Shown here: piece after piece, positions 1 to 64,000 of the stretch
How positions within the stretch are numbered: position 1 is the stretch's first letter
Layout of the letters: every line of letters begins with the position of its first letter
Assembly (NCBI GenBank): GCA_028554795.2
Contig: CM068835.1
Coordinates: forward strand, 29,080,311-29,144,310
Length of the DNA stretch: 64,000 bases
Reading direction: 5' to 3'
From: Sinohyriopsis cumingii
Taxonomy: Eukaryota; Mollusca; Bivalvia; Unionida; Unionidae
Position numbers and translations under genes: made by a program
The notes under the pieces: generated by a model
Told to the model about the DNA's origin: nothing
Databases searched by the model: none
Seen by the model: only the letters and a program-made list of their open reading frames with translations

Positions 1-1314
1 GACCATAATTCTCATGCGTGGACTAGTGCGGTAACAATTTTTCCTCGAGGTCATACCGTTAAAATCTATCCCACCACAGAAAATTCTAGAGAATAGTTTG
101 AATTTATTTATAAAATAAGTAAAACCGATCCGGTATCAGTCTGGTTATTTTCCAGTGATGAGAAATACGATCAGTTTGTAAAACCCAACGGAGATATGTA
201 CCGAAGTGAATCACTACATGACATGATGACAGCGATAGCAGAAAAATATTCAGTAAATAAAGAATTACTCGTTAACTGTTTTACTATTTCACCCGTTGTT
301 GCACACGCAGCAGGAGAAAAAAATTCATGGAAACCAACTCGACGAGAATTTCTTAAAGATATTCAGCAAAGTTGTATCGAATACGGCCACGGCGGATTAT
401 GGAATACCGATTATAACTGTGTTAATATGATATCATTTGACATGATTGCATGTTACCCAGGAAGTTTTTTAGAATTAGGTGAGTGTGCTAAATATTTTAC
501 ACAATTTGGTCATCATACCGACGAGATGACTCGTGTAGCAATTAACGGTCCGCTGCCAGAGTTTCCCTTGACATGATTCGCTCGTGTTGTATCATTTAAG
601 TTCGCTAATGATTTACATAAAATATGTTATGTTTGGTTTGGTAAACATTTTTCAGAGCAGCGATGGGCTCCAATAGTACTACTGAGATATATGTTAGATT
701 CTGCGATGTTAACGTCGTTGACGGTCAGTGAAGCAATTATTTCATATAAAAAACAAACTGTGGTCTGGTTACCAACGGAACATGATGACGCAAAAGAACT
801 TGGAAGAATAAATATTGGTAAATTTACCCAAGGTGGTGCATATGATCATCAGCGACATCATTGTAGATTAATTATGGACGAAGCTGAATTAGATTTTATA
901 ATCGCTGATACCGCCGAGAAAGGTATTTTCTGTAACAGAGAAAATTTTTATTTATCAGATGGAACAAAATTAGGTACCGTAGTTAGCTATCTCGAAGAAA
1001 GAATCACCACAGTATACTCATTTAAGATCATCGATGTTGGCGTATGCGAGTATAAATTTATTATCGATGATAAATAGATTTCCCAACGACGCGGTTAGAG
1101 TAGCAACTGATTCATTCTACATTGATAAAAACACTTATCAACGTTAATGAAATTAGCCAGCGACGGATCATGGGGAAGATGGAGAGTAAAAGATGAGAGT
1201 ATTTTATATTACTGTGAAAACGCTGATGTACCAGTCGAAGATAAATATTACTCCGATAGTATATTAGAAATCTCAACGACACCATCTGTGTATAATCCTG
1301 CAGCGAGATATAAA
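1..1314 (+). pseudogene. Broken family-B DNA polymerase (N-terminal part of a PolB-helicase fusion)
   Basis: The reading runs in from the left edge. Frame 1 is coding-like from 1 to 1077 with two in-frame stops (94-96 and 574-576). A frame change near 1074 leads into frame 2, where a PolB motif C (VRVATDSFYI) is read at about 1097-1126, and frame 1 resumes at 1147. Motif A is visible as ISFDMIACYPGSF at about 436-474 (the D..xxYP signature). Motif B was not found. The segment runs without a gap into helicase motifs, so the original product was probably one polymerase-helicase protein for replication of a mobile dsDNA element. The stops and frameshifts make it a pseudogene. Family-B assignment rests on motifs A and C only; clade is uncertain. 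Confidence 0.7.
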
Positions 1315-2318
1315 ACAGACCAGGTGGGTCAGGAAAAACAACAAGAATTATAGAATTATTTAAAAACTCTGACGTCGTTGTGGTAGCACCAACGCATCGA
1401 TTAACACGAGAGATGAAGCAGCGTGGGGTTAATTCATGCACGTATCATAGTTTTTTCAAATACAACGGTGGTGCATGGAATCCTTCACGGATGGGAGAAA
1501 AATATATAAATAAAGTTATTATTTGGGATGAGATTTGTACTGTCTTCGTTGAGGCGTTAAAAATGTTTCTCGACTGGTTATTAACGAAAAATACTGCCGT
1601 AATAATGTGCGGCGATCACGGTCAACCAAATCTTATTGATGGAGAATCACCTCATTAGTGGTTGAAGAATTTTGCTCATTACTACGAAGAAGTTAACACC
1701 GATTATAGATCACTCGACGGCCGGTTAAGTGAATTAAAAAAATTAATTCGATTAAAATCTAATAAAATTCAGTGTAGTGTAATGCGTGAAATAATTCCAC
1801 AAACATCAATGAAAGAATTTTTATCAACGTGGACACCAAATGATTTAATAGTTGCTAGCAGAAAAATAATCCGAGATGTACTTCAACAAAAATTATTTAA
1901 ATTACATAAAAAAAAGTTTCCATTAACTCCTGTACCGTTATGTTATAGGCCAGCTGATTCCAGATTGCAAAATATTAACGTTGATATACCTGGAAGAGGC
2001 AAACAAAATCTTGTATTAAATGATATCATCACCGTTGATACTAATTTCGTCGAGGACGCATTAAATGCAACAAAATCTCCCTGGACGCTGGGATATGCTA
2101 TGACTATACACTCGTCGCAGGGATTAACTATAACTGATACTCGGGTTTGGATTGTTGATGATCACATTGAGTGGTCTAACTTAGTTTACTTAGCTGTTTC
2201 TAGGGTTAGAAAAATATCTCAACTAGGACGTATTACCCTAGACAGATTAATTATTAAAGATGAAACCGACGAGTATGTGATAAGGAAAAAATTATTCAGT
2301 TATAAACAATTTGATTAA
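1315..2318 (+). pseudogene. SF1 (Pif1/RecD-like) helicase, C-terminal part of the PolB fusion, broken
   Basis: Frame 3 from about 1317 reads Walker A (PGGSGKTT, from 1320), motif Ia (APTHRL, about 1386), Walker B (IIWDE, about 1521) and motif III (GDHGQPN, about 1612). One in-frame stop sits at 1656-1658, after which the same frame continues to 2318 through motif V/VI-like segments (GYAMTIHSSQGLTI near 2094 and NLVYLAVSRVRK near 2180). That order is that of a superfamily 1 helicase. It would unwind DNA for the attached polymerase. The frame change from the polymerase part lies at about 1300-1318. I recall similar polymerase-helicase fusions in other eukaryotic mobile elements but cannot check this here. 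Confidence 0.8.
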
Positions 2319-2391
2319 AAAAAAATAGTTATGAATTTGATTTGGATGTGAATTTTATTTTATCGCTGAGAGAAAAGCAAAAAAAAATCAT

Positions 2392-2553
2392 TGTAGTGGT
2401 TGTAATTGTATAATGACATGGCAGTATCAGAAAAATGATTCCAGACAGTTTACCGTAGACAGAAAAAATAATAATTTAGGTCATAACAAAGAAAATGTTA
2501 CTCTAACGTGTTTAGAATGCAATCGACGTGGGGTTGATTATCTAAGTGATTGA
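2392..2553 (+). pseudogene. HNH endonuclease-like zinc domain remnant
   Basis: A 54-codon open stretch without its own ATG at the front starts with a CxxC pair (CSGC), continues through a TVDR / NLGH / ENV core and ends with a second CxxC pair (CLEC) followed by Asn-Arg and a TGA stop. This is the layout of a zinc-stabilised HNH nuclease domain, with the first His of the motif apparently replaced. It follows the helicase end by about 70 bases in another frame, and the sequence in front of it is frame-broken, so it may once have been the C-terminal domain of the polymerase-helicase protein. Too short to be functional as read. Confidence 0.55.
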
Positions 2554-3442
2554 GGTGGTAATTGAGCATCAGCTGGAATTACTTGTAATTGTTCACGAGT
2601 AAATCCACATTGAGGAGCTAATGAATCATGCATATAAATTGCTGGTCTGCCTGATGATCTTGTTACTGTTAATATTTTATGTGTCGTTGTGCTCCAAATA
2701 GGAGCTGTTGCTCTTTTTCTGCCCCCCCCCACCCCAGCTTCACCTGGCTTATATAAATATCTAATAATAACATCACCAAGAACCGGTCGAGTTGAAAAGT
2801 CGCGTCGCTTTATTGGTATAATTTTTTTTGTAATTGCAATCGATGGTTTCATCGATATTGCTCTAGTCGGCTCATTATTTATTGCTGCTATGACATTTGG
2901 TAACTAGTAACCCAATCATTAGATCGCTTATTTTGAATAAATTCCATAGCGTATTGATCGTTATGGATGTTAAGTTTTCCTCGTCGTGTTTTCACATTAT
3001 TTTGTTTCATTAATAAAGTTACCGCACCAAGAAATTCTCGCCCAGGATCAACCTGAAGTAATTTTGGCCACGTTAATGGTCCTCGTTGATAGATTTTTTC
3101 AAATGCATTTGCAACCTCAGCTGCTGTTTTAGTTATCAGCGGCTCAGCTTCTTTATATCTACTCGCAATATCAACCACAGTCAGCACATACTTGTAAGTT
3201 TTTTCATTAACAGTATCATGTGGTAAAAACATTATATCAGCCTGATGAACTTCATTAGGAACACTGACGTCAAAGTGTGCGTGTTCGATTCGTTTAGGTG
3301 GTGGTAAATAAATCTGCCAAATAGCTTGCTTAGATAACCACGCAGCAGCTGCTGATGGTTTTACTCCAGCAGCCTTTGCTGATTTTTTAATAGCTGGTTT
3401 ACCCCGCCAAAATCCAACAGGAGAATAATAAACAGCTTCCAT
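2538..3442 (-). pseudogene. Retrovirus-type integrase of the left Polinton-like element, broken
   Basis: The start is the ATG at 3442, two bases past the stop of the upstream PLA2 gene. The ORF to 2888 carries the rve core: first catalytic Asp in HQAD (about 3262), second Asp in VDPGREF (about 3050). The expected third residue, the Glu of a segment before QYAMEFIQNKR, is missing: the alignment from memory suggests an in-frame loss between NIHND and QYAMEF (about 2950). The frame then changes near 2885 into 2852-2538, a C-terminal SH3-like integrase domain (VIIRYLYKPGE, later FTREQLQVIPAD). Lack of the Glu plus the frameshift means no active integrase. Confidence 0.8.
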
Positions 3443-3443
3443 A

Positions 3444-3983
3444 TTAATTACCAGCACCTAAAACTAATTTACCTTTCATTGCACTATTAATTATCCAACT
3501 AGCTAATCTCTCTTTGACAGACTTATCTTTTATACAATTTAGCGTGTGAATTAATTTTACATCAGCAAGATGTCGTTGTTGCAGATCCTTGCTTCGATAA
3601 GCTATATCATGAGCGAGACAGGCTCGATCGATTACATTTATAGGATCTTCACCAGGATTTGGTTGATCTTGATTATTTAATCTGATATCGAGTCGTGTTC
3701 CTGGTCCACAATAATTATATCCTGGTATATGTTTTTCTCCGTGATATTTAGACCAAAAAGATCCTGGAACAGACATTAACTTTGCTGCAATATCGCCTCG
3801 GTAGGTTTTTTTTATATTTATTTTTGATTTTACTTGCTTCTGGCCTGATGAAGTAAATCTAAAAAATTGTGTACCACATTTTACGCATGTGCCAGTAACG
3901 GCTGATCTATTGTTGCGTGTGACAACCGTAGTTAGATCCTTTGTTGGTGTACGTGTTTTACATTTCACACAATATAAATCCAT
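3444..3983 (-). CDS. Zinc-ribbon (DUF5679-like) and phospholipase A2-like capsid protein
   Basis: An intact 179-residue ORF. Residues 5-42 form a zinc ribbon with two CVKC pairs. Residues 89-150 match a secreted-type/parvoviral PLA2 fold: calcium loop YNYCGPGT, then the catalytic His-Asp pair in RACLAHDIAYR and a C-terminal helix with Asp (HLADVKLIHTL). In parvoviruses a capsid-borne PLA2 opens endosomal membranes, and similar domains occur in Polinton and adintovirus-type elements; the role here is inferred. It is divergent from the ATPase gene with only 14 bases between start codons and ends two bases before the integrase ATG. It has stayed open while the polymerase and integrase decayed. 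Confidence 0.8.
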   Translation of the reverse strand: MDLYCVKCKTRTPTKDLTTVVTRNNRSAVTGTCVKCGTQFFRFTSSGQKQVKSKINIKKTYRGDIAAKLMSVPGSFWSKYHGEKHIPGYNYCGPGTRLDIRLNNQDQPNPGEDPINVIDRACLAHDIAYRSKDLQQRHLADVKLIHTLNCIKDKSVKERLASWIINSAMKGKLVLGAGN

Positions 3984-3997
3984 AATATAATTATACC
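3984..3997. promoter_or_regulatory. 14-bp shared divergent promoter between PLA2 and ATPase genes
   Basis: Only 14 bases separate the two divergent start codons, and they contain the near-palindrome ATAATATAATTATA, which can be read as a TATA-like box on either strand. Transcripts would have to be leaderless or initiate inside the opposite gene. Confidence 0.35.
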
Positions 3998-4660
3998 ATG
4001 AATGTAATTGATTTTTCAGCTACGAAAAAATCAACTCCGGTTAAACATCATGCTGCGTTACCAAATTCAATTAGAATGATAATAATTGGTACATCAGGAT
4101 CAGGTAAAACTCAATTATTGTTGAATTTGATAATGAGATGGTTGAAATGGGATAGATTATATCTGGTTGCACCATCAGTTGATGATCAACGTTGTTATCA
4201 AATACTAAACGAATTTAACGAAAACGCAACGTTGATAAATGACGGTAATGATATTATTGATTTTATCACCGATATTGAAGAAGCTCCTTCAATTGATTCT
4301 CTAGATGGATCGATTAATAATTTAGTTGTCTACGATGACATAATGCTGGATAAACAAGTGATTCCAGCTAGAATCTTTTCCCGTGGTAGACATAAAAATA
4401 CTGATGTTATTTATGTAACTCAACGATATACACAAATACCAAAAGTAATCAGAGATAATTGTAATATTTTAGTTGTTTTTAATGGCGTAGATTCTCACAC
4501 GTTAAGAAATATTCATCAAACGTGGTGTAGCGGCGACATGGATATAAATAAATTCAGAAATTTCTTTTCTCGAGCTCAATCTGTTCCTTATGGTTTTGTC
4601 ACGGTAAATTTATGTGATCCACGAACACGATATCGAGTTGGTCTTGATAAAATCTTTTAA
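3998..4660 (+). CDS. FtsK/HerA (A32-like) genome-packaging ATPase of the left element
   Basis: An intact 220-residue ORF. Walker A is GTSGSGKT at residues 31-38, Walker B is NNLVVYDDIM at about 107-116, followed by a conserved basic segment (SRGRHKNTD) and a sensor-like VTQRY. This is the packaging ATPase of Polintons, adintoviruses and related dsDNA viruses, which drives genome into capsids. It differs strongly from the ATPase at 51695-50952, so the two elements in the window are not copies of each other. A possible AATAAA poly(A) signal follows at 4663. It marks the right edge of the recognisable part of this element; no terminal repeat was found. Confidence 0.85.
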   Translation: MNVIDFSATKKSTPVKHHAALPNSIRMIIIGTSGSGKTQLLLNLIMRWLKWDRLYLVAPSVDDQRCYQILNEFNENATLINDGNDIIDFITDIEEAPSIDSLDGSINNLVVYDDIMLDKQVIPARIFSRGRHKNTDVIYVTQRYTQIPKVIRDNCNILVVFNGVDSHTLRNIHQTWCSGDMDINKFRNFFSRAQSVPYGFVTVNLCDPRTRYRVGLDKIF

Positions 4661-4707
4661 CAATAAATTGTAAAATTCTCTGACCAGAAAAAATTAAAAT
4701 TACTATA

Positions 4708-4895
4708 GCAGCAGGGAGGGTGACTACCTATATTAGTCGTGCAAAAAGTAAACAAAAATAAAATAAAACCTCATAGAGGATCTTATTTTTCAGCTACCTC
4801 TTTGGACTAAAGTTTTCGTTGTGAAAATAAAAACATCCCAGGAAGCCTTTCATTTTTTTGTCTGAACTTAGTGGTCTGTCCACCCTCCCTGCTGC
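4708..4895. repeat. Small inverted-repeat element (possible MITE, 188 bp)
   Basis: The 15-mer GCAGCAGGGAGGGTG at 4708-4722 recurs as an exact inverted copy at 4881-4895. The 158 bases between are AT-rich and non-coding. No clear target-site duplication flanks it, so it could be a MITE or a hairpin at the eroded edge of the left element. Confidence 0.5.
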
Positions 4896-4929
4896 TGCAA
4901 GCATCATTTGGATATATTAGCAAGTATCA

Positions 4930-5905
4930 ACTCCTCTTTAAATCATAACCAGTTTTAGGACGGAAACATTCATGTCAAATTACATTAACAAAACTTAGAG
5001 ACCAGTGGCTACTAACAATATAATCAGGGGAACTCACTGACGCAATCTTCATTGATTTTGAAAAACGTTCGATCTGGTGATCATTAAAAAGCCACCTGCC
5101 TATACGTTTTCTTCAAACTCATTTCCGTTGTATCTCACAACAAGACCCCAAGTTGTTTCCACCGACAAATTTACTTCGTCATATGTTAAGTGGTGCTCAT
5201 GAGGGATCTACATTAGGCCCACTTCTCTTTCTTATGTTGCATAGCAAAGCGAAATGTATGAAAAATAGGAACAAAGCAGCGTCTATTCACTAACACGGAT
5301 TTATTTCTTACTCAATATATTTTCCATGTGTCTAATATTTAAAATAAAAAACGTCTTGGTATCTACATTGATCAACATCTCAACTGGAATACAGATATAG
5401 ATCATACATGTACTACTGTCATCAAAAAATAACTCCATTAAAATTAGTTACTTGAACTTTTATTTTCTGGATATCTACTAACTTTGCTAGACTACGGCTG
5501 TATCATATGTAAAAACACACCCAATCATAATCTATCCAGAACTGAAAAACTCTAGAAAAGGGTCTCTCGAATAATTATGACTCCCTCGAATATGTTGTTT
5601 ATAGGTCTTACGTATACAATGGCTACTTGTACAAAACGTAATATTTATTTTAAAGGAATCCTGACAAATAAGTCTGTAAACGATCCTTCTCCAGATTATA
5701 TAACCCACCGAACGGAGCAAAGATCATCAAATACTGAGCATAATCTCAGATCAACAACTAATAACGAACTTTAGATCCCGTGGTCGAAAATAACCAATTC
5801 AGAAGTTCTTTTACTGTTTCAGCCCCTTCCTTTAAGAACTCCTTTTTGAGGACCACGTGACACAATGGTCTTCATGATCAAGTGAGTTATACTTGGTAAA
5901 TAAAG
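4930..5905 (+). pseudogene. Decayed CR1/L2-like non-LTR retrotransposon, 3' part
   Basis: Broken reverse-transcriptase text is readable in changing frames: an Asp-containing FIDFEK near 5050, a GSTLGPLLFL block near 5205 (the usual motif just before the catalytic box), LGIYIDQHLNWN near 5360, LDYGCIICKNT near 5490 and a C-terminal NDPSPDYI/LRSTTNNEL block at 5675-5770. The order matches the RT and C-terminal part of CR1/L2/RTE-like elements. Frames and stops change many times, so it is dead. It ends in a (TTA)n tail, which is usual for CR1/L2-type 3' ends. Confidence 0.7.
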
Positions 5906-5931
5906 ATTATTATTATTATTATTATTATTAA
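5906..5931 (+). repeat. (ATT)n 3' tail of the non-LTR element
   Basis: About eight ATT/TTA triplets directly follow the sequence AATAAAG. They fit the microsatellite-like 3' end of a CR1/L2-type retrotransposon. Confidence 0.7.
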
Positions 5932-8105
5932 GAGCTAGATAATGTTGGCATCAGTCTGTGCGTTAGCACAAATTTGTTATCGCTACTCCCAAACTACTTT
6001 GTAGATTCATATGAAACTTTACACACACACGCATACACACATTTACACATTCACATATGGTCTAGATTGTTTTAAATAATACGGCATCATAGCAGTCATC
6101 TTGAAGGTCTTGTTATCCATACGCCTTCTGAATGGATGAACACATCATGATGAGGTTTTCACTAAAGATTTCTTATGCGGTATAGTTTGGTATATGCAAT
6201 GAGGGACTGAGGATATGGCCGTCACGTTAGCCATCTTGAAAATCTTATTATCGCTACTACTGTTGAACAAAAAATCATATTGACATGGGGTTTCACCACA
6301 AGACGTCATCTGTTGTCTAGTTGGTGGTATGTTATGGTTGTTACAGAGACCATCTTCAGAATCGTTTCACTCTTACTTCTCCTAAATTGCGACTATTGGT
6401 CTTAAAAAGAAATTAATACAAGCAAAATGAAACCAACTATATAAGTAAACTCAGCAAGTTATTTTCTCACAAAGTGTCAATTTAAGAGACACTTACAGTA
6501 TTGTGAATCAAATCCAAAATAATCCGAAATTTCACAAAAGTATGGAAAGTCCCAAATGAATTTCAATAGTGCTGAACGTCTTAATGTTCCAGGGTGTCTT
6601 TGAATGAGTCCCCAGTAATCCAATTTAGGAATGTGGATAATCCACGTAGTGAATGAGCATCTGAGTAATTCCAGTGAATATTTAAATGATTGATTCCTCT
6701 CAAATTAGATCTGAACACAACTGGAAATGATTCTACAGACTGATCTCACAACAGGAATGAAACAGGAATCAATAATTGTTTAGAAAGCCTCCATTTATAC
6801 GAAAACAATAGAATGTTATAGAATTCCCTAGATGCCAGTAATTTCTAAATGGAATATTCCATCAAGTTGTTTCTATAATATTCTTAGCTCAAAAAGCTTT
6901 ATCGGCATCTTATTATTTACAACTTATAATCAAGGACAAACGTTAACTACGTAAACATTTTATTTACAAATGAACATTATCTTAAAGCTTCGTCTACGTT
7001 TTAACAGTATGCACAATGATGATGTGAGTGTCAGAAGACGAATGCAAGTTTCTAGATAGCGTAGAGTGTAGAGGTTTTGTTGTTGATTCTGATTGGATTG
7101 GAGGTCACAAACCGGGGTTGGGGTTATTTTTTATTCCTTGTACTTTAAGGATGATCCGAGCAGCTGAGGTTAGAACACTTAAAATTTCTCTCGTGGATAC
7201 AGAGACGAACCGGATAGAAGTGAATTGCAATAGCCCAATCTTGAAACTACTAAGGAGAATACTAGTGCTTTACTGGGCATCAACCGAAAGAAAAATGTGA
7301 ATGCAGCTGATGCGTCTCTATAATTTTAACCACATTCAGAGATGTTTCCGTGAAAATTTTGGCAAAATAAAGCATCTGAAATCTGTTGCATTACCATAAG
7401 AAACATGCTTTGCATAACTTCATCATTACATGAAATTGAAACCAAAGCACACAAAATATCATGCCTACTCAATTTGTTTGAATACAGGCCTAGCGTCATG
7501 TCTGGTGCACGAAAATATGGCTTCCTGAAGCGAATAAAACGGCATGGCAAAATTTGGTTCGATCGGTGACTACAGGCATTTTTTCAAATTTAGCCAAGCA
7601 TGTTTAAGACCAGTCATTGGTGTGGGTGGGGGACACAATGTACAATACTGGTATACTGTAGTGCCATTTTTATTGGCACAGATCCCTGTATTCGTTTGCT
7701 GTTTTATATTTATGAATTTATATAATAAAATGTAGCAAGATCGCACTGGTTACAACTTGCCATATTGCTTCTTTAATTAAATTGGAAATACAATAATGGG
7801 TGCTGAATTTCTATTAAACAGGTTTAGCTAAATTTTGAAGGGTGGATGGGATACGTCCCATGAAAAGTTGGGAATATAACAGTATATTGCCATGATATTA
7901 AATCTAACTTACTAAAATCCCATGGATTCAATCAATTAAGACTTTTATTCCTATTCTATATAAAAGTGTTGTCTCGCAAATGGGTTGAACATCAACAATG
8001 TCTGTCCCATTGTGAGCTCATGGTGAGGGGTCTATGAAAGCAAATGTTATAAGAGGATGACATAAAACATGTGAAATGTTTGGCTGTGTCCATGTATTTG
8101 GTAGC

Positions 8106-8153
8106 ATTTGACCCAGGCCATTCATTTGACCCAGGCCATTCATTTGATCCAGG
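8106..8153. repeat. 18-bp tandem repeat
   Basis: The unit CATTTGACCCAGGCCATT occurs twice exactly and then as a partial third copy with GATCCAGG in place of GACCCAGG. Confidence 0.8.
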
Positions 8154-10161
8154 ATATTTTAGGATGGCCCATATGATGATGCCATGCTATGCTATTTATT
8201 TGATGTGACAAACATTATCTTTGTCCGGGGATGTTTCTATATCGTGCACGGCCTTTATTCTAGTAGCTTTCATATTATTCCTCTTACTATCCTCAGTTGT
8301 TTTTGTGTGATCGTAAGTGGTAATATAATATGCCCAAAGGTTAAACAGGTCACACAGCGATGCATACATGTTTTTGTTTTTAACTTACTGTTTTGTAACA
8401 GTGTGCACTCAATAGACAACTACGTGGCACGCAGATAAACAGATATGATTATACATTTATCTGTTACAGCGTGAACTGTTTTGTAGCCATTAATCGGAGT
8501 TCAGGTAACATGATAAAGCAAAGCATTACAGGTTTCTCACACTTTACTTTTTACACAAGATGTATTTTTGAATTCAAACAGAATTAAAAGAAAAAAGATC
8601 AGATACAATAATGCCCGGGGCCTCTCTAAATTAAGATTGGGCCCCTCTTGTAAGCTGCCTGTCTGACATGTTCAAAAAATGGTGCAGTGTAATTTGCATG
8701 AAAGAAACCTCGATCCATTTAATGAAATTGTGCATTTGCACAACAGATTCAAAGGAGAACTAAATTATATTCTAATGTGTAGAATCGATGAGGTAGCCTT
8801 TACCCCCACCACTCATGACCCACCACTACAAATGCAAATATAGGGAAAGTAATTGCTATTCCCTAAATGTTAAATATTTTAATAAGTTTTTATTTCACAT
8901 TGTAGAGATTTGGTATTGCGCAAAAGTTGATGATGATGATGTCACCTGACCATTTGCTCAAAATGAGCTGAGAGAGAAAAACACTTTGTTGCGTCAGTTG
9001 TTTGTGATAACCTATAATTCCTATGTGTGCTTATGTCTTTTATATATTCTTTTGGGGGGCATGTGTTTTACTACATTTAACAGTTAGACACAGTATGAGC
9101 AGGCTTTTCAGAATTAAATTGTTAAGTTATTTAATAATCAGAAAGAGAAATTAACATGTGTATTTTATTCAGACAAAAATATATACCAAGGGATTAAGGT
9201 TTTGGGTTAAAAATCGTCTTGATCTAGCCTAATATCAACTGCTTTAACTTAAGTGTATTCATCAATTTCATAAAATTTCTGTGCAGGGAAAACAATTATT
9301 ATTTAATGTGACCAGACTAACATTATATTTTACTTTTCCACACAAAGTATTTGAAAACAGTTGCATATAACAGTTGTTGTGCCAACCTAATGTTTATAAA
9401 CAAATGATATAATCTTTTTAATCTAATGTAAAGTGAGGTATTATGTATGATTCCTTTTCATTTTTAACTATGCTTTCATCGTAAATATAATGTTTCCATT
9501 AAAAATAGTTTCATAGAAATTATAACTAAGCAAATGTACACTACTTTTTTATCATTAGCTGAAATGAAGATTATGCCTAACGTGGAGATGGAATTTACTG
9601 TGAATGTGTTTGTATTTCTCTCATTCTAAACACACGGAAAGTTGTACTATCATTACACGGCATTGTCTGAGGTAATATTATGGGCATGTACAGGCAGATA
9701 TTGTTCAATATAACTGTCCATATTTATTTTCCAAATGTTAACTTCTTGCCCTCAACACCATTAACATAATATCACAAGTCTGGCATTGTTTCATGCATCT
9801 GTTGATTTCAAACCTATATGTTGACTACAAGAAGAGTAGGAACAGATCTTATCTACGTGTCTTGATCGGGTGGTTAGCAGTTTGCACATGATATGTGTTG
9901 AAGCTTTTCTACTTTTACATTCCCTGTAAAGTCAAAAACGACGCATTGCATTATTTTTGCAACGACACAAGCAAGTACATCAACATGTGTTAGTTATTTC
10001 TCCACAATTATTTCAGCTTAAAATGAAACTCATTGTACAGTAAGCAGACTGATTAAAATTAGTCACAAGGACCTGGTCTCATGCTTCCATGATTACATAT
10101 ATCGTCATGTCTCTAGCTATTTTTAAAAAATGATATTGAATATACAGCCATGAAATTTGAT

Positions 10162-10264
10162 GAGAGTATGTATGTATATATGCATGTATGTATGTATATA
10201 TGCATGTACGTACGTACGTACGTGTATATGTATAGTAGGCATCAATCGAGAGAGAGAGAGAGAG
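10162..10264. repeat. Compound microsatellite (TATG)n-(TACG)n-(GA)n
   Basis: TATG tetranucleotides with ATATATGC interruptions run into five ACGT/TACG steps, then a short spacer and about nine GA dinucleotides from 10247. Confidence 0.85.
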
Positions 10265-11798
10265 ATGTAGATTCAAGGAAAAGTAAATACTTTGAGAGTT
10301 TCACATGCTTGTTCTACGCACATGAGTTTTCTTTGTTCATTTGATTTCCTTGCATTGAATTATGGAATACAGGTTTGCTTGTAAAATTCATAATATGATC
10401 TTGAATCTTTTGCTTTTCGGTTTGCAAAGAGATGTCCTAAACCAGACAACCGCTTTCAGAAAATGAATTATAAGGTATCTTCAGTTTAAAAAGGCGGCGT
10501 TTAATTTGAATGCCTACAATAAAATTTATAACCATGCTCCTCACGGTGATTGTCGTAAAACTGCAACATATTTTCAGTTTATTTAGGTGAAACTATCTTT
10601 TGAACTACTTGGATTGAATATCATGTCCTACGTTTTAAGCTGTATAGAATACATAATACTTTCAGTTTAGTTTATTTTTTGGGATACTTTTTCAGGCAGA
10701 TTAACCTCCTTGGTTGTATTAATTTCCAAAATAGGTGTCGTCTGAAAGATTTCGCATCTTCCAGAGTAGGTTATACATATATTTGCATTATACATATTTT
10801 TGCAATCTTTGAAATTCACTGAGTACATTACTCAGCTGGAGTGCTACTCAATGATCACTAAAGCTGGTCAGTTATCTAAGGTTTACGTTCCAATCAATAT
10901 CTTAAAAGTTATTGTCTGTCTAACTCTCACAGAGAGAACTAAGTGACTCTGAGATATGTAGATTGATTCATGTGGTTAGTGTTTTTGTAACCTCTAAGAC
11001 CATGTCAAGGTCAAAACACCATAGAGATTTTATTACTGATATTTCAAGTTCCGTGTATAAAATACGAAGCTGGGCTGTAAACATCATTTAGTGTAACTTA
11101 CTTCATGTCGTATTCAAGTGAACAATTCGTCGGCAGTGCATCATTTAGAGTAAGACTGTATTGTTAACCAATTCAGTGATACTTTGTTTTGTATCATGCA
11201 CTGATGGAATGATACGTACTTTAGAACTAAAGGTGGAAAACTAGATGAACCCTTTTGTTACATTCACTGAGGTAACTGCCTTAAATGGGAAAATATACGC
11301 TTTGAAAGTCGTGTTGTTTTATATGAATGGGAATAGGAACAGGCATTGCATCCATTCTGCGAAAGAATCATCAACACATCAACAGGAAAGACAGGGTTAA
11401 AAAAAACCCACAGAATTTAGTATCAATCGAATGCATACTAATTTTATTATGGCAATATATAAAAACGTTTCGTTGCACAAATTTACATCTTTATCTCATT
11501 ACGCTATATAATGAATGACAATAGGTTTCCCAATTATGGAAAACTAATTTCCCGGTCAAACAATTAAGCGGCTGAGTTAACACTGCTGTTTTATTGTATA
11601 TTTCTTTTTAGCAAGGCGGAAAAACATGTAATAGTAAGTGAGACAATCGAGAAAGTATGTCATTTTACAGTTCAAAACAATAGAATGAACTTTATTTTAT
11701 AATACTAGATATCTTTGTTCACTGGAACCACATTTAGGAACATTGCAAGACGTACACACTGCACGTCAGAGTGGCTTACAAACAGATTCACTGGTATG

Positions 11799-14442
11799 CT
11801 AGAGTCCCATTGCTGTCAACTCTCGGTCCATTTGGCAAACTGCACATGCCAAGCAGCAAGACACACTAAGATAATCATTGCAGATAGAGCCCTGTAAGAA
11901 AATGTTATAAATTTATGAAATATGAACTAATGACATGTTTGTCACTAAATTACACATATTGTCTCCTGAATGACAGCTGCAACGCAGACTAATCACATTT
12001 TTAGCATATTTAGAAATTGTAAATCAGTAGCTGTCTATAAACAAGCAAATATTAATATGGAGTCACTATCTGTCAATATAGAGGCTAATGTGAAAATACT
12101 GAAAGTCCTATGTTAAATTTGTCCATAAACTTAGCATGGAAATGGGTTGATGGAGCAAAAGGGTCCATAGGGCAAAAGGGATGATGGGGCAAAAAGGATA
12201 GATAAGGAAAAGGTTTTTTGGGGGGTCATAAAGGTTTATAGGAAAAACGGAAAGGTTAATGGTAAAGGATTTTAAGCTTGATTTGAAAACATAGACACAT
12301 ACACATTCTAAGATGCCTTGGATAGTCTCCACATACTGTTTATCAAACCAAACGGGGAAGGGACGAACAAATTAAATGCAATCCAACACAAGTTTTTTTA
12401 TTCATGACACCACCTATACCATCCAACAGCACATACACACACTATCCAAAACGTCTTGTGTTAAGAAAAGGGGATGAAATACTGTCCATCACACCATCTA
12501 TACCATCCAACAATCCATACACACACATACATACAATCCAAAACCCCTTTACTCCATCAATCAACGGTGTGTGTGAGTGTTTATTTCACAGTGTAAGAGA
12601 TCAATACTTTTCCCCATTACATTTCTAAAGCGCGTACGTGAAGGAAAACGACCCTTCGATTTAAATTCGAGCGAAAACATGACCCGGAGTGATAGAGAGG
12701 AGGAAGATAAAATATAGAAAAGTGGGACGTCATTTATATTATATTTTATGCGGCATTATAAGACAAAGAGATATTAACATGAGGTCACCATATGAGTTTA
12801 TGGAGAAATTTGTCTCGTGACACGTTGCAACACAAAAAAAGATTACACATGCACAAAGGTAAAATATCTTTTATGAACAAAAACAAGTCAAGATTTATAT
12901 TTACCCGCTAAAGAAGAATCATTCTGCAATATTTTAAAATTACAAATGTTTGAAACAATTGCAAAACTAAAGTAACATTTCTTGGGACTACGGCCATTTT
13001 TTGAGGTATGTTAAGTCGGGAACAGAGGCAATTATAATTTCACTCTTGATCATTTTATAAGAAACCAAAGTGAGCGTGTGTGTGTGTGTGTGTGTGTTTA
13101 TGCAACAGAGATAATAGACATTTCGAGAGAGAGAGAGATCAGTTATCGCTACATTCCCTGCGAATTTAAATACACACATCCCATTTTTTTAAAATCACAC
13201 CGATAAAAAAGTCCACCATTCTCTTGAAAAAGAGTGAACTGGAGAAATAAACGTACTTACAAAATATTACATCCAAACAATCCGCGATGTATTTTGCAAT
13301 AAGACTGACATGCTATCCATTGATCACAAATTGTACGATTGTTCGTGCGTTCTGTTTCATTTTTGGTAATGCGACAAATGGTTGGGCACAAAATAACACG
13401 TCTGATCTTGTCACTGTGTGAATAGCCATTGAAGTCAATTCAAAGCTAACGCGGCAGAAAATATCGGTTAGTCAATGAAGTCACTTGCAAAGAGTGACGC
13501 ATTGTTTTGTTCTAAGGTAGTGTCGTAAAATAGAGCTATATCCAAGGATTTTACCATTGAACGGGTAACAGACTAGAGTGTGAATTTGTAGTCCTGTGTT
13601 GTGTGATGTACCATTTTTCTTGCCACACCAAATACGGAACTAACAGTATTGATTCGCGTTTTCAAACTGACAAATTCTCACTTAGACATTTTGACAGGTA
13701 CACACATCGGTAGAGAGAGACACGAATGACCCTCTGACTAAAGAAACTGGAAAGGAACACGCATGCCCTGTTGTTGCAATAATCTTATCACCGTTTTAAT
13801 ATCTCATGGTCTGATTAGGGCACCTGTAAAATGGAGCAGAACGGAACAACGTCAATGTACACAGAACGATTTCAAATGCATGGCAATTAATTAGAAAATC
13901 TCCTTAGCATCTTTTATTTTGATTCTAGTTGTATGATATTAATTGTTGTGTCGTACATATGGAATGTCAAACTGTTCTATGTTCACCTAATACAGACTTA
14001 ATTCATTAGAAACTCACACGAATGTCCCCTAGAGTCCGAGTCCGAGTTCTCATTACAACAATTGCGCCTGGGACACAGTGGGGCATTAGTATACAGTCTC
14101 CCAGACGAGTGGACAACTCACATACCGTACAGTGCAGGCAAAAACACGTCTTGATCACTGAAATTATAACACATAATACGCATTTGCAATTTAGCGTTAT
14201 ACATTTTTTTTTGATGCGATAGCAAAACTGGCTTAAAATTACACAGTATGATAGTCATGATTGACATGCAATGAGAGTGATAGAGACATAAAAACAACAT
14301 TCTTATATACCAGAGCATAAATGAATCTTTTTATACATTATCTTCTTATCTTCTTCGTACCATGATATCTTAGTGTTATTAATAAAAACGATGAGAGAGT
14401 GGATATAAGCTGAATAATGCAATATGGAAAGTACAATTAGTT

Positions 14443-14508
<66 letters not shown>

Positions 14509-15073
14509 GTAACTTATTAAACTTTTCATATTTCATTATTCAACTTATAGTCACTTTCTCGCCGTTTAACTAATAACACAAAGATATAATGGTACGAAGA
14601 AGATAATGAGTTTGTCTGTCTGTCTGTCTGTCAACAATACTCACAATATGTGGATGAGTGTGCATTTGAAAAAACTGTCTTAGAAGTCTTGTCTAATTAC
14701 ACCTTCAATAGCTTAACTAGAAATATTTTAATATGCACTGGAATGTAGCGTACTGACTGAAGTTCTAAAAAACTTCCTCTAAGTGAAGCAGAAAAATCCA
14801 GGTAACCGGAAGTGTTGGATCTATTGTAACCTAATGATCGTATTACTTTCCTAGTACCAGATAATAGTTTTTATACCATTATATTCGGTATTCTATAAAG
14901 AACTTACACGAGCCGCAATCCTCAAAGCATCCAAATAGTCCAGTCGTCCAGTCCCTGGATCCGTTCCTGCTTCCAACCAGTAATTTTATACCCTGGGGAG
15001 CTGGCTGGTTGATAACAACTGTCGTGTGGACGACATTGGTGGTTAGTTGGTTGCTTACTTGATTGCTCATCAT
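11799..15073 (-). CDS. PLAC8/cornifelin-like Cys-rich host gene, spliced (one exon not found)
   Basis: Minus-strand exons: exon 1 at 15073-14908 (ATG at 15073) encodes a Pro/Val-rich lead and WTTGLFGCFEDCGSC before a GTAAGT donor. Exon 2 is the 32-base piece 14157-14126 (acceptor TTTCAG, donor GTATGT), which keeps phase and reads IKTCFCLHCT. The last exon, 11891-11799 (acceptor TTCTTACAG), reads GSICNDYLSVSCC..CAVCQMDREL and stops. These Cys-rich blocks and their order are the PLAC8 family signature: small, mostly animal and plant proteins with diverse proposed roles. A weaker candidate exon lies at 13312-13261 (donor GTAAGT). The exon joining it to the last one was not located, so the full structure is incomplete. 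Confidence 0.7.
12407..12545. repeat. Two diverged copies of an about 80-bp repeat with CACATACA runs
   Basis: The block CACC..CTATACCATCCAACA followed by ACACAC and AATCCAAAAC-type ends appears at 12407-12450 and again at 12491-12548. It lies in a presumed intron of the PLAC8-like gene. Just upstream, 12150-12200 repeats GGGCAAAAGGG-like units. Confidence 0.5.
12628..12654 (-). promoter_or_regulatory. Host-located copy of the Polinton cassette promoter module
   Basis: AAGCGCGTACGTGAAGGAAA and the following AC differ by one base from the 22-mer found in front of the Polinton accessory genes (43174-43195). No Polinton coding sequence or histone-type stem-loop was seen beside it. It may be a host regulatory element that the Polinton shares or captured, or a relic of an older insertion. 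Strand is given by analogy with the Polinton copies. Confidence 0.45.
13076..13138. repeat. (GT)n and (GA)n microsatellites
   Basis: About eleven GT steps at 13076-13097, a short spacer and seven GA steps at 13123-13138. Confidence 0.85.
14336..14608. repeat. 273-bp imperfect palindrome with an (AT)n centre
   Basis: The left arm 14336-14446 and right arm 14507-14608 are inverted copies of each other with scattered mismatches (for example CTTCTTCGTACCA near 14350 against TGGTACGAAGAAG at 14590). About 30 AT steps at 14447-14506 form the centre. It could fold as a large hairpin or cruciform and may be a foldback MITE. A (TGTC)n run follows at 14613-14632. It lies in the first intron of the PLAC8-like gene. 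Confidence 0.8.
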
Positions 15074-15882
15074 TCTGTCTTCTGCAAATGTTATCTGGGA
15101 TTTATATCAAAGTTTTCCACTCTACTCCATTGTATTTCCTACTAAATAGTAATGGTCTTAGACAATAGCAATACTTTGTGAAGTATAATAGAATTAGTTA
15201 TTGAATGTAATACCTCTTTACGTATATGCATCCGTTATAGATATTGTTTCACATGAAAGAAAAGATATTGCATGTACAACATGGTTTTAATATGCCCATA
15301 TTGTGTGGCCCTATCAGTGGTTTAATCAGATTGAGCTAGCAGAGATATACGCTTAGCATTTATTTTTAAAGAAACTCTAATACCCATTATTTGCCAACCA
15401 TGTATTACCAGATACGAAACCTGAAACCATTATAATGATAAAAATGGAAAGGTTTTTAATTCTGATCTGATTATATGGGAATGTGTTCTTGTCCTATCTG
15501 CATCATAGGAAATCAAATATCATTACAGTTCAGAATCTTCTTTTTCTCTTGCTCAAAGAAATGGCAGACGAAAGGTTTACCACCTGTCTCATATGTTTAT
15601 GGAATAGGAAAAGGATTGGCGTTTCTTTTATGTTAAATATTTTAATTTCATCCATTTGAAGTTTGACGCTTTAACGTACATGTTCTTTTGTACAAGACAG
15701 AGACGAATTAGCCTTGGTGCCTTCCTGATACTCCATCCATGTTATCTAACCCTTGGGAATAAATGTTTCACCTTTAAAGGACTTAAGCTGAACATTGTTT
15801 TGAGTCAGCTGCAAGCTGTGCGATGTTTGTATCGGAAACTTACTTCGTGGGCATGTTGTATAAAACGCAAACAGATATTTTG
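15074..15882. other. Host DNA upstream of the PLAC8-like gene; no gene seen
   Basis: AT-rich sequence, presumably promoter and 5' flank of the minus-strand PLAC8-like gene. An open frame at 15656-15946 has no recognisable domain and crosses the duplication boundary; I do not support it as a gene. Confidence 0.4.
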
Positions 15883-16520
15883 GGCTGAAGTTCTCCTGAA
15901 GGCTTTACTTTGTCTTATATTAGAACTGTTACTTTTTAAGACGTGACTACATCGTTACAACTAGGTATGATACAGGATATACGTTACAGTGTCTGTTGAA
16001 CTCTATAAAAGGAAACTGAATTAAAATATTATGACCATAATAAATGGGGTTTGTTTTTCAGTCTTGATTTTAAAATATTACTTCTGCAATTAACAAACAT
16101 GAAATGCTTAATCCTTGTTCATGCAATAAAGTAAATTGCATATGTTTATAATATTTAAGAAATGTGAAAACAGCTTTGTTTATACACAAATTATGTTTAG
16201 CATTTTGAAATCGTGCCAATTAGTACACGTTTGAAAGTTGACGATATCAACTTCTGTGAAAGGTCCCTATAACTTTAACAGCAAAGTACAAGTTTCCAGG
16301 ACTTTTATTTCACTAAAAGGAATATATTTGACTCCCATAAATTGTGAAGCAGTTGTGAATAAATTGAAATCATCACATGTTTCATCAGCATGTATGTCCT
16401 CCTTACAAAGGTATGCACTGTATGTAGACGCATTAGTTCTAAATTAAGTAATTGTAGACCAGAGCCTTATTCAAAAACATGTATATTTGCTTAGATAGAA
16501 TTCACTGTATGCATGGATTG

Positions 16521-16567
16521 CTTATTTATTTATTTATTTATTTATTTATTTGTTTATTTGTTTATTT
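16521..16567. repeat. (TTTA)n microsatellite, copy 1
   Basis: Around eleven TTTA/TTTG tetranucleotides; the matching run in copy 2 is at 28863-28921 and is longer. Confidence 0.85.
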
Positions 16568-19500
16568 AATATTTTTTGTATGTAAAACAAAATCATTAAT
16601 AAACTGTAGACTCTGACATTATGAAGCCCAGATCAACTAACACTTAATAGAGATAATCTTTAATTTTCAAAAGTCTACTTCGAAACAAGTTTATTTTGTA
16701 TTGTGTTATTCTTATAATGTTGAATGTGTTATTCGTATAATGTAGAATGTGTTCGTATGCAAAAGCTCTATACATGGCCTTAATATATTTACTAGAATAT
16801 ATTCGTTTACCAAATGATTCCAGTTAAATGTGAATTATAGCCGATTAATATATACATGGGTGAAATGTTTGAAGGTATCAGTCTTAATATAAAATAAAAT
16901 AGTTCAACTACGATCCGTATTACTGTCAAACGACAACAACAAACAAAACTGATATCGCTTCCCGTTAAAGTCCTTCAGAGTGTTTTTTTTTTCTTTCCTC
17001 ATTTACAATAACTCAACAATGCATCTAGATTTTGCGTTAAGATATTCTTTTGCACTTCAGTTAGATTACATCTTGCTATCGGGAACGATAATAGAACGCT
17101 ACTTGATATATTGAGCGATTCTGACGCTAACCGCGAGTGGTAATAGGCGACAAAAACAGGATTGCTCATAACCATGTGTTTCACATGAATATGAGAGAGT
17201 AACATTATGATGGAGATAACGACTAAGTGCTGATATCAAGCACAGAGTATATCTAAAAATCACTAGATGTGTGGTGTGAGTGCGTGTGTGTGAAAACGAC
17301 ACAAATGTTGTTTTGCATTGTGCATAACTAGAACGGTAAACTTATACACGAAATGAAATATGCTTTAAAACAATTCAAACAATGAATTCCGTTCCAGCAC
17401 ATAGCATATTTATCCGTTTGTCATTGTTTCTATTGCAAATCAGAGATAACTCTTGAACATTAATTCGACCAGACTGGTTTATGAAAGAAATCACATGAAT
17501 ATGCATTTCTAAATGCAAATTTGTATCTTCCAAGTTGTAGTTTATATTTTGTTACGACTCAGTGTTCTCAAATTAAGTAACCAAAAATAGTGAGAACCAA
17601 CAAGTTTTGAAAAATTGAACAAATAATTTGATTCCCTATAATATAAAGTGAAAAATTAAAAACAAACTTACAGTACGGTAGACAAAATCCTAAATAGTCG
17701 TAAATGTTACATCACATGTCCAAAAATATCGAGTAATTCAGTGAGTTCCTTTAGTAACGCAAACGAGGTTAAACAATGTGCTGATGTGTCAGCAGTCATG
17801 ATGTATCAATGATAATAATCCAAAATGTCTTTAAATTGATTCACAGTAATTCCAACACAGATACTAATATCCGAAATGCACGGTGTAATTCCAAAGAATA
17901 ATTGAAATAAATCAATAAATACAAATAACTATGTGACTCCAATAAGATTGGTCGTAATGATAGAAATAACTAATTACCAGTAAATTATCTCTATTATCAA
18001 AACTTAAGACGCAATAAGAAAGCAAAATGAGAGACGCATATTCAATCCAACTTGTAAACATGGACACGTCCCTGACCGAATTTCCAACAACCAACTAATC
18101 TGAAACCAGGTCAGCATAGTGTTTCAAGAACTTATATCCTCAAGTCAAATCACGAGATGTTTACTTGGATTAAAATTATAGCACACTATCTTGGAACTAC
18201 GTACTGTGTTTAGGAATGACTGTAGTTTAGAGTACAAACCTACACCTATAAAGGATGCTAATATATATTAATTTTTAAATGACCCATACAATCCGTATTC
18301 ATACAAATTAGCACACATGATATGGATATAAATAAAAATGTAAATATGCATTGTCTGCATCAAATTTGAACGAATATATTGTACCTGGAGGAAACATAAT
18401 GTTGAAAATAGTGTTTATAGAGTTCCAAATATATGACTATTTTCGATAAATCAAAACTTTCGTATATTTGTGAAAACGGGTGATGAAACACGAGAGAATA
18501 AACTTGATTTGTTCATTTCCTTTGAATAAAGCACGGTTCGACGATAATTGTTCTTTATTAAGCTCCCCGTTTGAGTGATCACTTAGCGAGTCACTCCTTA
18601 GTCTGCGAAAAGGCTGCACACACACCGAACAATAAAAAATGTTACTCTATTTCTTTATTCCCTATCGAATAATACCTTTTAGTTAAACATATAATGAACT
18701 GCATAGGTTACAAAATCACTTTAGACGACCTAAGTGATTATGGCAGGTTAAAAAGGAAAGTTTGGAACAAGACCTATGTTGCTCTTCCTACTCACTCTTG
18801 CCACTCAGATAATCAAACACGAAAACCAGTATGCCCACATAAGCATTATAAGACTGAAACAGCTCCTTAATTCTGGTTGAAAAGTAGAATTTTCATGTAG
18901 ATCATATCCTTGTACCTCCATAATGTATCGTTAAAATTCCATAATTGTATTGAGAGACTTTTACAAAATTAATGCCCATGTATTAAATTGCTCTGGATTA
19001 CGAGAAAGTAAGATCAAATAAGAAAGGAATGAAATAACTTTTCGATCCTTGGACTGAAAACTGAGATCCTAGATTTTCCCACTTTTGTAATTCATAGATC
19101 GTTTATGTAAAACATACCTTGACAAATTATTTGCTCGATCTTTTTTCGTGTTCATTAATAGACCTCTTTATGGACGAATGCATATTAGTAGTGGCCTTGT
19201 CCTTTTGAAACATTTACTACACCTCTGTCTTCCATAAAATTTGGTTCCATGCAACAAACGTATTTTCATGACCATCGTTGTCTTGCTTTCAGAGATGCGT
19301 GTATCTGCATAATTCTATTCTTCGCACTCTGTAGATCTATATCACAAGTTTAAATTTGAGTTGCTTTATATCTTCATTAGCCCATGTGTTTCGAGATTTT
19401 GTCCCTTTTATTTCTGCATATTTTTGAACAAAATACCATCTTTGTCTTTATTTTATTAATCCATACTGATTTCTCTAAATATGTACCTTGTATCATTACG

Positions 19501-22210
19501 TTTTGACAAATTTGTGAGAATGTGACACTACATTATTTGCTAATTACCAGTGATCTGACATTTCATTAAATCGAAATTAGAAAAGTTCTATACATGAATG
19601 AACACTGCTTTAAAAAGAAAGATCACAGAATGTTTCCTTTCATGTAAAATCTTTCCACATTATGAACGTAATTATTCCGACATATTGATAATATTCAACC
19701 ATGGAGCTAATATCTGCAGAAAATATACAATCTTGTGAAATGATTAAATTGCATTCAGAAACATAATCATTTTGAATTCTGGTAGTATCTATTTGGAGAA
19801 CCTTGACTCTTTTACTAAAAATATTATAAGTTTAGAAATAAGATTGCTTCTGTCCTTTTTAAAATAGCCGCAGATCTATTTTGGAAAGATGTTTTACGTG
19901 TTTGTTTATACGCTTATTAATAAAATTAAAATAAAGACAATACACTATATTTTTCCTATATAGATACAGTGTAAAGTTTCGCATAGTAAAGATAGATATA
20001 AACGTAATATGCATAAACTTGGAGTCAATAAATGGATGGCATTTCATTAAAAAATTTCAAATAAAAGTGTCAGATAAAATATATTTAGATCTATTCACAA
20101 TCATATAAAAAACACATGAGAGATGGTAAACTCTGATTCGGTCTCATATAAAAAGCGTTTCACAGTTTAAAGATGGGATCACAGTGAAAGCTGCCGTGCA
20201 TGCCTATTTTGTTAAAGGTTCTCCGCTTCGAACTTGAGAATTCGCACGAGATGTAGACAAAACAATATAAGTAATTTGTTTCTGACGTCGGCGGAAAGTA
20301 TCAGATTGATACGGGATAGGGATACATCTGAGAGGTGAGGCAGGGACGTATATTCCAACGTCGTATAAACGAGTTCTTTCCCCGACAGGGAACAAAACAC
20401 TTATGTGGTTTTATATTTATTACATCCTCCCATTTTCTTCACACATTCTTTTCAACTTTATTAACGTATCCTTTTACAAGCACTGAATTAAGGAATTTAG
20501 GGGTTTATGAAATATAATGCACAAACCTCTTAAAACCTTCCATGAGAAGTAATTTACCTTCGAACTAGACCTAAATAGATAGAGTGAAGTCTAGTGGTGA
20601 TTTGCATCCTAGGTTTTGGTTTTAAAACAAAATTGTATCCGATATATTTTGTGTTTTAATTTGCAGTCACAGACGATGTGATTTTTCTCTATTTTTCAAA
20701 GAAACATAGGTTTTGTATATGTAAGCTAACCGTTTTTTCTACACTCTATTTACTGGATACATTCAATATATTTCCAAGCCAATTTAATGTTCAATTTGAT
20801 ATAATACAGTAAATAAATATATTAGATTACACAGAAAGCCCATTAATCTACAGTACGTTCACATACTAAGTACCATTTATATTTAACTTACAAGAAATTG
20901 ATTTGCTGAACTTTAAGGTAACAATTTAAGCGTTATTTAGTTTAACGAAACGAATATTTAATCTCCTTCGAATTGGTAGTATTCAATAAGAGACTTTTAA
21001 ATAAGAAAATTCTTTATATTGTTTTGTATTCATGTTTTTGTTTCAACTTAAACGTTGCAAGAATTTAAAACAAAAATACAAGAATTTGTTTGTGATCATT
21101 GAGGTAATAGTCTCAACAACATTGTAACAAGATGTAATGCTTTTAAATTGTAATCATTCAATTGTGCTCTATATGATACGTCTATCATTAAGTTACAAAT
21201 GTGTATAAATTTATTCCTCAAATTCACTCAACGAATTTCAATTGTCACCAATATTAGTAGGCAAATTGAAATGTCTCCACCTATGCCTTCTCTAAAAGAG
21301 ACTCGGATTGATTAGAATCACATTAACGTATGCTTTCTCCAAAAAGAAAATTCGGACTGATTATAATCATATTAGCAAATTAAACAAAATACTTGTGTTC
21401 AAAATAATCCTTATACGTTATGAATACAATATCTGTATTTGTCCAAAATAATATGGAAATAAAAAACGCAGTAAACCTGCCTTTTGGGATTGTTACTTTT
21501 GATGATGATATTTGTTCTAGAAAACATATTCAGTGTTAATTTTGTATCTGTTTCCATTCTACAAAACAACTTCGAGTCATTTAGTTGGTACCAAAATGCA
21601 AGCTCAAACTATTAATGTGGCCAGAAATTTACTTAGCACCCCTACTTGCTATGTTCACCCTAGTAACGTGACTGTGAATTTACTCGTTATTCGTCGGGTG
21701 GCAATTACAGGAACATAACATATCTTGAAGACTTAAAACCAAAGCAATGAAGAAGAAAACAATATTCGTATCTTTTTTGCAGCCTCCCCCGCACCCATTT
21801 CATATCCTCACATCTGTTAAGAGAAATAATGTTAACTATGTTCGAAATAAAATTATTTTGAAATATAAACTAATTAAATGGTCTTACCTCAAACAAAAGC
21901 AGAACAGTTATGTAATGAGCTGTACAAATGCTTTACAAGGAATGAACTAGCTGGCACTTGTTCCGGAGGTCAACCCGTAAGATAAAGCCGTTGACATAAC
22001 AAACTGCATGACGACATCGCCATTATTAACGGCAATATGGAAGTTTCGTATCCTAAACATCTTACCTGGTAAGTAATCACTACTAATTAAATAGTCCTTC
22101 CTCAGCGCAGGAAACGTATTTGCACAAATAACTTCATCAGCTCGTCAAAACTCAATTTGTACGGTTGTCCAATATTTTAAAAATTCTTTTAATTTCAATT
22201 TCGATCATAG

Positions 22211-22352
22211 GAAGATAGCTTATGATACGATGGCGGCTGGATCGAGTAATACATGATATTCATTCAAAACGTTGTTCCGCGTTTGATATCACCTGGAGAT
22301 GCGTCGAGGCCGCCATACTGAGGCTTATTCATAAGCTGTATCAAGCGATCTT
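22211..22352. repeat. Inverted repeat around GATGGCGGC / GCCGCCAT
   Basis: GATAGCTTATGATACGATGG at the left faces CATACTGAGGCTTATTCATA with inverted complementarity (arms about 40 bases, central gap about 60). The same structure is present in copy 2 near 34258-34405. It may be a foldback element older than the duplication. Confidence 0.4.
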
Positions 22353-23700
22353 TTTTCATATTCGTAGAAAAATACAAATACGGTTTTAGTAATTAGTACA
22401 GTCCCCTTTTATAGTGTGAGTTAAATTCAATATCCATCGGGATTTATAAATTTTCGATTCAGTGCGTCAGAGGTACCACAAAAATGGTCCAAATCGGGGT
22501 ATGTGAAATATGATCTAACAATCAACCACGGAAGACTAAGTGGATTAAAAGGTTAAATAGTAATGTCGTAAACGATGATGACGGTACTTGTAATTTCCCT
22601 CATTTACTGCACTCCAACGGCTAACATTTCATAGGTTTTCAAGGATACAGTTTATTCGGTAATTTACTGTTGAAACATTTAATTTTGATTGGATTTTTAG
22701 TTCCTCTAGTTTAATTTCAAATACATCAGGTTTGCTTTCCGCAGCTGTAATGTTCAGAAAGATCGTAAAAACATGCTAATATGTATTTTTTTTTATATAA
22801 AAAAACATTTAACGCTTCATATGTTTTCTTCGTAAGGCTTTATTTCCTTATTTATTGATTCGTTTCCGAAATTCTCGTCATCCTCTTCTGACTCATTAGA
22901 CTGTATATATTCCATTATAACTCATAAATTCCTTCTATTTCATCAGTACTTTTATTCAAACCGATTTTTCTCTTTTACCATATTAAATTTGTTAAAAACA
23001 AATTCTACGCTACCTTCAATAAAATTGTGTTATCGGATTTGGTTAAACCGTCTTCAGTATCACTTTATATTACGAATGTTTTCCTTGGTGACCATTGTGT
23101 TGTTTATGCAATTGCTGGTAATGGCTTTGAAGATCTTAGTTAATTGCATTGTTTTAACTTTTTAGGGTTCTTGCTTTTATCGTTTATGTTTAAGTTTCAT
23201 AGTTTCCTAGGTGTATGAGGTCATAAAAGAAAATCTCAGGCACGTCCTATTTATATTTGGGAGGGAAATAAAAACTCAGAGGCCATTTTTGAAAGTCTGA
23301 GGCTGAAAAGGTTTGTGGTTGGTAGTTTAGATGATTTATATTATAGAATGAAACTTCTCTGTGTCAGTACCGAAAATATAAACCAGTGCACGGTTCAGTC
23401 GTTTGTGCACGTGTTTCTGGTCAAAAATTTCCTAACCATTTTGCTTAAGGTCTTTGCATCAGGAATTCAGCACTGGTAGCAAACTCATCTGAAGATCAAA
23501 TGGTGTGACAATACTGAGTGTACCCGGAATATATTTAAGAGTTCTGTGTAAACACTTAAGATCTGATTCATAATACGGACCATATTGTTTCATCAAAGTG
23601 ATCAGGTAGGCCCCGATATAAAGGTCTAATTAAATATGAATCGGGGGTAATTTCTAACCAACCCTTCAATTCAGAGATTGGTTATTTTGTACATAAGGTC

Positions 23701-23931
23701 TTAGCGGCAAAGTATTTTTGTCGTTCCTTCTCTGTCGTGAATCGTATCATTTTGCACATCAGTTTCAACTGAGCTCTTATCATCAAACATTTCGTCCTTA
23801 ATATTTTTATCAACTTCATCTAATTCTAATTTCCCGGCAGCAGATACTGTGAAATGCCCATAAAACTCCTTGTAGCTAGTTTCGGTATTCCCACGATAAG
23901 CGTCAGCAATACCACCACCCACCCACCCCAA
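23701..23931 (-). other. Unassigned ORF, damaged in the second duplicate
   Basis: A 76-codon open stretch of mixed composition (Asp/Glu/Lys/Thr-rich, read as LELDEVDKNIKDEMFDD in part), without an ATG context I trust or a domain I recognise. The collinear region of copy 2 (about 35710-35875) lost about 70 bases between CATTTAAC and TAGTTTCGG and is not open. Could be an exon or repeat-derived fragment; I do not assign a function. Confidence 0.25.
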
Positions 23932-25022
23932 AAAATAATACGTGACTACATTATTTGATATAAAATATCTGTTTGCATATTTGAAATTACATACGCTAGT
24001 TTAAAATTAAGCAATATATAATTGTCAATAATTTAGTTAGGGTATTATTAAATAGTTCAAGTGTTAAGAGTAGTTTCAGCTGCGCATACAATATATTTAC
24101 ATTTACATAAAATAGAAAATTGTACTTTGTGGGAAGTAGGCGAACAGAATTTGCAACAATTTTCGACATTAATAATGTGAAACATTGATGTCATTTTTTA
24201 TTGAGTCAAACGTAATGTAAATTACATACGCTCGTTAAAGCTTTTGATTTGTCTTGTATTATCTTATGGTGTTCTAACTGGTGTATCTCGTTGAAATGGA
24301 GTATACCCATATCTTGAGCTATATTGTTGTGTTCTGATCACTAGACACAAATCACATGATAAATTGTTTGATCTTCTAATTCACTAAGCAACAATGTGAT
24401 ACAACAGGTTTGAAGGAAAAATTATTGACACGTGCTATCAGGTTGAAGATTTGTCGGTCCTTGCATTGTATAGCATTTTGCATGGGTTAAACTTCATTTA
24501 CAATGTTATCGATTCCTTACTCATATTGTGCATTCTTGCTACTTTGTTTGCTATCACTATGCATACAAAAGATATTCATTTCAACCATGCTGTATAATAT
24601 ATGAACAATATAGCTATAACGTGGTAAAATACGTCAATCGTATCAAAATGTCTTTGCATTCACAGCTATACAGGCAAAAGACATTATGTTTAATCACGGA
24701 ACATAATAAATGTAACGACAACACGTGTCCATCTTATGGAAAAGATTTTGTATTAATTACATTGCATAATTGCAAACTGTTATATACCCCTGTCTATTTG
24801 TACTTCGCACTTAATGTAGTTCGGCACGCAACAAGATCAAGAGAATGTTGGGGTGGGAGATGATATGTAGGTTTTAAGTTATATAACCTTTGAACCAGTG
24901 AATAATGCAATCCATGTTGTAGATTACAAATTTCTAAAGTCGTTACAGTATAATGGAATATTTTAAAATTTTCGCCTGTTTGCAGTTTTGTTTTACATAT
25001 TCCCATACGTTCTCTTTCATAT

Positions 25023-25026
<4 letters not shown>

Positions 25027-25061
<35 letters not shown>
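25027..25061. repeat. (CT)n microsatellite
   Basis: About 17 uninterrupted CT steps. In copy 2 the same site carries (TA)n(GA)n at 36995-37034 followed by about 300 bases not present in copy 1. Confidence 0.85.
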
Positions 25062-25063
<2 letters not shown>

Positions 25064-25340
25064 CACTTAAATGGTTGCATGACCACCTAAGCTATATATT
25101 GTGTGGATAACATACATTGTATAGTTATAATGCGAAAAGTCAAAATGAGACGCTAATAAAAAAGGATGAAATTATATGCAAGTAATATTAGCGTTTAATG
25201 ATACCTTTGCACAATAATGCTCTATGGTCAAAGTAATATCACTGAATCACAAAAAATTGCACACAGACCCTAACAAGATAAACCACTCCAACTAAACATG
25301 AATAGCGAATTGGTTTTCTAACGTGCTTCCTAAATTAAGA

Positions 25341-25380
25341 ATGTGTGTGTGTGTGTGTGTGTGTGTGCTTGTGTGTGTGT
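25341..25380. repeat. (GT)n microsatellite
   Basis: About 20 GT steps with one CTT interruption; the copy 2 counterpart is at 37619-37642. Confidence 0.85.
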
Positions 25381-26337
25381 TAAGTCGTAGTGGATGTATG
25401 ATGCCAACGAAAACTAAAACTGTAAATATATAGAGACTGGGAATTGCCCAATACCCCAAGAAAAGCAAGTCCGTCTCACTAAATGTAAACATAAAGAGGG
25501 AAATGAGTTTGTAACGTGTTTCCAACACTAAGAATGCTACGGCATGTACGGGTGTATTACCGTTTCACGGCGTATCACAACATTGTGCTTATATTGAATC
25601 AATGTAAGGTTGCGAAAAAAGCAATAGCACGTAAACGATAGGGAAGTCAACATTTGCAAACAAATGTAATCATGAAGAGGTGAATGGGTTTCACTTGAAA
25701 TTCCAAAAATTAAAAATGAAATTATATGTATGAGTGTATTAGAGGTTAACGGTAACTTAGTGTCACAGTGAGTGTATTGTCCCAGCCAAGTGTGAAACAT
25801 CAAACGTAAAATTCAACAACAGCACAAAATCCATGTTCATCTAAACCCTTCCAAATAAACATAAATATCAATATGGAAACGGGTCTGTATTCCTCTTTCT
25901 TCAAACCACGTGCTCCTAGATAATTACCCGTATCATCGAAAGTGCTGCATTGATCAATATAAGATTCTCGTGGATTTATAACTCCTTGATATTAGTCCAA
26001 CTGGCTCGCGATGTATGGGACTCTTACCTAACATTTTAATATACATATCACACATACGCACACATACACGTACACACACAGATATGTATTTGTGTGTGTG
26101 TGTGTGTAACCATTACACACAAAGATTACTTACTTAACCTTGCATAATTGTTCCCAATGTTTCCAAATTAAACTGAAATAAATCATCTTTCTTATAAATT
26201 TTGAACGTGGCATTTTTTCCAAAATATTTATATAAACGCGTGTATCTTTTAACAAACTTTAAAACTTTAAAATCCATCAATCAGTTTCAAAGTTTCAAAG
26301 TTCTCTTTTCTAGGCCAATCTGGCCTCAGCGATAGAT

Positions 26338-26343
26338 GATGTT
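26338..26343. other. Empty counterpart of the Polinton insertion site
   Basis: In copy 1 the sequence reads GGCCTCAGCGATAGATGATG then TTTTAGCTGATGTATGTG with no insert. In copy 2 the matching left flank ends GGCCTCAGCAGTAGATATTG plus TT at 38699 and the right flank resumes with ATTGTTTTAGCTG at 60865. The six bases GATGTT here align with the duplicated ATTGTT. Confidence 0.85.
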
Positions 26344-26419
26344 TTAGCTGATGTATGTGTTTAAAAAAATATATCGCCCTGGATAAAGTGATAGATTGGA
26401 GTCTATATATATGCCTATT

Positions 26420-28233
26420 GAATTTTCCTTTGACGACGTGGGCAAATTAAAAATAGAATTTTAGGTGACTCTGGGGGTAATGAAGTAGATAAATACACAT
26501 GGAATAAAAAAGATCTATCTTTTTTCAAGTACTACAAAGATCTATTATCTCCACACATGCATACGATTTTAAATGATATCGACAGTACCAAACTTTAATG
26601 AATACGTCTAAACAATTGCTGACATTTGCCATTATATTGCGAAACCAATGAAGAAAGTAAATAGAAAACAAAACCTAGCTGTGACATTTCTAAGAAAACT
26701 GCTAAAGGTCATACTTGTGTCGATAGAGATTGCATAACGGCTAAAAGCAGAGCCTTAAGATATCACAGTTCAGATCAATAGGCACTATTGAATAGTTAAA
26801 CATTATAAATTCCATAGATCTAAGTATAAATCTCTAACAAGAAGAAAACCAAAACAATAAGAATTAAAAGAAATAGCATTTTATTTGCATTACACTCTTA
26901 AAAAATGCAAAACTTGTCTGGCGCCTTGTAAAGCATTTGAGTACTGGTGTAGAATGCAGTATTACATCTTCAAGCTTTTATGAATATTTTACAGAGTTAT
27001 TCAATTTTTCAGTTCTATTTTCCTGATACAAAGGAATCAACTAATTAATGAGACTCTCGATAGATATTCACTGAAGAGGAGGTATGCTTAACAGTGAGCA
27101 AACTGAAACATGACAAATCTGGGGGAGTAGATGCTTTTTCTAGCAATATATTTACATGTACGGCAACATAAATGTATTAATAATATTTAATGAACTATTC
27201 AGTGTTGCGTATTATCCAGAATATTGGTCTGCGGGTATCATAATACCAATTCTGAAGAAAGGGATACAAATGAACCTCCAACTACAGAGGCAATAATTTG
27301 CTACCTGTATTAAGCACTGTGTTTACATTGATTTTAAGTAATAGGCTAAGTGAATAGATGGTTCAAAATGAATTACTGGGAGAATAACAAGCTGGATTTA
27401 GAGCTGTTATCCTAGATTATATAACCTATATTAAATACATTAATTTGCAAAGATTGAATAAAATATCAGGGTAGATTCTATGTAGTATTTATAGACTATC
27501 AAAAAAGTCTTTGATATGGTGGAGACAGACGGTTAAGGGAACAACAGTTAATGAAACAATTAGTGGAAAAATGGCAATTTATAATAATGTAAAATCTAAA
27601 TACAACAATAATATTACCAATGTGTTTAATTGTCATGTGGGCGTATGGAAAGTTTGTGTTTTATCGCCTTTACTCTTTTCTATACTTTTGAACGATCTGA
27701 AATCACTGTTTAGCTGAAGGAAATAGGAAAGTTTCGGTAGATATCTTGGAACTATTTTAAATAGTTGTATTCAATTGTCTTTATTGACAGCGGCCCCCGT
27801 TCCAAAATATGTTCAATAGACTGCATACATATTGCCAACAGTGGAAATTAAAAGTAAATATGGAACAAAAACAAGAGTGGTTGTACTTCGTAGAGGTGAC
27901 TATCTCAGAAGTCACGAAACTTAGTACTATTACCTCACAGGGGTAAAGACTGAATCATATTACAAGTATCTATGATGCATATTTTATTCAAATAAATCCT
28001 ATCATAAGTGCCAGGAATACTCTGTCTTTGAATGCGCTGAAAGATATGCATATTTTGAAGAAAGTCTTTCAAAATTATCTGTAAATGGATTCTCTTGTCT
28101 TTTCACTCGAAGATAGCTCCCATTTCTAAGCACGGGGGCTACGGCTGGGGCTTTTTTATGATGCCAATGATATTGAAAAAGATAATTTGTCATTTTGTAA
28201 ATATATTCTTGGTACGTCTAAGGCTACTCCAAA
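26420..28233 (+). pseudogene. Decayed non-LTR retrotransposon ORF2 (linker and RT), copy 1
   Basis: Text of an endonuclease-RT linker and reverse transcriptase is readable in shifting frames: CKSRALRYHSS-like text near 26750, KYKSLTRRKPKQ near 26830, KLKHDKSGGVDAFSSNIF at about 27100, GIIIPILKKG near 27235, ELLGE-QAGFRAGY near 27370 and VLSPLLFSILLNDL at 27660-27700. A stop- and frameshift-rich pseudogene. The duplication junction at 28233 cuts it before its 3' end; the missing end survives at 62730-63418. Confidence 0.75.
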
Positions 28234-28862
28234 GGCTGAAGTTCTCCTGAAGGCTTTACTTTGTCTTATATTAGAACTGTTACTTTTTAAGACGTGACTA
28301 CATCGTTACAACTAGGCATGATACAAGATATACGTTACAGTGTCTGTTACACCCTATGAAAGGAAACTGAATTAAAATATTATGACCATAATGAATGGGG
28401 TTTGTTTTTCAGTCTTGATTTTAAAATATTACATCTGCACTTAACAAACATGAAATGTGTAATCCTTGTTCATGCAATAAGATAAATTGCATATGTTTAT
28501 AATATTTAAAAATGTGCAAATATCTCTGTTTTTACTTACGTTTAGTGTTTTAAAAACGTGCCAATTATTATAACTTTAAAAGTTGACGATATCAACTTCT
28601 GTCAAAGGTCCCTATAACTTTAACAGTAAAGTACAAGTTTACAGGTTTCTTATTTCACTAAAAGGAATATATTTGACTCCCATAAATTGTGAAGCAGTTG
28701 TGAATAAATTGAAATCATCACATGTTTCATCAACATGCATGGCCTCCTTAAAAAGGTATACACTTACGTTGACGCATTAGTTCTAAAATAAGTAATTGTA
28801 GACCAGAGCCTTATTCAAGACATATATATTTGCGTACATAGAATTCACTGTATGCATTGATT

Positions 28863-28864
28863 GC

Positions 28865-28895
<31 letters not shown>

Positions 28896-28921
28896 TTTGT
28901 TTGTTTGTTTGTTTGTTTATT
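28863..28921. repeat. (TTTA)n/(TTTG)n microsatellite, copy 2
   Basis: Collinear with 16521-16567 but expanded, with several TTTG units. Confidence 0.85.
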
Positions 28922-31900
28922 TAATTTATTTTTATTTATTGTATGTAAAATAAAATCATTAATAAACTGCAGACACTGACATTATGAAGCCCAGATCAAC
29001 TCCCATTAAATCGAGATAATCTTTAGTTTTCAACATTCTGCTTCAAAACAAGTTTATTTTGTATTGTGTTATTTGTATAATGTAGACACTTTTATTCGTA
29101 TAATGTAGAATGTGTTATTCGTTTAATGTAGAATGTGTTATTCGTATACTGTATAATGTGTTTAATCGGATGATGTAGAATGTGTTCGTATGCAATGGCT
29201 CTATACATGGCCTTATTATACTTACTAGAATGTATTCGTTTACCAAATGATTCCAGTTTAATGTGAATTATAGCCGATTACTATATACATGGGTGAAATG
29301 TTTAAAGGTATCAGATTTAATATAAAATAAAGTAGTTCAACGATCCGTATTACAGTGCAAACGACAGGACAACGTTCAAAACTGATATGGCTGCCCGTTA
29401 AAGTCCTTTTTTTTCTTCCTCATTCTCAACAACTCAACAATGCACCTAGATTTTGCGTTAATATATTATTTTGTACTTCATTTAGATTACATCTTACTAT
29501 CGGAAACGATAATAGAACGCTACTTGATATACTGAGCGATTCTGACACTAACCGCGAGTGGTAATAGGCGACAAAAACAGGATTGCTCATAACCAGGTGT
29601 TTCGAATGACTATGAGAGACTAACATTATGATGGAGATAACGACTAAGTGTTGATATTAAGCACAGAGCATTTCTAAAAAAAGTCACCAGATGTGTGATG
29701 TGCGTGCGTGTGTGTGAAAAAGACACAAATTTTGTTTTGCATTGTGCATAACTAGAAAGGTTAATTTATACACGAAATTAACTATGCTTTAAAACAATTC
29801 AAACAATGAATTCCGTTCCAGCACATAGCATATTTATTCTTTGTCATTGTTTCTATTGCAAATCAGAGATAACGTTTGTAAATTATGGTGAAATGACTGG
29901 TTCATGAAAGAAATCGCATGAATATACATGTTTAAATGCATATCTGTATCTTCCAAGTTGTAGTTTATATTTAGTTACGCCTCAGTGTTCTCAAATTAAG
30001 TAACCAAACAAGTGACAAACAGCAAGCTTTGTAAAATTAAACAACTAATTTATTTCCCTAAAATATGAAGTGAAATATTAAAAACAAAATTACGGTACGG
30101 TAGACAAAATCCTAAATAGTCGTAAATGTTACATCACATGTCCAAAAATATCGAGTAACCCAAATGAGTTCCTTTGGTAACGCAAAAGGAGTTCAACAAT
30201 GTGCTGATGTGTCAGTAGTCTTGATGTATCAATGATAATAATCCAAAATGTCTTTAAACAGATTCACGGCAATTCCAACACAGCTACTAAAATCTGAAGT
30301 GCAGTTTATAATTCCAATGAATAATTGAAATAAATCAAAATCCAAACAACTATATGACTCCAATAAGATTGGTCGTAATGATAGAAATAACTAATGTCCA
30401 ATAAAGTATCCCTTTTATCAAACCTTAAGACGCAATAAGAAAGCAAAATGAGAGACGCATATTCAATCCAACTTGTAAACAAGGACACGTCCATGACCGA
30501 ATTTCCAACAACCAACTAATCGGAAACCAGTTCAACATGGTTTTTCAAGAACTCATATCCTCAGGTCAATTCACGTGATGTTTACTTGGATTAAAAGTAC
30601 AGCTCACTATCTTGGAACTACGTACTGGGTTTAGGAATGACTGTAGTTTATAATACAAACCTACACCTATAAAGGATGCTAGTATATAATATTAATTTGC
30701 AAATGGCCCATACAATCCATATTCATAAAAAATAAACACATGATATGGATATAAATAACAATGTAAAAATGGATTGTCTACATGAAACTTAGACGCATAT
30801 ATTGTACCTGAAGGAAAAATAATGTTGAAAATATTGTTTATTGAGCTCCAAATATATGACTATTTTCGATAAATCAAAGCTTTCGTATATTTGTGAAAAC
30901 ATGAGACAATACACTTGATTCGTTCATTTCCTTTGAATAAGGCACGGTTTGATGATAATTGTCCTTGATTAAGCTCCCCGTTTGAGTGATCTCTTGGGGA
31001 AACAACCTTAGTCTGCGAAAAAGCTGCACACACACCGAACAATAAAAAATGTTACTCTACTTCTTTATTCCCTATCGGATAATACCTTTTTGCTAAAACG
31101 CATGATCAACTGCATAGGTGACAAAATCAATTTAGACGACCTACGTGATTGTGACAGGTAAAAAAGGAAATTTCGGGACAAAACATATGTGTAGCTCTTC
31201 CTATTAACTATTGCCACTCATGCTGATAATCAAACAGAAAAACCAGTATGCCCACATAAGCATTATAAGATTGAAACATCATCTTAATTCTGGTTGAAAA
31301 AGTAATATTTTCGTGTAGATCACATCCTTCTACCTCCATAAAGTATCGTTTAAATTCAACAATTTCATTGAGAGATTTTCGCCAAATTAACGCACATGTA
31401 TTAAATTGCTCTGGATTTACGATAAAGTACGATAAAATAAGAAATGAATAAAATAACGTTTTGATCCTTTATGTGATCCAACCTTTTTCCACTCTTTGCA
31501 ATTTATTGACAATTTATGTAAAACATACCTTGAACAAATCCTTGCTCGATCTTTTTTCGTGTTCATAAATAGACTTCTTTATGGACGACTGCATATTAGT
31601 AGTGGCCTTGTCCTTTTGAAACATTTATTACACCTCTGTCTTCCATAAAACTTGGTTCCGTGCACCAACCTTATTTTCATGACCATCTTTGTCTCGCTTT
31701 CAGAGATGCGTGTATCTGCATAATTATATTCTTCGCACTCTGTAGATCTATATAACATGTTTAAATTTGAGTTGCTTTATATCTTCATTGGCCCATATGT
31801 TTCATGATTTTGTCCCTTTTATTTCTGCATATTTTTGAACAAAATACCATCTTTGTCAAAATTTTATTAATCCATACTGATTTCTCTAAATTTGCACCGT

Positions 31901-34900
31901 GTATCGTTACGTTTTGACAAATTTGAGAGAATTTGACACTACATTATTTGCTAATTACCAGTGATTTGACATTTCATTAAATCGAAATTAGAAAGGTTCT
32001 ATAAATAAATGAACATGCCTCTGAAAAGAAAGATCACAGAATGTTTTCCTTTCATGTGAAATCTTTTCACATTATGAACGTAACTATTTCGACATATTGA
32101 TGATATTTAACCATGGAGCTAATGTCTGCAGCAAATATAAAATCCTGTGGAATGATTAAATTGCATTCAGAAAAATAATTATTTTGAATTCTGGAAGTAG
32201 CTATTTGGAGAAGCTTGACTCTTTTAGGAAATAAAATTGCTTCTGTACTTTTTAAAATAGCCGCAAGTCGATTTTGGAAAGATGTTTTAAGTGTTTGTTT
32301 ATACCGCTTATTAATAAAATTAAAATAAAGTCAATATACTATATATTTCCTATCTAGATACAATGTAACGTTTCGCATAGTAAAGACAGATAGATACATT
32401 ATATGCATAAACATGGAGTCAGTTAATGGATGGGATTTCATTTAGAAATTTCAAATAAAAGTTTCAGATAAAATATATTTAGATCTGTTCACAATCATAT
32501 AAAGAACACGTGAGAGATGGTAAACTCTGATTCGGTCTCATATAAAAAAGTGTTTCATAGTTTAAAGGTGGGAACGCTGCTGTGGATACCTATTTTGTTC
32601 AAAGTTCTACGCTTTTAACTTGAGAATTCGCACCTGATGTAGACAAAACAATATAAGTATTTTGTTTTTGACGTCGGAGGAAAGTATCAGATTGATACGA
32701 GATAGGGATACATTTGAGCGGTGAGGCAGGGACGTATATTCCAACGTCGTATCAAACGAGTTCTTTCCCCAACAGGGAACAAAACAATATGTGGTTTTAT
32801 ATTTATTACATCCTCCCATTTTCTTCACACATTCTTTTCAAATTTATTAAGGTATCCTTTTACGAACACTGAATAAAGGAATTTAGGGGTTTATGAAAGC
32901 TAATGTACGACCCTCTTAAAACCGTCCATGGGAAGAACTTTACCTTCGGGCTAGACCTAAAAAGATATGGTGAATTTACGTTTCCGGTCTGTCTGCTCAC
33001 TGTACATCAATTTAAGCTTTTTATTTCAACGAAACGAATATTTAATACTTTATAATTTCAATGAAACGAATAATTCTTCGCTTCGAATATGTAGTATTCA
33101 ATAAGAATTTAAAACAAAAATACAAGACCTTGTTTGTGATCATTGAGGTAAAAGTCTCAACAACATTCTAACAAGAGGTAATACTTTTAAATTTTAATCA
33201 TTCAATGGTGCTCTATATGATACATATATCTTTAAGTTACAAATGTGTATAAACTTATTCCTCAAATTCACTCAACGAATTTCAATATTCAGCAATATTA
33301 GTAGTCAAATTGAAATGTTTCCACCTATGCTTTCTCCAAGAAGAAGATTCGGACTGATTAGAATCACTTTAGCTGATGCTTTCTCCAAGAAGATGATTCG
33401 GATTTATTAAAATCATATTAGTAAATTAAACAAAATACTGGTGTTCAAAATAATCATTGGCCTTTATAAATACAACACCTTTATTTGTCTAAAATTATAT
33501 GGAAATAAGAAACGCAGTCAACCTGCCTTTTGGGATTGTTACTTTTGATGATGATATTTGTTCTAGAAAAAAATATTCAGTATTAATTTTGTATCTGTTT
33601 CCATTCTACAAAATTACTTCGAGTCATTTAGTTGGTACTAAAATGCAAACTCAAACTATTAATGTGGCCAGAAATTTACTTAGCACCTTTACTTGCTTAC
33701 TTCACCCTAGTAAAGTGACTGTGAATTTACTCGTTATTTGTCGGGTGGCAATTACAGGAACATTACATAGCTTGAAGACATAAAACCATAGCTATGAGAA
33801 GAAACAAATATATCTTTTACAGCCTCCCTCGCACACATTTCATATCCTCACATCTGTTAAGAGAAATAATGTTAACTATGTTCGAAATAAAAAAAAAAAT
33901 TTGAAACATGAACTAATTCAATCGTCTTACCTCAGACAAAAGCAGGACAGTTATGTAGTGAACTGTACAAATGCTTTACAAGGAATGAACTAGCTGGCAC
34001 TTGTTCTGGAGGCCAACCCATCAGATAAAGCCGTTGACATAACAAACTGCATGACGACATCGCCATTATTAACGGCAATATGGAAGTTACGTATCGTAAA
34101 CATCTTAGCTGATAAGTAATCACTACTAATTAAATAGTCCTTTCTCAGCGCAGGAAACGTATTGGCACAAATAACTTCATCGACTCGTCAAAATTTAATT
34201 TGTACGGTTGTCCGATAGTTTAAAAATACTTTTAATTTCCATTTCAATCATAGCACGATAGTGTATGACACGATGGCGGCTGTATCAGGTAATACATTAT
34301 ATTCGCTCAAAACGTTGTTCCGCGTTGGCGAAAGAACGAGTTTGATATAACCTGGAGATACGTCGAGGCCGCCAGACTGAGGCTTATTCATAAGCTATAT
34401 CAAGCATTCTTTTTTCCTACTCGTAACAAAATACAAATACACTTTTAGTAATTAGCTCAGTCCCCTTTTATAGTGTGAGTTAAATTCAATATCCATCGGG
34501 ATTTATAAATGTTCGATTCAGTGCGTTAGAGGTGCCATAAAAATGGTCCAAATCGGGGTATGTGAAATATGATCTGACAATCAGCCACGGATGATTAAAT
34601 GGATTAAAATACTAAATGGGAATGTCGTAAACGGTGCTGAAGGTACTTTTAATTCCCCTTATTTACTGCACTCCAACGGCTAACATTTTATAGGATTTCA
34701 ATGGTACAGCTTATTCGGTAATTTACTGTAGAAACATTTAACTTTGATTGGATTACTGAGTTCCTCTAGTTTAATTTCAAATACCTGAGGTTTTCTTTCT
34801 GCAGCTGTAATGTTCAGAAAGATCGTAAAAAATCATGTTAATATGTATTTAAAAAATTTTGTTAACGCTTCATATTTTTTTTCTTCGTAAGGCTTTGTTT

Positions 34901-35875
34901 CCTTGGTTTTTGATTCGTTTCCTAACTTCTCATCATCTTCTTCTGACTCATTAGATTGTATATTTTCCATTATAACTCATAAATTGCACTCTATTTCATC
35001 AGTACATTTATTCAAGCCGATTTGTTTCTTTTACCATTTTAAATTTGTTATAAACAAATTCTAGGCTACCTTCAACAAAATTGTGTTATCGGAATTGGTT
35101 AAACCGTCTTTAGTATCACTTTATATTCGCGCTTGAATGTTTTCCTTGGTGATTATTGTTTTGTTTATGCAATTGCTGGTAATGGCTTTGAAGATCTTAG
35201 TTAATTGAATTGTAGTTTATTTTTTTAGGGTTCTTTTTTTTTTAACTTTTATATTTAAGTTTCATAATTTCCTAGATGTATGAGGTCATAAAGTGAAAAT
35301 CTATTTTTGAAAGTCTGAGGCTGAAAAGGTTTGTGGTTGATATTTTAGATGATTTACATTATAGAATGAAACTTCTCTGAGTCAGTGCCAACTATATAAA
35401 CTAATGCATGATTCAGAAGTTTGCGCACGTGTTTCTGGTCAAAGATTTCCTAACCAATTTGCCAAAGGCCTTGGCACCAGGAATTCAGCAATGATAGCAA
35501 ACTCACCTGAAGATCAAATGGTGTGACAATATTGAGTGTCCCCTGAATATATATCAACGTTCTGTGTAAACTATTAAGAACATTTGATTCATAGTACGGA
35601 CCATGGGGTTTCATCAAAGTGATCAGGCAACACCCGATACAAAGGTCTAATTAAATATGAAATAGGGGACATTTCTAACCAACTCTTCAATTCAGAGTTT
35701 ATTTTCTGCACAAGGTCCCAGCGTCAAAATACTTTGTCGCTCCCTCTCTATCGTGCTTCGTGTCATTTTGCACAGCAATTTCATTTGAAAACTTATCGTC
35801 AAACATTCCGTCCATAATATTTTTATCAACTTCATTTAACTAGTTTCGGTATTCCCGCGATAAGCGTCTGCAATA

Positions 35876-35877
35876 CC

Positions 35878-35908
<31 letters not shown>

Positions 35909-35913
35909 AAAAA
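35876..35913. repeat. Poly(C)-poly(A) run
   Basis: A CCCCTCCCCCCCCCC run passes directly into about 22 A. Copy 1 has CCACCCACCCACCCC then A-rich sequence at the same place (23920-23936). Confidence 0.8.
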
Positions 35914-36991
35914 ATAATACATGACTACATTATTTTATATAAAATGTCTCTTAGCTTATTTGAAATTACATACACTAGTTTAAAATTACAGCAATATATA
36001 ATGGTCAAAAATTTTCTTACGCCATTATTAAATATTTCAAGGGATAAATGTAGTTCCAGCTGCGTATACGATATATTTACGTTTACATAAAATAGAAAAT
36101 CGTACTTTGTGGGAAGTACGCGAGCAGAAACTTCAACCATTTTCGACATTAATAATCTGAAAAATGTATGGCATTTTTCATTGATTCAAACGTAACACAA
36201 ATTACATACGCTGGTTAAAGCTTTGATTTGTCTTGTATTATATGATGGACTTCTCATTGGTGTAACTCGTTCAATTGGAGTATACCCATATCTTCAGCTA
36301 TATTGTTGTGTTCTGAACACTAGGCACAAATCACATGAGAAATAGTTTGATCTTCTTATTTACTAAGCAACAATGCGATACAACAGTTCTGAGAGAAAAA
36401 AGTATTGACACGTGCTATCAGGTTGAAGATTTGTCGTTCCTTGCATTGTATAGCATTCTTTATGGGTTAAACTTCATTTACAATGTTATCGATACCTTAT
36501 TCATACTGTGCATTGTTGCAACTTTGGTTGCTATCTCTATGCAGACAAAAGGTATTCATTTTAACTACCCTGTATAATATATGAACAATGTAGCTATAGC
36601 GTGGTAAAATACGTCAATCGTATCAAAATGGCTTTGTATTCAACACTATACAGGCAAAAGACATTATGTTTAATCACGGAACATAATAAATGTAACGACA
36701 ACATGTGTCCATCTTATCGAAATGATTTTGTATTAATTACATTGCATAACTGTAAACTATTAGATACCCCCTGTCTATTTGTACTGCACACTTACTGTAT
36801 TTCGGCAAGCATGAAGATTATAAGATGGGTGGAAAAGGAGCTGATATTTAGCTTTTAAGGTATATCACCTTTAAACCAGTGAACAATGCCATCCATTTTA
36901 TAAAATGACAAATCTATAATGGAATTTTTAAAACTTTTCACTTGTTTGCAGTTTCGATTTGCATATTCCCATCCGTTTTCTTTCATACGTA

Positions 36992-36994
<3 letters not shown>

Positions 36995-37033
<39 letters not shown>

Positions 37034-37034
37034 C
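36995..37034. repeat. (TA)n(GA)n compound microsatellite
   Basis: About eight TA steps followed by about twelve GA steps; collinear with the (CT)n of copy 1 in the opposite sense. Confidence 0.85.
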
Positions 37035-38488
37035 GGCGAGTGTCGAATACGAATTTAATGAATCTAAGGAGCATTCTTCAAGGAGACCAACACAAACAAA
37101 TTAGAATTACAGGGACGAAAATATGTACGAAATATCCATCTACGTAACATGGCTTTATTTAAGTAAAAAAACAAGGACTATAATCTTAATATCCTAGGCA
37201 AAAATAGACCTTATACTTTGAACTATTTTTGCATTTTTGGCAAATTACTTATTTCAATTTGGCCAAAACAAATTTGCGATTAACTTTCCCACGTGTGACC
37301 CCTCGAACGGGTTCAAAAAAGAAACCGTAACATGGTGTGGCACTTACATAGTTGCATGACCACCGAAGCAATTTATTGTGTGGATAAAATACATTGTACA
37401 GTAATAATGCGAAAAGTCAAAATAAGACGCTAATAAAAAAATAATGTAATTTTATACAAGTACTATTAGCGTTTAATGATACCTTTGCACAATAATGCTC
37501 TATGGTCAACGTAAAATCATTGAATCAACAAAAATAGCATAAAAACCTTAAGAAGATAAATCACTCCAACTAAACATGAAAAACGATTTAGTTTTCTAAC
37601 GTGCTTTCTAAATTAAGAATGTGTGTGTGTGTGTGTGTGTGTTAGCTCGTAGTGGATATATCGTACCAATGAAAACTAAAACTGTAAAGATATATAGACT
37701 GGGAATTACACAAAACCCCAAGAAAATCAAGTCCTTCTCATGAAATGTAAATATGAAGAGGGAAATGAGTTTGTAACGTGTTTCCAACATTAAGAATGAC
37801 ATGGCTTGTACGGGTGGATTAGCGTTTCACGGCGTATCACAACATTCTGCTTATATTGAGTCAATGTAAGGTTGCAAAAAAGCAATAACACATAAACGCT
37901 AGGGAAGTAAACACTTGCGAACAAATGTAATCATGAAGAGGTAAATGGGTTTCACTTGAAATTCCAAAAATTAAAAATGAAATTATATGTATGAGTGTAT
38001 TAGAGGTTAACGGCAACTTAGTATCACAGTGAGTGTATTGTCCCAGCCAAACGTGAAACATCAAACGTAAAATTCAACAACAGCACAAAATCCATGTTCA
38101 TCTAAACCCTTCCAAATAAACATAAATATCAATATGGAAACGGGTCTGTATTCCTCTTTCTTCAAACCACGTGCTCGTAGATAATTACCCGGATCATCGA
38201 AAGTGTTATATTGATCAATATAAGATTCTCTTGGATTTATAACTCCTTGATATTAGTCCAACTGGCTCGCGATGTATGGGATTCTTATCTAACATTTTAA
38301 TATACATATCACACATACGCACACATACACGTACACACACGGATATGTATGTGTGTGTGTGTGTGTGTGTAATCATTACAAACAAAGATTAATCGTTTAA
38401 CCAAGCATAATTGTTCCCAATGTTTCCAAATCAAACTCAAATAAATCATCTTTCTTATAAAATTTGAATGTAGTATTTTTTCCAATAT

Positions 38489-38492
38489 ATAT

Positions 38493-38563
<71 letters not shown>
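38489..38563. repeat. (AT)n microsatellite left of the Polinton
   Basis: More than 30 AT steps about 130 bases outside the Polinton left end. Copy 1 has only a short AT run here (26220-26235), so the run grew after the duplication. Confidence 0.9.
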
Positions 38564-38566
<3 letters not shown>

Positions 38567-38693
38567 GCGTAGTATTTACATTGTTTAGTGTTGAACCCAA
38601 ATCATTATCTTTTTGCAAACTTCAAAATCCATCACACAATTGCACAGTTTCAAAGTTCTGCCCTTCCAGGGCAATTCGGCCTCAGCAGTAGAT

Positions 38694-38699
38694 ATTGTT
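38694..38699 (+). repeat. Left target-site duplication ATTGTT
   Basis: Six bases, identical to 60865-60870, directly outside the terminal inverted repeat. A 6-bp duplication is the known Polinton/Maverick signature. Confidence 0.95.
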
Positions 38700-38713
38700 A
38701 GTAGTGAATGGGG

Positions 38714-38937
38714 GCACCCTACGTACAATGGGAATTAGCATTACAGAACCCCTTGGGACAATCTACGTACAATGGAAACTTAACATGGCGAAAAATCGTG
38801 GGTCAATCTACGTACAAGGGGAATTTAACATGGGAATAAATCGTGGGACAATCTACGTACAAGGGGAATTTAACATGGGAATAAATCGTGGGACAATCTA
38901 CGTACAAGGGGAATTTAACATGGGGAATAGAGTTTGG
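38714..38937 (+). repeat. 45-bp tandem repeats inside the left TIR
   Basis: Five units built on CAATCTACGTACAAGGGGAA and TTTAACATGGGAATAAATCG. The middle units are near-identical and the outer ones diverged. CTACGTAC contains the palindrome TACGTA in every unit. The same array is at 60627-60850 in the right TIR. The regular array may bind a protein needed at the ends. Confidence 0.85.
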
Positions 38938-39025
38938 ACTTGTTTAGGGACAAAGGGAATGGAACATGGGATTTTTTTTTTTTTTTTTAAATTTTTAAAA
39001 AAAGGGGTAGGCAATTGAAAGGCTA

Positions 39026-39066
39026 TCTCTTTTCGAGAAATATGGCTGGCCCTGAAAAGGGCCTTT
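39026..39066 (-). terminator. Histone-type mRNA 3' end signal in the left TIR
   Basis: On the minus strand: AAAGGCCCTTTTCAGGGCCA, i.e. a 6-bp stem GGCCCT/AGGGCC with loop TTTC (39063-39048), flank AGCCA, then after about 13 bases the purine-rich CTCGAAAAGAGATAG (39036-39026) resembling the U7-binding histone downstream element. It lies 48 bases after the stop codon of the gene at 39467-39111. No AATAAA lies between. Confidence 0.8.
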
Positions 39067-39110
39067 GGGTTTTCTTCTAATTTCTTCTTTTCCTCCACCA
39101 ATTTCTTATT

Positions 39111-39467
39111 TTATCTCCAACACTCTTTCTCTTCTTTTCTTTCTTTTTTTTTCTCCTCCTCTTCTTTCTTCTTCTCTTCCTCCTCTTCTTTCTTCCTCTT
39201 TTCATTTTCTTCCTCTTTTTCAATTTTTTCGTTCCATTTGCGTATTCTTATACTTTCCTCTTCATCCTCCTTCTCCTCCTTTATCTCTTTCATAACGCAA
39301 CTAATCTTGTCCTTTGCTTTTCTTAAGTTATTAATTTCCATCTTTACACGATGGGGACTATAGGAATAATGGTCTTCAACCAGTCTTATTAGCATCTGTT
39401 CCATTATTCCTAAGTTGTCTAAAACGTCTTGCAAGGTTTGTATTTTGTCCATTTGGTTTGACGCCAT
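39111..39467 (-). CDS. Accessory cassette gene 3: short coiled-coil protein, E/K-rich tail
   Basis: 118 residues, start ATG at 39467 in good context (AAGATGGCG). Residues 1-55 look helical without obvious homology, residues 56-115 are a Glu/Lys-rich predicted coiled coil. No known domain. Upstream lie a TATA-like TATAAG (39517-39522) and the shared GCGCGGACGT promoter module; downstream is the TIR stem-loop. It reads outward towards the left end of the element. It resembles the products at 42228-41920 and 43109-42753 in size and layout (short helical head, charged coiled coil); sequence homology among them is uncertain. Confidence 0.6.
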   Translation of the reverse strand: MASNQMDKIQTLQDVLDNLGIMEQMLIRLVEDHYSYSPHRVKMEINNLRKAKDKISCVMKEIKEEKEDEEESIRIRKWNEKIEKEEENEKRKKEEEEEKKKEEEEKKKERKEEKECWR

Positions 39468-39526
39468 CTTCTTTTTATTCTTTGCAGAATGGTTTGAACG
39501 ACGAATACTGTGGGTTCTTATACGAA

Positions 39527-39556
39527 AAGCGCGGACGTGATGGAAAACATCCCCCT
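39527..39556 (-). promoter_or_regulatory. Cassette promoter module, gene 3
   Basis: AAAGCGCGGACGTGATGGAA followed by AACATCCCCC on the plus strand; the TATA-like box follows 5-10 bases downstream on the minus strand. Shared with 41605, 42290 and 43173. Confidence 0.7.
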
Positions 39557-39639
39557 AAAAACATAAAATGTTAGTTAGTTAGTTGGATTATAGTGGTTTT
39601 CGTTCTTTTGAACATGTACCACTTTTTTATTCACGCACT

Positions 39640-39712
39640 GCGTGATTTTTAATTACTCCTGGGGGAAGGAAAAGGAGCCTCATCCCCCAGGCTTTTATGT
39701 ACTCAAAGAGTA
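39640..39712 (-). other. Two perfect hairpins within the insertion
   Basis: CCTGGGGGA ... TCCCCCAGG (39658-39692) and GTACTC-AAA-GAGTAC (39699-39713) are adjacent inverted repeats, followed on the minus strand by CACGCAGTGCGTG. They are unlike the histone-type stem-loops. Possibly part of the 3' UTR of the inserted retroelement. Confidence 0.4.
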
Positions 39713-39894
39713 CTTTTTAATTTAGCCACTCAGGTGTAGGACTAACTAGTCCTTAACAACCTGACTGAAAGGCTAATAGACATGAGTGGGAATAGTCACA
39801 CCACACACTCGTGTTTCTTAGTTGGATTGAAATGCCCCAGGTGTCAAACCAAGCAGTATGTGACTCCCGCCACGATTGGTCGGCAGCGATGACG

Positions 39895-40200
39895 TCACAT
39901 TAGGACACCCGGTCTTGTGGCATTGACGAAGTGGCCCGCTTTTTTGATATCATCAATTGCCTTTCCCAGTCCCATATTCCGGTAGACAGAGCCTTCCTTT
40001 TTTCCACTCTGTTTAGGTGGTGCAGGTTCATCAGCTTCATCGCCGCTGGATGATGATACTTCCAGGGCCGCTGCCAGCGTGGAAGTTTCAAATTCTTCAG
40101 TGTCGTCTGCCAACATTGCCTGGATTTGGCTGAGTATGTTAGTAGAAATAGCTGTGGAAGCTTGATTTAAAAGTTCAGCCAGATGTTGTTTAAGAGACAA
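39895..40200 (-). other. Unassigned ORF inside the insertion
   Basis: An open frame of about 100 codons without an ATG at its head, Ser/Glu/Asp-rich in the middle (SSSSGDEADEPAPP), Gly/Lys/Arg near the end. It begins just downstream of an A-rich tract and reads in the same direction as the RNase H ORF. It may be the truncated tail of another element's ORF. TGACGTCA (39890-39897) overlaps its stop. No recognisable domain. Confidence 0.3.
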
Positions 40201-40378
40201 GGAGACGGTTAGGAGTATTTTTTTTTTTAATTTTTTTTTTTATTCATCAATTCCTTATTTATTTTGATTCCCTATCTTATTGGTTTGGAATGAAAACTTG
40301 TTTTTATGGTTGTTTGTATGTTATTATGGAGTCCTGTTTTAATTAATTCCTATTTTCCTATTTTAATTTTTTGTGGCC

Positions 40379-40590
40379 TTAATTGGTTTTTATTATTCGG
40401 GGTATGAACGGCTGTGTCAGTTTGTGAACCTACGAGACCTAGCAGGCCGTCATAATTCCCAAACAGTGATTTTGTAATATTCGTCCTTAACTGGTTTTTA
40501 TTATTCGGGCTATGAACGGCTGTGTCAGTCTGTGAACCCACGAGACCGAGCCGGCCGTCATAATTCCCAAACAGTGATTTGTTATATTTT
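40379..40590 (-). repeat. Two 107-bp tandem repeats in the retroelement 3' UTR
   Basis: Blocks 40379-40485 and 40486-40590 share TTTTTATTATTCGGG, TATGAACGGCTGTGTCAGT and GGCCGTCATAATTCCCAAAC with few differences. Confidence 0.8.
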
Positions 40591-40613
40591 TAACTGATCT
40601 TTGATTTACTTTC

Positions 40614-41577
40614 TTAGATTTTTTTGAGTAGATTGGATTCGTGTATAAAACTTATGATATTTTTGAATGTTAGATTAATATTGGGGTTTGTGTTCATCAA
40701 GAATTCTGGGTATGTTGTAGGGGATCCAATTTTATGCTGTTTAACTTTAAACTTAGCCCTTTCTTTTTCAAGTGTATGGCAGTTGTTAAAAATATGCTCT
40801 ATGTCTTCTGGGACCCTGCAGTGGTAGCAGTTAGGGTTATGTGGTTGTGGTCCTATGTACTGTCCGAAGCTGTTAGCCAGCTTGGTTTTGCCCGTGAGTA
40901 TTCTATTTATGAATTTTTGTTCACTGCCTTTTGTTTTGGGTGGTTTCCTATTTCTACATACTTCTTTAATGATGGTTTTTAGTTTCCTGCCTTGAGTGCT
41001 TGTGTTCCATAATTCCTGCCATTTATTATCAATGAGGGTTTTAGATATGCTATTGAGTTCGCATATGCTATAATCTAGGTTGATGTGAGTGGTTTCGTTT
41101 AGTTTTTGTTTAGCTGTTATATCTGCCATATCGTTACCTGGTATGTTAATATGGGATGGTATCCACATAAATTCTACTTGTAAGTTATTATTGTTCAGTA
41201 TTTTTAACAATAAATTGGTTTGCCTAAGATAGTTTTCTCTTGATTTGGTGTTGTTATTAAGTATTGAGTTTATGACGCTTAGCGAGTCACTTATTATTAC
41301 CGCTTGGGGTATTTTGTTCTCTTTGATCCATTTGAGTGCTTCAAGTATGGCCCAGAATTCAGCTGTGTATATAGAGCAGAGGTTAGGTAGTCTTCTTCCT
41401 ACTTTAATGTTAAGTTCGGGGATTACGTAAGCTGCTGCTGTTCTGGGTGGTTCTGTAATTTTGGATCCATCAGTGTAAATCTTAATGTAGTTGCAATATT
41501 TTGAGTTGATTTCTTCTGTACAGATTGTGTTTAGTTTGAGTTCCTGTTCGTTTTTATTGCCATATTTCGTAATAATG
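40614..41577 (-). pseudogene. 5'-truncated non-LTR retrotransposon ORF2: RNase H and Cys-His end
   Basis: One open frame of about 320 codons enters from 41577 without a start codon. It reads an RNase H domain: IYTDGSK (first Asp, 41480), TAEFWAILEAL (Glu, about 41370), VIISDS (Asp, 41300) and WIPSHINIPGNDMAD (His and last Asp, about 41150). A C-terminal zinc motif CYHC..H..C follows (about 40800). RNase H after RT in an ORF2 fits the I/Jockey-group non-LTR elements. The frame is intact, so the insertion is young, but the RT and endonuclease parts are missing. Confidence 0.85.
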
Positions 41578-41604
41578 AATCTTACCTAGATGATGACCCA
41601 ACAT

Positions 41605-41631
41605 CGCGCGGACGTGAAGGAAAACATCCCC
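41605..41631 (-). promoter_or_regulatory. Distal cassette promoter module cut off from gene 3
   Basis: CGCGCGGACGTGAAGGAAAA and CATCCCC on the plus strand. On the minus strand it is followed by GGTCATCATCTAG and GTAAGAT, then the insertion. In the intact cassette 2 the same distal copy precedes the proximal one by about 50 bases. Confidence 0.6.
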
Positions 41632-41849
41632 TACTTTCTCATTTAATATAATCAAACCCAAACTATACTCTCCACATACGCTAAGAAACAATAAAGAAAC
41701 CCATAATCTACTATTCACACAAACTTACGTTATCACTTACAAACACAAACACAAACACACAAACACACAAACACATACCCTCACAATATCTTAATAAAGA
41801 GTTAGTGTTTATTTTCACACTACTCTACCTACACACATTGGCAAATCGA

Positions 41850-41894
41850 TAGTTATTTCTTTTCTAGAGTATTGGGTAGCCCTGAAAAGGGCTG
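41850..41894 (-). terminator. Histone-type mRNA 3' end signal, cassette 2
   Basis: Minus strand: ACAGCCCTTTTCAGGGCTAC then CCA; 6-bp stem AGCCCT/AGGGCT, loop TTTC, flank ACCCA (stem-loop 41892-41877). After TACTCT comes AGAAAAGAAATAAC (41865-41850), a histone-downstream-element-like purine tract. It is 28 bases past the stop at 41920. Confidence 0.85.
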
Positions 41895-41919
41895 TTTTTT
41901 GAACTCCTGATGCACCTAT

Positions 41920-42228
41920 CTAATGGTTGCACCGTCCTGGCCTGGCGCCACACACGCATCTTCTTCCCCAGTCTTCTTTCACCTTTCTTCTGGGGAGCGC
42001 AGAGGGAGGATGATTCGCTTCAACACCCCAATCCTCTGTCTCGGGAATATTGAACGACATCCTCTCTTCTCTTTTCTTTTCCTCTTCTTCCCTCTCTCTT
42101 CTCTCCTCCTCTTCCTTCTTTACTCTTGCTTCTTCTACTATAGCCTCCGCTGATAGTTCATTTACTATGCGCCTGGCATATTCCAGGTGCAGCTGGAGTT
42201 CTAACAGTTTCACTATTCTGCTATTCAT
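41920..42228 (-). CDS. Accessory cassette gene 2: short coiled-coil protein with Cys tail
   Basis: First ATG at 42228 gives 102 residues: a helical head (residues 1-40), a Glu/Arg/Lys coiled coil (41-58) and a tail with Pro, Trp and CVCGARPGRCNH. An open extension to 42243 lacks an ATG. A TATA box (AGTATAAATTG, 42291-42281) lies about 55 bases in front and the GCGCGGACGT module just beyond. The mRNA would end at the stem-loop 41892. No known domain. Same cassette architecture as genes 1 and 3. Confidence 0.6.
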   Translation of the reverse strand: MNSRIVKLLELQLHLEYARRIVNELSAEAIVEEARVKKEEEERREREEEEKKREERMSFNIPETEDWGVEANHPPSALPRRKVKEDWGRRCVCGARPGRCNH

Positions 42229-42280
42229 TCTTGTGTTGATCAATCAACAAGGGTAGCTGGACTGCCCAGCGAGTTTCAAT

Positions 42281-42317
42281 TTATACTGAAAGCGCGGACG
42301 TAATGGAAAACATCCCA
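42281..42317 (-). promoter_or_regulatory. Cassette 2 promoter: TATA box and GCGCGGACGT module
   Basis: Plus strand AAAGCGCGGACGTAATGGAA and AACATCCC; minus strand TATA box TATAAATTG at 42290-42282. A second, degenerate module (GCGCGGACC) lies at 42370-42388, and between them the minus strand has CTAG followed by GTAAGAT, a good splice-donor match. Confidence 0.65.
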
Positions 42318-42678
42318 TAAAAACATAAAATTCATCTTACCTAGATCATGACCAAAAAACAACAACAACGCGCGGACCTAAAAGAAACACTCACTCACTT
42401 TTTTATGCTACCCATCACTATTGTAAAAAGTTTTTATAAATCACTTCAATAGACTATTTACATATGCAAAGCAATCCAATCTAACCCCAAATTTACACCT
42501 CAAACAGCCCAAAAAAAAACAAACATCATTTTAATCTACTATCCACACCAACCTACTTTATCACTTACAAACACAAACACAAACAAACAAACACACAAAC
42601 ACATACCCTCACATTTTTTTAAAAAAGAGTTAGTGTTTATTTTCACACCACTCTACCTACACACATTGGCAAATTGAT

Positions 42679-42723
42679 CGTTATTTCTTTTCTAGAGTAT
42701 TGGGTAGCCCTGAAAAGGGCTGT
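42679..42723 (-). terminator. Histone-type mRNA 3' end signal, cassette 1
   Basis: Same stem AGCCCT/AGGGCT, TTTC loop and ACCCA flank (42721-42706) followed by AGAAAAGAAATAAC (42694-42681). It is about 30 bases after the stop at 42753. The region upstream of both cassettes 1 and 2 (41700-41880, 42560-42720) is duplicated, including CACAAACACA runs. Confidence 0.85.
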
Positions 42724-42752
42724 TTTTTTGTTTTTTGCTATGGCATTCTTTT

Positions 42753-43109
42753 TTAGTTTCTAAGAATGCGATGTCCTCTGAGGATAGACTTTCTGGCGAT
42801 AGGTCTGCTTCTTCGGAAAGAGAAGAAGAACTCTTTGGTGTCGATACGACAATCGACAAAGCCTCTGTCAGCTTCAGGTTGTTGCTGCTGTTGTTGTTGC
42901 TGCTGTTGCTGCTGTCTCTGAAGTCTGTACTTCTCTGTCCATTCTTCTTTCTCCCTGTTCATTTCTTCTCTGAAGAGCTCTTCTATCAGGTCTTCAGTGA
43001 TTTTTAACATTCTCACATTCTCTATTTCTTCTGGCTTCGGTATCAGACTGTGTCTGACCCTATGCAAATTCACGTAGGCTTCGTTGAGCTTAGCTAGTTT
43101 GGAGCACAT
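42753..43109 (-). CDS. Accessory cassette gene 1: polyglutamine coiled-coil protein
   Basis: Using the ATG at 43109 the product has 118 residues: a helical head, an acidic/basic coiled coil (about 45-65), a run of about 13 Gln encoded by mixed CAG/CAA (42915-42877), then a basic Arg-rich end. The frame is open to a TTG at 43133, but no ATG lies upstream. The upstream GCGCGGACGT module is at 43173-43200 and the histone-type signal follows the stop. Function unknown. Confidence 0.55.
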   Translation of the reverse strand: MCSKLAKLNEAYVNLHRVRHSLIPKPEEIENVRMLKITEDLIEELFREEMNREKEEWTEKYRLQRQQQQQQQQQQQQPEADRGFVDCRIDTKEFFFSFRRSRPIARKSILRGHRILRN

Positions 43110-43172
43110 CTTCGTAGGAAGATGAGTCGACAATGGATGGTTAGACTGGGAACAACCCGGTTCTTAAAGTCA

Positions 43173-43200
43173 AAGCGCGGACGTGAAGGAAAACATCCCC
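43173..43200 (-). promoter_or_regulatory. Cassette 1 promoter module
   Basis: AAGCGCGGACGTGAAGGAAA and ACATCCCC on the plus strand, 64 bases upstream of the ATG at 43109. Its TATA-like box is weak (TTTAAG, about 43163). Confidence 0.6.
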
Positions 43201-43318
43201 CACACGGTTTTCGAGCCGCAACGTTCATGAGAGGGATAGTAAGAAATGAAAGAGCATCAATCCAACATTCTTATAGCTAAACAAAAGACAAAGGCATTTT
43301 TTTCTAAACACAACATTT

Positions 43319-43324
43319 TTTATT
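43319..43324 (-). terminator. Poly(A) signal AATAAA of the late-gene cluster
   Basis: AATAAA on the minus strand about 116 bases past the protease end. It shows that core genes use ordinary polyadenylation, unlike the neighbouring cassettes. The stretch 43201-43439 is otherwise AT-rich and empty. Confidence 0.5.
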
Positions 43325-43439
43325 CAAAAATCACTTAACACTAAACAACAACATTTCTAACATTTTTTAACAATAATCCAATACTATAACATCAAACAAT
43401 CTTTTTCAAATCACAAACATTTTTTTCTCAATGGACAAT

Positions 43440-44000
43440 CTACTTTAAACAGGGCTGACAACGTTGTGAATGAAATTGTGATTTCCACTGTTGGAAATCA
43501 TTAGGCCATTGATGGACACTACGTTTCCTAGCTTGAGACAAAAGATAAGCATAATGGTCACAAAACCATCGATCTACTTTCACATCATTTCTAGCAGAAG
43601 AACGAGGATCGAAATGAGTCACTAAATGTTCTAAGGAATAGCCCAGGCTGCGATGATGCAGAAAATACACACAATATTATCCACACACCAAGGAATCTGT
43701 GCCTTGTAATTTCACGTTATTGAATCGGGTGGTTTGAGCATTTCTTCTCATAAAGTCGATGATATCGTCTTCCAAAGGGGGCAATCCGTACGAATCGAAA
43801 TATTCCACACATCCTTCTTGAGGAAAGTAGACGGCTACCCAGTGGGTTCCTGGGAGATGACTGTCGTCCGTGTTGATCACGTAAGCTTGATGGTCTTTAG
43901 GTTTGCGATGAGGGAGTTCATCTTTAGCACAGACGACAGGATTCCAAGAAGCCGTATACGAACTGTGGTTCAAAAGGTAATAAAGTTCCCAGGTATCCAT
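43440..44000 (-). pseudogene. PRO: Adenain-like cysteine protease with one premature stop
   Basis: From the ATG at 44000 the frame reads MDTWELYYLL, the catalytic His in GTHWVAVYF, the acidic residue in EYFDSYG and the catalytic Cys in DSLVCG. TAA at 43679-43677 follows immediately; the same frame then continues YCVYFLHHRSL to 43440. Family members have a Gln at this place as a rule, so one base change explains the stop. In adenoviruses and Polintons this protease matures capsid proteins. The stop removes the last third, including the helix after the catalytic Cys, so activity is doubtful. An alternative is stop readthrough or an assembly error. Confidence 0.85.
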
Positions 44001-44029
44001 TGATTTGTGTGTGTTTTTTTTCTTCTTCT

Positions 44030-44518
44030 TCACAGGTAATAATAAGTCGTCAATTCGATCCTGACTTTTTGCTTGAAAATGTCTGACGAATAAACGGTTA
44101 TTCGTTCTGTTTCCTCACTCTGATTCAGGAGAGCTTCGATACGATGGATCTCTTGAGTGGTTAATGGTGGACAAGAATGTTCACGCAAGTCTTTATACCA
44201 CTGGTGCAACACGTCTTTGTTTGAGATGAGACTCCAAGCTTCGTCCAGATACTCGTCCAATTTTTCTTCTTGCCTCAACATCAGGCATTTATCGTGTTGA
44301 ATTTGACTGGGATGATCGTTTTGACATCCATAGCAATTTTTCTTGATCAATTCCGTCATTTTTTCCACCAAGTGTTTGGCAAAACAGGAGACTAAATGGG
44401 CTTCTTGTTCTGGCCATCTCGACTTCATCATGATTACTTCTTCTTCTTTTTCCACGGTCTCCTCACATTTCATCTCCAAAGTTTCTCCACTAGGTAAAGA
44501 GGGATAACAGTCTTCCAT
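44030..44518 (-). CDS. Conserved Polinton Cys/His small protein (HPSQ type)
   Basis: 162 residues, ATG at 44518, acidic N-terminus, then a Cys/His cluster in KKNCYGCQNDHPSQIQHDKC (residues about 60-79) that may bind zinc, then a helical acidic part. I recognise this pattern as a common small ORF beside the MCP in animal Polintons, but no function is known to me. It lies 6 bases past the MCP stop and 30 bases before the protease ATG, so it belongs to the late virion block. Confidence 0.6.
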   Translation of the reverse strand: MEDCYPSLPSGETLEMKCEETVEKEEEVIMMKSRWPEQEAHLVSCFAKHLVEKMTELIKKNCYGCQNDHPSQIQHDKCLMLRQEEKLDEYLDEAWSLISNKDVLHQWYKDLREHSCPPLTTQEIHRIEALLNQSEETERITVYSSDIFKQKVRIELTTYYYL

Positions 44519-44523
44519 GGCTT

Positions 44524-45836
44524 CTAGTAATCTAGAATGACTTCTCTCAAACTGTTGATTTCTATCGTATTATCGAATTCTGCATACAGGAGGACGTTTA
44601 CCGTCTCTGGTAGAGCATTAGTAAACTGAAGTTCCACACGAATCTGGCCTGATTTTATAGGGTGGAAATGTCCCTCGTCGCTGCCTTGGTCTGGAGTGAA
44701 ATCGAAAGCCCACAAAGCATAGCCTCCTGCATAATTGTCGTACGTAATGCCGTGACTGGTGTTGGTCCCTAACTGTCCCGTGGCTTCGTACAGGGACAAG
44801 TACGATCTCAAATAATTATTTGCACCAAAGTTAGGCTCGAAAGGTCGGGTACACAAGGTCTTGCCATCGCGACTGACTTCGATCTTTGACACATTGTAAT
44901 GTTGAAACTCAAAAGGATTTTCGTTGTAGGCTCCGTTGAAGGCTGAATTCTTGACGATACCAACAATCAAACGTTTGGGTAACTGTCCTTGGAACAGATG
45001 ATCTTCGATCATGGATCGCTGTCCAGTGGGAATGGTGAAGGTTTTCACTTCTACACGTCGGATGGGATATTTGGCAGTCGTTCTACTCAACGTCTGACTG
45101 ATGTCGTTCCCACTTTAGGTAACACTTCCACACGACGCACGTAAAGTCTGGCTTCTTGGATGATGGTTTTGTAAGTGGCATCATGAGCAGCTATCAAATG
45201 GAAAGCGGCATTGCTGCGATTCAGTCTCAGGCGGATATCTACCCCGTTCAGCAAATACTTTTCTTGCAACCACATGTCCAAATGCAAACGATCCATCAGT
45301 TCTAAACTACGACTTAGATGAATTTTCTTTCGTCGTTCTACAAATCCCGTTGGATTTGAAGCATCCCCAGCAAGTGTAATACCGTTGAACTTAGTCGCCT
45401 GGTCAGGTTTCCATACCACGCAAGCATCCAGATGAGTGTTCTTGGCTTCTTTTCCGTACGTCAAAAGATTTTCCAGGTAGGCTCGGTAAGGGTAAGTATC
45501 CATGCTGCTGCTGACTAGTTTGTTATTCAAGTACAAGTCCACTTCGCTAAACAAGGAATGCATGAAATTGTTGACGGGAGCTACTGCTTCATCATCGTCT
45601 AGGATAGTGTTGGGTGGTTCGATCACTTTCACTTTCAAGTACAAGTAACAGCTATTCAGATCAATGTAATCTTCGGGCTGTCCTTTGATTTCAAACTCGA
45701 TGGGAGCGGAATCGGTCAATGAGGAGACGGGATGAAATTCCACCCACTGGGATTCTTGCATGGTCATCATGGTGGGGAGCATGGCAACCATATCCAGTTC
45801 CGTCTTGGAACAAGCGCAAGACTCTCGGTGCATCAT
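44524..45836 (-). pseudogene. MCP: Major capsid protein (double jelly-roll), one frameshift
   Basis: The first frame starts at ATG 45836 and codes for 249 residues (VEFHPVSSLTDSAPIEFEI, later LFSEVDLYLNNKLVSSS). It stops at 45087 after a frame change; the second frame, without an ATG of its own, gives the C-terminal 188 residues to 44524 (AKYPIRRVEVKTF, later YALWAFDFTPD). Together they have the length and motif order of the Polinton hexon-like MCP, the double jelly-roll protein of the icosahedral shell. The shift maps near the C-run 45109-45111. Both parts are otherwise clean, which suggests a very recent mutation or a sequencing error. Confidence 0.9.
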
Positions 45837-45852
45837 TTTTTGTTGCTGTGTC

Positions 45853-46269
45853 TCAATAATCGAAAACGTCTAAGTCTCGAACGGTTCTTCTTTTCTTGGC
45901 CTTTCTAGCTTGAAGTCTGGTGAAAGGGTGTTTTCTTCGTCGTCTCTTTCTGCCTTGTCCTTGCTGAATGCCTGATTCGGTAGCGTGCAGGGCATTTATA
46001 GGTGTGTCTCGGCGACCCAAAATGTCTTTGCCCGTTTGCAGCAAGACGTTTTTGCCTGCCCTCATGAAGGCTTCTTTAGGGTTTTGTTTGTCGGTGATGA
46101 CATTTTGGAGAAATTCTTTACCTTGTGTCAGTGCCGCATCTTTCAAGGCGTGCAATCCGCGTGTCACCATCGGTTTCAACACCGGGGCCACCGAACGAAA
46201 GGCCGATTTTAACATATCTCCTAAACCGTGTCCTCGCTGTCGAGCCACCCCTCGGTACACTGGATACAT
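45853..46269 (-). CDS. Adenovirus pVI-like minor virion protein
   Basis: 138 residues, ATG at 46269. The N-terminus carries an amphipathic glycine-containing helix (GHGLGDMLKSAFRSVAPVL), as in pVI-like membrane-lytic proteins, and the C-terminal third is highly basic (RKRRRRKHPF), a nuclear-localisation or DNA-binding tail. It sits between penton and MCP, the usual place. Assignment is by position and composition; homology to pVI is weak. Confidence 0.6.
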   Translation of the reverse strand: MYPVYRGVARQRGHGLGDMLKSAFRSVAPVLKPMVTRGLHALKDAALTQGKEFLQNVITDKQNPKEAFMRAGKNVLLQTGKDILGRRDTPINALHATESGIQQGQGRKRRRRKHPFTRLQARKAKKRRTVRDLDVFDY

Positions 46270-46276
46270 GACTTAC

Positions 46277-47212
46277 TTACGAGTCGTGAGAAAACCGTTT
46301 TCGAAAATGGAGTTTCACCGTGACTTTTCCTTTGGTGAATGGAATATTTTGTCCCAAATCTCCTTTTATAGTAATGTTGACCGTGTCCAAATACGACTTG
46401 CTGACAGGCAAATAGTGAGGATGGACAAATTCGCGGTGGACGTTGTAAGTGTTTCCACCTTCCTCGTCAGCGTTTGCGGCAGAATCCACTTTGAAAGGAA
46501 TGACACGCAGTAACGGTACGGAGGTGTGTCCCACCACGTTGTATTCCACCACATCGGAGTACACGAACATCAAATTCAGTCCTTGGTTCAGTTCTACCGG
46601 GGTACGAAAATACTTGGCAAAAGAATCGTTGTCAGAAATGACTAGTAATTCGCCTTTTTGTTGTTCTACTTTCTTCCTCAGCTCCATGTCACCGCCCAAC
46701 ATGTCAAACAATTCAGGACAAAATAAGAAAGACATGATTTTGGGCCCCTCAGGAAATTTTATCAGGAAGCGACGAGCTGTTTTGTGGTACTCCAGGGTGA
46801 CACTTTTTTTGACACTTTCCAAAGCTTTCAGAAACACACCATTAAACCTGGTGGCTATGGTGTTGACCAAATGTTGACCACTAAAATAATAACCTGGGGG
46901 AATGAACAAGTGATAGGTGACCCACTTTAGATTTGGTGTACGGGTTTTCTTGTCATATTTGCTATGGGTATCCAAGTACTGTTGCATTTGTTCGTCATGA
47001 ACTTCCACATCAAATTTATTTTGATTGGGAAGGACATTGAGGACTTGGGTCGGGTGAATCATTTCTACCAAAGCCACTTCCCAATGGGCTTCGTGATCTA
47101 CGGGGATGGCTTGAGGTAATTTGGCCGTGTAACAGCACAACGTGTTATTGGGAAACACCTCCATGGAACTGTCACTGGGTAAGGTCAAGTAAAATTGGTT
47201 TTCGTGACTCAT
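46277..47212 (-). CDS. Penton-like minor capsid protein
   Basis: 311 residues, intact, ATG at 47212. The opening FYLTLPSDSSMEVFPNN and the WEVALVEM block about residue 44 are typical of the Polinton/adintovirus penton (single jelly-roll) protein, which closes the fivefold vertices. The stop is 7 bases before the pVI-like ATG. It overlaps the upstream membrane-protein gene by 4 bases. Confidence 0.8.
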   Translation of the reverse strand: MSHENQFYLTLPSDSSMEVFPNNTLCCYTAKLPQAIPVDHEAHWEVALVEMIHPTQVLNVLPNQNKFDVEVHDEQMQQYLDTHSKYDKKTRTPNLKWVTYHLFIPPGYYFSGQHLVNTIATRFNGVFLKALESVKKSVTLEYHKTARRFLIKFPEGPKIMSFLFCPELFDMLGGDMELRKKVEQQKGELLVISDNDSFAKYFRTPVELNQGLNLMFVYSDVVEYNVVGHTSVPLLRVIPFKVDSAANADEEGGNTYNVHREFVHPHYLPVSKSYLDTVNITIKGDLGQNIPFTKGKVTVKLHFRKRFSHDS

Positions 47213-47616
47213 AATTCTAGAGTTCTGTGGCTGTCCGAGGGGATATTACTGGACGTCAAAGGCGTGTCTCCGCCCCAAATGGGGTTCTGGTTGTGGTTGT
47301 TGGAGTGGTGACTGGCACTGGACACAACGTTCCCGTTCGAGGAGAATTTCAGGGAGGGATTGGGAAGCAGGTAACCGATGCAACTGCTCAATAAAATGGT
47401 CCACAATTGTTTGTCTCCTTGTTGCAAACTCAAATTGGCGATGGCTGCCCCGATGACACAATACACCACGAAGATTTGGCAGAAAAAGACGATTTGCGTT
47501 TTAGGCACACGTTCTCCACACCACACCCACAAGGGTTGTTTTTGTAAATCTTGCACAGAAGAACTCGGTGAAGAAGGAGTGGTCGACGTAGCTGCGTCTG
47601 ATGTGTGAAAGGGCAT
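47209..47616 (-). CDS. Small membrane protein with two hydrophobic segments
   Basis: Start ATG at 47616 (the frame is open to a GTG at 47625). Residues about 43-64 (IVFFCQIFVVYCVIGAAIA) and 73-90 (LWTILLSSCIGYLLPNP) are predicted membrane helices; the rest is Ser/Asn-rich. I recognise the combination as a common conserved Polinton protein of unknown role next to the penton gene. It may act in entry or assembly; this is inference. Confidence 0.6.
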   Translation of the reverse strand: MPFHTSDAATSTTPSSPSSSVQDLQKQPLWVWCGERVPKTQIVFFCQIFVVYCVIGAAIANLSLQQGDKQLWTILLSSCIGYLLPNPSLKFSSNGNVVSSASHHSNNHNQNPIWGGDTPLTSSNIPSDSHRTLEL

Positions 47617-47621
47617 GATGG

Positions 47622-48734
47622 TCACTTCTTCTTTTTATAGTCGATGACTTGCGAAGCGTCGATCCAAGAATCGAAACTGGGTGGATATCCTTTCCAACGT
47701 ACTTTGACTTCTTTGACACGTCGTTTGCCCACTTTACGGGTTCTGCGTTCGAGAATGCTTTCGATGTCGTACACGTCGTCTTCTTTTTTGGTGACACGTT
47801 GTAACTCGGGCAAATAAAACGTTCCTTTGAGTACTTCTCCGTTCATGTCTTCCAATTTATAGACGGTAGGATGACGGCCATGCACTCGTCCAGTGACGCT
47901 AAACAATTCGGTGGTCCAGTTAGGTAAGTAACCTTTGTCGAAAGTGCGTTTGGTTTTGCCAATGCGCACCCAATCTCCTACGGACAACTCTCCACTTTTC
48001 TTGGGGACAGCCCTCGTCGGGGACGTACCGAACAGGCGCTCGAACACCAGCACTTCGTTGTGGGGAGTCACGTCCTGCGGGGCACGTCCGATGCTTCGAT
48101 GGTAAGATTGGTTGTACGCTTGCACCAAGTGCGGTAAGATGTCGATGTACTTCAGAGTGTGGTGATGCGTAAAATATTTCCACATGCGTTCTTTCAAAGT
48201 GCGTTGAAAACGTTCCACGATGCTGGCTTTGGTTTCGGGATTCTCGGTGGTAAAAAAATGAATGTCACGTTTCTTTAATTCTTTTTGGAAAGCTTGGTTC
48301 AGAAATTCGGTGCCTTTGTCCGTTTGCCATCGAAGAGGGTGACGACCGCTTTGTTTCAACACCCGTTGCAGGGCTCGCACTAACTCGCTGCTGGATTTGG
48401 AAGTCAAGGGCACGACCCAGGCAAATTTGGAAAAGACGTCGATGACACAAAACAAATATTTGTAGCCACGATTGTAGCTGGCCAAATGAGAGACATCGGC
48501 TAAATCGGCTTGCCATTGATGATCGATGCCTTCCACTCGGGTGCGACTTCTGGCAAACTTGCGTCGAATGGGTTTGTGTAAAGTGTAGGTAGCTTGTTCT
48601 TGTAACCATCGTTGCACTTGAGGTAAACGGAGACTTTTCAGTCGCGTTTTGACAGCACGATACAATTTTTGAACTCCTGCGTAACCTGCAGGATGGGAGG
48701 GATCGTAGTAAATGCTGGCTAAGACTTTTTCCAT
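47622..48734 (-). CDS. INT: Retrovirus-like integrase with C-terminal chromodomain
   Basis: 370 residues, intact. Catalytic triad: D77 (QAD), D139 (WQTDKGTEF) and E174 (SIVERF), with 34 residues between the last two. Residues 1-70 hold the N-terminal part, 240-310 the SH3-like domain and 322-365 a chromodomain (VKVRWKGYPPSFDSWI). It joins the element's ends to new DNA and the 6-bp duplication is its footprint. The chromodomain suggests targeting to methylated histone tails. Its three catalytic residues are all present, in contrast to the broken neighbours. Confidence 0.95.
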   Translation of the reverse strand: MEKVLASIYYDPSHPAGYAGVQKLYRAVKTRLKSLRLPQVQRWLQEQATYTLHKPIRRKFARSRTRVEGIDHQWQADLADVSHLASYNRGYKYLFCVIDVFSKFAWVVPLTSKSSSELVRALQRVLKQSGRHPLRWQTDKGTEFLNQAFQKELKKRDIHFFTTENPETKASIVERFQRTLKERMWKYFTHHHTLKYIDILPHLVQAYNQSYHRSIGRAPQDVTPHNEVLVFERLFGTSPTRAVPKKSGELSVGDWVRIGKTKRTFDKGYLPNWTTELFSVTGRVHGRHPTVYKLEDMNGEVLKGTFYLPELQRVTKKEDDVYDIESILERRTRKVGKRRVKEVKVRWKGYPPSFDSWIDASQVIDYKKKK

Positions 48735-48746
48735 TTTGTTAGTGTG

Positions 48747-48956
48747 TTAATAAGTCACCCACTCTTCGGTGATGCTACTTTGGGTGGGTCGAAAGGGTGG
48801 TTTGGAAACGGATTTACGTGTCCGATGGGCTACGGGAGTAGAAGTCGAAGGTAGTGGTGGTGGTGGTGGCAATGGAATGGCTTTGGTTTTCTTTTCTTTT
48901 TTCGCTTCTGGTTTCCCTTCTTTCTTTTTCACTTCTGTTGAAGGAGGCGTGGACAT
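48747..48956 (-). CDS. Small Lys/Pro-rich protein
   Basis: 69 residues, ATG at 48956, overlapping the end of the preceding gene by 28 bases. Lys/Glu-rich head, PPPPPLP run, basic middle, acidic end EEWVTY. No recognised domain. Ends 12 bases before the integrase ATG, so it could be an upstream ORF of the integrase mRNA. Confidence 0.4.
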   Translation of the reverse strand: MSTPPSTEVKKKEGKPEAKKEKKTKAIPLPPPPPLPSTSTPVAHRTRKSVSKPPFRPTQSSITEEWVTY

Positions 48957-49447
48957 ATCTTTTTAACCCAAGCTTTCATTTCTTCTCGTTGGGGTGTGGG
49001 GAACGGGGTCAACAAGGATGCTGCAATCTTACTCGAAATGGGAGCTGCTGACGGTGTTTGAAACACTTCGCGCATCTCTTCTTCCTCAGGTCTTTGTGGG
49101 GTAGCATCTCTGGTGACCCTTGGGGATGGTAGTGGTGGTGGTGGTAATGATGATGATGGTGCTGGACTTTTCATCAAGGTCTTAAAATCTTTTAGAGTGG
49201 GTAAAGCTGCTTCGTCTAAAGCTTTCGGGTGAAAGAGTTGCAGTCTTTGCAAGAGTTGACCGTACTTTTGCGATTTTTCTGTTTCGGACAAATCTTGACG
49301 ATCCATCAAGGATTGCAATTCGTGTTGTAACTGGGACATCTCGCTCAAATTGGGATTGGGAGGTAAATGCGGGGTGCGTTGTTCTTGCCAACGATGGTAT
49401 TCCATCCATCGTTTGTAAGGCACTAAAGCTAGTTTTCGTCCTTCCAT
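48929..49447 (-). CDS. Conserved Polinton VPY-type protein with Pro-rich linker
   Basis: 172 residues, ATG at 49447. It opens with KLALVPYKRWMEY, an N-terminal signature I recognise from small Polinton proteins next to the basic core gene, followed by an amphipathic helical region with Gln and Leu heptads (38-75) and a Pro/Ser linker. Possible minor virion protein. Function unknown. Confidence 0.5.
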   Translation of the reverse strand: MEGRKLALVPYKRWMEYHRWQEQRTPHLPPNPNLSEMSQLQHELQSLMDRQDLSETEKSQKYGQLLQRLQLFHPKALDEAALPTLKDFKTLMKSPAPSSSLPPPPLPSPRVTRDATPQRPEEEEMREVFQTPSAAPISSKIAASLLTPFPTPQREEMKAWVKKICPRLLQQK

Positions 49448-49496
49448 GGGGTTGTCAGGGGTCGATTCTGAGATTTTGGGACTTCCGAGGGCCTTT

Positions 49497-49883
49497 TTAT
49501 CTTGCTCGCATCAGTCCTCCCAACATGGTTCCCAAGACTCCTTTCAGTATGGGGCCTAACAAGAGGGGCAAAATGCCTCCACGTTGCACTAACATCTTCT
49601 TTTTTTGACGAATGGGAATTTTCTTTCGAACCATTTGGCGAAGAACATGACGATGTTTGCTTAAGCATTGTTTCTGGTGTTTGGACAAAGGGATCGTGCC
49701 TTTCAAAACGTTCAAACAACATTCGCACACGGTATCGATGACCTCTTTGGAGGCTGTTTGAATGAGTTTTTTTCGTAGGGGTGGAGAAGCTTTGGACAGG
49801 ACAGATAACATGTCCCCATGTTTGGCTAAACGTGGTGGCAGTCCTTTCCTTTTCTTTCCTTGGGGTTTTCTGGAGGGTGACAT
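49497..49883 (-). CDS. Basic core-type protein with glycine-rich hydrophobic tail
   Basis: 128 residues, ATG at 49883. Lys/Arg-rich throughout, with two conserved Cys in VCECCLNVLKG (about residue 53) and a C-terminal hydrophobic GILPLLLGPILKGVLGTMLGG. This layout is frequent in animal Polintons and adintoviruses in a gene next to the integrase; a role as DNA-condensing or membrane-active minor virion protein is inferred. Confidence 0.6.
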   Translation of the reverse strand: MSPSRKPQGKKRKGLPPRLAKHGDMLSVLSKASPPLRKKLIQTASKEVIDTVCECCLNVLKGTIPLSKHQKQCLSKHRHVLRQMVRKKIPIRQKKKMLVQRGGILPLLLGPILKGVLGTMLGGLMRAR

Positions 49884-49943
49884 CTTTGAGTCTTCAGGAG
49901 CACCGAAAAAAACACTGATACCCTACTGGGTCACAGGCCTTTT

Positions 49944-50942
49944 TTATACTGGAACGCGTCGCCACTGATTGTCTTTACGTCGTATCAACTTCATGACAGG
50001 CATGACACGTCGTGCAGGGGTACGCAACGGACTAAATCGAGCCAGTTCTTGCTTGGACAAATCCAGTAAACTTTGTAACATGCCCGATCTTTCTTGGACT
50101 TTGATTTTGGGAGAAGGTACTTTGTGAGCAGCAGCCACTGCCGCTAAATGGGAGGGTCCTGCCACTGGGGAAGTTCTTTTGGGGGTCATCAACGGAGAAG
50201 TTCTTGGTGTGATCAACGTCTCCAAGTACTCTTCAGTTCCTGGTGACATCAACGGAGTAGTGGATAAACGTGAGGCTGCCGGAGACGCAGTCACCGCTGT
50301 GGCAGGTCGTGGTTTGCGAGTGTAAGGTTGCGTCCTGGCCGAAGTGCCTCTCTTGCGACTAGTTTTCTTCTGTGGACTTTTCTTTTTCTGAGGACTTTTT
50401 CTCTGTTTCTTTTTCTGGGGACTTCTTCTCTTTTTCCGGGGTGGTGTCTGGTAAGAGGAGGGTCCTGCCACTGGAGAAGCTATTCTTCTTGGGGACTTGG
50501 TCTTTTTCTTTTTCTTCTTGGGGCTTCGTTGGACTTTTGTCTTGGGGATAACTTTGGGGGCATTAGGATCCCATCTTAAGAGTGAGCGAATGATGACCCC
50601 TCCTAAAGTACCGCTCCCTGCAGGTTTCAAAATGATTTGTTTTTTGGTTTGAGTGTCGATGCGGAGATCGGCCAGTTGGACCAAAGCGACTTTGTTTCGA
50701 TCGAAAAAGCGTTGGGTTTGATGAGGAATCTGAATGATTCCTTGGAGTATTTGACGTGCCGTCACCGTGAACCATCGTAAGACTTCTTTGAGACTAGCTT
50801 CTAAGACACGAGCTCGTGTTTGTGGATCTTTTTCTCGACTGATGCCATACAAGGCACGAATCAATTTGACGGGAAGATGCGACTGAAGGGACGTCATGTT
50901 CGCACTGTGTGAGACAGACGAAAAAGGGTCTGAGGTTTTCAT
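49944..50942 (-). CDS. Large basic protein with SPKK/SPQKKK repeats (DNA-condensing core protein)
   Basis: 332 residues. Residues 20-125 are a folded-looking domain (helical, ending GSGTLGGVIIRSLLRW). From residue 138 the chain is Lys/Ser/Pro-rich with tandem SPKKKKK, SPQKKK and TPPRKK units, then Thr/Ser-Pro sites (MSPGTEE, TPRTSP, MTPKR) and two SPVAGPS motifs. S/TPKK repeats are the DNA minor-groove motif of histone H1 tails and are cyclin-dependent kinase targets, so this is probably the protein packing DNA in the particle. It starts 9 bases past the ATPase stop. Alternative start at residue 16. Confidence 0.65.
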   Translation of the reverse strand: MKTSDPFSSVSHSANMTSLQSHLPVKLIRALYGISREKDPQTRARVLEASLKEVLRWFTVTARQILQGIIQIPHQTQRFFDRNKVALVQLADLRIDTQTKKQIILKPAGSGTLGGVIIRSLLRWDPNAPKVIPKTKVQRSPKKKKKKTKSPRRIASPVAGPSSYQTPPRKKRRSPQKKKQRKSPQKKKSPQKKTSRKRGTSARTQPYTRKPRPATAVTASPAASRLSTTPLMSPGTEEYLETLITPRTSPLMTPKRTSPVAGPSHLAAVAAAHKVPSPKIKVQERSGMLQSLLDLSKQELARFSPLRTPARRVMPVMKLIRRKDNQWRRVPV

Positions 50943-50951
50943 AGATTTTTT

Positions 50952-51695
50952 TCATGGGGAGTGAAATGAAGTCGAGGACGGAGACGTGTACAGGACAGGC
51001 CCTCCGTCTTGGCACCAGTGGTGAAACAAGTGGGTACGAAATCGCAAATCCTCGGGAGTCGTAGGTTTCAAATCGACGAGTAAATAGGCGTGTGGCGTTT
51101 GAGTGGCATCGTCGTACGCCTGAGTTAGCCAAGGCGTTCCTAACTGTTTGGCTAAGACTTGCACTTGCGATTTATCTCGAGGGCTTTTAAACAAGACCAC
51201 GTAATGCGCATTGAGACTGATGGTGCGATGGGCTTTACTTTGTTGAAACAAATTTTGGGTGATGTAAACGACACTGGCATTACGGTGATGCCCTTTGCGC
51301 GTAAACCACAATTTAATTTCTTCTTCGTCTTCTCCTAACATGTCGTCGAAAATGACCAAATGGGTTAGACGGGAGTCAGAGACGATGCCGTCGTCTTCTT
51401 TAGGAATGCCTTCCACGAACACGATGGAATCGCCTTGACTTTCTCGCAAGAGGCTGTACGCCGATTGCCACTCTTTGTAACACCACACGATCCGTTGAGG
51501 TGGCCGATCGATCAAATGATGTTTATGTTCGATCAAACGTTTGACGAATTCGGTTTTGCCAGAACCGCTAGGTCCAGCAATGAGCATGTTAAAGGGATGG
51601 CGAAGATACAAAGCCTCCCAACTGACACGATCTAAGTGTTCGTCGATGACTTTGACAGTAGAGGAAGAGGGAGCAGAGACAGTAGAGGTAGCCAT
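50952..51695 (-). CDS. ATP: FtsK/HerA-type genome-packaging ATPase
   Basis: Start ATG at 51695 in a strong context (AACCATGG); the open frame extends to a TTG at 51734 but not to another ATG. Walker A GPSGSGKT lies about residue 41, Walker B HLVIFDDM about residue 124, then FTRKGHHRNASVVYITQN with the arginine-finger-like segment and sensor Gln. It translocates DNA into the capsid. A TATA box (GTATATAAAC) is at 51752-51743, and the AATAAA of the upstream gene at 51771-51766, so the two transcription units are only about 20 bases apart. Confidence 0.95.
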   Translation of the reverse strand: MATSTVSAPSSSTVKVIDEHLDRVSWEALYLRHPFNMLIAGPSGSGKTEFVKRLIEHKHHLIDRPPQRIVWCYKEWQSAYSLLRESQGDSIVFVEGIPKEDDGIVSDSRLTHLVIFDDMLGEDEEEIKLWFTRKGHHRNASVVYITQNLFQQSKAHRTISLNAHYVVLFKSPRDKSQVQVLAKQLGTPWLTQAYDDATQTPHAYLLVDLKPTTPEDLRFRTHLFHHWCQDGGPVLYTSPSSTSFHSP

Positions 51696-51742
51696 GGTTT
51701 GAGAAATGTCACTTGTGACACGAAAAACAAACAAGACAAGAG

Positions 51743-51771
51743 TTTATATACTTTTTCAGAACACGTTTATT
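51743..51771 (-). promoter_or_regulatory. Poly(A) signal followed directly by the ATPase TATA box
   Basis: Minus strand AATAAA (51771-51766) ends the upstream ORF set and GTATATAAAC (51752-51743) starts the ATPase unit. Confidence 0.7.
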
Positions 51772-51784
51772 GAATGTTTTTTTA

Positions 51785-52510
51785 TCAAACATGAATACGA
51801 AAGACAAAAATACATAAAAGCCAAATGCTTAAGTACAAGGATAAAAGGCACATGATAACGATGAACGTGGAATAAACACAAGTGTCTGTACAACAACCAC
51901 ATGTTTTGGGTAATGTTCTAACCAGTTCAACAGGGGGTAAGGTCACACAAGTGTCCTCCCGAAAGGGTCTTTCAGGTCTGTCCACGACAGTCCTGTCCTG
52001 GGTGACGGGTTCTTCTGGCACCGTCACTAACACGGGTTGAAAAGTAACTTTTTTCCTTGAACAATTCTCGTGCATACTGGGCCACTTCTTGGGTCCAAGC
52101 CTCAAAACCCCATTCTTTCCAGGCACGGACATCTGTCCAATGGGGATGTAAGTCACAAGCTACACACACATCGTCATACACGTCTTGGGTAGCTAAAAGT
52201 TGACGAATCTTTTTTTCCTGTTGAGGTCGAGAAGTATCCAGATGAAACCGCAAGGCTTTGAGCAAAAGGAGTTTTTCGTGACCATTTAAGGCCATGAAGG
52301 TGGTAAGTACTGATCGTAAAGAGTCCACAAAGAATCGGCTGGTAAACGAAATCCCAAAAAACAAGTCACTAAGACACACACCACTTGCCGTCCCAAATTG
52401 AACGGATACAGTTCTTGTAATAATTGATGGTAATGATCGACGGTTTGAATATGGTCATTGAGTTCCTTCCACGGAATTTGTTGGATGACATGTGACATAA
52501 ACCGTGGCAT
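51785..52510 (-). pseudogene. Tail-anchored membrane protein ORF set (three overlapping frames)
   Basis: Three ORFs follow each other: 52510-52286 (74 residues), 52295-51972 (ATG overlapping the previous stop, ends past 52054) and 52156-51785, which ends in one long hydrophobic segment (YSTFIVIMCLLSLYLSIWLL). The second and third frames meet in a six-A run (52054-52049). Either one gene with two frame changes or a coupled pair. The C-terminal anchor, LYPFNLGRQVV and WKEWGFEAW blocks recall BH1/BH2 spacing of Bcl-2-like proteins, but the match is weak and the gap between blocks long. Next to a BIR gene, a cell-death role would fit; I give it low weight. Confidence 0.4.
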
Positions 52511-52973
52511 GGCAGCCTGTTTTTATATTCTCTTTTTTTTGGATGCAATACACGTACTTTCTAGCCAGTGATGTTCGTTCTCCAGTAGGGAATCTAAATC
52601 TTGCATACTGTAACCGAAACGTCAGAGTTCGTTTAGAAGTTTCCTCTTCCGCTAAGTAGATTCCACGTAACAAATGTTGGTAATCCTTTAACTTGTCTTC
52701 CTCAATGTATTGCTGTAGGTGAATCTCGAAGTAACCATAATTATGAACATGTCGATCATTAGCGACCTCAAAGTGTTGAACAATGTCTGACCATTGAAAG
52801 AATTTCTGACTAATCAGTTCTCTTATACCATTCAGGTACCAGTGGTTAAAGATCTGGTGACGTAACGGATGCAATTGTTCTTTACGTTTCACTTGTATTT
52901 TGACCAGTTCTCGGTAAATCCTTTCTCTCAACTCCACAGGCAAGCCCAAAATGTTCTCTTGTAAAGTATCCAT
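52455..52973 (-). CDS. F-box-like paralogue 3
   Basis: ATG at 52973 (an open extension reaches 53051). The first 27 residues carry LPVELRERIYRELVKIQ, an F-box-like helix pair, followed by LRHQIFNHWYL and conserved Trp/Tyr/Arg blocks shared with paralogue 1. F-box proteins recruit targets to SCF ubiquitin ligases; viruses use them to remove host factors. No substrate domain is recognisable. It overlaps the next ORF by about 55 bases at its 3' end, so its tail may be frame-shifted. Confidence 0.55.
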   Translation of the reverse strand: MDTLQENILGLPVELRERIYRELVKIQVKRKEQLHPLRHQIFNHWYLNGIRELISQKFFQWSDIVQHFEVANDRHVHNYGYFEIHLQQYIEEDKLKDYQHLLRGIYLAEEETSKRTLTFRLQYARFRFPTGERTSLARKYVYCIQKKENIKTGCHATVYVTCHPTNSVEGTQ

Positions 52974-53208
52974 AAGTATATACACTGTTTTTGGAATCGC
53001 TGGGTGGTGGCCAATAGCCTCGTTTAACTTTGTGCCTAATGTAATATCCACTCATAATCAGTCTTCTTGTACTTTGGAACATAGCATAATTTAAAAACGA
53101 ATGAATCACTTTGAGTTTGCGTTTCACTTGTATTTTGATCAGTTCTCGGTAAATGCGTTCTCTCAACTCCACAGGCAAAGCACGAATGTTCTCTAGCAAA
53201 GTATCCAT
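52974..53208 (-). pseudogene. F-box-like paralogue 2, truncated
   Basis: ATG at 53208. The first 31 residues are nearly identical to paralogue 1, including ALPVELRERIYREL, then RKLKVIHSFLNYAMFQ diverges and the frame runs into the start region of paralogue 3 (open to 52882). About two thirds of the gene are missing. A partial tandem copy made by unequal recombination is the simplest reading. Confidence 0.6.
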
Positions 53209-53220
53209 GAATAGGTCATA

Positions 53221-53676
53221 CTAAATCCTCTTCGGTCTGACACAAGAAATGTACTCTTTGCACAAACATGGTTTTAATTCATTGTCGAATCTAAATCGTT
53301 TCACCACTAATCTACACATTACAATTCGTTCAGAAGTTTCCTCTTTCACCAAGTTGACATTGTGTTCAAGATGTTGGTAATTCGTTAACTCTTCCTCTGG
53401 AATTCGATGCAGTACGTTTACAATGTAGTAGATAGAATCGTCCATACCAAACCATTCCTTTTTATAACCAGGAAGTCGTTGATCAATGTCTGTCCAATGG
53501 AACACTTTCAACTCAATCAGTCCTTGTATAGCCTGAAGGTACCAGTGGTTCAAACACCGGTGACGTAACGGATGCAATTGTTCTTTACGTTTCACTTGTA
53601 TTTTGACCAGCTCTCGGTAAATGCGTTCTCTCAACTCCACAGGCAAAGCACGAATGTTCTCTTGTAAAGTATCCAT
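53221..53676 (-). CDS. F-box-like paralogue 1
   Basis: 151 residues, ATG at 53676: MDTLQENIRALPVELRERI opens an F-box-like motif, then LHPLRHRCLNHWYLQAI, a charged middle, and a Cys/Arg-rich end. It shares N-terminus, LRH..NHWYL block and NYQHL block with paralogue 3. The three copies are in tandem with short A/T-rich gaps. F-box assignment rests on the LP..LR..IY..L pattern only. Confidence 0.55.
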   Translation of the reverse strand: MDTLQENIRALPVELRERIYRELVKIQVKRKEQLHPLRHRCLNHWYLQAIQGLIELKVFHWTDIDQRLPGYKKEWFGMDDSIYYIVNVLHRIPEEELTNYQHLEHNVNLVKEETSERIVMCRLVVKRFRFDNELKPCLCKEYISCVRPKRI

Positions 53677-53704
53677 GAACAGATTATTATGGTAAGAAGT
53701 TACT

Positions 53705-54447
53705 TCAATGTCTCGGTCCCACTAAGGGTAAGTAATGACAATTCGGTGACCATCGAGCATGTTCAACGTAGGCCGAATCTTGCGGTTCCCAGTGGTGAAG
53801 TGACACACCGCAACTGAAGCACTTGACTTTATCTCCTTCGCCCAAGTAGAAAAATCCGGCTCTGGCTAATTCTTCGGGGTCGGTCCTCCCAGATACTTAG
53901 GCCATTTTCCTTTGAACGATTGAAGACGATTTTCAAAGTCGCAGTATTCCGACAAACGCACAGGAAACGAATATTCGTTTTTCACAGGTTCGTTTCGATG
54001 AGGGTTGGGTGACAGGAACAGGAGTTTGCTCAGGGCTGGATGACATCCGTAGGGAGGTAAACGTGAAGGTGAACATTCCCCTTTAAAACGAAACCCAGTA
54101 AAATGTCCAAGAGGACGAGCGGCATCACTTTCGCATCCCTCAGGTTTGACACGCACAGCATCACTTTCCATGATAGGGGTAGGGACACTAAAGTTCCCAT
54201 GATGCTTTACGGCATCGTTCAGGTCACAACGTACAGCATCGGTCCCATCGCAAGGCTCACAATCGCACTCGTCTGCAAACTCCGTTACGCAATTACAATG
54301 GTAACCACATGGACAATCGTAGTTTCCTTCCGGACATTTTCCGTCGCAATGCATGGGTCTTATCCATCCAGTATTAGTCACACTAGAGGAAGATACAACT
54401 TTTTTACAATCCCCAAACTGGAACGATGCCTCTTTCAAAGTATTCAT
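53705..54447 (-). pseudogene. BIR-domain (IAP-like) protein with Cys-rich N-terminus, one frameshift
   Basis: ATG at 54447. Residues 30-80 are a Cys-rich repeat region (GNYDCPCGYHCNC, CDCEPCDGT). Residues about 155-193 read the first half of a BIR fold (CDFENRLQSFKGKWP). The frame changes in the four-C run 53879-53876, and the second half is read to the stop 53707-53705: AGFFYLGEGD, zinc ligands CFSC, H in VEHARW and C in SPNC. The CxxC-H-C spacing is that of a BIR zinc domain. Viral IAPs block caspases; the same role is inferred. The shift may be real or an assembly error; no RING domain follows. Confidence 0.75.
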
Positions 54448-54492
54448 CTTGTTCGCTCGGTCTTGGTAGTCACAATGAACTATCGATCTTGC

Positions 54493-57400
54493 CTAGGGTT
54501 CCTTTTTTATATACAGACCAATACCGACGTGACCGTACGGCAACGTAAAGTGATTGGGAAGTCGAACTCGCTTCTGGTACACGATTTGATAGACTTTTTC
54601 CAAGGGTCGACTGACGATGTGGTGAGTGGGTAAACGTACAATCTTGTTCGGTTGATAGGTGGTCACTTTAAAGTTTCCATCCTCTCCCGATTGCAAGGCT
54701 TCTTTCAATACCCCAAAGTTGACCACTCGACTGGTACGATAATTCAGAGTCAGTCCTTTCACTTTGCACGTCGTGTGCACTTCTCCTTGTTTGTCACGGT
54801 ATTCGTAGCCGTAATTTTTAGGACCGCCACTGACGAAACTTAGAATCTTGTCGTCGGGATGCTCGTCTGTCCAGGCTCCTAAACGGTCTCCTTCGATGTC
54901 AGGGTGATGTTGAATCGGGTGATGAATGTAAATGCAACTGTCCGTGTCAAAGTACAGGACGCGTTCCCCTAACAGTTCTAAAGCTTCGTACAATTTTAAG
55001 CGAGCATGAGCTGTCACGTAAGCCGCAATGATGACATTTCCAAAAGGGTCGTCTTGTACAAAGTCCAGATCTTCTTCGTAATTGACCAAGATCAAATTCT
55101 CTCGAACGACGTCCACGTGTTTCATGTATTTGGTTTTGTCGTGAATCATCTGGAAGTAGCGGGAAGGTTCTGTCAAATATTCCGTCTTGGGTAAACACGG
55201 TCGTTGTGCCATTTTACCCCACAAGCAATTTAACATCACTTTGGCAAACGATCGCCTGCCTTCGTTTTTCTCGATGTGGTCTAAAGTGATGCCTTCTTGT
55301 TCGTAGTATTTCTCTTTGAATTGTATTTGGTCTTCGGGAGTGTGACACCAGGAAGGATAGCCGCTAGCTTCTTGTTTCAGTTTCAAAAAGGCATCCACGT
55401 AGTCAGCGAAAATGCCTTTCTGACTGGGGTCACCCTTGTGGTATTGTTGTGTCTTGGGAAAGTGGCAAATTTCGTACACTTCTAACAGTCGGTATCCCAT
55501 GTCCAGAGCTTTGAACAATTCTACGCTGACCCAGGTTCCCGTCAAGGCCCGTTCTTCCTGGCTGTGATGGCAAGGTTGGTCTTGGTTGCACGTTTCGGCA
55601 CAAGTACGGCACAAGGGAAACATCAGTTTGCCTTGACAATGGTGAGATAAGACGGGATGGTATAGGTTCGTGGGAGGCAAAACTTTACACTTGATCAAGC
55701 CTTCGTATTGTCGAATGTTTTTCAGGTCGATGTGTTCCGTCAGCAATCGCGGGTGCCCTACAGGAAAGCGACAATATTTGCACACGTAGGGATACAGCGA
55801 ACACACGTCCAAGTATTTGATTTCTTCTCCTTTCTCTTCGTCGGCTTGGTACAGCAAACAGGTGGCATTGGTCCTTCCTCCGTACAAACTATCCCTCGGG
55901 TTCAGCGGGTCCATGAACTGGTAACTTTCCACGAGGCGTTTAAACTCGGGATCGGTTTTCATACGGTGATCGTACTCGTGTTCCCACATTTCCACCACTT
56001 GGTATCCTTGCTGTTCTAACTTTAGGCGTCGCTGACAAGTGTCCTGGTACAAGTCTTCCATGGTTCGTTGCAAAAACTGATTTTTAGTGCCACGGTCAGG
56101 GTAACAAACAGGACATCCGTGAAATAAGCAACCGTTAAACTCGTACACGATCTTGGGGTTTTCTAAGTCCCAGCCATCGACCGAATACGTTCCGATGGTC
56201 TTTTCGCCCCCTCCGTTGCGGGCATGCTGAATCCACTTGTCTTCCTTGTCGCACAAGTAATGTAACCAACGTAGGGCTTTGACCGAGTATTGACGTTTGA
56301 CAAAGTGGGTCGTTTGAGGACTGATGACAGCCACGGTCTTTTCAGGCATGAATCGTTTTCGATACACTAAGGAACACGCTTTGGCAATGGTGCAAGCTTC
56401 TTTCAAAGGATCGACCCCTCCGTGTTCCATGAACAGTTCTCGAAATTTTCCACAGCAACGTCGTAAAATGTCCACGTCGGAACGACAATACTTTAACATT
56501 TCTTCCTGAAAGTCGAAATTGTCAGAGGCATGAGCCTGGTAACAAGCGTAGAAATCTTCTCGTTGTTCGGTACGCATGTTGTCGGGGTCGTAATAGTGAG
56601 CCTCAGGTAAATGGGGTAGAACGGCATGTTGATTGGCTTCCGTATTGAAAAAGTGTGGAAAGTACCCTTTAGCCATTTCTGTCATTCCAAACGTTTTAGG
56701 CATTCGACTCAAAGGCATGGCCAAGTAACTCATCGAATCTTTAAACTGCACTTGTCCCACTTGCATGAAAATGATTTTGGCTCCGTTCAAAGTGACTTTA
56801 GGACGTTCGGTGCCTTGTTCCGTATAGTATCTGAGAAGAAACTGTCCATCGTATCCGGAGAAATTGTGAGCTATCACCGTGGCATGACGATGACAATCTC
56901 CGTAAAGTTCGATGTCCTCTTGGCTCCATGTCTTGTCGATGGGGTCTAAGACCCATTGGGCAAAATCGTCTAGCGTCTTTGGTCCTCTTAAGATTTTTTC
57001 ACGCCCTCCAGGAATTTTGCTGCAGTGAGGGCAATAACTGAAGATAGGTTCTTGAATACACTTCTCGCACGCTCGATGAGCCACGCAGAAATTAGGAATG
57101 TGAATGCCAGTCTCTTGCATGCATTCGAAATCGAAAAAGATGAAATTGCCTTTCTTCTTGTGACCGTCCTCTTTCTCTGGTGGGGGTTGGTATGTAACAT
57201 TCGTGTTCCAAGTCCACGATGTGGTGACAAATGTGACATTTTTTCTTTCCTGAACATACGTGTGCCTTAGTACTATTGGTACGTATGACTTGTCCACACG
57301 CGGGGCACAATCTCAGCAGTTGACAAGCGCATTTCTTCTGTGAACCTTGCGTATTCAAATGTTGTTGGTAACAGGTAGGGCTGACAAACGTGCGCAGACA

Positions 57401-58534
57401 AGTCGAACAAGGCACTGGTTCTTCGCTCAGACAGGGTGGAGAGGCCAAACATCCTGAGCATTTCCATCCACAATGTTTGTGTTGCTCTCGATTATTATAA
57501 CCATAGTCACATTTCTCACAATAATAAGCATATCCCAGGAATCCAGTGATACTGGTAATGGTATCGAAATGTTCATCGTGATGATAAAGGTGAATGTATT
57601 TTCCGTCCTTAAAATGTTGGCCTCGAAACAATAGAGGCCCGCGCATTTCTTGAGGGTGCACTTTCAAGGTGTATCGTGGAGCTAGGACATCTTGCAATTT
57701 TTGCACCTCGGGAATGCCACAGGGTGTGTCTTTGGGCAGTCCGGCTTGTTGTAACAGAAGTTCTGCTTCGTTTCGTTGTTTGGCTCGGTCGGAACGTTGA
57801 ATAGTGTTCCAGGTTCTTTTCCATTCTACCGTGTCGTTCTTGTTGGCATAGGTTCGTCCCACCACGATGGCACGGGCTAAACACATCTGGTCATGGGGGT
57901 TGTTTATTCGGACGAGACTCGTTTTGGTGTTGCGAAGGTCGTCCACCAATAACATCTTTTTGCGTCCTGTCCCTTGAGGAGGAGAGACGTGGGTCATGTC
58001 CAGTGTGGCTTTACCATCGGTGATGTCAAACTGATCATTAGATTGTTGTACGTGTTGAATCTTGTCCATGACTTTGGAAGCAGTCAATTCTGCAGGGGTG
58101 CTAAACTCGATCCAAACAGGGGATTTCAAACCGTCGTGTTGTATGGAAAGTCTCAAGCGATCGTCTTCTTTGGGTTGACATTGTCGCTTGAGTGCAGTGA
58201 GCAAAGAATCCCACACCTCAGTGATGAACACTTCTGCTTTCTCTAACGGTACTTCAGCCTTGAAATCTTTAAACTTCACTGTGTATTTGTAAGCCGTGGT
58301 TCTAAATTTTCTAGAGGAGCGCTTTTCCGTCTCTCGAATGGAATAGTAGTTTTCAGGGTTGACTAAGGGTGGTGAACTTGGTTTAGAGGGTTCGGATTCT
58401 GGTTCACTCATGTCCTCTTCAAAATCACTGGCATGAATTTGTGCCAAGATTTTAGCCCTGGTTCGAGGCGATAGATCACGTTTCTGCCTCTTACTTTCTT
58501 CTTCTTTCTTCTCGAATGAATGGGATCGTTTCAT
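54493..58534 (-). pseudogene. POLB: Protein-primed-type DNA polymerase B, one frameshift
   Basis: Two frames form one protein of about 1,350 residues. The first (ATG 58534) has an acidic/basic head and, from residue 330 on, an array of CxxC zinc fingers. The frame changes in the five-C run at 57186-57182. In the second frame (numbering from 57297): Exo I FFDFEC (54-59), Exo II HNFSGYD (144-150), Exo III YCRSDVDI (270-277), an inserted NGCLFHGCPVCYP nuclease-like motif (388-400), Pol A DVCSLYP (497-503), Pol B KVMLNCLWGK (686-695), Pol C FDTDS (783-787). All catalytic motifs are kept. It replicates the element. Frame break: mutation, programmed shift or error. Confidence 0.92.
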
Positions 58535-58668
58535 CTTGAAAGCAAAAAGTCAAATGACTCAAGTTCAAACACCATGAGCTACTTTATAGTCATGGCAGAC
58601 CAGCGTATATAAAAGGGTGTGTGTCTTATCCTTTCACTATTCATTTCACTCTCAAGCCGAGTACAACG
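58535..58668. promoter_or_regulatory. Compact bidirectional promoter of PolB and zinc-knuckle gene
   Basis: Minus-strand TATA ACTATAAAGTAG (58590-58579) points to PolB, 45 bases before its ATG. Plus-strand TATA GTATATAAAAGG (58604-58615) points right, 54 bases before the ATG at 58669. The two boxes are about 14 bases apart, which should couple or alternate the two transcripts. Confidence 0.75.
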
Positions 58669-59142
58669 ATGGAAGAGACTAACCAGATGGAACGTTTCGT
58701 CAGAGCTTTGAGAGGGGTCATTATAAAATTCTCTTCAGACCAGCCTACGGACTACTCTCCTTCCTTTCGAGATAAAAGTCAAGATACTTGCTATATCTGT
58801 CAGAAGAAAGGGCATTGGTCTTCAGAGTGTCCAGACCGTCAAAAAAGAACAAAAACAGGGACTAAAAAAGACAAAAGTCAAGATACCTGTTATTATTGTA
58901 AAGAAAAAGGACATTGGTCTCCAGATTGCCCAAAAAAGAAACAAGAGGAGTCAGAAGAAAAGAAGGATTCTTCAGAAGAAGAGAGGGATTCTTCGGAAGA
59001 AGAGAGGGATTCTTCAGAGGAAGAAGAGGAAGAAAAAAGACAATTCTATTTACAAGAGGCAAAGAAACAGGAGAAGAAGAAAAGAAGAAGTGAAGAAAAT
59101 GAGGAAAAGACGGTGAAGAAATTCAAAAAACAGAGAGACTAA
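58669..59142 (+). CDS. Double zinc-knuckle (CCHC) nucleic-acid-binding protein
   Basis: The open frame begins at 58621 but the first ATG is at 58669, giving 157 residues. Two CCHC knuckles, CYICQKKGHWSSEC and CYYCKEKGHWSPDC, occupy about residues 37-51 and 70-84. Then three KKDSSEEE/RDSSEEE repeats, which look like casein kinase II sites, and a Lys/Glu-rich coiled coil. CCHC knuckles bind single-stranded nucleic acid, so a chaperone role at replication or packaging is possible. It is the only core-side gene on the plus strand, divergent from PolB. AATAAA at 59229-59234 is its likely poly(A) signal. Confidence 0.75.
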   Translation: MEETNQMERFVRALRGVIIKFSSDQPTDYSPSFRDKSQDTCYICQKKGHWSSECPDRQKRTKTGTKKDKSQDTCYYCKEKGHWSPDCPKKKQEESEEKKDSSEEERDSSEEERDSSEEEEEEKRQFYLQEAKKQEKKKRRSEENEEKTVKKFKKQRD

Positions 59143-59381
59143 ACAAGGAGAAAGAAGAAGTCAATGAACTTTTTATTAAAGTGTTGTGTTGTGAATTGTG
59201 AATTGGATTGTAAAAAATGGAGAAAAGAATAAATGAATGATATAAGGTAAGTGTCTTTGAGTTTTGATTTTAAAATAAGAACGTACACTCACGCACTCAT
59301 ACAAAGACACGTACTATAAAGGTAAAATGGGTGGGTTATTTTTTTTTTTTTTTTTTTGAGTTATTGGCAAATTGAAATTGT

Positions 59382-59422
59382 ATTTCTTTTCGAGAAATGT
59401 GGGTGGCCCTGAAAAGGGCCTT
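59382..59422 (-). terminator. Histone-type mRNA 3' end signal, right accessory gene
   Basis: Minus strand: AAAGGCCCTTTTCAGGGCCA then CCCA; stem GGCCCT/AGGGCC, loop TTTC (59420-59405), the full ACCCA flank, and CTCGAAAAGAAATAC (59394-59380) as downstream element. It is 30 bases past the stop at 59451. The following ATTTCAATTTGCCAA also matches the TIR and cassette copies. Confidence 0.85.
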
Positions 59423-59450
59423 TTTTTCTCTTTATGATGTAGGGGTGAGT

Positions 59451-60029
59451 TTAAGCAATCAACTTTAACTGCCTTATGCCTTTACCACGGCCAAGGCCTA
59501 CTTCTGGACTGCGTAATGTTGATGATGATGATGATAATGATTGGGTTGAAATCACTAAGGGTGGTACGGTAGGCTTAGTCACAGGGTTGACGTGTTTAGC
59601 TCGGGAAGGTCGTATTCTCTTCGGTCGTGATAAAGAAGTCTGATACATTTGTTTCAGACTTCTTAACTCCGCTAAAATGTCCAACAGTACCGTGACCGTT
59701 TGATTTTCACCCTCTTGTTTCTTTGCTGCTACTTCTTCTTGCTGTTGTTTTTTTCTTACCTCTTCTTCTTGTTGCTGTTGCTGTAGGAGAAAAGCCTGTT
59801 CCGCTTCCTTTTGTCGTTGTATAAATTTCTCCAATTCTTCTTTCTGTCTCTGTCTAAAATTCTCCACTTGCGGTAATGAAGAAGGTAACGAAGGTTCCGG
59901 AACAAATTCTTGCGAGGAGAGAAAATCCACAAAATCTCAATTCACCTCTTCTGAAAGTAAGTCCGAGTTCCCTTGGGCAGTCTCCCCTGCTGGTGCACCC
60001 CACTGGATCGTTTTCTGAGTTTCCGTCAT
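59451..60029 (-). pseudogene. Gln-rich coiled-coil accessory protein with in-frame TGA
   Basis: From ATG 60029 the frame gives 30 residues (MTETQKTIQWGAPAGE...), then TGA at 59939-59937, then continues in the same frame with DFVDFLSSQEFVPEP for 159 further residues. The downstream part has no ATG in its head (it opens at a GTG). Residues after the stop form a Gln/Glu coiled coil (RQRQKEELEKFIQRQKEAEQ) and a basic Ser-rich tail. Either a nonsense mutation, stop readthrough or a missed small intron. The upstream CRE-like site 60091 and TATTTAG may be its promoter. It ends in a histone-type signal. Confidence 0.5.
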
Positions 60030-60090
60030 GTTGAATCACTGTCGCATAGATTGACTGCACACAAGCGCTAGCGAATCTAAATAGACTACG

Positions 60091-60098
60091 TGACGTCA
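60091..60098. promoter_or_regulatory. CRE palindrome TGACGTCA between divergent right-end genes
   Basis: A perfect ATF/CREB-type site lies between the minus gene starting at 60029 and the plus gene starting at 60249. A plus-strand TATA box (CTATAAATAAG, 60197-60207) is 42 bases before the plus ATG. Confidence 0.55.
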
Positions 60099-60248
60099 CA
60101 GACTGCTCTCTTCGGATTGGATGCGAGCTGACTGAATTCTGTAACGCGTGTTCGGATTAGTAAATGAACTCGATCCGTTTCAATCCTTTCTGTCCCTATA
60201 AATAAGCGCAGTTCACTGCATTGATTCACCTATTCTCGGAGCCTCAAC

Positions 60249-60479
60249 ATGTGGACCGACGTTGAATCTTCAACCCTTGTGTCAACAATGATGTTCAGGA
60301 CGGACATGCTCATGTATGTCCGATCCAAGTGGACCGTTGTCCACAGGACCAACAGCAGTCTGTGGATAAGAAGAGTCTATATAGAGAGACAAGGTTGCCT
60401 CAAGAGGACTCTGATGTATGGCCCTGCTGTAAGACGAAGTTTGAGGAAAAGAAGATGTCGCAAATGCCCTTTATGTTAA
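60249..60479 (+). CDS. Small Arg-rich accessory protein reading into the right TIR
   Basis: 76 residues, ATG at 60249 after a good TATA box (60199). Hydrophobic/polar head, then VYIERQGCLKRTLMYG and a very basic end RRSLRKRRCRKCPLC with two to four Cys. No recognised domain. Twenty-two bases past the stop the TIR histone-type signal begins. It is the mirror image of cassette gene 3: both terminal genes read outward and end in the same TIR-encoded signal. Confidence 0.55.
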   Translation: MWTDVESSTLVSTMMFRTDMLMYVRSKWTVVHRTNSSLWIRRVYIERQGCLKRTLMYGPAVRRSLRKRRCRKCPLC

Positions 60480-60496
60480 GGGCATATTAACATAAA

Positions 60497-60864
60497 CCAA
60501 AGGCCCTTTTCAGGGCCAGCCATATATCTCGAAAAGAGATAGCCTTTCAATTGCCTACCCCTTTTTTTTAAAAAATTTTTAAAAAAAAAAAATCCCATGT
60601 TCCATTCCCTTTGTCCCTAAACAAGTCCAAACTCTATTCCCCATGTTAAATTCCCCTTGTACGTAGATTGTCCCACGATTTATTCCCATGTTAAATTCCC
60701 CTTGTACGTAGATTGTCCCACGATTTATTCCCATGTTAAATTCCCCTTGTACGTAGATTGACCCACGATTTTTCGCCATGTTAAATTTCCATTGTACGTA
60801 GATTGTCCCAAGGGGTTCTGTAATGCTAATTCCCATTGTACGTAGGGTGCCCCCATTCACTACT
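60497..60864 (-). repeat. Right terminal inverted repeat of the Polinton
   Basis: Inverted copy of 38700-39068, including five 45-bp units and the stem-loop. The frame of 93 codons at 60860-60579 is a by-product of the 45-bp periodicity. Confidence 0.95.
60500..60541 (+). terminator. Histone-type mRNA 3' end signal in the right TIR
   Basis: AAAGGCCCTTTTCAGGGCCA with stem-loop 60502-60517, AGCCA flank and CTCGAAAAGAGATAG at 60528-60542. It follows the stop codon of the gene 60249-60479 by 22 bases. A second small hairpin (GCCCTT-TATGTT-AAGGGC, 60468-60485) spans that stop codon. Confidence 0.8.
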
Positions 60865-60870
60865 ATTGTT
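60865..60870 (+). repeat. Right target-site duplication ATTGTT
   Basis: Identical to 38694-38699; host sequence TTAGCTGATGTATGTG continues as in copy 1 at 26344. Confidence 0.95.
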
Positions 60871-60929
60871 TTAGCTGATGTATGTGTGATAAAGTGATAG
60901 ATCAGAGTCTATAAATATGCCTATTGCAG

Positions 60930-63418
60930 TTTCCCTAGACTACGTGGGCAAATTAAAAATAGAACTTTAAGTGATTCTGGGGGTAATGAAATAGACAAAT
61001 GCACATGGAACAAAGAAGACGGTCTAACTTTTATCAAGTACTACAATGATCTATTATCTCCACACATGCATACGATTTTAAATGAAATCGACAATACCAA
61101 ACTTTAATGAATGCGTCGAAACAATTACTGTTATTTGCCATTATGTTGCGAAACCAATGAAGAAAATCAACAGAAAGCAAAACCTAGCTGTGACATTTCT
61201 AGGAAAACTCATACTTGTGTCGATAGAGATTGCATAGCGGCTAAAAGCAGAGCCTTAAGATATCACAGTTCAGATTAAAAGGCACTATTGATAGATAAAG
61301 ATTATAAATTCTATAGATGTAAGTATAAATCTCTAACAAGAATAAAACCAAAACAATATGAATTAAAAGAAATAGCATTTTATCTGCATTACACTCTTAA
61401 AAAATGCAAAATTTGTCTGGCGCCTTGTAAACAAATTCGAGTACTGGTGATGAAAGCGTTATTATATCTGCAAGTTTTTATGAATATTTTACAGAATTAT
61501 TCAATATTTCATTTCGATTTTCCTGATACAAAGGATTCAACTAATTAATGAGACTCTCGATAGATATTCACTGAAGAGGAGGTACGCTTGAGTAAACTGA
61601 AACGTGACAAATTTGGGGGAGTAGATGCTTTTTCTAGCGATATATTTCATGTACGGCAACATAAATATATTAATATTATTTAATGAACTATTCAATATTG
61701 CTTATTGCATATTATCCAGAATATTGGCCAGTGGGTATCATAATACCAATTCTGAAGAAAGGGATACAAATGAACCTCCAACTACAGAGGCAATAATTTG
61801 CTACCTGTATTAAGCACTGTGTTTACATTGATTTTAAGTAATAGGCTAAGTGAATAGATGGTTCAAAATGAATTACTGGGAGAAGAACAAGCTGGATTTA
61901 GAGCTGGTTATCCTAAATCATATAAACTATATTAAATACATTAATTTGCAAAATTTGAATAAAACGTCAGGGTAGATTCTATGTAGTATTTATAGACTAT
62001 CAAAAAGTCTTTGATATGATAGAGAGAGACGTTTAAGGGACCAACAGTTAATAAAACTTTTAGTTTTTTTAAATGGCAATTTATAATAATTAAAAATCTA
62101 AATACAACAACAATATTACCAATGTGTTTAATTGTCATGTGGGTGTATGACAAGTTTGTGATTTATCGCCTTTACCCTTTTCTCTACTTTTGAACGATCT
62201 GAAACCACTGTTTAGCTGAAGGAAATAGGAAAGTTTCGGTAGAAATCTTGGAACTATTTTAATAGTTGTGTTTAAATGTCTTTACTGACAGCGTCCCCCG
62301 TTCAAAATATGTTCAATGGTCTGCAAACATATTGCCAAAAGTGGAAATTAAAAGTAAATATGGAAAGAAAACAAGAGTGAGTGTACTTCGTAGAGGTGAC
62401 TATCTCATAAGTTACGAAATTTGGTACTATTACCTCACAGAGGTAAAGACTGAATCATATTACAAGTATCTATGATGCATATTTTATTCAAACAAATCCT
62501 ATCATATGTGCCAGGAAAACTATGTCTTCGAATGCGCTGAAAGATATGCATATTTTGAAGAAAAGTCTTTCAAAATTGCCTCTGTATTGCTTTGTCGTTT
62601 TACTCGAAGATAGCTCCCATTTCTAAGTATGGGGCTACAGTTGGGGCTTTTTTATGATGCCAATGATATTGAAAAAGTTCATTTGACATTTTGCAAATAT
62701 ATTCTTGGTACATCTAAGTCTACTCCAAATGCATTTTTTATATGATACGTTACTTAGAATTAGCATGCATAGTATAAGATATAGACGTCTTTTGAAATGT
62801 TTGCATAGAACTCTAAAAATGCCAGAAAACCTGTGTTCTTGACAATGCTACAATTTACAGCCCGTATATGGGGAATTTGGGATTCCTGGGCTAATAATGT
62901 TAAAAGCTTCTATATGCGTATGTGTTTGGTCATGTTTGGTGTACTCATAGCGTAAATGATGAAACTATATTTCTTTGATGTTTTACTCTTAGATGTGAAG
63001 ATATATTTAGGCAAATGCTGCAGGTTGATATTAAGTCAATGGAAAGACTACTGTTCAATAGCTCATCAATAACAGAATTCATTTGTCAAAGATATCTAGA
63101 ATTGTTTGAAAAGAACGTTCGTTATATAATGACTGTGCTTAGAGTGGGGAACTTACCAATGAGAGGTAACATAAGAAAATATTAATAGATTTGTTATGAA
63201 GAATGATTGTGTCAATTTCGTACTGTTAATATAGAAAATTAATTACATTTTATTACTGCTTGTCCACTATATGGAGAATTACAAAGACAAAATGTACTCA
63301 CCTTTTTTTAAAAATCCAACTTAAGAAAAATTTAGGTCATTAATGCAAAAAGATACTGGAAAATTTCTAACAACTACATTAGCAATGTTTACTATAAAGG
63401 CCTTAAAGATTAGATCAG
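60930..63418 (+). pseudogene. Decayed non-LTR retrotransposon ORF2, copy 2 with its 3' end
   Basis: Same element as 26420-28233, here with the 3' part kept: linker (KYKSLTRIKPKQ near 61325), RT text (KLKRDKFGGVDAF near 61600, GIIIPILKKG near 61735, SPLPFSLLLNDL near 62170) and, beyond the duplication end at 62729, a C-terminal Cys-region remnant (ITACPLYGELQRQ near 63255) and a TTLAMFTIKALKIR end at 63375-63414. Stops and frameshifts throughout. The Polinton inserted about 65 bases upstream of the readable part. Confidence 0.75.
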
Positions 63419-64000
63419 CCGTTTTATCATCAACTCCAGCTACATAGACAGCAGAATAATATCACAAAACGTCTGTTTGCTCCATCCAGTGGTTCTTTTT
63501 AATCTGTAGTGTGTGATAACTGCAATATACATTCATATTTCATCGAAATAGATGCACTCTAGGGTAATGATTATTTGCATGTATAACAATTCCAATGGAT
63601 ACGATGTCTTTTTTCTGTTACATGCTCAAACACCTTTTTGCACCGCATGGTTTATGGATATGTATCATTGGCCAGTGGCCTATATTACAAAAAAGCATGA
63701 TGTATGGATATGTATAATAGGCAAGTGGCCTGTATTACAAATAAACACTATTGTTATTATCTTTGATGTTTTTCTGTCTTAAAATACAGTCTTAAATGCA
63801 ACATATTACTCGTCACATCTTTTCGAATTTAATTTATAAACTAATGTAATTGTCATGGAATTGTGTATATTTATTGTTCATGAACATTTGGAATAGAATG
63901 TATTCGGGTTTTGTTTCTGTGCACAGCGATACCTGAGGGTGATTTATCTATGTCATACATTATTTTGGCGTAGTGAGTTCATTTCACTACATGCTGCACG
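63419..64000. other. Host DNA with a 57-bp local duplication, no gene
   Basis: ATGGATATGTATCATTGGCC at 63654 and ATGGATATGTATAATAGGCA at about 63711, each followed by AGTGGCCT(A/G)TATTACAAA, are two units of a 57-bp tandem repeat. Nothing else is interpretable. Confidence 0.6.

Follow-up and report, generated by a model that had tools for sequence, protein, structure and literature searches.

Positions 38700–60864 of the window (the whole 64-kb stretch of Sinohyriopsis cumingii DNA that was analysed) are occupied by a 22,165-bp Polinton/Maverick element with the termini AGTAGT...ACTACT (ends AGTAGTGAATGGG...CCCATTCACTACT). It is flanked by a 6-bp target site duplication, ATTGTT, read in the sequence at 38694–38699 on the left and 60865–60870 on the right, and is bounded by terminal inverted repeats (38700–39076 and 60489–60864; repeat blocks of 100% and 89%). 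Three genes on the minus strand were recognized with Pfam, namely DNA polymerase B (54493–57297; DNA_pol_B_2, 5.1e-41), an integrase with a chromodomain (47622–48734; rve, Chromo) and an A32-like packaging ATPase (50952–51734; Pox_A32, 1.5e-7). The element thus combines this gene set with (AGT)2 ends on terminal inverted repeats and a 6-bp target site duplication, the structural features described for Polintons in PMC8097293. Element ORFs of 249, 311 and 332 aa had no confident Pfam match. The ORF at 43677–44000 on the minus strand resembles an adenovirus-like protease in a motif seen by eye; Pfam gave no protease match for it.

Five accessory genes, A–E, lie at the two ends of the element. 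Gene A (39111–39467, minus strand) encodes a glutamate/lysine-rich protein of 118 aa that is likely, from its sequence, to be a coiled coil and that had no Pfam match above the cut-off. Genes B (41920–42228; 102 aa) and C (42753–43109; 118 aa) are on the same strand, as is gene D, which is open at 59451–59930; in other copies its start corresponds to 60029, the window copy having an in-frame stop 30 codons further, and 183–193 aa are encoded in 10 of the 12 open copies. Gene E (60249–60479, plus strand) encodes an arginine-rich protein of 76 aa with C-terminal cysteines, for which a homologue search returned one metagenome protein. The gene E protein is under purifying selection (median dN/dS 0.109 at a median dS of 1.0; 110 pairs from 16 open frames, window included). 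Pfam searches listed no histone family for genes A, B, C and E at a threshold as loose as E=1, nor for gene D (open part) and gene C at 0.001; as genes A–E match no histone family, we discarded the possibility that a complete histone gene had been taken over from the host.

Histone-type 3' ends

Each of the five genes is followed by a 6-bp stem with a TTTC loop and then, 13 nt past the stem, by GAAAAGA. The stem-loop reads GGCCCT-TTTC-AGGGCC at genes A (39048–39063, minus strand), D (59405–59420, minus strand) and E (60502–60517, plus strand), with the purine element CTCGAAAAGA at 39028–39037, 59385–59394 and 60528–60537 respectively, and AGCCCT-TTTC-AGGGCT at genes B (41878–41893) and C (42706–42721), both on the minus strand, with the purine element CTAGAAAAGA at 41858–41867 and 42686–42695. 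The first-pass annotation had claimed histone-type 3' ends at five places and all are present, with coordinates correct to within one base; the second site is real but its stem-loop starts at 41893, not 41892. That annotation had also put the stem 22–48 bases after the stop of a small ORF (the gaps are 47, 26, 31, 30 and 22 nt for genes A–E), with no AATAAA between (ATTAAA is likewise absent at all five) and with a purine tract after about 13 bases (GAAAAG starts 13 nt past the stem at 5/5 sites), and these statements were borne out. The histone covariance model matched all five sites: relative to the Rfam RF00032 (Histone3) gathering cut-off of 34 bits, three matches lie over it (gene D, 59381–59425, minus strand, 41.2 bits; gene A, 39023–39068, minus strand, and gene E, 60497–60542, plus strand, 35.6 bits each) and two under it (gene B, 41853–41898, and gene C, 42681–42726, minus strand, 31.0 bits each, E=6.4e-5). 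The stem-loops at 39063 and 60502 sit in the inner parts of the left and right terminal inverted repeats and are therefore partly one sequence seen twice. The element has five palindromic stem-loops of this kind, whereas 200 sequences of equal length simulated with a first-order Markov model have 0.0 on average, and the four matches of a stricter pattern (GGCCCTTTTNAGGGCCN{8,18}AAAAGA) in a 257-Gb genome contig collection, all in records with bacterial-MAG titles, are taken as chance.

The host's own histone repeat, consisting of five tandem genes (H2B, H2A, H1, H3 and H4), carries the same stem-loop at all five, and GAAAAG lies 13, 14, 14, 13 and 13 nt past the stem, in that order, so that the purine-rich HDE of the element (+13 at 5/5 sites) is like that of the host (13–14 at 5/5). 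An Rfam search for the U7 snRNA gave three matches, none over the cut-off, and these were rejected as none was U7-like by eye. Within 500 nt of their stops the polymerase, integrase and ATPase genes have no histone-type 3' signal, and the element therefore seems to express its genes in two modes. A zinc-knuckle gene convergent with gene D (58669–59142, plus strand; identified with Pfam and from the sequence) provides a contrast case, having an ordinary AATAAA (59228) past its stop and no stem-loop.

The stem-loops might alternatively act in S phase only, a downstream AATAAA giving polyadenylated mRNA at other times as at some host histone genes. At genes B and C an AATAAA does lie downstream, 80 nt from the stem-loop start, so that poly(A) ends are possible there, and two processing modes are known for human H2AC18 (PMC9756948). 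On the other hand, no AATAAA or ATTAAA follows the gene A stem-loop within 600 nt, gene E has ATTAAA alone, at 450 nt and outside the element, gene D has its AATAAA at 243 nt, and at 16 B/C-type sites the majority letters in the stretch corresponding to the AATAAA are ATATAAAC instead. We consider dual 3' ends of this kind possible but rather doubtful.

A promoter box common to host histone genes

A finding beyond the first-pass annotation, which had missed it, is a 23-nt promoter box, GATGTTTTCC-N4-CGTCCGCGC, that is followed by a TATA-like sequence at genes A, B and C. The gene A box (GATGTTTTCCATCACGTCCGCGC, 39529–39551, minus strand), identified from its host H2B match and its conservation in copies, has the TATA 29 nt from the box start and the ATG at +84; sequence comparison places the gene B box at 42292–42314 (TATA +29, ATG +86) and the gene C box at 43175–43197 (TTTAAG +29, ATG +88), both on the minus strand. 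A distal copy of the box (41606–41628, minus strand) is split from gene A by an insertion of about 2 kb, and in seven other copies of the element tandem boxes lie 66–69 nt apart. The sequence ACGTCCGC occurs four times in the window, always on the minus strand, at the boxes of genes A, B and C and at the displaced distal box. Genes D and E have no such box.

Together with its next base the gene A box is identical over 24/24 nt to the host H2B promoter, the promoter box matches the host H1 promoter at 25/26 positions, and the gene B box matches a stretch upstream of host H2A at 20/20 in reverse orientation. A second promoter motif (42367–42387, minus strand) matches at 21/21 a stretch 60–80 nt upstream of the host H4 ATG. 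In a strict alignment of 10 sequences the gene A box varies in 4/230 letters versus 89/927 elsewhere upstream (p=1.7e-5), and in the corresponding alignment for gene B (6 sequences, four loci having been dropped as too short) conservation of the box does not significantly exceed that of the sequence around it (4/138 versus 37/574, p=0.15). A looser alignment (n=18, 13 and 12 for genes A, B and C; motif versus flank p=2e-9, 0.44 and 2e-11) was discarded since it included gene-less loci. The box is found with at most one substitution in 21/70 loci, many of the remaining loci not spanning that part of the element. That host histone genes have the same box adds independent support for the histone-type reading.

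Conservation of the 3' signals among copies

In 61/67 sites (loci L001–L030 and the window) (G/A)AAAAG is found at +13. Changes from the window were counted at sites that had not been used to find the locus. As the copies are related to each other and come from one genome (elements without any stem-loop lie outside the sample) the p-values overstate the evidence, but at gene D (13 copies) the stem-loop is changed at 5/208 and the purine element at 1/129 positions against 153/1043 in adjoining noncoding DNA (Fisher 3.7e-8 and 1.3e-7), at gene B (12 copies) the figures are 6/192, 5/120 and 108/1021 (Fisher 6e-4 and 0.023), and at gene E (4 copies) they are 0/64, 1/40 and 29/327 (Fisher 0.0075 and 0.23), with 101/307 third codon positions of gene E changed. 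The stem-loop is thus conserved above its flanks at genes B, D and E, and the purine element clearly so at gene D and weakly at gene B. Where the site (of gene A, D or E) had itself served to select the locus, the purine element shows no better conservation than the flanks (9/70, 5/30 and 20/140), and in loci L002 and L003 the purine element after gene E is altered. The compensatory stem changes that the first-pass annotation had called for were seen in an alignment of element and host sequences, where two pairs are changed on both sides with pairing kept. The 10 sequences (8 distinct) are 100% paired, and 7/500 shuffles score as high, in what is a weak test: four of the six pairs never vary and each two-sided change occurs in one distinct row.

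These data also bear on whether the hairpins are signals in RNA at all. If they served the terminal repeats as DNA or replication structures, the location of two of the five in the inner inverted repeats would be explained, but the other three are not in the repeats and are found on the sense strand, just past an ORF, the loop and flanks fit the Rfam histone model, and the purine element, which has no role in a hairpin, is separately conserved at the unselected gene D sites. This explanation was rejected as very improbable. We give equally little credence to the idea that the signals are functionless, drifting relics, left from the capture of host histone gene fragments together with their promoters and 3' ends. 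Some of 25 comparisons do show likeness to the host H2A or H2B 3' flank beyond the purine element (shuffles reaching the score, of 500: D–H2B 1, C–H2A 5, D–H2A 7, A–H2A 14 and D–H4 16, with at least 49 in the other 20, uncorrected for 25 tests). Relics would not, however, be expected to keep the stem-loop when the noncoding DNA beside it and the third codon positions are changing; the dN/dS and dS of gene E argue against them too, as do loci L004, L015 and L017, where other ORFs precede the left stem-loop and yet box and stem-loop are kept, and they were rejected on these grounds. A decoy role, in which the RNAs mainly titrate host SLBP or U7 and disturb the host histone supply, would suit the many copies per genome with high-scoring stem-loops but is most unlikely given that the RNAs carry ORFs and that the gene E protein is under purifying selection.

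Discussion

We estimate a probability of about 0.85 that the accessory genes at both ends of the element mimic replication-dependent histone genes in their regulation. The sequence shows the signals, with their order and spacing, and their match to those of the host histone genes; conservation above the flanks is seen for the stem-loop at genes B, D and E, for the purine element at gene D and weakly at gene B, and for the promoter box at gene A. Most of the sequence-level predictions of the first-pass annotation that were put to the test are borne out, by the covariance matches, the same signals at the host genes, the paired stem changes and conservation. From these features we infer that SLBP and U7 bind the transcripts, which are cleaved, carry no poly(A) and are timed to S phase. 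Genes A–C would be transcribed from the same promoter box and TATA-like box as the histone genes of the host; the transcripts of genes A–E would end in the histone stem-loop with the U7-type purine element 13 nt on, and host SLBP and U7 snRNP would cleave past the CA a few bases beyond the stem-loop. The products would be poly(A)-minus mRNAs whose synthesis, export and persistence fall mainly in S phase, and the likely gain would be timing to the phase when host replication factors and nucleotides are available. The arrangement suggests that the element times its genes by borrowing the machinery with which the host expresses histones in S phase. Slightly better than an even chance, in our judgement, is a complete histone-gene programme in which the box (plausibly through an HINFP/NPAT-type factor) would bring the accessory genes to the histone locus body and SLBP and U7 would make their mRNAs, which lack poly(A). 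The element would in this way sense S phase via the histone pathway, and at its ends the cassettes, each made up of a box, an ORF, a stem-loop and a purine element, would be reshuffled and receive new ORFs.

If this is true, a mobile virus-like DNA is a natural non-histone client of SLBP/U7 and of the histone-gene transcription machinery, and there is a concrete mechanism coupling an animal Polinton to host S phase. Poly(A)-selected RNA-seq could then fail to capture transcripts of the element, and the copies would provide an independent sequence set from which to work out U7 and the histone promoter factors of molluscs.

Teaching usually presents the histone 3' end of metazoans as the sole exception to the poly(A) tail and as a property of histone genes. 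Genes A–E resemble metazoan replication-dependent histone genes (SLBP/U7) in the 16-nt stem-loop, short 3' UTR, short ORF and purine element about 13 nt past the stem, and genes A–C resemble those of this host in the box common to H2B, H1 and (in reverse) H2A; unlike metazoan histone genes they match no histone family in Pfam and are located within a mobile element instead of a histone cluster. They differ from the Polintons, Mavericks and adintoviruses described in PMC8097293 in that the accessory genes bear histone-type promoter and 3' signals, on which the portion of that paper drawn on here has nothing. In the literature searched no description of histone-type 3' ends in Polintons was found, and in a viral collection the integrase alone as query gave no relatives, an integrase alignment gave 23 pattern matches of which none was confirmed, and three stem-loop patterns gave no matches (0, 0 and 0). 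In giant viruses a hairpin (the mimivirus-type hairpin polyadenylation signal) marks the viral mRNA 3' end, which is polyadenylated, by viral enzymes. The element is like these viruses in having a hairpin at the predicted mRNA 3' end of its genes A–E, and is unlike them in that the signal is the host's own histone signal.

Element structure and stem-loop genes

The Polinton/Maverick element occupies 38700-60864, with ends AGTAGTGAATGGG/CCCATTCACTACT, ATTGTT flanking both sides and long inverted repeats (285 nt at 100% plus 104 nt at 89%). From shifted repeats we infer a tandem array of an approximately 45-nt unit within these terminal repeats (38735-38924 and 60640-60829). Pfam matches were obtained for DNA polymerase B (5.1e-41), an integrase with a chromodomain and an A32-like ATPase (for vertebrate Mavericks see PMC8097293), and protease and capsid genes were not confirmed by this search. 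Relatives of the integrase are present in Saccostrea, Ostrea and Branchiostoma. The genes bearing stem-loops sit at both termini: genes A (39111-39467), B (41920-42228), C (42753-43109) and D (59451-59930, interrupted in the window's copy) on the minus strand and gene E (60249-60479) on the plus strand. Gene E encodes 76 aa, arginine-rich with C-terminal cysteines; it has no Pfam family, and its homologues amount to one metagenome protein (P0121).

The first-pass annotation had described five histone-type stem-loops with a TTTC loop and an ACCCA or AGCCA flank, each a short distance past a stop codon with no AATAAA between, and a GAAAAGA-type purine tract about 13 bases beyond the stem. All five are present with this loop and flank, three scoring above the gathering score of the Rfam Histone3 model (41.2, 35.6 and 35.6 bits) and two below it (31.0 bits each). 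A Markov null gives a mean of 0.0 such sites, compared with these five. The purine element reads CTCGAAAAGA or CTAGAAAAGA, its GAAAAG falling at +13 from the stem in every case, and CUCGAAAAGA/CUAGAAAAGA would be the candidate sequences for U7 pairing. Stop-to-stem distances for genes A to E are 47, 26, 31, 30 and 22 nt, and neither AATAAA nor ATTAAA intervenes.

Elsewhere in the element, the gene for a zinc-knuckle protein (58669-59142), which converges on gene D, is without a stem-loop and has AATAAA 85 nt past its stop; among nine other copies with this 3' end the AATAAA is kept in six (L009, L018 and L030 differ, judged by eye). For polB, integrase and ATPase neither stem-loop nor AATAAA was found within 500 nt of the stops.

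Copies in the genome and their conservation

In a covariance-model scan of the same species, as the first-pass annotation had proposed, the histone model gave at least 75 scored matches over the 2.9-Gb genome, a lower bound because there were 589,472 first-look candidates. All 70 loci analysed (the other five of the 75 were left out) match the element, either to genes A-E by tblastn (E 1e-3) or to the terminal repeat. These counts convey the abundance of the elements but no scarcity of host histone sites, because none of the latter was recognized among the 70 even though host sites score up to 39.4 bits, which exceeds the lowest six of the 75 scores (34.5-36.5 bits). In locus L013 a pair of gene E-type stem-loops faces the same way at a spacing of about 1.2 kb, suggesting an element end that is duplicated or nested.

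Because an intact stem-loop was the criterion for finding a locus, the selecting sites themselves form a biased sample, and second sites in loci L001-L030 were therefore analysed separately; elements that have lost every stem-loop are absent from this sample. All copies come from one genome and are related, so that Fisher values are too small. At 13 unselected gene D sites, 5/208 stem-loop and 1/129 purine-element positions were changed, as against 153/1043 in the noncoding flank; the corresponding figures were 6/192, 5/120 and 108/1021 for gene B (12 sites) and 0/64, 1/40 and 29/327 for gene E (four sites). The single unselected gene A site had no changes (0/16 and 0/10 in stem-loop and purine element). 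In selected sites of genes A (seven), D (three) and E (14) the purine element was not better conserved than the flanks (9/70, 5/30 and 20/140). The expectation that stem pairing would be kept by compensatory change had weak support from two pairs when element and host stem-loops were aligned, one G-C to A-U (genes B and C) and one C-G to U-A (host H1), the other four being invariant in this set.

The gene E protein is under strong constraint (median dN 0.110, dS 1.014, ratio 0.109; 16 open frames including that of the window, 110 of 120 pairs usable). That of gene D is less constrained, with a ratio of 0.485 (12 open frames, two of them short at 132 and 143 aa; 55 of 66 pairs).

A histone-type promoter box

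A small-word-size comparison between three stretches of the element and the host histone repeat added a feature that the first-pass annotation had not noticed, a histone-type promoter box upstream of genes A, B and C. The gene A box is identical to the H2B promoter over 24 nt (E=2.9e-8) and matches H1 at 25/26, the gene B box matches a stretch upstream of H2A at 20/20 in reverse orientation, and a second motif (42367-42387) is identical, at 21/21, to sequence lying 60-80 nt before the H4 ATG. In all three genes a TATA-like sequence lies at +29 from the box and the ATG follows at +84 (gene A), +86 (gene B) or +88 (gene C). Variation in the gene A box (4/230 letters) is below that elsewhere upstream (89/927; p=1.7e-5, 10 sequences); for the gene B box conservation was not significant (4/138 vs 37/574, six sequences). 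Allowing one substitution, the box is found in 21 of the 70 loci; these are pieces of 2-3 kb, and many fall short of genes A-C. Genes D and E have an upstream region in common, where the comparison with host histone genes returned no match.

Within the 64 kb ACGTCCGC occurs four times, only in these boxes, and it resembles the HINFP/MIZF consensus, TAACGTCCGC. HiNF-P is described in PMC5706932 as needed for bringing NPAT to H4 promoters.

Different ORFs stand in the place of gene A, before the left stem-loop, in L004, L015 and L017, where box and stem-loop are retained; ORFs seem to be swapped within this cassette. In the window an insertion of about 2 kb (39600-41600) separates two tandem gene A boxes that are 66-69 nt apart in seven other copies; part of an ORF within it (40614-41168, minus strand), with no Pfam match, is in our reading RNase H-like. 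A degenerate box with four substitutions at 12652 (minus strand), outside the element, is perhaps a remnant of another copy.

Comparison with host histone genes

The most economical reading of these sequences is that the element's transcripts would be handled by the same host factors as histone mRNAs. These factors would cleave them, and the products may be exported poly(A)-free and timed to S phase. No work joining the histone stem-loop with polintons was found in an open-access library, subscription journals and bioRxiv being largely outside its scope; there, polinton, histone, stem-loop and polyadenylation together returned only a plant review, none of the Maverick matches listed carried an SLBP or U7 term, and titles and abstract starts showed no case of a histone stem-loop at the end of a viral or transposon gene.

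A PF00125 profile search of the host revealed large tandem histone arrays (150 scored matches). The host H1 has its closest named match in Mytilus coruscus (68%, covering 38% of the query), followed by oysters, which points to a probable bivalve host, a 97% match being to an unnamed protein; a histone H1 protein filed under a Sedimenticola MAG (P0142) is probably animal sequence binned with bacterial contigs. An Rfam search of the one genome did not find a host U7 snRNA. In one 10-kb piece (L061) H2B, H2A, H1, H3 and H4 each carry a stem-loop, and GAAAAG follows the stem at 13, 14, 14, 13 and 13 nt, respectively. As these genes carry the same signals, the stem, loop, purine element and spacing of the element are those of the host.
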